In this document: in pieces, positions 1 through 38,689 of the stretch
Position numbering within the stretch: position 1 is the stretch's first letter
Layout: every line of letters starts with the position of its first letter
Virus record (IMG/VR): IMGVR_UViG_3300031977_001338
Span: 1-38,689 of that record
From: a virus
DNA length: 38,689 bases
Direction: 5' to 3' (one strand)
Notes under the pieces: model-generated
What the model saw: only the letters and a program-made list of their open reading frames with translations
The model's database searches: none
Told to the model about the DNA's origin: nothing
Made by a program: the position numbers and the translations under genes

Positions 1-109
1 TTACTTGACTTTCTGTTAAAACGTCAGTATCGTAAGATAAAGCGGTGTTTAAAACCCACCTGCTAGGCGGAGTATATGTTGCGTCTAATAAACGATTAAA
101 TCGGCCCAT
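1..109 (-). CDS. 5' end of a leftward phage gene, cut by the left edge
   Basis: An open frame runs from an ATG at 109 to the left edge without a stop and encodes 36 residues, starting MGRFNRLLDATYTPPSRWVL. A strong Shine-Dalgarno GGAGG (minus strand, 119-115) lies 5 nt before this ATG. A second in-frame ATG at 112 is only 2 nt from the SD, so 109 is preferred. A minus-strand TATAAATA late-promoter element lies just upstream (144-151), so the gene is probably late, and structural or assembly-related. I do not recognise the family from this fragment. Confidence 0.7.
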   Translation of the reverse strand, partial: MGRFNRLLDATYTPPSRWVLNTALSYDTDVLTESQV

Positions 110-121
110 CATTTCCTCCAA

Positions 122-129
122 TATAAATA
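122..129 (+). promoter_or_regulatory. T4-type late promoter (TATAAATA) for the rightward operon
   Basis: A perfect TATAAATA octamer, the T4 late promoter core recognised by the gp55-type sigma factor, lies 32 nt before the ATG at 162. It would start transcription near 135-140 and feed the seven-gene rightward operon. It interleaves with an opposed copy at 144-151. Confidence 0.65.
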
Positions 130-143
130 TGGTTAAACCTAGT

Positions 144-151
144 TATTTATA
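144..151 (-). promoter_or_regulatory. T4-type late promoter (TATAAATA), leftward
   Basis: The minus strand reads TATAAATA within CCTTATAAATAAC, 35 nt upstream of the leftward start at 109. The same CTTATAAATA context recurs at 21288-21295 and 29106-29113, which supports a real late-promoter class. Together with 122-129 it makes an overlapping divergent late promoter pair. Confidence 0.65.
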
Positions 152-161
152 AGGAACAAAT

Positions 162-1496
162 ATGGCATATCTAACATTTGATATAGAAAAGAAAGGAGAC
201 ACAAGAGTTGGTATCTTCTTAGATAAGTGTAAAAAAGGAAAGGGACACATGACTACGATCCCACCTGGTAATACACAAGCGTCTGGCAAGAGTGTAGTTC
301 TCTCTCACATTCAAGAAAAAAACGGCAACAAGCATAATTTGAGAACTATTCGTTTGGACGATTTGAGACGTATCGTTAGAGGCTCAGGTTATAAACTTCT
401 AGATTCCAAAGGTGAAGAGTTTGGTATCACTCGTATACACAAATCAGACGACTATAAGGATGATGGCAAGGCAGGATTTAATAAAGGCAACGTTGCTGAG
501 ATACTATTTGCCGGTGCCATATTCCTTAGATTCGTATCTAAATCAGAGAAAGTAACAGAGCAGAAATTAAAACAGTTTATTAGAGCATTGCCTAATAGAA
601 ATGTAGGCAGAATATCTCAACTAAGCCCCAATAAAATATCTTCCGTTAGAAAGGATGCCGTTCACTTCTTCTGGGGCTTATCTCAAAACAATTATGATGC
701 TGTTAAAAACATGGACTTATGGTCTGCATGGAAACAACTTATTTCAGCATCGCTTACATACGCTAATAGTGCTAGAGTATCAGAGTACGCCGACGCTTTT
801 TATACAAACAATCTACACAATAGAATTGTCGTTATGGCTGACGGTGAGAGTGATCAAACAGGCACAAAGGTAGACGTTAGAGTAACTGCTAATGATCATA
901 ATAAAAAACAAGTTCCTGTAGATTTAGCTATTTCCCTAAAGGCAGGACCAGTCAAACAATTTGGACAATATGGCGGTGTATCGTATGATGTACAGAAAAA
1001 AATGTGGGATGAATTCTTTGGTATTAGGATGTCTTTCCAAGAGGCACAATTTTATAGCAAGTTTGGTACTGAGGATCATGACAACGATGCGAGAGACGCT
1101 TTAAATTATTCTTACGAAAAGCAGGCACCACATGCTGCCAAAGCACTTCAAACTGCTAAAGGATTAGATAAGTTTTTTAAGGCAGTAAACTTTCATATGA
1201 CACGAGATGAGAACCCGGTGTACCTAGTTCAATTAACTGACAGGGGTGAGGCAATTCAATACGACACAAATAATCTCGCAGAAAAACTAAAAGGGTTCAA
1301 GTTTAAATCAAAAATGGGCAAGAGTGGCCAATTGCCCAAATTAAGTATAATGACAGAGATAGATGGTAAGGAAGATGTGTTCCTAGATATGCGTGTTAAG
1401 AAGGGCGACTATTTAAAAGACGGCACACCTTATTACAGAAACATTTTTGAAAAAGGCAAGCACTTTACAAAGCTATTGAGTGTACTTATTGACTAA
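162..1496 (+). CDS. conserved phage protein, possible PD-(D/E)XK-type nuclease
   Basis: A 444-residue soluble protein, first gene of the rightward operon, behind a late promoter and an AAGGA Shine-Dalgarno. I do not recognise it by name. The middle resembles a PD-(D/E)XK nuclease core: a helix with a conserved-looking acid (GNVAEIL, E113), a strand TKVDVRV (D238) and a strand VDLAISLKAG (K260), followed by KQFGQYGG. The SLKxG..KQFGQ pattern is one I associate with restriction-endonuclease-like folds. S258 replaces the usual acid of (D/E)xK, so activity is uncertain. The next gene's ATG follows 1 nt after the stop. It could equally be a structural or DNA-binding protein; the nuclease idea is inference. 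Confidence 0.55.
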   Translation: MAYLTFDIEKKGDTRVGIFLDKCKKGKGHMTTIPPGNTQASGKSVVLSHIQEKNGNKHNLRTIRLDDLRRIVRGSGYKLLDSKGEEFGITRIHKSDDYKDDGKAGFNKGNVAEILFAGAIFLRFVSKSEKVTEQKLKQFIRALPNRNVGRISQLSPNKISSVRKDAVHFFWGLSQNNYDAVKNMDLWSAWKQLISASLTYANSARVSEYADAFYTNNLHNRIVVMADGESDQTGTKVDVRVTANDHNKKQVPVDLAISLKAGPVKQFGQYGGVSYDVQKKMWDEFFGIRMSFQEAQFYSKFGTEDHDNDARDALNYSYEKQAPHAAKALQTAKGLDKFFKAVNFHMTRDENPVYLVQLTDRGEAIQYDTNNLAEKLKGFKFKSKMGKSGQLPKLSIMTEIDGKEDVFLDMRVKKGDYLKDGTPYYRNIFEKGKHFTKLLSVLID

Positions 1497-1497
1497 G

Positions 1498-2007
1498 ATG
1501 AAGGTTTATCGGCTCAAAGATGTAATCAAACCAGAAGAAAGAGAAGAGCTGTTGAGCCTAGCAAAGTCCTCAACATGGTTGGGACATTACATAGATGACA
1601 AAGGTTTTGCAAGACTGGACGGCCCAGAAGGCACAGATTATAATATGTTACGTTTAGATCCATATCACAAGACACCAAACTTTATTGCTGCTAGATATGG
1701 CATTAAACCAATGGGCATGTCTCTTATAAAGTCTCCCCCAAATAGTCAATTAGATTGGCATAACGATCCCAATGTAAGAATGGTAAACATTACAGTTCCT
1801 CTTGCCGGGGGATCCAGAGATATCTGGTACGAAACAGATGAGGGTATAGAAGTCATTAGTTACGATTATCCTGTAGTGATAGATTCCCGCACTAAACACA
1901 GAGCAGAATACAATGGAGAAGAAGACTCTTATGTGTTGCAACTATCTAGCGCTGGGCCTTGGGATAAAGTAATAGAAAAACTAAAGGACAGGGAATTGAT
2001 TGTATGA
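1498..2007 (+). CDS. 2OG-Fe(II) oxygenase-like protein
   Basis: A 169-residue protein resembling phage 2-oxoglutarate/Fe(II) dioxygenases, which hydroxylate or demethylate proteins, nucleic acids or small molecules. The metal-binding pattern is visible: H88-x-D90 in LDWHNDP and a distal H134 in TKHRAEYNG, inside predicted beta strands of a double-stranded beta-helix. The arginine that usually binds 2-oxoglutarate about ten residues after the distal histidine is not evident, so it may be a divergent member or only cupin-like. The start at 1498 gives a 1-nt gap to the previous stop; a TTG at 1480 is a poorer choice. It ends in an ATGA overlap with the next gene, indicating translational coupling. 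Confidence 0.6.
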   Translation: MKVYRLKDVIKPEEREELLSLAKSSTWLGHYIDDKGFARLDGPEGTDYNMLRLDPYHKTPNFIAARYGIKPMGMSLIKSPPNSQLDWHNDPNVRMVNITVPLAGGSRDIWYETDEGIEVISYDYPVVIDSRTKHRAEYNGEEDSYVLQLSSAGPWDKVIEKLKDRELIV

Positions 2008-2525
2008 CTAGTCTTTTTTTCTTATTTCAGTGTCGCGATGGCTTATACATAGTTGATAGTAACCATGTACAAGATGTTCCAAAACCCCGTGAGTTAATCA
2101 GAAGAGTCTCTACCGTAGAACAATGTCGCGAAATAGCAGAACAAATTGGGCTACCTATCGTATCAGATACTGCTAGAAAGAGAACTAGAAAGCACACTGA
2201 GGAAGGCAGGCAGAGAATTAGAGAAGCTAAACTGGGCGACAATCATCCACATAAACAAGGTTTAAAAGAAGAGCACAAAGAAAAGATATCTAAGACAATG
2301 CAAGGCACTAGAGTAGGTGAAAACAATCCAATGTATGGCAGACGCCATAAAATCTCTACTAGAGAGAAGATGCATGAGGCTTGGATACATAGAGAAAGAC
2401 GCTATTGGGTTTGTGCTCCCAACGGCAAAGCAACCACAATACCAAAGTCCGAACCTGTACCAGAAGGATGGCAAAAGGGTAAGTTCTTTGATCCCTACAA
2501 ACCAGATACAGACGAGTTATTATGA
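2004..2525 (+). CDS. NUMOD3-motif DNA-binding protein (homing-endonuclease remnant or relative)
   Basis: This 173-residue basic protein carries two to three NUMOD3-type repeats, the DNA-binding modules normally found C-terminal to GIY-YIG or HNH homing nuclease domains. The units are around residues 64-86 (ending GDNHPHKQG) and 87-118 (GENNPMYGRRHKIS), followed by a third helix to about 126. No GIY-YIG or HNH catalytic motif is present; the N-terminal 50 residues are unrelated. The C-terminal 40 residues (VCAPNGKATTIPKSEPVPEGW) look like the short tail domain seen in phage homing-type proteins. It begins in an ATGA overlap with the oxygenase gene and ends in an overlap-type junction with the next. 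It is either a decayed mobile endonuclease or a DNA-binding protein now serving the phage. Confidence 0.65.
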   Translation: MTSLFFLFQCRDGLYIVDSNHVQDVPKPRELIRRVSTVEQCREIAEQIGLPIVSDTARKRTRKHTEEGRQRIREAKLGDNHPHKQGLKEEHKEKISKTMQGTRVGENNPMYGRRHKISTREKMHEAWIHRERRYWVCAPNGKATTIPKSEPVPEGWQKGKFFDPYKPDTDELL

Positions 2526-2526
2526 C

Positions 2527-2952
2527 ATGCTTAAACAACTTACATCATTAGATGAACCTGCAGCTGAACACATTGCAAACGATCCTGTTAGAGGACATAT
2601 ACCAGCAATAGACAGAATTTCCAATAACAAAGAAGTTTATTATTGGGAAAAAGACGGAGAAGTAGCTGCTATGGTGTGCGTTGCACACTGTAGTTATGTT
2701 CCAGAAGATGAAGATGAGATTAACAATGAGGGTACGGATTATGCTATACTCTACACCATATGGTCCTACTCTCACTTTGCTGGAAGAAGATTAGCGCTCT
2801 CTCTTGTCGATCACTTTAGGCAAAAAGGCATTGCCAAAGGTGTTTATACACTTAGCCCTAAAACGGATACTGCCAGAAGATTTCATATGGCAAATAGGGC
2901 TACTTTATACCGTGAGAACGAAAACACATATAATTTTTATTACAGACTATGA
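2527..2952 (+). CDS. GNAT-family N-acetyltransferase
   Basis: A 141-residue protein with the GNAT layout: strands VYYWEKDGEVAAMVCVAH, then AILYTIWSYSHFAGRRLALSL (an acetyl-CoA-binding A-like turn, FAGRRLA, leading into a helix), then GVYTLSPKTDTARRFHMANR and a terminal NTYNFYYRL strand. Such proteins move acetyl groups from acetyl-CoA to amines; the substrate is unknown. The frame is open upstream to 2317 but that part overlaps the NUMOD3 gene, so the ATG at 2527, just after the upstream stop at 2523-2525, is chosen. It ends in an ATGA overlap with the kinase gene. A second possible GNAT domain is fused to a glycosyltransferase at 33184-34560. Confidence 0.65.
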   Translation: MLKQLTSLDEPAAEHIANDPVRGHIPAIDRISNNKEVYYWEKDGEVAAMVCVAHCSYVPEDEDEINNEGTDYAILYTIWSYSHFAGRRLALSLVDHFRQKGIAKGVYTLSPKTDTARRFHMANRATLYRENENTYNFYYRL

Positions 2953-3383
2953 AAATATTAATTTGCGGCTTACCAGGTTCTGGTAAATCTACGTTAGCAA
3001 AAGAATTGGCGTATCATTTCCTTTTGCCCCACCATAATGCTGACACCATCAGAGAACTATACGACGATTGGGATTTCTCTGAAGCAGGTAGATGGCGTCA
3101 GGCACTTCGTATGAAAGATTATTATGGTATACTTGACTTTGTTTGTCCAACCGCTTATACTAGAGAGCTAGTACAGGCAGATTATATTATTTGGATGGAT
3201 ACTATCAAGGAAGGCAGGTTTGAAGATACAAATAAAATCTTCGAGCCATTAGATAACTATAACATAAGGATAACACAATGGATTGGACAAAACCAACTAC
3301 GCAACTCCTTGGAAGGTTTCAACCCTGGCATAAAGGGCATACAGAACTTTTTAAGCGAGCAATTGACAAAACTGGCCAAGTAG
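2949..3383 (+). CDS. adenylylsulfate (APS) kinase-like P-loop kinase
   Basis: A 144-residue P-loop kinase resembling CysC-type APS kinases, which phosphorylate adenosine 5'-phosphosulfate to PAPS, the donor used by sulfotransferases. Visible motifs are Walker A GLPGSGKST (7-15), a NADTIR segment (30-35) matching the GDNVR substrate loop of APS kinases, DFSEAGRWRQ (42-51) matching the GFS..DR..NIRR region, and an IWMDT strand (81-85). It is shorter than classical CysC (about 200 residues). The last 35 codons overlap the next gene in another frame, which is unusual. Substrate assignment is inference; related phage kinases may act on other nucleotides. Three sulfotransferase-like genes occur elsewhere in the window. 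Confidence 0.65.
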   Translation: MKILICGLPGSGKSTLAKELAYHFLLPHHNADTIRELYDDWDFSEAGRWRQALRMKDYYGILDFVCPTAYTRELVQADYIIWMDTIKEGRFEDTNKIFEPLDNYNIRITQWIGQNQLRNSLEGFNPGIKGIQNFLSEQLTKLAK

Positions 3384-3664
3384 CTATTTTACTTAGAGCT
3401 TCTGATGGATCAGAAGGTAACCCATACGACTTTGATCAACGTGCTGTTCAAATTACAACCGCTTTAGCTAAAGAGGGTTTCTATTCTGGAGAGCATTATA
3501 TCATTTGTAACGTACCTAATATTTCGCACATTACATATGGTAGAGATGTGGGTTACACTATTGAACAAGAGAAGTTAGACGACGATGTAGAATCAATTTC
3601 TGCTACCAATATTCGTAAAGGACTGCAACAAATTGCAGCCACACACCCTAAGGTTAATGGATAG
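3278..3664 (+). CDS. HxGH-superfamily nucleotidyltransferase (NMN adenylyltransferase-like)
   Basis: A 128-residue nucleotidyltransferase of the HxGH alpha/beta phosphodiesterase superfamily. GRFQPWHKGH (12-21) is the nucleotide-binding motif in the form typical of NadM/NadR-type NMN adenylyltransferases, and ISATNIR (107-113) is the C-terminal ISxTxxR motif. The start has a good Shine-Dalgarno (AAGGA, 7-8 nt before the ATG), although it lies inside the 3' end of the upstream kinase gene (106-nt overlap). Likely reaction: transfer of a nucleotidyl group from ATP or CTP to a phosphorylated substrate. ATP sulfurylase belongs to the same superfamily, so pairing with an APS kinase is suggestive, but the motif fits NMNAT better. 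Confidence 0.75.
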   Translation: MDWTKPTTQLLGRFQPWHKGHTELFKRAIDKTGQVAILLRASDGSEGNPYDFDQRAVQITTALAKEGFYSGEHYIICNVPNISHITYGRDVGYTIEQEKLDDDVESISATNIRKGLQQIAATHPKVNG

Positions 3665-3845
3665 CGTTAGTAAGACTATAGCAAAAACAATAAGTTGGAG
3701 AATAGTCGCCACTGTCACCACAATGATAACAGCTTGGATCATTGTGGGTGACTGGCGAGTAGGGCTGGCGATAGGAACCGCCGAGTTTTTTGTTAAGATG
3801 TTTGTGTATTACATACACGAAAGGCTCTGGACTAAGAGCGAATAA
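3657..3845 (+). CDS. DUF2061-like small membrane protein
   Basis: A 62-residue protein with the DUF2061 look: SKTIAKTISWRIVATVTTMI then WIIVGDWRVGLAIGTAEFF, ending YYIHERLW. Two hydrophobic segments, about residues 12-30 and 36-52, predict a two-pass inner-membrane protein. Function is unknown for the family. The ATG at 3657 overlaps the upstream stop by 8 nt; an earlier ATG at 3633 would extend further into the nucleotidyltransferase gene and is less likely. It is the last gene of the rightward operon and converges with the methyltransferase gene, overlapping it tail-to-tail by 14 bp, so no intergenic terminator fits between them. Confidence 0.7.
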   Translation: MDSVSKTIAKTISWRIVATVTTMITAWIIVGDWRVGLAIGTAEFFVKMFVYYIHERLWTKSE

Positions 3846-4449
3846 CTGTAAAGCCCTGTTTACTCACAACCTCAACCTCGGCGTTAGGATACACTTCTTT
3901 GATAGCTTTTTGTGTACCAGGCCAGTTTGGTGTGTTGTCGTGAACGCACATAATACCACCTTTGACAATTCTGCGTTGCCAATACTCTAGTGCGTCTTTA
4001 CATGCTTGGTAATTGTGATCTGCATCATAGAAGACACAATCTACCATTATATTCCACTCAAACTTAGGTGTAAAGACTGCTTTCTGTACAGTGATGTTTT
4101 CGTAGGGCTCTGTGTTCTTTTTAAAATTGTTGTATTGTTCTTCACCGGTGCATTTAAATTGCTCCATGTGATCCATTCTTTCATCACTACCCATATACTC
4201 AACATTGAGTCCTGCTGCTTTAGCTTTGTTGAGTTCGTCTTGTGTTGGGCGTCGAGGGTTTAGTCCCTCAAATTTGTCAATAGCGTGGATCTTGAAGTCT
4301 TTACCATTTGTTTCAAATGCTTCTGCCCATGCAACGGTACTCTTTCCTTGGAAACATCCAACTTCTACTAGAATACCTTTTTGGGGGAGTAGGTGAGAAA
4401 CGACTGCATTAACTGCGAGGACATCGTCCTCGTAGAACATACCGATCAT
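3832..4449 (-). CDS. class I SAM-dependent methyltransferase
   Basis: A 205-residue Rossmann-fold methyltransferase of the Methyltransf_24-like type. SAM-binding motif I is VEVGCFQGKST (28-38); IHAIDKFEG follows as the second strand with its acidic residue, and VDCVFYDADHNYQ gives motif IV, then GGIMCVHDN. Small or glycan substrates are typical of such phage enzymes, but none can be named. Frame extends upstream to 4557 but that overlaps the neighbouring gene; the ATG at 4449, 4 nt after the upstream stop, is preferred (ATG at 4440 is possible). The 3' end overlaps the convergent DUF2061 gene by 14 bp. Confidence 0.75.
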   Translation of the reverse strand: MIGMFYEDDVLAVNAVVSHLLPQKGILVEVGCFQGKSTVAWAEAFETNGKDFKIHAIDKFEGLNPRRPTQDELNKAKAAGLNVEYMGSDERMDHMEQFKCTGEEQYNNFKKNTEPYENITVQKAVFTPKFEWNIMVDCVFYDADHNYQACKDALEYWQRRIVKGGIMCVHDNTPNWPGTQKAIKEVYPNAEVEVVSKQGFTVIRS

Positions 4450-4453
4450 TGTT

Positions 4454-4960
4454 TTATACCTTTGCTGCTGCTGCCTTAGTCTTTCGGGTTCTTTTTGCTT
4501 TTGGTTTTTCGGGCTTGTTGTACTCTGTAATGCCCAGAAGAGGTAACATTCCCTCAAGTTTAGGATACATGTCTAACAACTTACCATCTTTAACTGCTGT
4601 TAGAACTTCTGCCTCTCTGTGGTGCAATCCTTCTAAAATTTGTACCCAATTAGATTCTTGTTTCCAAGTAGGTAGTTTTTTCATATTAGAACCAGGTTCC
4701 ATAAACTGTCTAATACGTCTCCATTCTAGTGTAAGAGTCGTTTCTCCCATACCGTCAGGAATATCTTTTTGAAGTTTAGTAGTAGAGGGCATACCTTCTG
4801 GTAGTCCCCACTCAGGCTTCTCAGCGCCAACACCAATACGAACTATAGGTACTAGTGTTTGGTTAGTGGGTGCCCATTGTTTTAGTCTTGCGACTTGTTC
4901 TTCTGGTGTGTCGACTTTAAATACCCATTCAAAGCCTTCATTGATTTGTCTAAATTTCAT
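4454..4960 (-). CDS. conserved myovirus protein of unknown function (possibly DUF6433)
   Basis: A 168-residue soluble protein with a strongly basic alanine/lysine tail (KPKAKRTRKTKAAAAKV). The segment LHHREAEVLTAVKDGKL resembles a protein I recall next to RNase H in marine T4-like phages and may be DUF6433, but I cannot confirm this. No catalytic motif is visible. The basic tail suggests nucleic-acid contact. It is 11 nt downstream of the RNase H gene, so it probably shares its transcript and could act in replication or recombination. Confidence 0.6.
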   Translation of the reverse strand: MKFRQINEGFEWVFKVDTPEEQVARLKQWAPTNQTLVPIVRIGVGAEKPEWGLPEGMPSTTKLQKDIPDGMGETTLTLEWRRIRQFMEPGSNMKKLPTWKQESNWVQILEGLHHREAEVLTAVKDGKLLDMYPKLEGMLPLLGITEYNKPEKPKAKRTRKTKAAAAKV

Positions 4961-4971
4961 AGTGTCTCCAT

Positions 4972-5871
4972 TTAAAAATCTTCTATCACTTCCATCATTA
5001 GTTTCATTCTGTTCTTGATGAAGTAGTTCAACAGTTGGCTTCTATCGCCACCTTGTTGTCGTTCATAACTATTTATAATACTTTCTTTAATATCATCTGG
5101 CGTTTTAGACAAATCGACTAACATCTGATTACGATTAAATCCATGTGCCATCTCAGAATTTACTACAAACTCTTCTGGCTTCATACCTTTCCACTCTGCC
5201 AACAATGCCTTTTTAATAGGGCGTTGTCGTTTACCCTCTGCAAAAGTATCGTCTGCAGATAGCATATTAGGTATACCGTCTCCTTTGTCGCCTGTAATAA
5301 TGTGTTCCATAAGAACTTTATCAGCAGGCTCTTTAATCTTAACCCACTTCTTAAATGCAGGTGCAAACTGTTTCACATTGCTCCACTTCTGTAACTGATT
5401 GAAGTCATGATCACCTGAGATAATAAGAAATGGTTCTGGGGAGGGATCGTCAAACAATCCCCCAACTGCTTCACCAGACGTTTGGCTGTACTCTGCCAAT
5501 GTGCCAATCACATCATCAGCTTCAGCTCCGTCTACATCAATAACAGGATACGGAAAAACTTCTTCCAATTCTTGTCTAATAATGTGCAGTGCATCAAATA
5601 TGCTGTTCCAGTCAAAGTCTGAATCATCACGAGCCTTCTTACGGTGCGATTTGTAATAAGGAAATACCTTACGCCTCCAGTAATGCCTGTTGTCCATAGC
5701 AATTACTAGTTCGCCATACTCAGCACCAAACCTATTACGATAAGAACGCAATGTATTTAAAATCATATGCCTAAGTAGATTAACATCTACCTCTATAGAG
5801 GCATCTCTACGATTACCAATCTCTGCCATAAAGTTAGCAATGGCTACCTGATTAAAGTCTACAACAATCAT
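4972..5871 (-). CDS. rnh: RNase H / 5'-3' exonuclease (T4 Rnh-like)
   Basis: A 299-residue FEN-family 5' nuclease like T4 RNase H, which removes RNA primers and adjacent DNA from lagging-strand fragments. Acidic metal-binding signatures are in order: VVDFNQ near the N-terminus, VIAMDN (about 57-62), VDGAEADDVIG (about 115-125), ISGDHDFNQL and ITGDKGDGIPN. The YWRRKVFPYYKSHRK segment matches the basic helical-arch region. Length matches T4 Rnh (305). Start ATG overlaps the upstream stop (ATGA at 5868-5871). A TATAAATA lies inside the gene at 5070-5077 (minus strand) and could drive the next gene late. Confidence 0.9.
   Translation of the reverse strand: MIVVDFNQVAIANFMAEIGNRRDASIEVDVNLLRHMILNTLRSYRNRFGAEYGELVIAMDNRHYWRRKVFPYYKSHRKKARDDSDFDWNSIFDALHIIRQELEEVFPYPVIDVDGAEADDVIGTLAEYSQTSGEAVGGLFDDPSPEPFLIISGDHDFNQLQKWSNVKQFAPAFKKWVKIKEPADKVLMEHIITGDKGDGIPNMLSADDTFAEGKRQRPIKKALLAEWKGMKPEEFVVNSEMAHGFNRNQMLVDLSKTPDDIKESIINSYERQQGGDRSQLLNYFIKNRMKLMMEVIEDF
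5070..5077 (-). promoter_or_regulatory. possible T4-type late promoter inside rnh
   Basis: Minus strand TATAAATA occurs within the rnh coding sequence, about 110 nt upstream of the start at 4960. Matches of eight bases arise by chance in AT-rich coding DNA, and the flanking bases (TAGTTATG) differ from the CTTATAAATA context of the other late promoters, so confidence is low. Confidence 0.25.
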
Positions 5872-7010
5872 TCTTTAATCCTCAAAATTACAGAGTTAGG
5901 TTGTACCCTAGTCTTAACAACCATCTTTTTACCACGGATATTATCCATGAACTTATGTAAGCCATTAGCTCGTGCCTTCATAAATGCTGGCACAATCTCT
6001 TCAGGCTTCCTAACAGTCTTTTCGTAAGACTTGGTATCTGAATAGTTTTCAATAGCAGTACCTTTAACACTGAGGCCGCCAGCATATTCTGAGGCATATA
6101 CACAGAGTCGCTTACGTTTAACGTCATACATCCAAACCTCTGAGGCACCAATAATTGCTACAGGGTTAACTGATGTAATGCCTAAGTCAGCGTCTTGTGC
6201 TAAGTAGCGTAGTCGACGTACAAGTTTGTTCTTGTCAGTAGGACGCTTCTTCCTGATACGAGTAATCTTCTTAGCTTGTTTCTCATTCATTAGAAATGAT
6301 TCACAAGCGTCATAGAACTCAATAATCTTTCTAACTGTAGTTACTTTTAGATTAGAAAACCCTTCAAGTAGCTGCTTGTCCCAATCACTAGGATCAGATA
6401 GTTGACGTACCTGTTGTAACTCCAACATTTCGTCTTTGTACTGTCCTAACTCGGAGAACATTCTATTAATCTCAGCAGCATTTAGATTGAAGTCTTTTAA
6501 CGCTGTAACAGCTCGGGGAGTTTTGCCGTCCACAATATCATCAATGCCTTGTTCAATGTAGCACATTGCGTTATTCTGGTTCTCACGAATTGCCACAACC
6601 TTTTTAGGCTTAGGCTTAGGTGCATCATCTTCATCTTCTTCCCAAGTAGACTTAGGTTTTGTTTTTGCCTTTTCTAGAAACTCATTTAGTTTCCTGTCAA
6701 TATAGTTTCTAGCAGATGTAGTCATCCATCCTGTCTTAGAATGAACAAAACAATACTTACCAACATGGTTAAAGTTCCAATCTGATAAGGTTAGAATAGA
6801 AGAAATATCTTCTTTAGTTAGACCTGAATCTTTACGAAGCCAAGTCTTAAATGCTGCACGAAGAACTTTGTCTGAGATTTCATATCGAACAAAGTAGTCA
6901 ATATTCCTCCACTCGTTCTCACGTTCAGCTTCGTCTTCAATTAGTGCAAGCTGTACCCAATGCGGTTCAGGCATCAGATAGGTGCTGCGTTGTCGTTTAG
7001 TTTTTGCCAT
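5868..7010 (-). CDS. conserved phage protein of unknown function, upstream of rnh
   Basis: A 380-residue soluble protein, rich in charged residues, with no recognised enzyme motif. It has a basic N-terminus (MAKTKRQR), a low-complexity acidic/lysine-proline linker at about residues 121-138 (EEDEDDAPKPKPKK), a helical middle and a basic segment KKITRIRKKRP around 245-255. The linker suggests two domains. It starts behind a near-perfect sigma-70 promoter (7037-7065) with Shine-Dalgarno AGGAG 7 nt before the ATG, and overlaps rnh by 4 nt. This places it as the first gene of an early rnh operon and suggests a replication-linked role, which is inference. Confidence 0.65.
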   Translation of the reverse strand: MAKTKRQRSTYLMPEPHWVQLALIEDEAERENEWRNIDYFVRYEISDKVLRAAFKTWLRKDSGLTKEDISSILTLSDWNFNHVGKYCFVHSKTGWMTTSARNYIDRKLNEFLEKAKTKPKSTWEEDEDDAPKPKPKKVVAIRENQNNAMCYIEQGIDDIVDGKTPRAVTALKDFNLNAAEINRMFSELGQYKDEMLELQQVRQLSDPSDWDKQLLEGFSNLKVTTVRKIIEFYDACESFLMNEKQAKKITRIRKKRPTDKNKLVRRLRYLAQDADLGITSVNPVAIIGASEVWMYDVKRKRLCVYASEYAGGLSVKGTAIENYSDTKSYEKTVRKPEEIVPAFMKARANGLHKFMDNIRGKKMVVKTRVQPNSVILRIKE

Positions 7011-7036
7011 AGAAGGACTCCTTAATTTACCTACTA

Positions 7037-7065
7037 ATTATAACATCGGTAGATCAAGATGTCAA
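7037..7065 (-). promoter_or_regulatory. consensus sigma-70 promoter for the 7010-rnh operon
   Basis: Minus strand: TTGACA (7065-7060), 17-nt spacer, TATAAT (7042-7037). Both hexamers and the spacing match the bacterial housekeeping consensus. The predicted start is near 7030, 20 nt before the ATG at 7010. The -35 box lies in the last codons of the upstream sulfotransferase gene. Confidence 0.85.
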
Positions 7066-7728
7066 GCACTTTTTTGGGAGGTACTTATATTTCTCTATCT
7101 CTTCGCCATAGTATTTCTGTATGACATTGACGTAATCTTGTGTATAGAGATCGGATTTTCTGTGATAATACGGTATTTCATTGAACCTTCCTAAAGGTTC
7201 TGGTACATTAAGTGAATCTTTGATTATCTGAAACTGGGAGTTCAAGTTTTCAAATTGTAAGACCCAATTTACACCTTTAGTCCACTCTGTCTGTGGCTTA
7301 TGCCATGTCTGGAATCTTGATATTTTATGATTGTGCATCCATTCAATAAAGTATGCGATTCCTTTTGCATGTGCTTCTTTTACCAATTCCCTTGCTTCCA
7401 AGGTATCATCATGTTTTGAACCGCCCCATCCATATTTTATGGTGAAGTTATTTTCTACAAAGTTATAGATGCTCATCATTCTATCGTAAGTATTTCTTCT
7501 TACTGCAAAGGTGATAAACGGCTCCAATTTTCTATAGGCTTTAGGTTGTTTTTTTAAAAGAACATCAATAGTTTGATGCCCTGTAAGGTACCAAAAATTA
7601 TATTTTCTGTTGTGCCTTTTCAACCACTGGTTAATAGCACTGCCCCCTGTCTTAGGAGCGTGGACAAATACAACTTTACGCTTTTCGCGGTTGTCTATAG
7701 TACCTTGAACGACATGATTTTCTCCCAT
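7054..7728 (-). CDS. sulfotransferase-like protein (Sulfotransfer_2 type)
   Basis: A 224-residue protein with both PAPS-binding signatures of sulfotransferases. The 5'-phosphosulfate loop is VFVHAPKTGGSAI (about 20-32), and the 3'-phosphate motif is AVRRNTYDRMMSIY (75-88), with R77 and S86 in the expected places. Such enzymes move sulfate from PAPS to carbohydrate or tyrosine acceptors. The ATG at 7728 has GGAG 9 nt upstream; a TTG at 7743 would give a longer N-terminus. It overlaps the upstream gene by 34 nt and its stop lies next to the promoter box of the following gene. It is one of three such genes in the window. The acceptor is unknown. Confidence 0.75.
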   Translation of the reverse strand: MGENHVVQGTIDNREKRKVVFVHAPKTGGSAINQWLKRHNRKYNFWYLTGHQTIDVLLKKQPKAYRKLEPFITFAVRRNTYDRMMSIYNFVENNFTIKYGWGGSKHDDTLEARELVKEAHAKGIAYFIEWMHNHKISRFQTWHKPQTEWTKGVNWVLQFENLNSQFQIIKDSLNVPEPLGRFNEIPYYHRKSDLYTQDYVNVIQKYYGEEIEKYKYLPKKCLTS

Positions 7729-7973
7729 GGGATCGTTCTCCAACCTGAAACATCTGTATCAAATACAGTGAGATTCTTATCGTTAGGAGCCTTAGGGTTT
7801 TCAACAGCAGGCACTACACTAGAACTTAATGTGCAGTTCATTTCTCTAAGTTCCCCGTTCTGTTTCTGAAACTTGAAAAAACAAGTACCGTTAGATAAAA
7901 AATTTCTAACTCTTGTTTGCCACTCTGGGTTATTTCTTTCTGCAAGGAAATCTGATTCAATCACGTTTGGCAT
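7695..7973 (-). CDS. Sm-like SH3 beta-barrel protein (WYL_2/DUF2693-like)
   Basis: A small 92-residue protein. The segment GTCFFKFQKQNGELREMNCT, then NLTVFDTDVSGWRTIPWEKI, resembles the WYL_2 (DUF2693) Sm-like fold common in T4-like marine phages, where the C-terminus usually reads as a short beta-rich module. The role is unknown; nucleic-acid or protein binding is likely for an Sm-like barrel. The ATG at 7973 has a clear Shine-Dalgarno (AAAGGAG, 7 nt spacing), so the longer reading from 8006 is rejected. The stop overlaps the sulfotransferase start region. Confidence 0.7.
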   Translation of the reverse strand: MPNVIESDFLAERNNPEWQTRVRNFLSNGTCFFKFQKQNGELREMNCTLSSSVVPAVENPKAPNDKNLTVFDTDVSGWRTIPWEKIMSFKVL

Positions 7974-7977
7974 AATA

Positions 7978-8907
7978 TTACTCCTTTTGTTTACGTTTAC
8001 TATCAATTAACCATTTTAATCTTTTACGATCTTCTTCATTACCTTTAGAGGCTTTTCCGTATTTTTCGGTAATCCAATTATCTACGTCCTCCTCTTTAGA
8101 AGGTAAATCTGTAATGTCTATATTATAGTCTTCTAACTCATTTGTCAAGTCTTTTTCACTCATAAAAGTAATTGATTCGCCTCTACGTTTTTTAATCGAC
8201 ATATTGGCAGCAACTACTAGTAGAATAGCTAAAGGATCAAATACAAAAATAAGAAGCATGATAATAATTCTAACAGCACTGTCTATACTAGACTTATCAG
8301 ATGTAGAATAAAATAGTTCTGCGATATATTTGATAGGGCCTAACTCGGCATCCATTTGTGCGACTTCTTGCCTCATTGGCAAGAGTTCTAAGTTTAATGC
8401 GTCAATGTTAGCTACTGCCTGATCCATCTCAGCATTTAATTGTTCTCTTTCTTCTCTCTGTGTTCTGTTCACATAGTTTTTATCTTCACCACGTGATGTT
8501 CTAAGAGTATCATCTAAACCTGCTAAACGATCTCTTGCCTGCTCTAGTTTGCTTCTTTCTGCATCAAGTCTAAACTCTATCACATCCATGTTTAATGTGT
8601 AGTCTTGATTGGTAGCTGTCTGATCAATATGTGCTCTTGATAGGAATCCAAAGATACCTAGTGATGTGATAACAGACAGAATAACAACTGCAGATACAAA
8701 ATACGTTTTTAATAGTTTAGTTGATGTTGTCCAATATTGGTATACCCAAGACGCTGTTACGAGTTTAGCAATCTCCAGCACAACACCCATACCAATAATC
8801 TCCGCATAAGCTGCAGGGAATATAGTGGTTAATCCAATGATTGAAAAATATGCTGCTACAGTCGATACCGCAAGAGCAGAAAATAAAAGTAAAATTATAA
8901 ATCCCAT
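7978..8907 (-). CDS. multi-pass membrane protein with a central coiled coil
   Basis: A 309-residue membrane protein. Hydrophobic segments are at about residues 3-27, 33-50, 68-88 and 208-233. Between the third and fourth lies a long charged coiled coil (about 105-200) that begins near IDQTATNQDYTLNMDV, and the C-terminal 75 residues are a hydrophilic, probably cytoplasmic tail. The IFVFDPLAILLVVAAN segment is typical of membrane proteins I associate with marine T4-like phages. Function is unknown; a DUF4407-like relation is possible. It overlaps the sulfotransferase-like gene upstream by 13 nt. It might act at the host envelope during infection, but nothing in the sequence proves it. Confidence 0.65.
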   Translation of the reverse strand: MGFIILLLFSALAVSTVAAYFSIIGLTTIFPAAYAEIIGMGVVLEIAKLVTASWVYQYWTTSTKLLKTYFVSAVVILSVITSLGIFGFLSRAHIDQTATNQDYTLNMDVIEFRLDAERSKLEQARDRLAGLDDTLRTSRGEDKNYVNRTQREEREQLNAEMDQAVANIDALNLELLPMRQEVAQMDAELGPIKYIAELFYSTSDKSSIDSAVRIIIMLLIFVFDPLAILLVVAANMSIKKRRGESITFMSEKDLTNELEDYNIDITDLPSKEEDVDNWITEKYGKASKGNEEDRKRLKWLIDSKRKQKE

Positions 8908-9524
8908 AGGTTCATCTTTGTTGTTTGATCGCCGAAGTAATTAACTTTAGTAGAGGTGTTCACTAAATCGTGATATACTTCTGGCTCAATAACCTCTTTT
9001 TTGCTTAAAGTATTATACGCTTCCCACTCTTCTTCTAAGTCAAACTCTTCGGCATATTTTGTTACTATACCCTTAAAGGTTCTTTTTCTTCCATCTAATC
9101 CTGTTTCATCATTGGGGGATCGTATATATTTACTAATGTTATCGTAAGGCAAAATGTTAAAGTCTAACGTAGGGTCAAACTTTTTTAAGTAGGGGTCGCC
9201 ATGAGTATCTTTAGCTGTAGTTCGATACTCTTTAAACTCCTCAAAAGTCTTTGAGTTACCAAATGTGTTTTGATTGCCGCAGTATCTCCAAAAATCTCTC
9301 TGTATTCCTGACACCAATCTATCAAAAGGATTTCTAATTAACAGGATAACATTTTTAAATTGCTCATCGCGAGCATAGTCGTTGAGAGTAGGATATGATT
9401 GACGAGATTCTGCCTCAAAATGAGTACATCCAAAAATCTCTCTTGTAATTACTTTTGATGCTGCTCTCAATGGAATGCTAATTACAAAAGTATCTGTTTG
9501 TACAATTATGTCTTGGGCTGCCAT
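8895..9524 (-). CDS. sulfotransferase-like protein, second copy type
   Basis: A 209-residue protein with a clear 3'-phosphate-binding motif of sulfotransferases, LLIRNPFDRLVSGIQRDF (61-78; R64, S72). The N-terminal strand-loop VISIPLRAASKVI (14-26) sits where the 5'-phosphosulfate loop should be but lacks the PKxGxT sequence, so the donor site is degenerate or divergent. It may be a diverged PAPS-dependent enzyme or a related nucleotide-binding protein. The start overlaps the GIY-YIG gene end by 19 nt, and its end overlaps the membrane-protein gene by 13 nt, so these genes are translationally packed. Confidence 0.6.
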   Translation of the reverse strand: MAAQDIIVQTDTFVISIPLRAASKVITREIFGCTHFEAESRQSYPTLNDYARDEQFKNVILLIRNPFDRLVSGIQRDFWRYCGNQNTFGNSKTFEEFKEYRTTAKDTHGDPYLKKFDPTLDFNILPYDNISKYIRSPNDETGLDGRKRTFKGIVTKYAEEFDLEEEWEAYNTLSKKEVIEPEVYHDLVNTSTKVNYFGDQTTKMNLWDL

Positions 9525-9844
9525 TCTATTTCTTCAAACTCCTTCAAAAAAGACATTCTCAATCTAATATTAATCATGTCGTTAATACAGTTATCATCAT
9601 GTCTGTATTTCCATTGTAACAAAAACTCTTGTATTTTAGCATGTGCTTTGCTTTCATAAGTTACAATGGTTTCTTTCGTTAGTTCTCCTTCGTATTCTTT
9701 TACAATAGTTGAACTTCCAAAATATTTTTCAAACTGCTTTTCAGTTTTGCATGAGTAACCAATATAGTATCTTCCATCTGGAAAATATGTACAGTAAACT
9801 CTATGTAGCTTCTTTTCCTTCGGTTTCTTCGCTCTTGCCATCAT
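9506..9844 (-). CDS. GIY-YIG nuclease-like protein
   Basis: A 112-residue protein with a GIY-YIG-type N-terminus: HRVYCTYFPDGRYYIGYS (14-31), where VYC stands for GIY and YIG is 27-29, followed by FEKYFGSS (38-45). E73 in KIQEFLLQW is in the right place for the catalytic glutamate. The catalytic arginine after YIG is not obvious, so the protein may be inactive or divergent. Free-standing GIY-YIG proteins in T4-like phages are often homing (seg-like) nucleases. The start region ATGATG has GAGG upstream and overlaps the preceding gene by 44 nt. Confidence 0.65.
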   Translation of the reverse strand: MMARAKKPKEKKLHRVYCTYFPDGRYYIGYSCKTEKQFEKYFGSSTIVKEYEGELTKETIVTYESKAHAKIQEFLLQWKYRHDDNCINDMINIRLRMSFLKEFEEIEWQPKT

Positions 9845-10016
9845 CTACTACCTCTTGTGTAGTAGTATTTATGACACCTTCTGCGTCACCGTCCCAGTTA
9901 AGCTCTGTTACTAACGCCTGCTTTACCTTTTGGTTTTTACCAAAGATAAGATCCCAATTACTTGAAAATGTATCCTGGTCCACACTAAAAGGTCTAGGCT
10001 TGCTGCCTTTACCCAT
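9801..10016 (-). CDS. small conserved phage protein, acidic C-terminus
   Basis: A 71-residue protein starting MGKGSKPRPFSVDQDTF, a signature I associate with a small conserved protein beside mazG in marine T4-like phages. The N-terminal half has a compact SNWDLIFGK segment; the C-terminal half is acidic and probably disordered. No function is known. The ATG overlaps the MazG stop (TAATG), so it is likely translated with MazG. The 44-nt overlap at its end with the GIY-YIG gene is compatible with a later insertion next to it. Confidence 0.65.
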   Translation of the reverse strand: MGKGSKPRPFSVDQDTFSSNWDLIFGKNQKVKQALVTELNWDGDAEGVINTTTQEVVDDGKSEETEGKEAT

Positions 10017-10309
10017 TACTCCTCCTTGACAAAAACTCCACTTATCATTTTGCCTTTGCGATCTTTAATGTCGTTGTATGCTACTGACATACAATGTTCT
10101 AGAGTCAATCCATTGCGCTCTGCAATATTAATAAGAACCACAATACAATCACCAATATCATCAGCAACATCGCGATTCTTGCATACGTTATCACTTAACT
10201 CTCCCACTTCTTGAATTAATTTACAAACTTGGTCTTTGTCAGTAGCACCATCAATGAGATTTCTGTCTCGATGCCACTGTTTAATCAATTCTTCATACTG
10301 TTCTAGCAT
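10016..10309 (-). CDS. mazG: MazG-like nucleotide pyrophosphohydrolase
   Basis: A 97-residue all-alpha NTP pyrophosphohydrolase of the MazG type, which hydrolyses (d)NTPs or alarmones to monophosphates. The metal-binding glutamates are in LIQEVGELSDN (E34, E37) and the second pair is in DVADDIGDCIVVL (D50/D51, D54). It is a single-domain form, half the size of bacterial MazG, as is common in marine phages. It lies in the nucleotide-metabolism stretch with dCMP deaminase, NrdAB and ThyX, suggesting nucleotide-pool control in the infected cell. Confidence 0.8.
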   Translation of the reverse strand: MLEQYEELIKQWHRDRNLIDGATDKDQVCKLIQEVGELSDNVCKNRDVADDIGDCIVVLINIAERNGLTLEHCMSVAYNDIKDRKGKMISGVFVKEE

Positions 10310-10311
10310 TA

Positions 10312-10482
10312 TTAATATTCCTCATCAGTTAACTGATCATAAAGTTCAAGCTCTTCTTCTAGCTCTAGCTCTGTGCCGCAAAAGACACAATACCGAGGCT
10401 CGTAGAAATGCTCATCCATATCGTAGTGTACTTGAAATACAGCTTCACAACTTTCACATTCTAAGTTTTTTGGTTTTGCCAT
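10312..10482 (-). CDS. 56-residue zinc-ribbon protein
   Basis: This short gene fills the gap between MazG and dCMP deaminase. It reads MAKPKNLECESCEAVFQVHY, then a DMDEH.FYEPRYC core, and ends in an acidic tail with TDEEY and a TAA stop at 10314-10312. Two CxxC pairs (CESC and CVFC) 22 residues apart make a zinc ribbon; the C-terminus is very acidic (ELELEEELEL). A plausible Shine-Dalgarno (GAGG, in AAGAGGTAACA before the ATG) supports the start, and the stop lies 2 nt before the MazG start. Small phage zinc ribbons often bind polymerase or nucleic acid, but this is inference. Confidence 0.8.
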   Translation of the reverse strand: MAKPKNLECESCEAVFQVHYDMDEHFYEPRYCVFCGTELELEEELELYDQLTDEEY

Positions 10483-10484
10483 TG

Positions 10485-10955
10485 TTACCTCTTAGTGACA
10501 TTAATCTGTGCCTCCTTTAAAAACGCAACACCACTGCCGCATTTTTGGGAAGTATACCCATGTATATAGTAGACATGAGAAATGCCAGCTTGATAGATAA
10601 GTTTGGCGCATTCTAAACATGGCTCGTGAGTACAAAATAATATTGCACCCTCACTTGATTCTGTGGATTTTGTTAGTTTCATCAGAGCATTTGCCTCGGC
10701 ATGTAGCACCTCAGGTTTTGTAACTAGAGTGGGCTCAACGTCTCCTGGCAATTTAAACTCTATGCTTTCACATTCATTGCTCCATCCACTTGGAGTACCA
10801 TTATATCCAATAGATAGTATACGGTTATCTTTTACAATAACTGCTCCTACCTTTAATTTTAATGCTGTAGATAACTTTGATGTTCTCTCAGCAATATCAA
10901 AAAAGTATTCAATAAACTTAGGCTTTATTTTATTTCTAAACTTTAACAAGCTCAT
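10485..10955 (-). CDS. cd: dCMP deaminase
   Basis: A 156-residue zinc-dependent deoxycytidylate deaminase, converting dCMP to dUMP for thymidylate synthesis. The zinc site is complete: HAE at 85-87 and PCLEC at 112-116, with GYNGTPSGW (50-58) as the substrate-binding loop typical of dCMP deaminases. An insert between 59 and 80 is common in phage enzymes. It feeds ThyX (16062-16757) in the same transcription direction. Stop is 3 nt from the next gene's start. Confidence 0.9.
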   Translation of the reverse strand: MSLLKFRNKIKPKFIEYFFDIAERTSKLSTALKLKVGAVIVKDNRILSIGYNGTPSGWSNECESIEFKLPGDVEPTLVTKPEVLHAEANALMKLTKSTESSEGAILFCTHEPCLECAKLIYQAGISHVYYIHGYTSQKCGSGVAFLKEAQINVTKR

Positions 10956-10964
10956 ACCTGTTCC

Positions 10965-11609
10965 TTACGAGACATAAACATCAGACCCATCATGTATCTG
11001 CATGGCTCGTCCAGACATATCTTTTGTTAAATTTTGTTGGAATGTAAACACCTTTTCCGCCAAAACTTTTCTCTGATCTTCGGGAATCCCACCGGGGTCT
11101 AGGGCGTAGTGTAGTGATTTGTGAGCCTTAGACATACAGCGCATGAGCATAAAGTTTGTTGTTTTTTGTATACCGTACCCAATGTATTCCCAATGGCCTG
11201 CTGATACAGGAGAATTAACTGATCCCCAGCCCAACATCCACCCGCATACGCTGTCTTCGGAAAGTTTATCACCCAAGCAACTAATGAGATACACGGGCAA
11301 TTGATTGTTAACCCATACAGATTTCATCCAAAAGTCCAGTTCAAAGTCTTTTATACCTTCGCGAAAGCTTTGAATGTTGGGCGGCGATCCGCAATTCTGA
11401 TTAAAAAATATCGCATCTAGTGGTGGCAATTCATTAGCGAATTTTTTCACGTCATGAGGGGTAACCTTTTGCCAGTCAATTTTACGGCCTTGACAACCCT
11501 CTGGAATAACTTGACCTAGAGAAAAAACTGTCCAACCGTTTTGCAAGTATTGTTGCGTTAATTCCAAACCAAACCGTTCGCCACAACCTACTAGTAATAT
11601 ATTCTTCAT
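10965..11609 (-). CDS. short-chain dehydrogenase/reductase-like protein
   Basis: A 214-residue Rossmann-fold protein with an SDR layout. A dinucleotide-binding loop VGCGERFGLEL (7-17) starts the chain, FFNQN occupies the usual NAG/NNAG strand position, and a YGIQK (YxxxK) catalytic-type motif lies near residue 150. Likely an NAD(P)(H)-dependent oxidoreductase or epimerase; the substrate is unknown. The start at 11609 overlaps the nrdB stop as ATGA; a longer reading from 11630 would lie inside nrdB. Its place between nrdB and dCMP deaminase may be only operon cargo. Confidence 0.7.
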   Translation of the reverse strand: MKNILLVGCGERFGLELTQQYLQNGWTVFSLGQVIPEGCQGRKIDWQKVTPHDVKKFANELPPLDAIFFNQNCGSPPNIQSFREGIKDFELDFWMKSVWVNNQLPVYLISCLGDKLSEDSVCGWMLGWGSVNSPVSAGHWEYIGYGIQKTTNFMLMRCMSKAHKSLHYALDPGGIPEDQRKVLAEKVFTFQQNLTKDMSGRAMQIHDGSDVYVS

Positions 11610-12583
11610 GATGCCCACACCTGTCCCCAATCTCCTGACAAAGCACCTCTTGCATAATCTGTAGCTCTGTTCTCAAAGAAGTTTGTGTGGGTTGGAGCGT
11701 TAATCATTTCCTCTACCCAGGGTAAAGGATTCTTTTTAACTTTAAAAATGCCTCTCATACCTAAACTAATAAGACGTCTGTCTGCAATATAACGAATATA
11801 CCTTTTAACTTCTTCAGGTGTTAGTCCTTCCATAGGACCCATAGCAAATGCTAAGTCAATAAATTTATCTTCAAGTTCCACCATTTTCTCTGCAATGGTG
11901 TATATTTGTCCCTTTACTTTATCGTTCCAAATGTCAATGTTCTCATTTACATAATCACGGAACAGTCTGATCATGGACTCTGAATGTTGTGTCTCGTCAA
12001 CGATAGACCAAGTAACAATCTGTCCCATGCCTTTCATTTTACCATGTCGTGGGAAGTTTAATAGCATAATGAATGAGGAAAAGAGTTGCATTCCTTCTGT
12101 GAACGCTGAGAAGGCTGCAATGTTAGTCGCAACTGATTCTCTTGTGCCGTTGGCATTAGACAAATCAGTAAAGTAATCATGCTTATCACGCATAGCTTCG
12201 TATTCAAGGAATTCATTGTATGTACTCTCTGGCATACCAAGTGTTTCAATAAGATGAGAGTATGCTGCAACGTGCAATGCTTCTCGCGCGGCAAATCCTG
12301 CTAACATCATACGAACTTCTGGTTGTGGGAAATATGGGAGATAGTTATTTACATAACCACCTGCAACATCAATATCTCCTTGTGTGAAAAATCTAAAAAT
12401 GTTTGTGAGAAATGCTTTCTCTTCGTTTGTTAATCTGTTCTTCCAGTCTTTTACATCTTCTGCCATTGGTACTTCTGTATGTAGCCAATGAGACTGCTCA
12501 TGTTTTAGCCAAGCGTCGTATGCCCATGGGTAGTTAAAGGGTTTAAAATACGTTCTCTCGTCTGTTAGTTTGCTCTTTGCCAT
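11606..12583 (-). CDS. nrdB: ribonucleoside-diphosphate reductase, beta subunit (class Ia)
   Basis: A 325-residue R2 subunit that holds the diiron-tyrosyl radical cofactor. Ferritin-like metal ligands are recognisable in order: HTEVPMAEDVKDW, EALHVAAYSHL (glutamate, histidine and the probable radical tyrosine), EGMQLFSSF and DETQHSESM. The C-terminus ends DWGQVWAS rather than the E. coli tail, so it is matched to its own NrdA. The ATG overlaps the upstream stop (TAATG). It is separated from nrdA by the QueC-like gene, which is unusual. Confidence 0.95.
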   Translation of the reverse strand: MAKSKLTDERTYFKPFNYPWAYDAWLKHEQSHWLHTEVPMAEDVKDWKNRLTNEEKAFLTNIFRFFTQGDIDVAGGYVNNYLPYFPQPEVRMMLAGFAAREALHVAAYSHLIETLGMPESTYNEFLEYEAMRDKHDYFTDLSNANGTRESVATNIAAFSAFTEGMQLFSSFIMLLNFPRHGKMKGMGQIVTWSIVDETQHSESMIRLFRDYVNENIDIWNDKVKGQIYTIAEKMVELEDKFIDLAFAMGPMEGLTPEEVKRYIRYIADRRLISLGMRGIFKVKKNPLPWVEEMINAPTHTNFFENRATDYARGALSGDWGQVWAS

Positions 12584-13191
12584 TAATTCTCTCCGAAATC
12601 TTTTTGTTTAATTTTGTTAAATGCCCATTCTCTTTCTGTACACCAATAACAAACTCCACATCTACCCTCGTCTTTTTCTGTACAACTGTGGGTAATAGGC
12701 ATTATAACATCAGCAATTCCTAAGTCAAACCCCAATTTTACTGTTTCGTCTTTCGTCATGTTCTCGAAAGGCCATGTTACATATTGTCTTTGTTCTTCAG
12801 TGGGCTCAAATCTTGGATGGGGATCCTCATTTTGATGCCTGTCATGTACTTCTTGTGAGTATGCTGTCATACCAATAAAAAGGTGATCAATATATTGATT
12901 ACCAAATACTTCATATGCTCCGTTGGTAACATAGTCCCAAGGATTGTTAGCTAGTTCTTTGCCAACAACAATGGGCTCTTGTACTGGAGCGCCTAATAAA
13001 TTGTTGATTGCCTCAACAACTAATTTGGAGTAATGTAAGGCACCATCTAGTTTAGGCACCACAAATGGTGTACACTCTTGCCCGCTCTCAAGGCAGGCTT
13101 TTTTTACAAGGTACCAGAGGACAGCGCTATCCCATCCCCCTGAAACCATTACTCCTATTCTTTTGTCTTTTGGAACACTTATCCTTCGCAT
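12583..13191 (-). CDS. QueC-like PP-loop ATPase
   Basis: A 202-residue N-type ATP pyrophosphatase. The PP-loop is SGGWDSAVLW (17-26), and the C-terminal zinc-binding cysteines C170, C178, C181 and C184 lie in HSCTEKDEGRCGVCYWC, as in QueC (7-cyano-7-deazaguanine synthase). QueC converts carboxydeazaguanine to preQ0, which can enter tRNA queuosine or phage 7-deazaguanine DNA modification. No QueD, QueE or FolE is seen here, so the product could be another PP-loop amidation or thiolation enzyme. The ATG at 13191 is chosen over a TTG at 13200; it overlaps nrdA by 13 nt. It sits between nrdA and nrdB. Confidence 0.7.
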   Translation of the reverse strand: MRRISVPKDKRIGVMVSGGWDSAVLWYLVKKACLESGQECTPFVVPKLDGALHYSKLVVEAINNLLGAPVQEPIVVGKELANNPWDYVTNGAYEVFGNQYIDHLFIGMTAYSQEVHDRHQNEDPHPRFEPTEEQRQYVTWPFENMTKDETVKLGFDLGIADVIMPITHSCTEKDEGRCGVCYWCTEREWAFNKIKQKDFGEN

Positions 13192-14975
13192 GCTAAACAA
13201 GTACCATCTGCTAAGTCATCAATTTTAATTTCTTGAATGATATCTCTTTCAATTCTTTTGGATACTTTATCTGCTTTTCCTAGTTTCTCTGAACGACAAT
13301 AGTAAAGAGTTTTTAGTTCTGTTTTCCAAGCCAAGTAATGTACTGCATGTAGATACTTGATATTTACATCAGGACGGAAAAACAGGTTAAGTGATTGTGC
13401 TTGATCAATAAATTGCTGTCTATCAGCACCATGTTCAATTAACCAGCGTTGATCAATCTCCATAGCGGTTTTATATACTGCTTTTTCTTCATCTGTTAAA
13501 CATGTTACATGCTGCACAGATCCATCATTTGCAATTATCGACGACCAAATTTCGTCGATATCCAATTTTTTATTCTTAGCCACCTTATCTTTAAGAAGAC
13601 AATTGAGATACTTATTCTTGTTGAGATGAGACCCAGATAATGTGTCCTGTCTGTAAGCATTTGCCCTAAAAGGTTCAATAGACGGCGAAGTGTTTCCCAT
13701 AATAATACTACTAGAAGCGTTGGGAGCGATAGCCATAACATGACTAAACCTTCTTCCCGTGCCGCTTGCGTCAGGCGCTTCACCTCGTTCACTGCCGATT
13801 TCAATATTTGCTTCATCTAATTTACTCCTAATATGCCTAAACATTCTAATGTTGGCACCTTTTGCTTGTGCGCTTTCCCATGCAATACCATTCTTTTGTA
13901 GATAGGCATGGAACCCTAGAGCACCTACTCCGATGCTCCTTTCTCTTAGAGCAGAATATGTCGCCCTAGATACTTGTTCTGGTGCATTGTTAATAAAATA
14001 CTCTAGAACATTATCTAGCATTTCTGCAATGTCTCTTAAAAACTGAGGGTTCTTAGACCAGGAATCATAATGTTCCAAGTTAACAGAAGATAGGCAACAA
14101 ACTGCTGTTCTGTCTTTATTTGTAGGAAGAATAATTTCTGAACACAAATTAGATTGATGAATTTTAAGTCCAAGATCCTTTTGAAACTCTGGTAAATATT
14201 TGTTACTAGTATCAATAAAGTGAATGTATGGCTCGCCTGTTTCCATACGAAGCTCTAAAATCTTTTGCCACAATGCTTTTGCTGATACAGTATCACGAAT
14301 TTCACCGCTATGAGGATCTACAAGATTCCATCCATCATCTGCATTAGGGTCTTGCATACAACGTTCAATCAATTCCATGAATCGATCTGTAATATTAATA
14401 CCGTGGTGTAGGTTAAGACATCTAACGTTAGGATCTCCTGTAGGCTTTCTCATTTCGAGAAACATTACAACGTCAGGATGGCTAATGTCAAGATAAGTAG
14501 CGTAAGAGCCACGTCTAGTGCGACCTTGGCGATATGCGAGGCATGATGAATCGTAAGTCTTGAGATGAGGCATAACACCAGTAGACTTGTCATCACTGGC
14601 ACGGATACCAAAACCAATGCCAACACCGCCACCAAGCATAGATAGCCAATTAGTTTCAGAAAGATTTTCAACTAATCCCTCCGCTGTGTCGTTGATATAA
14701 TTTAAAAAACATGAGATTGGCATTCCTTTCTTAGAGCGTCCAAAAGATAAAATCGGTGTAGAATAAGACAACCAGTGTTTACTGGAGTACTCGTACAATC
14801 GTTGTGCGTGTTCTGGATTAGAACCAAATGACTTACTGACAAAAGCAAACCGTTGTTGGGGAGAAGTTTCCTCATCTGTCATATAACTTTCTTTGAGCCT
14901 AGCGTGGCCTAACTTATCAAATAACTCATCTCTCGATGTGTCAATTTGAATCCCTAAATAATCTTCTTTTGCCAT
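13179..14975 (-). CDS. nrdA: ribonucleoside-diphosphate reductase, alpha subunit (class Ia)
   Basis: A 598-residue catalytic subunit reducing NDPs to dNDPs. Motifs follow the class I order: PISCFL (redox cysteine), NLCSEI (radical cysteine in N-x-C-x-E), VCCLSSVNL (partner cysteine), HAVHYLAWKTELKTLYY (radical-transfer tyrosines) and a CLACEG tail with the CxxC used for re-reduction. It is shorter than E. coli NrdA (761) and begins straight in the catalytic region, so no ATP-cone for dATP feedback is present. That makes it insensitive to the usual inhibition, as in many lytic phages. RBS AGAGGAAAAT precedes the ATG. Confidence 0.95.
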   Translation of the reverse strand: MAKEDYLGIQIDTSRDELFDKLGHARLKESYMTDEETSPQQRFAFVSKSFGSNPEHAQRLYEYSSKHWLSYSTPILSFGRSKKGMPISCFLNYINDTAEGLVENLSETNWLSMLGGGVGIGFGIRASDDKSTGVMPHLKTYDSSCLAYRQGRTRRGSYATYLDISHPDVVMFLEMRKPTGDPNVRCLNLHHGINITDRFMELIERCMQDPNADDGWNLVDPHSGEIRDTVSAKALWQKILELRMETGEPYIHFIDTSNKYLPEFQKDLGLKIHQSNLCSEIILPTNKDRTAVCCLSSVNLEHYDSWSKNPQFLRDIAEMLDNVLEYFINNAPEQVSRATYSALRERSIGVGALGFHAYLQKNGIAWESAQAKGANIRMFRHIRSKLDEANIEIGSERGEAPDASGTGRRFSHVMAIAPNASSSIIMGNTSPSIEPFRANAYRQDTLSGSHLNKNKYLNCLLKDKVAKNKKLDIDEIWSSIIANDGSVQHVTCLTDEEKAVYKTAMEIDQRWLIEHGADRQQFIDQAQSLNLFFRPDVNIKYLHAVHYLAWKTELKTLYYCRSEKLGKADKVSKRIERDIIQEIKIDDLADGTCLACEG

Positions 14976-14983
14976 ATTTTCCT

Positions 14984-16072
14984 CTAAATTGGTTGTTCTT
15001 TATAATTTTTGTGAAAGAGTGGTAGTTCCTTGGTAAAACACCTAGGATCAATCTTTTTGTTTTTGTAATCTACACCGGAGATAGATATATATTGATCTAA
15101 GGTTCTTGCCCTACCTAACCCGTAAATATCGTCTAGTTCGTCTGTAAAAATAAGTGTCTGTCTTTTGTGGGATAGTTCATCCAAATCCCACCATTTATCT
15201 TTGTGTCCCGCTTGAGTACCTTCATCCCAAAACATTAGTCCTTCTCTATAGGATCTCCCATAGTAATGTCTTGTTGGGTAATCATACATATGAAAAATAT
15301 TATAGCCGTTTGTCCATGCTCTAATAGCTAAACTAGGCTCTTCACCGTGAAAAAATAATTTTTCGTCATATGGTACCTCTCTTACAAAACTTCCTAATGT
15401 AAATACAGTGTTTGCACTAAAAGCAAAACCATGTATATAAGGTTGTTCTTGTTGAAAAGATCTGCAAATATAATAATGCTTCCAATGTTCTGGTATGTCC
15501 TCAAATTTGTCTACAATTAGTCCACGATAGTTTACAGTACCATCTTCGTGAAATGTTGTATCTCCGCTTCCACAGCACAATGCACGAATATTGTATTTAC
15601 CTGGTATGGGAGTAGCACAAACCGGAACATGAGAAACAGGTAAAGGATGGTTGATTATATCATCATCTATTGCACTCATTGGATCTGGGTATCCAGTAAT
15701 TAAAGGTTTTTCGTGCCACTGCTGTAAATGTTCAATTGCACTAATAAACTTTAAATCCCACTCCGTTTCCCAACCCGTATGAGAGTCTATTTGACAATAG
15801 TATTTTTCATCATTAAAAGGTTTTTGTGCTAATGCTCGTGCCCAACAACAACCTTTGCTTTCATGAGGGTGGTAATGTTGATAATGAATTTGATCTCTAA
15901 AACCATCAAAACATGGCTGGGACAAATCTAGTTTTTCCTGTGGGAAGGACTGATCAACGACAGAAAAAACTAGATTCTTTTTATAAACAGCATTGTCCCA
16001 GCAACGAACGATGGTATACATCAATAGGGGATCCCTAAAAGATGCAATAGAGATAAAAATCTTATCCTTCAT
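14984..16072 (-). CDS. GlcNAc-type glycosyltransferase (GT60-like)
   Basis: A 362-residue protein resembling the GlcNAc glycosyltransferase family (polypeptide or small-acceptor N-acetylglucosaminyltransferases). It opens IFISIASFRDPLLMYTIVRCW, has the ESKGCCWARALAQ segment (about 72-84), YYCQIDSHTGW (a D-x-H metal/donor-binding motif near 96) and a FFHGEEPSLAIRAW segment (about 242-255). Such enzymes transfer UDP-GlcNAc in the cytosol. The stop lies beside the nrdA RBS, and the start overlaps the ThyX gene by 11 nt. In this phage it may decorate a virion or host surface polymer. Confidence 0.75.
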   Translation of the reverse strand: MKDKIFISIASFRDPLLMYTIVRCWDNAVYKKNLVFSVVDQSFPQEKLDLSQPCFDGFRDQIHYQHYHPHESKGCCWARALAQKPFNDEKYYCQIDSHTGWETEWDLKFISAIEHLQQWHEKPLITGYPDPMSAIDDDIINHPLPVSHVPVCATPIPGKYNIRALCCGSGDTTFHEDGTVNYRGLIVDKFEDIPEHWKHYYICRSFQQEQPYIHGFAFSANTVFTLGSFVREVPYDEKLFFHGEEPSLAIRAWTNGYNIFHMYDYPTRHYYGRSYREGLMFWDEGTQAGHKDKWWDLDELSHKRQTLIFTDELDDIYGLGRARTLDQYISISGVDYKNKKIDPRCFTKELPLFHKNYKEQPI

Positions 16073-16757
16073 TAACCGCCTCTACTACTGAAGGAAAATG
16101 TGTTGCAATGACATCCCAGCATTTATTTGCTACAATCATATGTTCTTTTTGTGTGCCGTTTGCCCTACGCAACTGACAATAGTGAACCCAAGAACGCAAA
16201 GTGCCTGCCATGTAAAGAGTCGTTTCTGTGTTACCCTCAGGCAGTATTGCACGAGCCTGTTCTTTAGCAATACCTTGCTTTATAGCCCACTTGTAATTTC
16301 TTTCAGCGAGGTTAATTACCTCTCGCTGGCGCATATTCCATTCTTCGTAAAGGCGTTCGTGTTGTGTCTTATTACCACCCTTACCAAAGTCCTCGACATC
16401 GTCGAGCTCAACAGAGTTTTGTCTATTTTTAGGATCTTGCAAACGTGCTTCACGACATGTAAATGTATCACTCTCAGCATATCGCTGGCTAAATTCCTGG
16501 AAACTAAAGCTACGATGCCTAATAATCTGTCGACTAATGTCTCGGGTAGTCCTAATCTCCATTGTTAAAGAAACCATCTCAAATGGGCTCCAATGGGCAT
16601 TTTTTATTAGGTATTTTAGTAGTTTTGGTGCCGTTTCGGCATTGTTTTGATTAGCAGGGTTACTTACACGGGCTGCGTGTGCTACTAGCTCCTCTGCGCT
16701 ATGACAATCACTTAGTGCAGTCGGTGTTGACAACGATACTAAGGTTACGCTAGACAT
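16062..16757 (-). CDS. thyX: flavin-dependent thymidylate synthase
   Basis: A 231-residue ThyX, which makes dTMP from dUMP using FAD, NADPH and methylenetetrahydrofolate. The family signature is visible as RHRSFSFQEFSQRY (80-93), together with LPEGNTETTLYMAGTLRSW. The ATG at 16757 has GGAG 8 nt upstream; a TTG at 16760 is less likely. It overlaps the primase 3' end by 8 nt. A consensus sigma-70 promoter inside primase (16820-16848) points straight at it. Confidence 0.93.
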   Translation of the reverse strand: MSSVTLVSLSTPTALSDCHSAEELVAHAARVSNPANQNNAETAPKLLKYLIKNAHWSPFEMVSLTMEIRTTRDISRQIIRHRSFSFQEFSQRYAESDTFTCREARLQDPKNRQNSVELDDVEDFGKGGNKTQHERLYEEWNMRQREVINLAERNYKWAIKQGIAKEQARAILPEGNTETTLYMAGTLRSWVHYCQLRRANGTQKEHMIVANKCWDVIATHFPSVVEAVNEG

Positions 16758-17775
16758 CAATTTTTCTCCATGTGTTAAATTTAAATTTCGCTCTTAGACC
16801 ACTGTAGGTGTTCTGGTCTATTATATTATGAACTTCGGCTATTGTCAAGCCCGACATTACCATATCGTTAATATCTTTTTGTTCAAGTGTTTCGGGCCAG
16901 ATACAAATCTTTTGTCCGGCGCTAATATACTTATACATCAATTTTGCTATTTCTTTATTTCTTGGCTGATTATCAAAAATAATTGTGTAATCTTTTAGGC
17001 CGAGTTCATCCACCCTATTAAACGCTGATCCACTAGCAGCGATAGCATTATCCAAAAACAAACTATCAATAGGTCCTTCAACCACTTTAACATTTCGTGT
17101 TTCATCTATACTGTCCAACCCAAAGATAGTAGGGGCATCCTCATCAATTTTTAAGTTAATGTATCTCAAAGACTCTCCACGAATACCTCTCATAGCCATG
17201 CCTGTTAGTTTACCTTGTTTATTAATAAAAGGCAGTATTAGGCGAGGCTGTTCAACTGTGAGGGACTTTGTGTACTTTGTATTTAATTGTGCTGCTTTTC
17301 TAATATCATCGAGAAAGTATAATCTATTGTGTGTATTTCTCGGGATCAACCTCAGATTTACATACTCGATAACTTCATGATCCTCAGGCAAATTATCTAG
17401 CCTGTCCATCAATTCGTCAATAAGAGTTTTAGGACGCACTTTAGGCTCCTTAAACTCAAAATTAAATTCTGGCTTTTGATTGGCTCTGTTAGAAGGTAAT
17501 CCTTCTTTGTAGCGTTCTACAACATATTGCTTGTGTAGTGTTCCGTCTATAGTTTCTAAAAGTCCACCAAATGTTTTACCTGATCCGCAGTTATGACATT
17601 TATAGAACATATCGTTCTTGACTTTGTACAAGTAACCACGAGCTTTATTCTTTTTAGTGCTACTGTCGCCACAAATAGGGCAACGGAAATTAAAGAGATA
17701 TTGATCCTTCTTCTTAAACCTTTCAAGTCTAAAGGATACCTGATTAATATATTTAAGATCAATGAATAAGGACAT
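16750..17775 (-). CDS. 61: DNA primase (T4 gp61-like)
   Basis: A 341-residue primase subunit that makes RNA primers for lagging-strand synthesis with the gp41-type helicase. An N-terminal zinc ribbon has C32, C35, C60 and C63. The TOPRIM domain begins near residue 225 with KVVEGPIDSLFLDN, then DYTIIFDN (acidic metal site). Length matches T4 gp61 (342). Its leader contains a 23-nt hairpin that overlaps the expected RNA 5' end and holds the only Shine-Dalgarno candidate, so translation may be restricted. A sigma-70 promoter lies at 17808-17836. Confidence 0.88.
   Translation of the reverse strand: MSLFIDLKYINQVSFRLERFKKKDQYLFNFRCPICGDSSTKKNKARGYLYKVKNDMFYKCHNCGSGKTFGGLLETIDGTLHKQYVVERYKEGLPSNRANQKPEFNFEFKEPKVRPKTLIDELMDRLDNLPEDHEVIEYVNLRLIPRNTHNRLYFLDDIRKAAQLNTKYTKSLTVEQPRLILPFINKQGKLTGMAMRGIRGESLRYINLKIDEDAPTIFGLDSIDETRNVKVVEGPIDSLFLDNAIAASGSAFNRVDELGLKDYTIIFDNQPRNKEIAKLMYKYISAGQKICIWPETLEQKDINDMVMSGLTIAEVHNIIDQNTYSGLRAKFKFNTWRKIDV
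16820..16848 (-). promoter_or_regulatory. consensus sigma-70 promoter inside primase, driving thyX
   Basis: Minus strand TTGACA (16848-16843), 17-nt spacer, TATAAT (16825-16820), a perfect match although it is embedded in the primase coding sequence. The predicted start near 16812 gives a leader of about 55 nt to the thyX ATG. It would let thyX and downstream nrd genes be made without full primase readthrough. Confidence 0.7.
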
Positions 17776-17778
17776 AAT

Positions 17779-17805
17779 AAAAAACCTACACGTTTAGTAT
17801 AGGTT
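17779..17805 (-). promoter_or_regulatory. leader hairpin with U-tract at the 5' end of primase mRNA
   Basis: The minus strand has an inverted repeat (17805-17783: nine-base arms AACCTATAC and GTGTAGGTT with one G-U pair, loop TAAAC) followed by TTTTTT (17784-17779), ending 3 nt before the ATG at 17775. The predicted transcription start (about 17802) falls at the hairpin's 5' base, so the mRNA would begin with it. It looks like an intrinsic terminator or attenuator, or a cap-like 5' hairpin that hides the AGG of the only SD candidate. Confidence 0.6.
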
Positions 17806-17807
17806 CT

Positions 17808-17836
17808 ATTGTAACAGAGTGTTATCTATTTGTCAA
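17808..17836 (-). promoter_or_regulatory. sigma-70 promoter for primase
   Basis: Minus strand TTGACA (17836-17831), 17-nt spacer, TACAAT (17813-17808): 11 of 12 consensus bases. The TGA stop of the coiled-coil gene (17833-17835) is inside the -35 hexamer. Confidence 0.8.
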
Positions 17837-18300
17837 GAAGAAATGTGAAAAAATTCAACAATAATGGGTAAAGCAAAACCCGTAATAATTACAGCACCTA
17901 CAACAATCCATCGCCATTTTTCTAATGAGGAGATACGTTGATCCTGCTCACTCAGTTTACCAGAGACTTCTGCCTTAAGAGAGTTTATGCTAGCCAGGAC
18001 CTTTTCTACGTCAGCCTGAGCTGCCTTACTAATTTCTCTCTGTGCCGTAGTTAGCCTAGAGTGTAATTCTTTGATGTCTGCTTGGTGTTCTTTTCTATGC
18101 ATCTCTATTTGTTCTTTTAACTCATCTGCGTAATCTTCTTGATTGTTTAGTCTTTCGTCATGTACAGCTAACATCTGGCCGATATTATTGCACACTTCAG
18201 TGATTTTGTCAAGCGCATTTTCTAGTTTAAGAAAAAGCTGGCCCATTTGATTGATTTCACTCTTAACTAGAGCGATTTCAGTTTCTGTACTATTTGCCAT
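17833..18300 (-). CDS. coiled-coil protein with C-terminal membrane anchor
   Basis: A 155-residue protein that is almost entirely heptad-rich coiled coil from residue 8 to about 126, then one hydrophobic segment (WIVVGAVIITGFALPIIVEFF, about 130-150) close to the C-terminus. It has no catalytic motif. The pattern suits a tail-anchored cytoplasmic rod, as in several phage envelope or holin-adjacent proteins, but this is inference. The start overlaps the upstream structural-type gene by 11 nt. The stop is inside the primase promoter. Confidence 0.65.
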   Translation of the reverse strand: MANSTETEIALVKSEINQMGQLFLKLENALDKITEVCNNIGQMLAVHDERLNNQEDYADELKEQIEMHRKEHQADIKELHSRLTTAQREISKAAQADVEKVLASINSLKAEVSGKLSEQDQRISSLEKWRWIVVGAVIITGFALPIIVEFFHISS

Positions 18301-18817
18301 CTTTCTTCTTCTTCCTTCTCACCATAGGCTGCATTACAGGATCTCTTCCTGGCTCGCCTTTGGGTCCGATGCCAATACCATGAATTGCACCCCCACCCAC
18401 TGCGTTTGCTGCGACTTCTTCAACAAACATGTGGTTTTTAAATGACATAGTATTATGTTCTAATAATTTTACTTCATCTTGAACATCACCGAACATTGAG
18501 TATAGATCGAGTTTGTCCTCAAACTCTTTATCGCTCATGTCGATATTTCGCTCTTCACGCAGAATAGCTAGAGCTGCTGCAAAAGTAAGAAGTCTCTTTG
18601 CATTTCTATCAGGAGACTTCATTAATGCACGTTTTACTTTAAAAATAAATTTGTTTAATAATGTGTATGAATCTAATTCTTGGGAAGTTACTGGATCTTT
18701 AATTTTATTGGCGTCTTTATCGATGATTCCAAAACGAAATGCGTCAGACTGTTCTATTGGTTGGGCTAACAACCTCAACAATCTCAATGCTATCATTCCA
18801 TCTAAAAATCTTGACAC
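18290..18817 (-). CDS. conserved T4-like virion-block protein of unknown function
   Basis: A 175-residue protein with a helical N-terminal part opening SRFLDGMIALRLLRLLAQPIE, a mid-region rich in charged helices, and a glycine-rich, collagen-like short tail GIGIGPKGEPGRD ending in basic KKKKDGK. I recognise the N-terminus as that of a conserved protein of marine T4-like phages without a known role. The start codon is GTG, overlapping the upstream TAG (TAGTG). It sits in the late structural block and is probably a virion or assembly protein. Confidence 0.65.
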   Translation of the reverse strand: MSRFLDGMIALRLLRLLAQPIEQSDAFRFGIIDKDANKIKDPVTSQELDSYTLLNKFIFKVKRALMKSPDRNAKRLLTFAAALAILREERNIDMSDKEFEDKLDLYSMFGDVQDEVKLLEHNTMSFKNHMFVEEVAANAVGGGAIHGIGIGPKGEPGRDPVMQPMVRRKKKKDGK

Positions 18818-19194
18818 TATATTTTCCTTAAAATCCCAATCAACTCATTATTGAGTGGTATATCTGTTTCTTTGATACCAGGAGAAACAACTGTTTCTAA
18901 TGGCATCCTATTTAAAAATACTAGATAAGTTTTTAGGTCTGTCCAGTATTCTGGTTCTAACTTGAAGAATAAAATATCCGTCGCAGCGTTACCAAAAACA
19001 TTGTATAAAACTATTAAGTGGTTAATTACCAATCTTTCGTTTACTTCACCTGTCTTATGATAACGGTTAAGCAATCTTTTAATATATTTTATTCTTTTTA
19101 AATCATCCTCTAATTCTTGCATACCCATACAACCGGGATTGTAATAGTGTTTAATTGCAAAAACTAAAAAAGTATTCTCATCAAGTCCAATCAT
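18817..19194 (-). CDS. conserved T4-like phage protein of unknown function
   Basis: A 125-residue helical protein opening MIGLDENTFLVFAIKHYYNP. The pattern FLxxAIKHYxNP with RLLNRYHKTGEVNERLVINH is one I associate with a conserved small protein next to structural genes in marine T4-likes (possibly DUF7207). No enzyme motif is present. Tandem ATGs at 19197 and 19194; the second fits the family start. The Shine-Dalgarno is weak and 14 nt away. Confidence 0.6.
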   Translation of the reverse strand: MIGLDENTFLVFAIKHYYNPGCMGMQELEDDLKRIKYIKRLLNRYHKTGEVNERLVINHLIVLYNVFGNAATDILFFKLEPEYWTDLKTYLVFLNRMPLETVVSPGIKETDIPLNNELIGILRKI

Positions 19195-19215
19195 CATACT
19201 GTTATTTATTTCCCT

Positions 19216-19653
19216 TTAAGATACAGTAGCAGTACCTCCAATAAAATACCACTTACTGTTAGTATATAGTAACGTTGCAGATTCTCCTGCAGCGTCAAAG
19301 GAAATATCATTGTTTACGTTTGCACCCTGTAGGGTAATAGTGTGTCCCCCTGTATTGGAGACCATAACGATAATTTTAACTTGGCCTGGATCACCATCGT
19401 TTATACTCAAATTGCCCGCACTGTCAAGATTTGACAATAAGGTAATATTTGTAGTAGTAACAACGGTTCCTAAAGCTGTCATCACGTTCTCATCGCCAAT
19501 TTTAATTTTATCATTAAACTTGACGGGTGTTGAAATGTCAGCAAAGAGAGATGCAACAGTAAGTTTTTTACTGTCGGTACCTTGTACTATTGCTAATGTA
19601 TCAGCACCAGCGGCCGCTGTGGCCGCTGTTAATTCTGAAAATTTCTTTGACAT
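19216..19653 (-). CDS. virion structural protein, beta-rich, fibre-like
   Basis: A 145-residue protein, low in charge and rich in T, A, G, N and V. The N-terminus KKFSELTAATAAAGADTLAI and the segment SKKLTVASLFADI are typical of small structural or fibre-associated proteins in marine T4-like phages. The C-terminal half alternates hydrophobic and polar residues (GHTITLQGANVNNDISF), as in beta-sandwich or fibre-tip domains. It follows the two other late genes 19666 and 19921 and belongs to their unit. Confidence 0.6.
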   Translation of the reverse strand: MSKKFSELTAATAAAGADTLAIVQGTDSKKLTVASLFADISTPVKFNDKIKIGDENVMTALGTVVTTTNITLLSNLDSAGNLSINDGDPGQVKIIVMVSNTGGHTITLQGANVNNDISFDAAGESATLLYTNSKWYFIGGTATVS

Positions 19654-19665
19654 TAAGTATTACTC

Positions 19666-19911
19666 TTAGGCGTCTGGGAATTCGGTGTCATCGTCGGCAC
19701 CGCCAGCTGCTTCGTACTCAGCATCTGTAAAAGGATCAGCCATAGCTACTAGTGTTTCATATGTAACTCTAGAACCATTAACTGTTCTTTTTACCCAACC
19801 TGGTTGTGTGATACCAGGTGTAGCAGCTACTTCGGCTTCGTCAACCATAAAAATATCTGCTGCATCTACGCCTGTAATTACAGGCTTAACTGATTTACTC
19901 CATGCGGACAT
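19666..19911 (-). CDS. small virion-type protein
   Basis: An 81-residue acidic protein starting SAWSKSVKPVITGVDAADIF with an acidic C-terminus (GADDDTEFPDA). The SWVKRTV.GSRVTYETLVAM pattern is one I associate with tiny structural proteins of marine T4-likes. There is no enzymatic signature. It has an SD (AGGAG) before the ATG and lies between two late genes, so it is most likely a virion component. Confidence 0.6.
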   Translation of the reverse strand: MSAWSKSVKPVITGVDAADIFMVDEAEVAATPGITQPGWVKRTVNGSRVTYETLVAMADPFTDAEYEAAGGADDDTEFPDA

Positions 19912-19920
19912 AGTTTTCTC

Positions 19921-21258
19921 CTATCTATTTTGTTGTAAAATTTGGTTTAAAATTGAGAAGGCTTCATAACGGTTCACCCCAATTGCAGTTTCGCTAAGTT
20001 CACCTCTAATGATGTCTTTTAGCATTTCTACTTCTTCTTTTTTAAGGGGTGCCATGCCTTTTTGTGCTCCAGGCTTTCTCATGTCTCTTTTAGCAGCCAT
20101 TTCGGCAGCTCTTTCTGACTCGGCCTCTTTACGTTTTCTGACTTTTATTGCAATTTTTTTAATCAGTGCTAAACGCTCAGCTTTTTGTTCGGGTGTCATT
20201 TCTTCATTTTGTTGATCTGAAGATGACATTGATTTCTTTGCAACTGATGAAGCGGCTTGTCCGGCAGCTTTTTGTGTGAATTTATTTGCTCCAAACTTAG
20301 CTGCACCTTTTGCGCCAAGTGTTCTGGCTGCGGCTGCTACTAGTGGGTTTTCAATCAAGTCGCTTGCATCGATATCTTCTAAAGACTCGTTTGCTTGACG
20401 TAATGCTTTCTGAGCAGCTGGATGATTGGAAAGTCCTTTTTTAATCTTTTCCATTTTCTTAGCAGCGCCAGTGTAGTCTCCGCCTTTGTGCCTAGGATCG
20501 TTAGCAATACCTCTGGCCATTTTAATTTGTTTAGCTGTGATGTACTCTAGTAGCTCTTCTTCGTTAAAGTCGTATTCTACATCAAGCTCAGTTTCTTCAT
20601 TTCTTTGTGCCATAGCCTTTTTAATTGCTTTGTCTCTAGATCCGAAGTACTCCTGCTTTTTCGTCTCAATCTTGCCATCGCCGTCATGGTCTTTCTTGGC
20701 CATCTTTTCGTCGATAAGTGCAAAAAATTCTTTTTTCTTGTCTTCTGGTAAATCTCTAATAGTAGAGACACCATATTCTTCAAGAGCCTCGTCGAATTTG
20801 GATTGATATACTTTGTTTAAATCTGTAATATCAAGTGATTCTCTTTGCTCTTCTTTTTCTTTTTCTTTACGGAGAGATTTGGCGAACATTTTCATTTTTT
20901 CGCTCTTAGCTACTTTACCTAGCTTCTTAGCTTTCTTTTCGTCCTTCATTCTCTCCTCGTCGCCGTCGACTACCTCGACGCCGTCAACCATTTTTTCGTC
21001 GAGTTGACTCACAATATGCTCCTCTGTTTGATATCTATTTTTTTGAGTATTTTGCTTGGCTCTGTTAAATACAGTATCATCTCCGAATACAATAAACATG
21101 AGTTCATCCATGAACTTTTTAATGATTTCTCTTTCGTTAGGAAGTAACTGAGAACCCATTTGTACTCGTGCAATAGCTCGTTTTAAAATTGGAAGATTTT
21201 GTGCAGGCATCAATCCTTGACGCACTAACATTTCTAATCTTCTACCCTGGTCTGCCAT
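19921..21258 (-). CDS. large charged virion-block protein with an EF-hand-like loop
   Basis: A 445-residue, very charged protein. The N-terminus (LVRQGLMPAQNLPILKRAIARV) is followed by lysine/glutamate-rich helices (100-145), a DHDGDGKIE calcium-loop-like motif (D190, D192, D194, G195) followed by GSRDKAIKKAM, and more helical segments. The loop lacks the glutamate at position 12 of an EF hand, so it is EF-hand- or dockerin-like. Small charged modules of this kind are common in head-packaged or scaffold proteins of marine T4-likes. It has a T4-type late promoter 29 nt upstream. The start ATG follows a weak SD. Confidence 0.65.
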   Translation of the reverse strand: MADQGRRLEMLVRQGLMPAQNLPILKRAIARVQMGSQLLPNEREIIKKFMDELMFIVFGDDTVFNRAKQNTQKNRYQTEEHIVSQLDEKMVDGVEVVDGDEERMKDEKKAKKLGKVAKSEKMKMFAKSLRKEKEKEEQRESLDITDLNKVYQSKFDEALEEYGVSTIRDLPEDKKKEFFALIDEKMAKKDHDGDGKIETKKQEYFGSRDKAIKKAMAQRNEETELDVEYDFNEEELLEYITAKQIKMARGIANDPRHKGGDYTGAAKKMEKIKKGLSNHPAAQKALRQANESLEDIDASDLIENPLVAAAARTLGAKGAAKFGANKFTQKAAGQAASSVAKKSMSSSDQQNEEMTPEQKAERLALIKKIAIKVRKRKEAESERAAEMAAKRDMRKPGAQKGMAPLKKEEVEMLKDIIRGELSETAIGVNRYEAFSILNQILQQNR

Positions 21259-21287
21259 AGTTTATACCCTTAGTGTGTTTACAAAGG

Positions 21288-21295
21288 TATTTATA
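21288..21295 (-). promoter_or_regulatory. T4-type late promoter for the 21258-19216 structural genes
   Basis: Minus strand TATAAATA in a CTTATAAATACC context, 29 nt upstream of the ATG at 21258. The TAA stop of the radical SAM gene (21291-21293) lies inside the octamer. It would drive the 19921, 19666 and 19216 genes and perhaps 18817-17833. Confidence 0.75.
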
Positions 21296-22895
21296 AGAAA
21301 TTGAACTTCTTATCTTTATATTCTTGAATAAATTTCTTATTTAATTCAACTTGGCCTTCTGCTAATACTCTCTGAGGGCGCGACATATCGTCCCAAGTCC
21401 ATTCGGAATTAGCAAGATATGTATGGAAACTATGTACTGCGGGAGGACAGTGTCTATGTTTTTCTGAGAACCAATTTTCACTTAACCAAAACAACATCTC
21501 TAAAGCATTTGTAGAGTCGTTTTTCCAGTTCATAAAAGTCATTCCTTTAAGTCCCCCACCTTCAGCTAGATCATTTCTACCTTCACTATCTACAATATTT
21601 TGATAGATACCTTTAAACATAATATTCCAAGGGTGGGATGGAAATTCTTTAAATTCGCCGTTTGCATCTCTAGGGTGAGACTCATCAAGTGTGGTAGGTA
21701 AATACCCCCACTTAGCAGGATCTTTGGCAAAGTTACTTAAATCATCATATGGGCGAGCCCTTCCAGAGGGTATCCAAAGGGGATTGATAACTGATGAACC
21801 ACCCAATTTAGTTTCGGTGGGCCACCAATTTTTGTCTAACCAATCAAATGTTTTTTGTAATGTTTCGGGAGTCTCACCAGGCAATCCAGCAATTAGATTA
21901 ATATGTCCTCTGTAAAAACCTTTTGACTCAAAATGATCTTTAAACTTTAACAGCCCATCTTGTAGCTTCTGAGGATCCATTCCTTTACCTATGGATCTTG
22001 CTGATTCATGATTAAAACTTTCTATGCCGTAAAAATGAGAATCAAATCCTAAATCCCATATCATATCCCAATCTTGTGGGCGTGCTACAAGTAAGTCCCC
22101 TCTTGCGTAACCGCCAAAGCGAGGACGAAAAGGTAACTTTGTAACTACCTTTGCGTATTTTTCTAATTTTTCTGGATAATCGTTTACTGTCTCATCTGAG
22201 AAGGTGTATGTTGTTGTACCCCACTTCTCATAATTTGTAAGAAGCTCTTGATACACGTTATCTGCATCTCTGCCTAAATCTTCTTTATTGTTTCTATGTA
22301 CTAGTGTACAAAAGTGGCAATTAAATATACAGCCTCGTGCTAACTCTAACGTGAGACATTCACTGGGTTGAATAAAATCTCTTTCTTCATAATCAATAGA
22401 AAAGTCTCTTAACTTTGTACCTGGATAATTGTTCGTACAATCAATATATTTGAATTTATGCCCATCTTGTTCATGCGTTTCATATTTTAAGTCAGTGCCA
22501 ACATTAGTTAAATGTCTAACTAAAGCACTAATACCTACTTCGCCATAACCATGCACTAGCCAATCGATAGGCAAGTTTGTGCAGTTATAGTAGCTCTGAG
22601 TGCCACCAACAATAGGAATGGTTGGGAAGTTATCCTTTACCCAATAAAGAAATTCTCTTAAATGTGGAAAGTGTATATCAAATGTTGCACTACAACCAAG
22701 AAAAACTGTGTCGATTCTAACACGAAGTTTAAAGTAGTCTTTTAGTTCTTGCAGTGTCCATTGATCAGAGAAGTCGACAACTTCAACATCCATTCCTTCT
22801 TTACGAAGGTGTGTTGCTATTCGATGTGCTCCAGGTGCTCTTTTTACCGAAACTTGTGCAAAATCTACGACAGCGCCAAAGATAAGTGCGTGCAT
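21291..22895 (-). CDS. B12-binding-type radical SAM protein
   Basis: A 534-residue radical SAM enzyme. The [4Fe-4S] motif CIFNCHFC (CxxxCxxC, about 189-196) follows an N-terminal domain of some 120 residues with a B12-binding-like Rossmann pattern (GAHRIATHLRKEGMDVEVVDF), and the FYGIES and GLPGETPETL segments are typical of the B12-radical SAM TIM-barrel. The histidine that ligates cobalamin (DxHxxG) is not visible. Substrate unknown; methyl transfer or C-C chemistry is possible. Start at 22895 is chosen (ATG at 22907 and GTG at 22916 are alternatives). It is unusual inside a structural block. Its stop lies inside a late promoter. Confidence 0.8.
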   Translation of the reverse strand: MHALIFGAVVDFAQVSVKRAPGAHRIATHLRKEGMDVEVVDFSDQWTLQELKDYFKLRVRIDTVFLGCSATFDIHFPHLREFLYWVKDNFPTIPIVGGTQSYYNCTNLPIDWLVHGYGEVGISALVRHLTNVGTDLKYETHEQDGHKFKYIDCTNNYPGTKLRDFSIDYEERDFIQPSECLTLELARGCIFNCHFCTLVHRNNKEDLGRDADNVYQELLTNYEKWGTTTYTFSDETVNDYPEKLEKYAKVVTKLPFRPRFGGYARGDLLVARPQDWDMIWDLGFDSHFYGIESFNHESARSIGKGMDPQKLQDGLLKFKDHFESKGFYRGHINLIAGLPGETPETLQKTFDWLDKNWWPTETKLGGSSVINPLWIPSGRARPYDDLSNFAKDPAKWGYLPTTLDESHPRDANGEFKEFPSHPWNIMFKGIYQNIVDSEGRNDLAEGGGLKGMTFMNWKNDSTNALEMLFWLSENWFSEKHRHCPPAVHSFHTYLANSEWTWDDMSRPQRVLAEGQVELNKKFIQEYKDKKFNFL

Positions 22896-22948
22896 ATTAT
22901 CAACCATCCAATCCACAATAGTGGTTTATCATCTTTCATAATGTATGT

Positions 22949-25015
22949 TTATCTTTTGCCTACCTTAAACTTTGTTGCTTTTTGTTTCTTTGCGATAGGC
23001 TTTGCTGGTTTGTATTTTTTAGATTTGGCTGCTGATTTTTTGTTGCGTCCTTTCATACGATTAATTTCCATCTTACGCATGTTAGGTAACATTTTAACTG
23101 ATAGTCTCTGTACAAGAGGTGCAAAACGTGCAACCATTGTCTCTAGTCTTCCGCGTTCTGCAGGTGGTAGTTTAGATCTGTCTCTACCTCTAAGTAGTCT
23201 CTTATAAACCATACCCCTTGCTCCACGGACAGCTCTTCTTTTTAATCTATCGGGTGAGGAGCCACGTCTTAGTGCAATTTGTCTTGCTACTTTTAACTTC
23301 TGTCTGTTACGTCTAGCAGCAAAACGTCTTTTTAATCTTCCTTGTACTGACAATGCTTCTTCAATTTCTTCTGGTTCAAACTCTTCTTCGTCTAAATCCA
23401 AATCAACTTCATAATCGTCAAACTCTGCATACTGCATTAATGAATCATATGTAATGTTTTCTGCTTCCTGCTCTAACTCTGCAATATCTTCTTGGCTGAG
23501 GAAGTACTGCGCCATTTCTGCGTTGTCTATTTTGTATTCGTGTTTAGAGTTATCTTTTTGTACGTCTATTTGTACTTCCTCATTTTCTTTTATTTCAATC
23601 GGAGTATCAATAGGTTTAATCATCTCTGTCTTTTTAGCTTTTTGTTCGCCAGGTGTTAACTTCTTAAAATATTCTGTTCCCTGATCTGTACCCCACTCCA
23701 TACCTCCAGGTGTAGGATCGTACTCAGCGTCTTCTTTGAGTTTGTCTAAAATCTTTTGTCTAATGTTAGGCTTTAAGTCTTTAAAGTGAAATAAGTTTAC
23801 GCTCTTGTCAGTGTGTTTTTCACCTGTCATTACTTGTCCGTCGTGTGCGTGTTGAGGACCTGTCCACTCTTTACCGTCTTGTGTATAGTGTCCGTCTGTT
23901 TTCCAAGAATGCTCTTTGCCTTCTTTTTTCATTCTATCAAATATAGAACCAGGTGTTGCTTTTAATGGATTGTGGCTTGCTTTCTTTTTGTGAGCTGCTG
24001 CGTAATCTTGTGAAGCTGTATGTAAATCTTTTTTAACAGAGGATAGTTTATCTTTTACTTTATCTAAAAACGATTCGTTGTGATGCATGTTTAGTTTCCA
24101 GTGTGCTAGTTTCTTTGCACCTGGACTAGAGTTAGGATTAGATCTAATCTTTTTAAGTTCTGTCTTTGTAGCGTCTTTGGGTACACCGTGTCTGTTAAGT
24201 TCGCCTAGTGATTCTTTCTTTCTTTTAGATGCGAGATATGCGGCAACTGCCATACTTCTACGTTTTGTCTTACCCTTGCCTTTAAATTGAGGTGCGTCAG
24301 ACTTTTTAAAGTCACTGATGTAATCGCCGATGCTGTTTTTATCAGCGTCTAGTTTCTCTCTAATGTTTCTCTTTTTCATCTGACTATTTATCCATTGTCG
24401 AGCGTGGTGATTGTTGGGAGGACGTCTTACCCACGCCCCAATTTGTCTATAGGCAGACATCGTTCCGCCTTGTATGTTACTGCTTTCACTGTTATCTACA
24501 ATGATAAAGTTTTGTCCAAATAGATGTTGAAACTTACCAATATTATTCTGTACATCACTCCACATTTTAGATACCATGCCGGTAGGAAGTGTTCTTGTGC
24601 GAGCTTTGTTTCTTGCAAGTGCAGTATTTTTATCAGTGTTAACAAATATCATTGCACACTCATAACCTAAAGACTGAAGATGAGACTTCATTGTTTGTAT
24701 TTTGTTATAATCTTTACCTGTTCCGTCAATAACTAAACCAAGCCTACCGTTGATGTAACTATCCATTAATCTTTGGGTTGCGGTTTTTGCCTTGGCTCTT
24801 ATAAGCTGTCCTTTTTCGGACTTTATATTTTCCGGCGTAGGTTCCATACCATGTTTAGCTAAAGAATACTCATACATGTTATCAGGGTTAACTATTTTTA
24901 ATCCAAATGAAGTTAGAGCTGTTTGTCCAACCACAAAGGATTTGCCGCTTCCTGGCCCCCCGGCTAGGAAAACTGCTTTAAAAATACCAGGATCTCTAAT
25001 TCCTTCAGTTATCAT
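22949..25015 (-). CDS. P-loop kinase domain fused to structural-type C-terminal regions
   Basis: A 688-residue protein. Residues 1-190 form a P-loop kinase like zeta-toxin or polynucleotide-kinase folds: Walker A AGGPGSGKSF (18-27), VIDGTGKDY as a second acidic strand, MIFVNTDKNTALARNKAR and NFIIVDNSE. Residues 200-400 are basic and low-complexity; the central region has SNPNSSPGAKKLAHWKLNMH, and residues 540-690 are strongly arginine-rich helices (RRFAARRNRQKLKVA; KMLPNMRKMEINRMKGR) typical of DNA-packing or procapsid-core proteins. The start lies 11 nt inside the spanin gene. It may heal nucleic-acid ends or phosphorylate proteins inside the head; neither is proven. Confidence 0.7.
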   Translation of the reverse strand: MITEGIRDPGIFKAVFLAGGPGSGKSFVVGQTALTSFGLKIVNPDNMYEYSLAKHGMEPTPENIKSEKGQLIRAKAKTATQRLMDSYINGRLGLVIDGTGKDYNKIQTMKSHLQSLGYECAMIFVNTDKNTALARNKARTRTLPTGMVSKMWSDVQNNIGKFQHLFGQNFIIVDNSESSNIQGGTMSAYRQIGAWVRRPPNNHHARQWINSQMKKRNIREKLDADKNSIGDYISDFKKSDAPQFKGKGKTKRRSMAVAAYLASKRKKESLGELNRHGVPKDATKTELKKIRSNPNSSPGAKKLAHWKLNMHHNESFLDKVKDKLSSVKKDLHTASQDYAAAHKKKASHNPLKATPGSIFDRMKKEGKEHSWKTDGHYTQDGKEWTGPQHAHDGQVMTGEKHTDKSVNLFHFKDLKPNIRQKILDKLKEDAEYDPTPGGMEWGTDQGTEYFKKLTPGEQKAKKTEMIKPIDTPIEIKENEEVQIDVQKDNSKHEYKIDNAEMAQYFLSQEDIAELEQEAENITYDSLMQYAEFDDYEVDLDLDEEEFEPEEIEEALSVQGRLKRRFAARRNRQKLKVARQIALRRGSSPDRLKRRAVRGARGMVYKRLLRGRDRSKLPPAERGRLETMVARFAPLVQRLSVKMLPNMRKMEINRMKGRNKKSAAKSKKYKPAKPIAKKQKATKFKVGKR

Positions 25016-25388
25016 TCTTTTCGTCTTCAGTTGGTTTAGGTTTTAATTGTTCTTCATAATAAACGATTAAAGCCTTCTGTTGCTCTAAGTATCTACGCAA
25101 CTCTGCTAGGTTTAATGACATATTCTCATAGCCAGGAACACTAACAGCGTAAAATACAAAGTCTCCATTTTCTTTTTCAAATCTTTCTTTAAATTCGTCA
25201 AAGTTTTCAGGAGTAACAACATACCACTCAACATCAAACAAAGATATTCCTTTAGGACGAGCCTGTATTGGTATCTGTCTCTCTACCGTTTGAATTTGTG
25301 TTACAATTCTCTCTTTAGGTGCCATCAATGAGCACCCTGAAAGAATTAAACTACTCGCTAGGAACGGCAGTAATAGCTTCAAGTTCAT
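25005..25388 (-). CDS. o-spanin (Rz1-like outer-membrane lipoprotein)
   Basis: A 127-residue lipoprotein that spans to the outer membrane during lysis of Gram-negative hosts. It has a signal peptide and lipobox LSGC (cysteine 19), a proline-containing region (ERQIPIQARPKG) and WYVVTPENFDEF, then a C-terminal YLEQQKALIVYYEEQLK helix, the usual Rz1-like ending. The ATG at 25388 lies inside the i-spanin gene (38-nt overlap) in another frame, the classic Rz/Rz1 layout. The 3' end overlaps the kinase-fusion gene by 11 nt. Confidence 0.85.
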   Translation of the reverse strand: MNLKLLLPFLASSLILSGCSLMAPKERIVTQIQTVERQIPIQARPKGISLFDVEWYVVTPENFDEFKERFEKENGDFVFYAVSVPGYENMSLNLAELRRYLEQQKALIVYYEEQLKPKPTEDEKNDN

Positions 25389-25728
25389 CGAAAATCGCTT
25401 TTGTTGCATTGTTTACTCTTGTTTCTATGAGTCCAGGTTTTTGCATGGACAACATGGTTAAATTGTGTCTACGAAGCTTACCAATTAATTCATCCTGATA
25501 GGCTTCAGCTTGCTGTAATTCTTGATTTAACTGCTCTAATTGTTGCTGGGTTTCTTCTTGTTGTACAATAAGCAAATCATATGCTTGTTTATTTGCCTCG
25601 GCAGCAGTTTCTGCTCGGGCTAAATTAGCAGCTGCTAATTGTAAACGTTCTTGAGTATCTTTATAGTAGATGTAAGCGCCGCCCAATGCACCAAGTATCA
25701 ATAATAAAGGCATTAATCTAAATAACAT
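25351..25728 (-). CDS. i-spanin (Rz-like inner-membrane coiled coil)
   Basis: A 125-residue inner-membrane spanin. One N-terminal signal anchor (about 3-22), then a long coiled coil (about 25-85) and a C-terminal KPGLIETRVNNATKAIFDELE motif typical of Rz-like proteins. It pairs with the o-spanin gene that overlaps its 3' end. ATG at 25728 immediately follows the upstream stop (TAATATG) and gives a start next to the membrane segment; the longer start at 25773 would add residues inside the upstream gene and is less likely. Confidence 0.85.
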   Translation of the reverse strand: MLFRLMPLLLILGALGGAYIYYKDTQERLQLAAANLARAETAAEANKQAYDLLIVQQEETQQQLEQLNQELQQAEAYQDELIGKLRRHNLTMLSMQKPGLIETRVNNATKAIFDELEAITAVPSE

Positions 25729-25729
25729 A

Positions 25730-26461
25730 TTAACAATTCCATCTTCTTCTTGCAGCTTTACCTCTTTCGCCATCCCAGCCTTTTGATCTCGCACAGAATG
25801 ACTTGCGTCTCTTAGCAGCTTTGCTACCTGGTTTTAGTTTGCTAGGAGGGGTAGTTACTGCGGTTTGTAGTTTACTACCAGGATTTTGACGTCTGTATTT
25901 TTCAACGCCTTTTTGTGTTAGGCCAGCTCCAGATTCAGTAGAGCGTTTATGGCCTCCTTTTTGTGTCATACCTTCCATGCCTTTTTCCTCATGGAAGCCT
26001 GCCATTTTTCTAAACATTTTAGAAGTTAAATTTGATTTTTTAGGTTGCTTGTAACCTTTTTTTGCCTCGTCTAAAGATACACCATTATCATCAGCAGTTA
26101 CTTCTTTAGCATTGTTATCCCAATACTCTCCACCAAAAGCACAATCTGATCTAGTTTCTAACTTCTTACACTTAGGACAATATTTAAGTTCTGCACCTTC
26201 GCCAAAACGGGCTTGCATTTTTTTCTTAATTTCGGCTCTAGCTTGTTGTTTGTAATTATCGTTAGCCTTTTTCTTTTCTTGAGGTGTAAGCTGTGCGGCT
26301 CTTCTTTTCATGAAGTCACCGCCGTCGGTTTCTTCAGGTACACAATTATTCACACGAACACCACCTTTTACCTTAGTGCCTTGTTTCTTATAACCTTTCC
26401 AGCACTTAGGGTCAAGTCTTTGTTTCTCTGCTTCGCCTAAAAAGTCTTTAAATGATTTCAT
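25730..26461 (-). CDS. zinc-ribbon and DUF6321-like protein with a capsid-targeting-like N-terminus
   Basis: A 243-residue protein starting MKSFKDFLGEAEK, which strongly resembles the T4 internal-protein capsid-targeting sequence MKTYQEFIAEA that is cut by the prohead protease after its glutamate. Then LDPKCWKGYKKQGTKVKGG (conserved in marine T4-likes), a zinc-binding-like YCPKCKKLE...SDCAFGG segment (about 95-112), and a C-terminal KRSTESGAGLTQKG...SKAAKRRKSFCARS basic domain, probably DUF6321. It ends in an arginine-rich tail. I infer a head-packaged or assembly protein; the cut site needs virion proteomics. Confidence 0.65.
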   Translation of the reverse strand: MKSFKDFLGEAEKQRLDPKCWKGYKKQGTKVKGGVRVNNCVPEETDGGDFMKRRAAQLTPQEKKKANDNYKQQARAEIKKKMQARFGEGAELKYCPKCKKLETRSDCAFGGEYWDNNAKEVTADDNGVSLDEAKKGYKQPKKSNLTSKMFRKMAGFHEEKGMEGMTQKGGHKRSTESGAGLTQKGVEKYRRQNPGSKLQTAVTTPPSKLKPGSKAAKRRKSFCARSKGWDGERGKAARRRWNC

Positions 26462-26790
26462 TTTTCTAGTTTCCTTAATCTCTTCTTGAGAGCTTCTATC
26501 TCATCTTTTAACTCTGTGGCACCTCCTGGCGCAACAGGTGGATGAGAATCTTTTCTAAGCTCTATTACCTCGGCTTCTAAACTATCTATACGTTCTGCTA
26601 ATAATGGATAGTCTCGACGCCACTTGGCATCAGTCTTTGTTATATGTATATCGTATTTATAAGAAACGTAATTGAGAAAATGATCTAATTTTATTTGAAA
26701 CCAGGTACCAACCCTAGTTCTGAGAAACCATTCGCCGAAAGACGAGCTGATTATGCCTGAGACTATTGCCTTTACTACGAACCAATACAT
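26458..26790 (-). CDS. small membrane-anchored coiled-coil protein
   Basis: A 110-residue protein with a short hydrophobic N-terminal segment (about residues 3-17), an amphipathic part up to about 55 and a C-terminal leucine-zipper-like helix (ELKDEIEALKKRLRKLEK). No enzyme motif. It overlaps the next gene as ATGA at 26461-26458, so translation is coupled. Probably a small envelope- or virion-associated protein. Confidence 0.55.
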   Translation of the reverse strand: MYWFVVKAIVSGIISSSFGEWFLRTRVGTWFQIKLDHFLNYVSYKYDIHITKTDAKWRRDYPLLAERIDSLEAEVIELRKDSHPPVAPGGATELKDEIEALKKRLRKLEK

Positions 26791-27413
26791 AGCTGCTCCT
26801 TCAAGAAGGACTTGAAGCTATGGAAAACTTCTCCCTCTTTAAGTTGCATACCATGTCTCACAGCTTTAAATAATTTTTTAGCATGGGTTTGAGATGCTCT
26901 GTGATGTAAACCACGCTTAAATGAATCAAAGTCATTATTGGCAGCATGAGCTCTCATTTTTGTTCCACTAATACCAGTAACACCGTCTGCATCAGGATCT
27001 CTATGTCCTGCTGAGACAACATTAATCTTTTTAAAATGATATTCCTTTCCAGGTCCGTTGTACTTGTCTACAAGTCTTTGGAATTCATGTACTCTATCAG
27101 ATCCAGCAACCATTGTTACATGGGTGTATCCTTGAGAGTGCATATTTTTTAGGTGTGCTAAGAAGTGAGGACTCTGTTTACTAGAAGCCTCAAAGTTCAC
27201 ACCTGGGTGTACATGTTTTAAATATTCTACTTTGTGATCGGAATGTAATGGGTTTTTCTTACTGTCCTGACTGTGGCTCACAATAACTTTGTGATCTGCA
27301 CCGTGTCCTCTTGCAACATCGTGTACAGCGTCAACCAATTTACTATGCCCAGCAGTAGGAGGGTTCATCCTTCCGAACGCAAATACCATATGTTTGTTTT
27401 TTCTAGCTGGCAT
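26775..27413 (-). CDS. HxGH-superfamily nucleotidyltransferase, second copy
   Basis: A 212-residue cytidylyl/adenylyltransferase-fold protein: FGRMNPPTAGHSKLVDAV gives the HxGH-type nucleotide-binding motif (P-x-x-x-G-H at the loop) and GISGTKMRAHA is the ISxTxxR-type motif (S, T and R present). GSDRVHEFQRLV supports the fold. The start has a strong SD (GGGAGG, 6 nt spacing). The C-terminus carries FHSFKSFLKEQ, echoing the FKxFLxE N-terminal motif of neighbours. It lies between spanins, ligase-like and CTS-like proteins, an odd place for nucleotide metabolism and a hint that it acts on a packaged or virion substrate. Confidence 0.7.
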   Translation of the reverse strand: MPARKNKHMVFAFGRMNPPTAGHSKLVDAVHDVARGHGADHKVIVSHSQDSKKNPLHSDHKVEYLKHVHPGVNFEASSKQSPHFLAHLKNMHSQGYTHVTMVAGSDRVHEFQRLVDKYNGPGKEYHFKKINVVSAGHRDPDADGVTGISGTKMRAHAANNDFDSFKRGLHHRASQTHAKKLFKAVRHGMQLKEGEVFHSFKSFLKEQLCIGS

Positions 27414-27864
27414 TTATTACCTCCCAATGTTCGTCTACCGATACTATCTCTATTTTCTCCTCAATTCCATGTTCTTCGTTGTAAGCCTTTCGCATTAAAT
27501 ATAATTCATTCTCATCAGCAATCTCGACAGGAAATGCCTCAGAAAATTTAACATTGTGTGTTATTTGTAGCTCTTCATATGAACCAATTTTGAAATCTGT
27601 CCCACAAATGCAAACATGTTCACACTCTTCTCCATCTACACTATGCTCATGGTGCCCGTCTTCTTGTCCCCAATCTGTAAGCTGTGGGGCAGTAGAAATA
27701 GGAAGCCGCATTATATCAGCAATAACTTGGTTATGACGCTCATAACCTGGATATACATTATCGACATTCCAACCAAGCACGTTTTCAAAATGATCTAAGA
27801 AAAATTTATCAGAGATATTAGTTTTTGTTTCAGTTATTTTTAATAGTTTTCTAATTGCTGGCAT
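27403..27864 (-). CDS. unknown protein with a Cys/His-rich cluster
   Basis: A 153-residue protein. Its middle has an unusual run of ligands: GHHEHSVDGEECEHVCICGTD (about 69-89), with H, C and C-x-C spacing suggesting a metal site, possibly in a zinc-binding turn. The N-terminal part looks helical and the C-terminal part acidic. I do not recognise it. ATG overlaps the upstream stop (TAATG) and its end overlaps the nucleotidyltransferase start, so the three genes are translationally linked. Confidence 0.55.
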   Translation of the reverse strand: MPAIRKLLKITETKTNISDKFFLDHFENVLGWNVDNVYPGYERHNQVIADIMRLPISTAPQLTDWGQEDGHHEHSVDGEECEHVCICGTDFKIGSYEELQITHNVKFSEAFPVEIADENELYLMRKAYNEEHGIEEKIEIVSVDEHWEVINAS

Positions 27865-29039
27865 TATTTGCTTCCTTTGAGTGCGTCGCCTCTAGCAAAG
27901 TTAGCAGCACTAAACTCTTTTCTATCTACAAATTTAGAAGGACGCCCGCCTTTGTGTACAACAAAACCTTCTGGCTTTGTAGGCATTCCTCCAATCTCAT
28001 GACCAACGCTAGAATGGCTTGATAACGCGTCTGTTAAAATATTTTTTGCTTGTTGTAAGTGATGGTGCATTTTTAAAGCAGTTTCAATATGTCCTTTATT
28101 TGCTTTTATTTGTGCTAATGCAGCGTCTCTTTTTTGTGTTCTACCTTGTACTGCCTTCTCTTGTGTTACTTTAGCAATACCTTTGTCGTGATGTAGTTTG
28201 TGATGAGCATGAAAGCCTTTGTGGGAAGGCTCGCTGCCGTCTCTAACTGTACTATTAATGTATGTTTTAAGATGCTCCGAGTGTCCCATTACAGCCTCGT
28301 GTCCATGTTTAGGCATCTTTTTATAATGATCCATAGCAGCTTTAACGTGCTTTTGATACTCTTGTTGTGCTTCTAAAGGATAGTGTGCCTTACTAATGTC
28401 ATGGTGTACAGGCATCACATGCACGTCTTCATGTTCGTTGTGATTAATATCTGCACCGTGTTGTGCAACCATTTGATCGAGACTGTTACCAGTATACTTG
28501 GTGTGAATAGCAACGCCAAACTTTGCCTTCAGTGCTTTCTTATAATCATCAGAGCCCTTTGGGTGATGATAAGTGATAGTGTTTGGTGTATACTCTGCAC
28601 GATGTCCACGATCCTTCACATCACCAGCGTGCATAATATCTGCCTGGTAAATGCCTTTGCCGTCGTGAATTTTAGGAAGGTGATCTAATGCTGCTTTGAG
28701 CTTTTGAACAAGTCCAGGAGCATGTCCATGGTTCTTTTCAATGTCTTTGTGAGTGTAGTTAATTTTAGGATTTTTGTTAAATACAGACTTACTACCTACA
28801 AAGAACTTTCCAGTTTTGGGATCTGTTCCGTAAATAACTGCAGGACTACCATCATATTTTGTGGTAATTTTAGTGTCGTTTTTTTGTCCTGTTAGGTGTC
28901 CGTGTACATCATTTAGGGTATGGAAGGCATGTGCAAACCCTTCTGCACCGCCATGCAAGACATGATCCTCTACATGTTCGAGGTGCTTGAGTTTGTCTTC
29001 TCCTGCTTGTTCTGCCAGAAAACCCCTAAACTTTAACAT
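27864..29039 (-). CDS. KxDG ligase-like nucleotidyltransferase with capsid-targeting-like N-terminus (DUF6267?)
   Basis: A 391-residue histidine-rich protein. The chain opens MLKFRGFLAEQAGED, a capsid-targeting-like start. From residue 59 it reads like a covalent nucleotidyltransferase (ATP-dependent DNA/RNA ligase) core: TKYDGSPAVIYG with lysine 61 (KxDG motif I), GSKS (motif Ia-like), IYQADIMH (motif III), EGFVVH at 357-362 (motif IV) and RPSKFVDRK (motif V-like). Motifs III and IV are far apart because of a helical, histidine-rich insertion of about 150 residues (190-345). I recall such proteins as DUF6267 in marine T4-likes. Ligase activity is inference. Confidence 0.65.
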   Translation of the reverse strand: MLKFRGFLAEQAGEDKLKHLEHVEDHVLHGGAEGFAHAFHTLNDVHGHLTGQKNDTKITTKYDGSPAVIYGTDPKTGKFFVGSKSVFNKNPKINYTHKDIEKNHGHAPGLVQKLKAALDHLPKIHDGKGIYQADIMHAGDVKDRGHRAEYTPNTITYHHPKGSDDYKKALKAKFGVAIHTKYTGNSLDQMVAQHGADINHNEHEDVHVMPVHHDISKAHYPLEAQQEYQKHVKAAMDHYKKMPKHGHEAVMGHSEHLKTYINSTVRDGSEPSHKGFHAHHKLHHDKGIAKVTQEKAVQGRTQKRDAALAQIKANKGHIETALKMHHHLQQAKNILTDALSSHSSVGHEIGGMPTKPEGFVVHKGGRPSKFVDRKEFSAANFARGDALKGSK

Positions 29040-29072
29040 TATTTCTACTCTCTCTTAACAATTTATATTGTT

Positions 29073-29101
29073 ATTATAGCACATTTTGCTATAGATGTCA
29101 A
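29073..29101 (-). promoter_or_regulatory. consensus sigma-70 promoter for the ligase-like/CTS gene cluster
   Basis: Minus strand TTGACA (29101-29096), 17-nt spacer, TATAAT (29078-29073): a perfect consensus match. The predicted start near 29065 leaves a leader of about 25 nt before the ATG at 29039. A TATAAATA late element lies 5 nt upstream of the -35 box, so the same genes may be read early and late. Confidence 0.85.
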
Positions 29102-29105
29102 GCAG

Positions 29106-29113
29106 TATTTATA
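29106..29113 (-). promoter_or_regulatory. T4-type late promoter, upstream of the sigma-70 promoter
   Basis: Minus strand TATAAATA in a CTTATAAATACT context. The TAA stop of the GT2 gene (29109-29111) lies within it. Drives 27864 and the genes downstream, down to the spanins and kinase-fusion. Confidence 0.7.
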
Positions 29114-29831
29114 AGATTCTGGAGTACGGAAACACTAATTTATTGGGTTGCGTACCCCTAAGCATGTTGAAATCAGGGGGCTCTTCTTTGTATATCAGAC
29201 GCATGTTCTCATTGTCATAAGTAATGCTCTTCTCATAATTGTTATCGACGTATGTCTGTCTACCCCCACGTTCGATTGTTAGTGTGATACCGGAATTATT
29301 TGTGGTTGCTACCTTCTTTAGTCTGTCGTGAAACTCTCTGTCGCCATGGTGCCACCCACTAAAGGACTCGTCATATCCACCCGCATCCCAATATGTTTTC
29401 TTTGTTGTAAGGAACATATTAATATGTCCTGGGCAAGCACTAAATTGTTTTCGGTGTCTGACATAGGCGTTAAACAAATACATTCGTCCATCTTTGTAGG
29501 AGACACGTCTCAGACTTCCAACATCGCCGGGAGTAATGGTAATATCCATATCGAGGAATAGAATAGGATCTGTAGGTGCATATGTTGCAGCTAAATTTCT
29601 ACAGCCATGAGAATTAAAACCAATATCCTCATCTACTGTCCATAATTGTATGTTAGGGCCATACGGAAAGTATGTTTTCTTTAGAATATCTAGTGCAGGA
29701 TATTTCTGAGAGCCGTCATCAGTCACAAAAATTTCAACCCCAGGAGGATAATCTTCCCAGAGTTGAATTTGTTTTTCTAGAAGTTCGGGTTCCTCATAAT
29801 AGGAGTAGGCTATAGTTAGCCTTGGCTCCAT
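29109..29831 (-). CDS. GT2-family glycosyltransferase
   Basis: A 240-residue GT-A-fold enzyme using an NDP-sugar donor. It has FVTDDGS (about 35-41) for the donor loop, the metal-binding DMD in LFLDMDIT (D94, D96), and GYDESFSGWHHGDREF (a GW-type motif with acceptor-side acids). The C-terminus extends with no known domain. The start at 29831 is chosen because it follows the upstream stop by 7 nt; an ATG at 29885 would overlap it. The stop is inside the late promoter. With other glycosyltransferases here it may modify phage or cell-surface sugars. Confidence 0.75.
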   Translation of the reverse strand: MEPRLTIAYSYYEEPELLEKQIQLWEDYPPGVEIFVTDDGSQKYPALDILKKTYFPYGPNIQLWTVDEDIGFNSHGCRNLAATYAPTDPILFLDMDITITPGDVGSLRRVSYKDGRMYLFNAYVRHRKQFSACPGHINMFLTTKKTYWDAGGYDESFSGWHHGDREFHDRLKKVATTNNSGITLTIERGGRQTYVDNNYEKSITYDNENMRLIYKEEPPDFNMLRGTQPNKLVFPYSRIL

Positions 29832-29838
29832 TTTATCA

Positions 29839-30192
29839 TCATTCAGGAATTTGCCCTGCGATTCCAGCCATTTCAGATCTAACATCGATTTGTGTCACGT
29901 CCTCAGCGGGGAAGTCAATTGTTCCCCCTTGTTCTAATTGAAAGTTTTCTCCGTGTGTAAGAGAATTATTGTTGTATAACTCAAAGCCGATATAGGACTC
30001 TACTGTATTTTCAGAAATCCTACCTTCTAAGACGTGCATAAAACTTGTAACAGCCTCTCCAATTTGTTGCCAAGAAGGTTCTTTTTCAAACCTTGCAATG
30101 ATATACTCATTACAATCACATGCTCTCCACATAGGGAGATTCACGTCTCCTAGATTTTGCCAAACCTTAGTGCAGGCTACTAACTTTAGCAT
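29839..30192 (-). CDS. hypothetical small protein
   Basis: A 117-residue acidic protein with no recognised family. It opens MLKLVACTKVWQNLGDVNL and contains C-x-C (ACDCNEYI) and FMHVLEGRI segments. The ATG at 30192 has GGAG with 7 nt spacing and lies inside the upstream gene end (26 nt overlap), favouring it over the ATG at 30216. A role cannot be named. Confidence 0.55.
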   Translation of the reverse strand: MLKLVACTKVWQNLGDVNLPMWRACDCNEYIIARFEKEPSWQQIGEAVTSFMHVLEGRISENTVESYIGFELYNNNSLTHGENFQLEQGGTIDFPAEDVTQIDVRSEMAGIAGQIPE

Positions 30193-30355
30193 TGTAAAAC
30201 TCCGGACTTTTTTCAATTTCTTTTAAATTAACACCGTGCGTTGTTGCCAACTTTTGTGCGGTGTCCTTCCAATACGCCCTAAAACTAGGATCCATTGAAC
30301 GCTTACTTGCTAAAATGCAATTAGCGATTTTTCTTTGTGCTTGGTCTTTACTCAT
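30167..30355 (-). CDS. 62-residue hypothetical protein
   Basis: A short, mostly helical protein starting MSKDQAQRKIANCILASKRS. The ATG at 30355 has GGAG, 6 nt spacing, and follows the preceding small gene by 1 nt (TAATATG); the longer reading from 30394 would run into that gene and is rejected. No motif is recognised. It is likely transcribed with its neighbours. Confidence 0.6.
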   Translation of the reverse strand: MSKDQAQRKIANCILASKRSMDPSFRAYWKDTAQKLATTHGVNLKEIEKSPEFYNAKVSSLH

Positions 30356-30356
30356 A

Positions 30357-30530
30357 TTATACTCCATGTCCAATTCTCTTTTCGAGAGTTTCAATCATTT
30401 TTGTTCTACGCTCATTCCATTTCTCTTCTGAGCGCTCCTTACCGTCCTTCATCTTCTTAGGGAAAAACTTTTGCTTCTTGAGATTCTCAAGAGCAACCAT
30501 ACGACGATTCTTTACATTACGTTGTTTCAT
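30357..30530 (-). CDS. 57-residue basic protein
   Basis: A short gene starting MKQRNVKNRRMVALENLKKQ, with K/R in about a third of all residues, ending GHGV and a TAA at 30359-30357. The very basic composition suggests a nucleic-acid-binding or ribosome-associated helper. No SD stronger than AGGAATAA is seen. It is coupled by 1 nt to the next gene. It could be driven by the internal promoter at 30704-30732. Confidence 0.7.
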   Translation of the reverse strand: MKQRNVKNRRMVALENLKKQKFFPKKMKDGKERSEEKWNERRTKMIETLEKRIGHGV

Positions 30531-30558
30531 TATTTATTCCTCAATATTACAGAATTAA

Positions 30559-31014
30559 TTACCTTTTGTTCTCATAACCAATTGTTTCTTCCACTACACG
30601 CAAACGTAGGTTTGTACTGCTAAAAGAATGCTTCCTAGTGTTATATATTACTTTAATAGGTAGTTCTTTTCCAGTAAATTCCTTGTCTCTATATTCTTCA
30701 CCTATTATACGCACATTTATGGGCAATGTCAAGAGAAGATCTAACAAATCTTTCTCAGTATTGTATAGAACTATCTCATCAACAAACTTAACTGCTGCTA
30801 ATTGTATTTGTCTTTCTACGACACTTTGTACGGGTTTATTTTTATCTTTTCTGTCAATAGAAGGATCAATTTGCAAACCAACAATTAAATAATCACAATG
30901 CCTTTTGGCTTCTTCAAGCATTGTAATATGTCCTGCATGTAGTAAATCAAATGTACTACATGTAAAACCAATTGTCTTATCAGCTAAGTCTTTATAATTT
31001 AATATCATACCCAT
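30559..31014 (-). CDS. glycerol-3-phosphate cytidylyltransferase-like nucleotidyltransferase
   Basis: A 151-residue HxGH-superfamily enzyme like TagD/HldE-type cytidylyltransferases, making CDP-glycerol or an ADP-heptose-type precursor. CSTFDLLHAGHITMLEEAK (about 19-37) has the HxGH motif and the adjacent DLLH; the C-terminal SSTNLRLRV gives the ISSTxxR-like motif. VVERQIQLAAVKFVDEIVLY is typical of this family. The start overlaps the upstream TAA. It is the third HxGH enzyme in the window, and the most clearly cell-wall- or lipid-linked. Confidence 0.8.
   Translation of the reverse strand: MGMILNYKDLADKTIGFTCSTFDLLHAGHITMLEEAKRHCDYLIVGLQIDPSIDRKDKNKPVQSVVERQIQLAAVKFVDEIVLYNTEKDLLDLLLTLPINVRIIGEEYRDKEFTGKELPIKVIYNTRKHSFSSTNLRLRVVEETIGYENKR
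30704..30732 (-). promoter_or_regulatory. consensus sigma-70 promoter inside the cytidylyltransferase gene
   Basis: Minus strand TTGACA (30732-30727), 17-nt spacer, TATAAT (30709-30704), all inside coding sequence. Predicted start near 30697; the next starts downstream are at 30530 and 30355, so it would feed those small genes and the GT2 gene. Confidence 0.6.
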
Positions 31015-31574
31015 TAATCGTCTAAGTTTTCGGCTTCCAAATATTCAGATGCCCATTGATGTAGAATCTCATCTAGGAAATCGTGCCAACCATCATCATC
31101 AATAATTTGATATTGTTTGGAAGGAATACGAAGCTGTTCTGCTCGCATTTTAAGGAGATAATCTCCCTCTACTTCCTCAAAATTAGATTCGCCATTTGCC
31201 CAAGTCCACACACCCACAAAGTTATAAAACTCGTCGACGTAGGACATTTTAAGTTTTACGTCTGCGTCAACTTCTGTGAGATGCTCTCCTAGTGTTTCCA
31301 TAAACTGGAAGGGTGCTACCCAAGCTGAACAGACATGCACATACTCGTCAATTTCATCTTCATCGTATGCTTCTAAATTAGCCCATTTAGGACCGACATT
31401 ATCAGTCATCCATTGGTAAGATGCATATTCATCATCCCACTCTGGCATAATATTAGAGTATTCAAGTCCACACTCGTCAAGCCTTTTAATGCTCTTGAAT
31501 GCTTCATTAAATCTTTTCGTAGATGTTTTGTTTCCCTCTACAAAGGAAATATCACAGTAAACATGATTAGCCAT
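31014..31574 (-). CDS. api92-like/DUF1281-like ferredoxin-fold phage protein
   Basis: A 186-residue acidic protein. The middle WMTDNVGPKWANLEAYDED resembles the api92/DUF1281 motif (WGTKW-type), followed by HVCSAWVAPFQFMETLGEH and SYVDEFYNFVGVWTWANGE, consistent with the ferredoxin-like fold of that family. Function is unknown. The start overlaps the end of the next gene by none, and its stop overlaps the cytidylyltransferase ATG (TAATG). It is only 2 nt below the SGNH gene and likely cotranscribed from the promoter at 32416-32444. Confidence 0.6.
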   Translation of the reverse strand: MANHVYCDISFVEGNKTSTKRFNEAFKSIKRLDECGLEYSNIMPEWDDEYASYQWMTDNVGPKWANLEAYDEDEIDEYVHVCSAWVAPFQFMETLGEHLTEVDADVKLKMSYVDEFYNFVGVWTWANGESNFEEVEGDYLLKMRAEQLRIPSKQYQIIDDDGWHDFLDEILHQWASEYLEAENLDD

Positions 31575-31576
31575 TT

Positions 31577-32407
31577 TTAACTCCCGTACAAAAGATTATT
31601 ATCAAACATATGATTAAATTCCTGGGCAATATGTGCATGTATATCACTACCAGGATGCAATAGGTCACGTGCTATTTGACCTACTTGGTCATGATTAGAG
31701 TTATACTTTGCAGCAGTCATAACATATTTCTTTGTAAGGAACATATTACGTCTCCAACCATGATCTCCAAAGATGGGTGTATCCCAAGGTGTTTCCAAGA
31801 AATACAATCTAATACCCAACTCCTTTACCAAGTTCTTTATGGCGTCTAAGCATAAACTTCTATAAACGCCTTCTGTTCTGTCATTGTTTAAATATTCTTT
31901 CCAGAAATCCTTGTCCATGTCCCTCGCATTTTCTCCTATGATATGAGGAACAATACCAGAATAAAACTCTGGACGCTTTTGTATAGGTTCTGCCATGTAG
32001 ACAGCTTTAGGTTTAATTACAGGTAGCCATGCTTTTAGTAGTCTGTAGATTGTGATAAATCCAGCCCCTTGGCTACCTAGGTTAATAATGTCTCCTTCCT
32101 CTTTTAGGAAGTTAATCCAAATATCTTCAAAACGAATTCCGTTTCCAAATGTAGAACTATCACCAATACAGACAATAGGATCATTAAACTCGTCTGTAAG
32201 GGACTTAAACATTCTAAATCCTTGTTCATTTAGATCATACTTCAGATAGTCTTTAGTATAACCCATTCTCAACAATTTTTCTTCATTACGATTCCAATTT
32301 TCTTCACTGTCAGTAGCAAAGAAATTATGTACCTGTCCTCCCAGAAAAGTGTTATCTTCTCCGCGGACTGCGTAAGGCTCGCCAAAATGTTTAGTACTTA
32401 GTTCCAT
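31577..32407 (-). CDS. SGNH/GDSL-hydrolase-like protein
   Basis: A 276-residue protein with the SGNH blocks: IGDSSTFGNG (81-90; nucleophile serine 84) and NLGSQGAG, then a late DLLHPG segment giving a D-x-x-H dyad. Such proteins act as esterases or acyltransferases, often O-acetylating or deacetylating sugars. Its ATG lies only 2-3 nt below the expected transcription start, so the mRNA may be leaderless. No Shine-Dalgarno can be seen. Glycosyltransferase and desaturase genes are near it, suggesting surface-sugar or lipid chemistry. Confidence 0.7.
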   Translation of the reverse strand: MELSTKHFGEPYAVRGEDNTFLGGQVHNFFATDSEENWNRNEEKLLRMGYTKDYLKYDLNEQGFRMFKSLTDEFNDPIVCIGDSSTFGNGIRFEDIWINFLKEEGDIINLGSQGAGFITIYRLLKAWLPVIKPKAVYMAEPIQKRPEFYSGIVPHIIGENARDMDKDFWKEYLNNDRTEGVYRSLCLDAIKNLVKELGIRLYFLETPWDTPIFGDHGWRRNMFLTKKYVMTAAKYNSNHDQVGQIARDLLHPGSDIHAHIAQEFNHMFDNNLLYGS

Positions 32408-32415
32408 AGTGTCCC

Positions 32416-32444
32416 ATTATATAGCCTTATGACTTAATTGTCAA
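32416..32444 (-). promoter_or_regulatory. consensus sigma-70 promoter, apparently giving a leaderless mRNA
   Basis: Minus strand TTGACA (32444-32439), 17-nt spacer, TATAAT (32421-32416), a full match. The ATG at 32407 begins 8 nt after the -10 box, so transcription would start at or beside the start codon. The TGA stop of the desaturase gene (32443-32441) is inside the -35 box. Confidence 0.85.
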
Positions 32445-33187
32445 GACTTTTTATTAAAGAATTTGTTTAACATCATGCCCCACCAGTCGTATTTTTCATG
32501 ATACAAAACTGAACGAGGACTATCGTGATGGTTTCCATGCCAGCCTTCTCCTGCTGATATAAAACCTAGAAAATGATTGTTTGTTGCTCCGGGTACCATG
32601 TGTACCACTGATGTTAGATAGGCAAGTGTAAGTCTAGATAGTCCAACTGGCACAAGCCAAAAGTAGACTATAGCAAAAGGATCAATTAGCAGAAGTAAAA
32701 GTGCGAAACTTATGATAACTAGCCAATAATACTCTACTTGCCATTTGTAGAAAGGATCTGTGATAAGATGTCTTGCATGAATGTATTTGACATCTTCTGT
32801 GAGGAATGGAAGATTAAAGACAACATTCCAAAACCCTTTGTGGATTGGAGAATGAGGATCTTTATCTGTGTCGGTATGTGCATGATGTGCAATGTGCTGT
32901 GCCACCCAATGAAATGCTGGTCCTAAACACATCATGTTTGCGCAAAGAGCGGTAAATCTTTTAAACCACTCTGGGCATTTAATTTGTCTGTGTGCTGCTA
33001 TTCTATGATAGCCTGTAAAAATTCCAAAATTATTCCAAAGTACATAGCCTACAGCAGCCATAGCCCAATGAAAGGGTGTTCCGTTCATAACAAGAACTGG
33101 AATCAATAGGATGCCAAAAATGTTTAGCCATTGTCCTATTGTAATGTGTAGATTGGATGCTACACTAAATTTAAAAATGTTTTTCAC
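32441..33187 (-). CDS. fatty acid desaturase
   Basis: A 248-residue integral-membrane acyl desaturase (delta-9 type), introducing double bonds into acyl chains with O2 and a diiron site. Three histidine boxes are complete: HRIAAH (61-66), HIAHH (98-102) and HGNHH (217-221). Four hydrophobic segments match the family topology. The start codon is GTG at 33187, overlapping the preceding TGA (GTGA). Phages carrying lipid desaturases are known, mainly cyanophages. It may adjust membrane fluidity or modify lipids during infection. Confidence 0.88.
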   Translation of the reverse strand: MKNIFKFSVASNLHITIGQWLNIFGILLIPVLVMNGTPFHWAMAAVGYVLWNNFGIFTGYHRIAAHRQIKCPEWFKRFTALCANMMCLGPAFHWVAQHIAHHAHTDTDKDPHSPIHKGFWNVVFNLPFLTEDVKYIHARHLITDPFYKWQVEYYWLVIISFALLLLLIDPFAIVYFWLVPVGLSRLTLAYLTSVVHMVPGATNNHFLGFISAGEGWHGNHHDSPRSVLYHEKYDWWGMMLNKFFNKKS

Positions 33188-34560
33188 TGGTTGTGCTCTG
33201 CGTCTATACTTTGGAGATACGCTTCAATTCCAACACAATTAGGACAGTCATTATAAACTACATACTGTGGTGTATAGTTAATTGTACAAAGACGTGGCCA
33301 TGCTTTAGCAGGAATAAAGTATCTTCCTTTTGTTACGTTGGGTGCAACGTCTGCTAATTTGTAATCATTAATTTTAGCATTCGTTTCAAACAACTTCTTA
33401 TTGTATTTATTAAAGCACCAAATGTACCCATCATATTTTTTCAACATAAATTGATAAGTTCTTTCAACCCACCATTGATAAAACTCATAAGTTTCGCCTC
33501 TGTACTCTGGCAGGGTAAAAGACCTTGTACCAATATTAGCATAGTTAGTATCGTGTAGTCTGTTTAACCCACAACCAGATACAATTTTACCATCTTTCTT
33601 AAACAATGTATAGAAGCCATTGTTTTCTTCGTCATAAATTTTCTGATAAAATAGTTTGTTTAAAAATTGCTCAGGTTTTGATTCCCAATCTTTATGCCAC
33701 ATGATATCAGAGCCAGGTCCTCCTGCTGCTTGTGCCGCTTTAGCCCACTCGATAATCATCTTAGGATCAGATTTGCTGTTAACATCAATATAGTAATGCT
33801 TCACATACGCTGCATCAAGTGCAGCAATAGTGTTGTCTATTTCTTCTTTATTGCCAATAAATGTACCCCAAGCTCCGTTTGTGTCGTAGTCCCAGACATA
33901 AAGAAACTCGTCAGTGTTATGCTTTACTAGACTATCGATACTGTACAGCTCTGCACTTGCTACTACGTCCTCAGAGCCTCTCAGGTGTGTTAGATACTTA
34001 AAGGAGCCTGCAGCCTCTTGGGACAAGCATAAGATACGATTGAGTCCGTTCTTAACAGGGTGATTGTGTCGTCTTAGAGCCTTGCCAAATCGTTTCCACG
34101 ACTTAATTGTTGCCATATCCCATTCTTTAGCTTCGAAGACTTGTCTGGGTATAATGTCCTCTGCAATGTTTAGTCCCACACCAGTTTCCTGATTTGTTTG
34201 TACTAATACATCACACTCCTGCTCTTGTACAATTTCACATAAACGGGAAAAGTCTTTGAGATAGTCATCACCATCAACAGGCACTAGATAGTCGTATGGT
34301 GTGGTGAGAAAATAATCTAAAACGGACTGCTTACCTTGTCCGGGTGTGCCGTTAGACTCTGTTACAATAAACTTACACTTGTTTCTTTCTGCTACTTCTC
34401 TTGCTCTGTCAGCATAAGTCGGATCTAAACTGTTTGATACAACGACGATATCAGCCCATAACCCAACAGGATTATAAAAAGGCTGATTAATATTGAGGAT
34501 AGCTCTTTCTAGTTTCTCAGTGTCGTCTGATGTGAGGATGCCTACTAAAAATCTAGACAT
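33184..34560 (-). CDS. GT2-like glycosyltransferase fused to a GNAT-like domain
   Basis: A 458-residue protein. Residues 1-230 look like a GT-A GT2 domain with the metal-binding DGDD (96-99) in VPVDGDDY. Residues about 300-420 look GNAT-like: YTLFKKDGKIVSGCGLNRLH strands, then TRSFTLPEYRGETYEF and YDGYIWCFNKYNKKLFE in the positions of the acetyl-CoA-binding turn and last strands. Such a fusion could glycosylate and acylate one product. The C-terminal CPNC motif (DCPNCVG) is a possible metal or disulfide site. It overlaps the desaturase by 4 nt. Confidence 0.7.
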   Translation of the reverse strand: MSRFLVGILTSDDTEKLERAILNINQPFYNPVGLWADIVVVSNSLDPTYADRAREVAERNKCKFIVTESNGTPGQGKQSVLDYFLTTPYDYLVPVDGDDYLKDFSRLCEIVQEQECDVLVQTNQETGVGLNIAEDIIPRQVFEAKEWDMATIKSWKRFGKALRRHNHPVKNGLNRILCLSQEAAGSFKYLTHLRGSEDVVASAELYSIDSLVKHNTDEFLYVWDYDTNGAWGTFIGNKEEIDNTIAALDAAYVKHYYIDVNSKSDPKMIIEWAKAAQAAGGPGSDIMWHKDWESKPEQFLNKLFYQKIYDEENNGFYTLFKKDGKIVSGCGLNRLHDTNYANIGTRSFTLPEYRGETYEFYQWWVERTYQFMLKKYDGYIWCFNKYNKKLFETNAKINDYKLADVAPNVTKGRYFIPAKAWPRLCTINYTPQYVVYNDCPNCVGIEAYLQSIDAEHNQ

Positions 34561-34744
34561 CGTCCAATGCTTCTAAAAGGTCCTTGTAGTGAGACATCTG
34601 CTCTAGCTCCTTTTCAACAGCTTCAGCAAAGTCAGTATGTTCAGGAATAGCCCGAGGGTTGTCCAGAAGAATTTGGACATTCATTCGGTGCTTGGCTACC
34701 TGTGCATTAAAGTGGCTTTCCATCACTTCTTTAATGTGTTTCAT
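34553..34744 (-). CDS. 63-residue hypothetical protein
   Basis: A short helical acidic protein opening MKHIKEVMESHFNAQVAKHR. No family recognised. It has an SD (AAGGAG) and overlaps the following glycosyltransferase by 8 nt, so it probably helps its translation. Perfect palindromes lie 22-46 nt upstream of the start. Confidence 0.6.
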   Translation of the reverse strand: MKHIKEVMESHFNAQVAKHRMNVQILLDNPRAIPEHTDFAEAVEKELEQMSHYKDLLEALDDV

Positions 34745-34765
34745 ACGATTCTCCTTATAATAATA

Positions 34766-34790
34766 GTAAGCGCTTACTTACGCGCGTAAG
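34766..34790. repeat. two abutting perfect palindromes upstream of 34744
   Basis: GTAAGCGCTTAC (34766-34777) and CTTACGCGCGTAAG (34777-34790) are both perfect palindromes sharing one base. They sit between the tRNA and the SD of the small gene at 34744. They could be regulator-binding sites or alternate RNA hairpins. The half AGCGCTTACTTA (34769-34780) recurs at 35002-35013, across the stop codon of the winged-helix gene. Confidence 0.65.
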
Positions 34791-34836
34791 CCTTTTGCGC
34801 CTTAAATTCCGAGGGTATAATATATAGACCCATAAT

Positions 34837-34912
34837 TGGTGCCGGATGCAAGAATCGAACTCGCGACCTTCTCATTACAAGTGAGCTGCTCTACCTGCTG
34901 AGCTAATCCGGC
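34837..34912 (-). tRNA. tRNA-Thr(TGT)
   Basis: A complete 76-nt tRNA with 7-bp acceptor stem (GCCGGAT/ATCCGGC), D stem GCTC/GAGC, anticodon loop CTTGTAA (anticodon TGT at 34879-34877), T-arm GCGAG-TTCGATT-CTTGC and encoded CCA. It reads threonine ACA codons. AT-rich phages benefit from such a tRNA. No promoter is obvious directly upstream; it is probably cut from a longer transcript. The base G-A pair in the anticodon stem is a mismatch. Confidence 0.95.
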
Positions 34913-35001
34913 AAATGGGCAGTTTTACTTCTTGCCCGGGAAGTGCACCCAACGTTTTGTTCTTGCGAACAGGGTCTTGTTGGCTATACCCCATCATGTA
35001 G

Positions 35002-35013
35002 AGCGCTTACTTA
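35002..35013. repeat. 12-bp direct repeat AGCGCTTACTTA, second copy
   Basis: Exact copy of 34769-34780, 233 bp apart, flanking the tRNA. It spans the stop codon of the winged-helix gene. The repeat may be an operator half-site or leftover from tRNA-region recombination. Confidence 0.5.
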
Positions 35014-35270
35014 AAAACGCCTGCACCAGCTGCTTCAAACGCAGCAGCTACCATTGCTCGGCTAGGGGTACCGAGGCGATAGACAGTCTTACCTGTCTTG
35101 GTAACGTTAGTATAAACAGGATAACCTGCTGAACGGAGCTCGTTGATTCGAGCACCTACTGACTGAATACCAAACATCTTACGAGCCTGAGTTTCAGTTA
35201 GGGTTGCACCGGATGTAAGGAAGTTAAGAACCTTAGCAGCCTGATTTACTTTTACAGTCTTAGTTGACAT
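35007..35270 (-). CDS. winged-helix DNA-binding protein
   Basis: An 87-residue protein with a winged helix-turn-helix: helix KVLNFLTSGATLTETQARKMF, recognition-like helix SVGARINELRSAGYPVYTNV and wing TKTGKTVYRLG. It is typical of small phage regulators or transcription-linked proteins. GGAG with a 9-nt gap precedes the ATG. Palindromes and the 12-bp repeat nearby are possible targets. It could control the neighbouring early genes; that is inference. Confidence 0.7.
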   Translation of the reverse strand: MSTKTVKVNQAAKVLNFLTSGATLTETQARKMFGIQSVGARINELRSAGYPVYTNVTKTGKTVYRLGTPSRAMVAAAFEAAGAGVFK

Positions 35271-35315
35271 ATTTTACTCCAATTAAGTTAATATTAAATT
35301 AATTACAAAAATCCC

Positions 35316-35597
35316 TCAACTAGTTTTAGCTTTTCGGCGTCTACTAGTCTTGGGCACTCCACGATTAATGACTCGGAGAAACGCATCTTTTGTCTCAGCA
35401 CTTGCCTCTTTGTAGATAGCAAGAGCAAAGTTTGATGCGTCTTTCTTTGTCATTGAAAAGGGCAACTCAACAAAATCAATTCCTGAATTATCCCTTAACC
35501 TCTTTACACTAGTTACTACGTCATTCGAGAAACGAGCCTTTGTCGTTCCACTCGGGGTAACAGAGTAACCTGCGAATTTGTACAATCTTTTATCCAT
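35316..35597 (-). CDS. small conserved phage protein, basic C-terminus
   Basis: A 93-residue protein with TKKDASNFALAIYKEAS in the middle and a basic tail (PKTSRRRKAKTS). No enzyme motif. It follows the promoter at 35607-35635 directly and has the AGGTGAAC SD-like stretch. Likely an early protein with nucleic-acid contact; the role is unknown. Confidence 0.65.
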   Translation of the reverse strand: MDKRLYKFAGYSVTPSGTTKARFSNDVVTSVKRLRDNSGIDFVELPFSMTKKDASNFALAIYKEASAETKDAFLRVINRGVPKTSRRRKAKTS

Positions 35598-35606
35598 TGT
35601 TCACCT

Positions 35607-35635
35607 ATTATAATACCTTTCTACTTAAAAGTCAA
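35607..35635 (-). promoter_or_regulatory. sigma-70 promoter for the 35597-35007 genes
   Basis: Minus strand TTGACT (35635-35630), 17-nt spacer, TATAAT (35612-35607): 11 of 12 consensus bases. Predicted start is near 35600, about at the ATG of 35597, so the leader is very short. Confidence 0.8.
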
Positions 35636-35644
35636 GCATTTTTT

Positions 35645-35854
35645 TCAATTAATTCCGGGCCAGTCTGCTGGCACATACTTAAACTTCTCGAATTGCCTAC
35701 GAGTGCGAACAAGTTTCAACTTGCCACTCGGGCTTGTGCGAATTTCCATACCATGTTTGGGCTTGTAGGCAATAATCTTATCGCCGTCTACAAGGTAGGT
35801 ATGATTGGGCTGAATGTCGCCTACCCATTGTGTAACTTCTTTTAGAACTTGCAT
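35645..35854 (-). CDS. 69-residue hypothetical protein
   Basis: A short basic protein opening MQVLKEVTQWVGDIQPNHTY, with EIRTSPSGKLKLVRTRRQFE in the middle and PADWPGIN at the end. No family recognised. The ATG at 35854 follows the upstream stop by 2 nt; a GTG at 35857 is also possible. Its end lies just upstream of the next promoter. Confidence 0.55.
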   Translation of the reverse strand: MQVLKEVTQWVGDIQPNHTYLVDGDKIIAYKPKHGMEIRTSPSGKLKLVRTRRQFEKFKYVPADWPGIN

Positions 35855-35856
35855 CA

Positions 35857-36339
35857 CTATGCCGCTTTCAACTGTTCAGACAATTCTTCTCCAGTAAACC
35901 ACCCGTTGGCGGTCTTGTACTCACACTTATAATCTGAGCGCTCGGCTTCGGGAAGAGGGATCCAAGACTCGCTCTTGGCGAGAATTTCACGACGCATGTA
36001 ACCAGCCTCTTCGTTGTTGGTGAGACGCTGGCAAACCCAACGATCCATCTTCCAAACAAACTCGGTTACAGAGTCCCAATCCTCACACTCCTTGGCAGAG
36101 TCCTCAAGGATCTCCCATGAGATGATGTACTCCTCAGAAGCCTCGTTACGATACTCAATGAGATTGGTGAGAGTAGGAATACCCTCCTTAGCAATCTTAT
36201 TCATTTGAGCGTTGGAGATGTCGCGAACGACATAAGTGTCGCCACCCTTGAACTTCCAATACTGAGGGCACTCGCCCTTGCCGTCCCAATCGTGGGCGCC
36301 ATAGTTTTCTTTGTATTGAGTCCAAATAACGAGTTTCAT
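35857..36339 (-). CDS. conserved phage protein of unknown function
   Basis: A 160-residue protein opening MKLVIWTQYKENYGAHDWDG with CPQYWKFKGG, a signature I associate with a conserved protein of marine T4-like phages with unknown role. It is rich in W, Y, E and D. ATG at 36339 follows the upstream TAA by 1 nt. It belongs to the short early operon from the promoters at 36654-36771. It may be an early host-modifying protein. Confidence 0.6.
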   Translation of the reverse strand: MKLVIWTQYKENYGAHDWDGKGECPQYWKFKGGDTYVVRDISNAQMNKIAKEGIPTLTNLIEYRNEASEEYIISWEILEDSAKECEDWDSVTEFVWKMDRWVCQRLTNNEEAGYMRREILAKSESWIPLPEAERSDYKCEYKTANGWFTGEELSEQLKAA

Positions 36340-36340
36340 A

Positions 36341-36619
36341 TTAAGCAGCCTCTCTAGCAAACACTTCTGAAATGGCGTTGGATACGCCCATCTTAAACAT
36401 ATCTAGTTCAGTAGGGTTAAGTTCAATCTCACCCTTAAAAAACATTTCGGCATTAGCAGCGCCAATTACATTTCTAAGGGCCCCTCTATAAACAGCTGCC
36501 CTGTCGCTGGAACCAAAGCCGCAGCCTTCTGGCCAGTCACCGCACACCCATTCTGCTGCTTCTAGACATGCGTCAAAAACAAACTTTGGGCCTTTCTCAA
36601 AAATTTTTATCTGTGTCAT
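36341..36619 (-). CDS. small early protein of unknown function
   Basis: A 92-residue protein opening MTQIKIFEKGPKFVFDACLE; ACLEAAEWVCGDWPEGCGFG has three cysteines. It is the first gene after two consensus promoters and has SD GAGG with 7-nt spacing before the ATG at 36619. The length and position suit a phage early gene. I do not recognise a family. Confidence 0.65.
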   Translation of the reverse strand: MTQIKIFEKGPKFVFDACLEAAEWVCGDWPEGCGFGSSDRAAVYRGALRNVIGAANAEMFFKGEIELNPTELDMFKMGVSNAISEVFAREAA

Positions 36620-36653
36620 AAACAAACCTCACTTCTTTATTGTCTATGCGTAC

Positions 36654-36682
36654 ATTATAGCACCTATTTCAGTAAATGTCAA
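36654..36682 (-). promoter_or_regulatory. consensus sigma-70 promoter P1 (proximal) for the 36619 operon
   Basis: Minus strand TTGACA (36682-36677), 17-nt spacer, TATAAT (36659-36654). Its GCTATAATGTAC core is the same as in the distal promoter (36743-36771). Predicted start near 36647, about 28 nt before the ATG at 36619. Confidence 0.85.
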
Positions 36683-36742
36683 GCCTTTTTTTAACTTTTT
36701 TTCACTTTTTTTTACTATAGGTATCAGTAACTTATAGGGTAC

Positions 36743-36771
36743 ATTATAGCATCTGAATCTGGTTTTGTCAA
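36743..36771 (-). promoter_or_regulatory. consensus sigma-70 promoter P2 (distal) for the 36619 operon
   Basis: Minus strand TTGACA (36771-36766), 17-nt spacer, TATAAT (36748-36743). It shares a 12-nt GCTATAATGTAC core and the GCTTGACA context with P1, 89 nt away, suggesting tandem strong early promoters. Confidence 0.85.
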
Positions 36772-36803
36772 GCCTAAAAACCCTATAAAAATCAACAACT
36801 TAC

Positions 36804-36830
36804 AGGCGCTGTCAGACGCTAGCAGCGCCT
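36804..36830 (-). terminator. possible terminator hairpin after the sulfotransferase gene
   Basis: An 8-bp perfect stem (AGGCGCTG/CAGCGCCT) closes an 11-nt loop in the gap after the stop at 36853. A run of five T appears only about 14 nt past the stem on the minus strand, so it is not a textbook intrinsic terminator. It may still mark the 3' end of the glycosyltransferase/sulfotransferase mRNA just before P2 starts. Confidence 0.45.
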
Positions 36831-36852
36831 CTGTCTCACACGCTATTTTAGG

Positions 36853-37467
36853 CTACCCTAGGGTATGTAATTGGTATTTTTTTTGTAGCTCGTACTTCTC
36901 TGACGTATCGTGTATCAAGTCCGTTACTCTACTGTATCTGGGATTCTGCTCTGCTTTAACATAATGGGTTGAAGTACTGTATAAATCCTCATACCATGTG
37001 ATTTCGCGATGGTTATATCTGCAATAGTCTAAAATGATACCTGTATACTTACCAAAACGATCAATCATATTAGGTAACATCCATGAGAATACTGCGTCGG
37101 CATCATCTCTCTGCTCTACAGTATCAACAATAAAGTTAAACCATGACTTAACCATATTGTGAAAGTTTCTCCTTAGCAGAAAATAATCTGCAAAAGGAAG
37201 TAATGTTATTGGGGAATGTATATTTGATTGGATAACATATTTGTTATGTTTTGACAGGGCTCGCATAAAGTCAAAAGGTGTTCTAACAGGTTGGCAATTA
37301 GGTATTTCGTGATTCTTATTCTTATGTTCTGCTAAACTAACAAACTTATGATCATAACCTATAGTATGATCAAAACATAACTCTCCAAAATATTCTAAAT
37401 TGTGTTCCTCTGCCAAGTCCATACAGAACTTGGTGCCACCACTTCTAGGTAATGTAATTACAATCAT
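36853..37467 (-). CDS. sulfotransferase-like protein, third copy type
   Basis: A 204-residue protein. MIVITLPRSGGTKFCMDL (1-18) is a phosphosulfate-loop-like P-x-S-G-G-T/S motif at the very N-terminus, and FLLRRNFHNMVKSWFNF (96-112) gives the 3'-phosphate-binding R and S (R99, S108). It is a sulfotransferase or a closely related nucleotide-binding transferase. The ATG overlaps the upstream gene stop (4 nt). Its partner is a glycosyltransferase-like gene, which suggests that the two modify one sugar polymer. Confidence 0.7.
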   Translation of the reverse strand: MIVITLPRSGGTKFCMDLAEEHNLEYFGELCFDHTIGYDHKFVSLAEHKNKNHEIPNCQPVRTPFDFMRALSKHNKYVIQSNIHSPITLLPFADYFLLRRNFHNMVKSWFNFIVDTVEQRDDADAVFSWMLPNMIDRFGKYTGIILDYCRYNHREITWYEDLYSTSTHYVKAEQNPRYSRVTDLIHDTSEKYELQKKYQLHTLG

Positions 37468-38689
37468 TGTTGCACATGGCTCAACATCATATCTGTAATG
37501 TAGTGTTCATTTTTACCTGTTATCCAATACTTATTAAAGTCAATTAGCATATCACCAAAAGGACCTCGTTTATATTCATTTAACAAGCCTACATTTTCTC
37601 CATATAGAACTTTTCTATTATGCTGTGCAATCTCAAAACACTTATCTCTTACCTCTTGATACTTCTCAGGAGAGAGTTTACTGAGCCGATCAATTTCTTT
37701 GACAATCGCTTGTCTTCTTTTATCGTTATCTTCAATACTGTCGTAACTTTCATTTATATAAGGATGGAATGTTTTGTAACCAAGTGTTCGGATCTCTTTA
37801 ATAAAGTATGGAGTGGTGTACGCTAAAAATGGGCGTCCGGCTGCAATACACTTGTACGTTTTCTCTGTTAGAAACGCTGGTGAAAATTCTTCTACAGTAA
37901 CCTTACCTTGGTATCCCATATAGTTATTAAAAGGATCGTAATGAGACTCGATAATAATATGAAAGTCTGCGTCAATAAGAGCTTCCATAATAACATTAGT
38001 CCACTTGTTTAGAGATTCGCGCCGACTATCCTCAATTTGATGTGGAATTTGTTCAATCCATTTCTTCGTATTCTCATCGTACAAATTGAACTCTCTGGCA
38101 TCTGCTACAATTTCTTCTGGTGTATATACTTTTACTCTATCCTCAATCTTACCATCGGGATTACTATGGTCAATCAGAACATAAGGATTGTAATTATGGA
38201 AGGTGTAATTGAAATCTTCAATTAAACCAGCCTTTACGAGTTCTAAAAGTAATGCTAGTCTATGCTTGTTATAGTTTCTACTGAATACACTAAATTTTTT
38301 ATTTGTTTTATGAACAAAGTCAAAGTTCCTCACTCTTGTTTGCAATGGTGAGTACACATGATAGTTGATTTCGTCTCCCATCTTGTCTCTTGCAAAACGT
38401 CGAAACAAATCGTCCTTCATAATCATGTGGACTTTGTTAAGGGGAATTCTTTTTTCTAAAAGAGTTTCGTTAAAAATCTTCGTGTCGTGTAAATTGAAAT
38501 AATCGTCTGCATAAAAGATAAGCAGTTTTGTGTCGTTCTCAGCTCTTAAATGTGAACAAACTTTTGGTGTTAAAAGATCTGATAGCTTGTATTGCCTAAC
38601 TGCAAGGTCCAATCTATCGTACATATAGATTGCTTGGGGATCAAGTATTCCATCCTTTACGGGGCGAAGATAACCTCTAATATATGCTT
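37464..38689 (-). CDS. glycosyltransferase-like protein, 5' end off the right edge
   Basis: The frame stays open to the right edge, so the gene is incomplete at its start; ATG at 38624 is probably internal because upstream codons read AYIRGYLRPVKDGILDPQA without a stop. The C-terminal half has the region SPAFLTEKTYKCIAAGRPFL, then YFIKEIRTLGYKTFHPYINE and SYDSIED, which I associate with bacterial and phage GT-B-like glycosyltransferase proteins of uncertain family. It overlaps the sulfotransferase gene by 4 nt. Donor and acceptor are unknown. Confidence 0.65.
   Translation of the reverse strand, partial: AYIRGYLRPVKDGILDPQAIYMYDRLDLAVRQYKLSDLLTPKVCSHLRAENDTKLLIFYADDYFNLHDTKIFNETLLEKRIPLNKVHMIMKDDLFRRFARDKMGDEINYHVYSPLQTRVRNFDFVHKTNKKFSVFSRNYNKHRLALLLELVKAGLIEDFNYTFHNYNPYVLIDHSNPDGKIEDRVKVYTPEEIVADAREFNLYDENTKKWIEQIPHQIEDSRRESLNKWTNVIMEALIDADFHIIIESHYDPFNNYMGYQGKVTVEEFSPAFLTEKTYKCIAAGRPFLAYTTPYFIKEIRTLGYKTFHPYINESYDSIEDNDKRRQAIVKEIDRLSKLSPEKYQEVRDKCFEIAQHNRKVLYGENVGLLNEYKRGPFGDMLIDFNKYWITGKNEHYITDMMLSHVQQ

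Follow-up and report, generated by a model that had tools for sequence, protein, structure and literature searches.

A predicted PAPS-forming gene cassette common, by sequence, to a marine phage fragment and ocean bacteria such as SAR11

Where would a phage that encodes both an APS kinase and sulfotransferases obtain its APS? The question is posed by a marine phage fragment (IMGVR_UViG_3300031977_001338, positions 1 to 38,689; the window is this whole stretch of 38,689 nucleotides), in which an earlier note had paired an APS kinase with sulfotransferases and cautioned that APS would need a source of its own. All of the open reading frames that it named are present where it placed them, and the likely answer to its caveat is the gene adjacent to the kinase, a nucleotidyltransferase (NT), which had been overlooked together with a DUF2061 gene in the same operon. 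Kinase, NT and DUF2061 constitute a three-gene cassette (2949-3845), in which the kinase and NT genes overlap by 106 nt and the DUF2061 ATG at 3657 overlaps the NT stop. Megablast of window positions 1-24000 against named phages returned no match. The cassette and its upstream neighbour are as follows:

2317..2952, plus strand: GNAT-like protein, stop overlapping the kinase start (PF00583 18.0 versus 20.7 bits, sub-threshold)
2949..3383, plus strand: compact APS-kinase-like enzyme, 144 aa, predicted to convert APS to PAPS (PDB profile, AlphaFold/Foldseek, relatives over the PF01583 cut-off)
3278..3664, plus strand: NT, a 128-aa HIGH-superfamily nucleotidyltransferase, predicted sulfate adenylyltransferase (PF01467 over cut-off; context)
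3657..3845, plus strand: DUF2061 small membrane protein, third cassette gene, accessory (PF09834 E 6.5e-20)

The GNAT-like protein, previously called a GNAT outright, shares the kinase's transcription unit but is probably outside the sulfate chemistry. Among the other enzymes listed before, the methyltransferase is the product of 3832 (PF13578, 4e-15), and the SGNH hydrolase at 31577 was recognized by eye. No classical slippery heptamer, which could give a kinase–NT fusion by programmed frameshift, was seen by eye, and the literature on DUF2061 yielded no function.

The proposal that 2949-3383 encodes an APS-kinase relative was borne out by profile, fold and active-site residues. Alone, the window kinase scored 17.3 bits against PF01583 (cut-off 21.1); close cellular relatives scored 22-53 bits, over the cut-off. 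A profile of the family matched solved APS kinases in the PDB with E 5.6e-12 and similarity extending past the P-loop, versus E 0.0065 for nicotinamide riboside kinase, over the P-loop only. Foldseek searches with an AlphaFold model (pLDDT 94) placed the APS kinases 1m7h, 3cr7 and 1m7g at the top, followed by gluconate and shikimate kinases. Arg66, Phe75 and Arg80, which we take to be the APS-site residues in P. chrysogenum numbering, are matched in the PDB profile alignment, where NADxxR, WDFS and GR are aligned, and are conserved in A3. Asn83 is absent, with Gln at the aligned position, and the lid half of APS kinase, with RDxKGLY, was not recognizable, as profile searches with the window kinase and its relatives gave no match past model position about 91-95.

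The NT exceeded the cut-off of PF01467, and its nearest solved relatives in a PDB profile search were NadM-like NMN adenylyltransferases, with no Sat among the matches. Its best NCBIfam match was also an NMN adenylyltransferase, at 35.2 bits versus a cut-off of 127, and it is about 21 residues shorter than NadM between two conserved halves (query 65-92 versus chain 62-110). A conserved YGR(D/G)VGY segment of the NT may stand in for the NMN site. A weak match to the Sat model PF01747 (16.4-17.0 bits, below the cut-off of 24.3) had suggested a Sat relative, a candidate that we dropped because the PDB profiles point to NadM. The sulfurylase role of the NT therefore rests on context, not homology, and the protein is at most Sat-like in function rather than a member of the Sat family.

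That context begins in phages, with a conserved kinase–NT pair in about 30 IMG/VR loci. The two genes abut or overlap in phages and in cells; in other bacteria, and in two sequenced phages that were examined, they form a single fused protein (fused members are L173-L176, which are alphaproteobacterial loci, and L196 and L197). In a related phage, L018, the kinase, the NT and a sulfotransferase-like gene are consecutive and overlap head to tail.

The pair is also cellular, occurring in 99 of 147 SAR11-order genomes, and canonical Sat was found in 6 of the 147. The NT was present in 101 of 108 aprA-positive versus 9 of 39 aprA-negative genomes of this order, raw counts that are uncorrected for shared ancestry and include many incomplete genomes. 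In cells the NT occupies the place of sat in a sat-aprMBA-type operon or is convergent with aprBA. In 38 genomes no more than 4 kb separates it from aprA, and these include an operon with the order NT-aprM-like-aprB-aprA-TauE. Four alphaproteobacterial genomes without CysD carry a cysH-DUF2061-kinase-NT operon, extending the association to the third cassette gene. SAR11 has been described as having AprBA and no sat or cysDNCHIJ (PMC5069961), with the fate of APS left open. Because most SAR11-order genomes sampled carry the kinase–NT pair, the claim that SAR11 has no sulfate activation may be wrong. SAR11 as the host of this phage is at most a possibility.

The presumptive consumers of PAPS in the window are three genes, all of which had been called sulfotransferase-like:

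7054..7743, minus strand: sulfotransferase with PKTGGS and RRNTYDRMMS motifs, ATG at 7728 (phrog_3347; motifs)
8895..9524, minus strand: sulfotransferase-like, marginal, with LRAASK and RNPFDRLVS (sub-threshold PF03567/PF00685)
36853..37467, minus strand: sulfotransferase-like, with LPRSGGT and RRNFHNMVKSW (motifs only)

The first of these matched phrog_3347, Galactose-3-O-sulfotransferase, with E 2.1e-12; a search of 50,697 phage records gave it a single weak match, which is annotated sulfotransfer and comes from Pelagibacter phage Mosig. The product of 8895 matched PF03567 (E 0.008) and PF00685 (E 0.03) over the 3'-PB region, both under cut-off; it fits the 3'-PB pattern, its 5'-PSB is degenerate, and its relative in L040 matched PF00685 with E 0.002. 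Profile searches gave no family match for 36853, and an AlphaFold model built with three close relatives reached pLDDT 50, hence offering no fold evidence. Neither 36853 nor 8895 had a relative among the 50,697 records, and PDB searches with 36853 and 7054 as single sequences returned nothing useful. The paired 5'-PSB/3'-PB pattern is present in 7054 and 36853, whereas none of the 225 ORFs of G170, a relative of 162 kb, contains it; chance matches to the pattern are therefore infrequent. The coexistence of an APS-kinase-like enzyme and sulfotransferase-like proteins in one phage fragment holds for the kinase and 7054, with 8895 marginal and 36853 a candidate by its motifs.

We consider it reasonably probable that the cassette is a PAPS synthase, predicted to convert sulfate to APS and then to PAPS for use by the phage's sulfotransferases; in its make-up it most likely corresponds to PAPS synthetase, in a compact form made of two proteins, with a small membrane protein in addition. 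In this scheme, the NT would adenylate sulfate to APS in place of ATP sulfurylase, the kinase would phosphorylate APS at the 3' position and DUF2061 would accompany the pair as an accessory membrane protein. The resulting PAPS would feed 7054, and probably 8895 and 36853, which would sulfate some host or virion molecule. Sequence, predicted structure or genomic context establishes the genes with their overlap, the APS-kinase homology, the conservation of the pair and the linkage of its cellular relatives to aprBA, cysH and DUF2061; we infer both reactions and their direction, that PAPS reaches these sulfotransferases, and that a host or virion molecule is the acceptor. Counting against this reading are the NMN adenylyltransferase relatives and sub-threshold PF01747 match of the NT, the unrecognizable lid half and Asn83-to-Gln change of the kinase, three phage loci (L028, L029 and L031) in which the kinase has no NT beside it, and G170, which has the pair and no recognizable sulfotransferase. 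For a wider proposal the evidence seems to us evenly poised: the NT would represent a third class of sulfate adenylyltransferase, one that is NadM-like and akin to Sat and CysDN only at the superfamily level, and it would activate sulfate together with the compact APS kinase in SAR11 and allied ocean bacteria. This would explain AprBA without sat, and phages would carry the pair so as to supply the sulfotransferases that they encode with PAPS.

Other functions of the pair were weighed against the same evidence. The best PDB and NCBIfam matches of the NT would suit NAD salvage, in which the NT would be an NMN adenylyltransferase of short length and the kinase would act on nicotinamide riboside, as in NadR, which combines the same two kinds of domain, in reversed order. 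We regard this as improbable and discarded it in view of the kinase's similarities and the genomic context: the kinase profile reaches APS kinases far more strongly than nicotinamide riboside kinase, the NT is without the roughly 21 residues that NadM has between its conserved halves, and the cellular neighbours (aprBA, cysH and TauE) are sulfur genes. In SAR11-order genomes the NT, or the kinase–NT pair, is adjacent to aprBA and TauE, an arrangement that would fit a kinase that handles APS beside an NT that is catabolic only, turning APS plus PPi or Pi into ATP or ADP plus sulfate downstream of AprBA; the phage pair would then aid host energy or sulfite disposal, not sulfotransfer. However, searches of the window showed no aprBA, the operon cysH-DUF2061-kinase-NT is of the assimilatory kind, and there is a sulfotransferase gene in the window and a sulfotransferase-like gene directly after the NT in L018, leaving this alternative unlikely.

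Four further genes had been called glycosyltransferase-like:

14984..16072, minus strand: GlcNAc-type glycosyltransferase within a nucleotide-metabolism region, candidate system member (PF11397 128.7 bits, over cut-off)
29109..29885, minus strand: GT2-family glycosyltransferase, candidate system member (PF10111 and PF00535 over cut-off)
33184..34560, minus strand: N-terminal part putatively GT2-like, C-terminal part possibly GNAT (PF00583 E 0.038; otherwise by eye)
37464..38687, minus strand: possible glycosyltransferase, open at the window end and overlapping 36853 (by eye)

Of the four glycosyltransferases counted in the earlier note, 14984 and 29109 are secure by family cut-offs, and family searches matched no GT model to 33184 or 37464. 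Its union of kinase, glycosyltransferases and sulfotransferases in one glycan-decoration system gained no support, given the separate operons and the G170 pair without a recognizable sulfotransferase. We find it very doubtful that all the window's glycosyltransferases and sulfotransferases make up one dedicated system of glycan synthesis and sulfation: although 36853 overlaps 37464, and a GT8-like gene follows the kinase–NT pair in phage L007, the genes are spread over several operons, 14984 sits amid nucleotide-metabolism genes, and two of the four glycosyltransferase calls and one sulfotransferase call are without HMM support.

Phage-borne APS kinase (cysC) or sulfotransferase genes have been reported singly (PMC8066274; PMC10580990), the role of the latter being stated as unclear (PMC10580990). 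Searches of the open literature, with preprints and most subscription papers outside their scope, turned up no account of a phage system that joins APS kinase with sulfotransferases, of a single phage with a full PAPS-forming cassette that includes an NT as well as sulfotransferases, or of a replacement sulfurylase in SAR11. A two-gene module that neighbours aprBA in some genomes, belongs to a cysH operon in others and precedes a sulfotransferase-like gene in one phage would bear on both the fate of APS in SAR11 and the role of phage sulfotransferases. If the PAPS-synthase reading is correct, the NT would be an unrecognized replacement for ATP sulfurylase and the sulfurylase so far missing from an abundant bacterial group of the ocean, and the cassette would fill a known gap in SAR11 sulfur metabolism. 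Presence/absence tables based on sat and cysDN would then understate sulfate activation, and marine phages would bring a whole PAPS supply line for sulfation during infection.

Each part of the cassette has known counterparts. The kinase shares with CysC-type APS kinases (PF01583) the fold and the P-loop, xxDxxR, FS..(D)R and F-(I/V)-x-P motifs, but its family is about 135-165 aa in most members, has Gln for Asn83 and leaves model positions 92-152 unmatched. NadM/NadR NMN adenylyltransferases are the closest solved sequence relatives of the NT, which differs in falling far under their family cut-offs, in its shorter length and in its sulfur-gene neighbours. The sat-aprMBA operon of sulfur oxidizers has its likeness in the cellular NT beside aprM-like, aprB and aprA, an arrangement absent from the phage and built on a protein that is no Sat homologue at the family level. 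The phrog_10255 protein has the same two domains (the window kinase matches residues 2-114 and the NT 125-229) but is annotated 'kinase' only, and the window has two overlapping genes instead. Phage cysC auxiliary genes and phage sulfotransferases are likewise phage-borne, whereas here a predicted PAPS-forming cassette with an NT accompanies sulfotransferases in one phage. Bifunctional PAPS synthetases (human PAPSS1/2; Aquifex SAT/APS kinase, PDB 2gks) similarly combine APS-forming and APS-phosphorylating units, as predicted here and as fused in some members of this family, but the window's first enzyme is a short NadM-like nucleotidyltransferase rather than Sat, and its kinase is compact, has no recognizable lid half and is encoded by a separate, overlapping gene.

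The core of the dispersed kinase, sulfotransferase and glycosyltransferase set proposed in the earlier note is a compact, putatively PAPS-forming cassette, of which only half had been recognized; the nucleotidyltransferase (NT) and DUF2061 partner genes had been missed. Its three linked genes are:

2949–3383, plus strand: kinase, a compact APS-kinase relative
3278–3664, plus strand: NT, 128 aa, HIGH superfamily, predicted sulfate adenylyltransferase; motifs GRFQPWHxGH and ISATxIR; 106-nt overlap with the kinase frame
ATG at 3657, plus strand: DUF2061 membrane protein (PF09834, E = 6.5e-20); ATG overlapped by the end of NT

The window is a complete IMG/VR entry (38,689 bases, classed linear) and probably a genome fragment. 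Its class I ribonucleotide reductase-like, ThyX-like, T4-type RNase H (PF09293) and DNA primase-like genes and tRNA-Thr read as those of a T4-like marine myovirus; megablast of the first 24 kb matched no named phage. Most genes lie on the minus strand, and the cassette ends a plus-strand block (162–3845). The window also encodes a fatty-acid desaturase (32441–33187; PF00487, E = 2.7e-11) in one operon with SGNH-like and GT2/GNAT-like genes, a 688-aa protein that begins with a Zeta_toxin/AAA_33 kinase domain (22949–25015; PF06414, E = 9e-11) and continues in a long charged C-terminal part, and a radical-SAM-like protein of 541 aa, identified by eye, which contains the motif GCIFNCHFC (21291–22916). 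A QueC-like protein (12583–13200; PF06508, E = 5.5e-11), possibly indicative of 7-deazaguanine chemistry, adjoins the ribonucleotide reductase-like genes. Two further HIGH-type nucleotidyltransferase-like genes, 30559–31014 and 26775–27413, matched PF01467 with E values of 3.9e-13 and 0.0014 (below cut-off), respectively.

The kinase is homologous to APS kinases. Alone, the 144-aa protein scored 17.3 bits on Pfam APS_kinase against a cut-off of 21.1. When a profile of 24 phage and cellular members was compared with solved structures, the matches reaching past the P-loop were APS kinases (2yvu, E = 5.6e-12; 3cr7, 6.6e-9; 1d6j, 8.2e-9). The APS-site Arg, Phe and Arg aligned within NADxxR, WDFS and GR, and Gln occupies the position that we take to be Asn83 of APS kinase. 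Among PDB folds, a confident AlphaFold model (pLDDT 94.1) resembled APS kinases best, with gluconate and shikimate kinases next. Cellular homologues exceeded the PF01583 cut-off (about 22–53 bits) over model positions 3–95. The C-terminal half that carries the lid in APS kinase is not recognizable.

A search with the kinase found 36 IMG/VR loci, about 30 of which have NT after it, and the halves of one 230-aa PHROG (10255) are matched by kinase and NT, respectively. Two sequenced phages, Clavibacter phage 33 and Stenotrophomonas phage DLP6, were examined, and in both the pair forms a single protein of 243–245 aa with an APS_kinase score over cut-off and a CTP_transf_like match. The last 35 kinase codons overprint the NT start in another frame (3278–3383), an overlap and stop position kept across most phage loci; AlphaFold confidently predicts helices for this overprinted end (pLDDT 86–95). 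In cells, the overlap between the two genes does not exceed about 20 nt.

By sequence, NT is nearest to NMN adenylyltransferase (NadM), which is the main weakness of the proposed sulfurylase role, though it falls far under the cut-offs of those families and is missing some 21 residues between the two halves that are conserved. The sulfurylase role is thus proposed from genomic context, not from homology. The strongest such evidence is a cysH–DUF2061–kinase–NT operon in four alphaproteobacterial genomes. In the two tested, cysH matched PAPS_reduct (E = 2e-41 and 9e-42) and DUF2061 its own family (E = 2e-22 and 1e-21). A search of these genomes for CysD returned only one weak match, the CysH gene itself. 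An operon that reduces PAPS or APS depends on an enzyme that forms APS, and this one contains no candidate other than NT. Since DUF2061 also stands third in the phage cassette, one set of three genes is found together both in a sulfate assimilation operon and in the phage. Kinase and NT are fused in one frame in four further alphaproteobacterial loci, three of which were scanned (APS_kinase, 50–53 bits, plus CTP_transf_like). We propose that NT works like Sat, without assigning it to the Sat family, and that the cassette represents PAPS synthesis with a non-orthologous first enzyme.

In the best-supported model, whose reactions and directions we infer, NT would convert sulfate and ATP to APS and PPi, and the kinase would convert APS and ATP to PAPS and ADP; the sulfotransferase-like proteins 7054, 8895 and 36853 would then use PAPS to sulfate a presumed acceptor, releasing PAP. 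Every ORF named in the earlier note is present in the window, and its enzyme assignments held in part. Among the three sulfotransferases, 7054 was confirmed by HMM (phrog_3347, E = 2.1e-12), 8895 gave sub-threshold matches to both PF03567 and PF00685, and 36853 has sulfotransferase motifs only and an unusable AlphaFold model. The paired 5'-PSB/3'-PB pattern occurs in two window ORFs versus 0 of 225 ORFs in a 162-kb relative, a rough estimate of chance matching. Among the four glycosyltransferases, 14984 and 29109 exceeded Pfam cut-offs, and 33184 and 37464 matched no GT model.

Close relatives of the window carry the cassette and 7054 homologues on the same contigs, some with 8895 and 36853 as well. 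In one phage locus (L018), kinase, NT and a 201-aa protein follow one another with overlapping starts and stops; the last has sulfotransferase motifs (FPRFGST, RRDVYGAYLS), and an HMM search gave it no family support. In another (L007), the gene after the pair is GT8-like. The 162-kb relative has the pair and no recognizable sulfotransferase, which counts against strict coupling. In an unrooted FastTree phylogeny of concatenated kinase and NT, marine phage versions formed one group on a long branch (support 1.000) apart from all cellular and fused forms, indicating that the window phage did not recently acquire its copy from any of the hosts sampled; the phylogeny did not identify its host.

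The cassette gains interest beyond the phage from its distribution in bacteria. In a scan of genomes, the kinase was present in SAR11, SAR86 and other alpha- and gammaproteobacteria, and NT almost always came after it, the ends overlapping or abutting. Smith et al. (2016) described Ca. Pelagibacter ubique as having AprBA and lacking sat and cysDNCHIJ; their Table 3 nonetheless lists one cysC, possibly this compact kinase (PMC5069961). Among 147 sampled SAR11-order genomes, 100 had the kinase, 110 NT and 99 both; aprA, scored over its curated cut-off, was present in 108 and canonical Sat in only 6. Ten genomes had a CysN/C-length fusion, all without kinase, NT and aprA. NT occurred in 101 of the 108 aprA-positive versus 9 of the 39 aprA-negative genomes (Fisher p = 8e-17, uncorrected for shared ancestry).

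Cellular neighbourhoods of the pair vary. Some SAR11-order genomes (L118–L123) have one to three large ORFs (about 590–775 aa) between kinase and NT, several starting with a signal-peptide-like stretch. Another SAR11 group (L052, L055 and other loci) has the pair beside DmdA-like and MetF-like genes, with a methanethiol-oxidase-like gene nearby in L052 (identities by eye). In one SAR11-order genome (G153, locus L130), a second NT adjoins a CysC-type match within a sugar-epimerase cluster. In locus L060, an inositol-phosphatase-family ORF (PF00459, 168 bits), which we read as CysQ-like, lies directly upstream of the pair.

NT lies less than 4 kb from aprA in 38 SAR11-order genomes, in two arrangements. 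In one, kinase–NT is convergent with 116aa–aprA–aprB; the other, read in four loci (L112, L113, L115 and L117), is NT–aprM/QmoC-like–aprB–aprA–116aa–TauE. The 116-aa conserved protein, which has no Pfam match, comes directly after aprA in every SAR11-type apr locus that was read (L112:7341–7691 and equivalents). The operon order in sulfur oxidisers is sat–aprMBA, and in the second arrangement NT holds the place of sat. In those organisms, AprBA forms APS from sulfite and Sat then releases sulfate (PMC6382920); NT may be the missing sulfurylase of SAR11.
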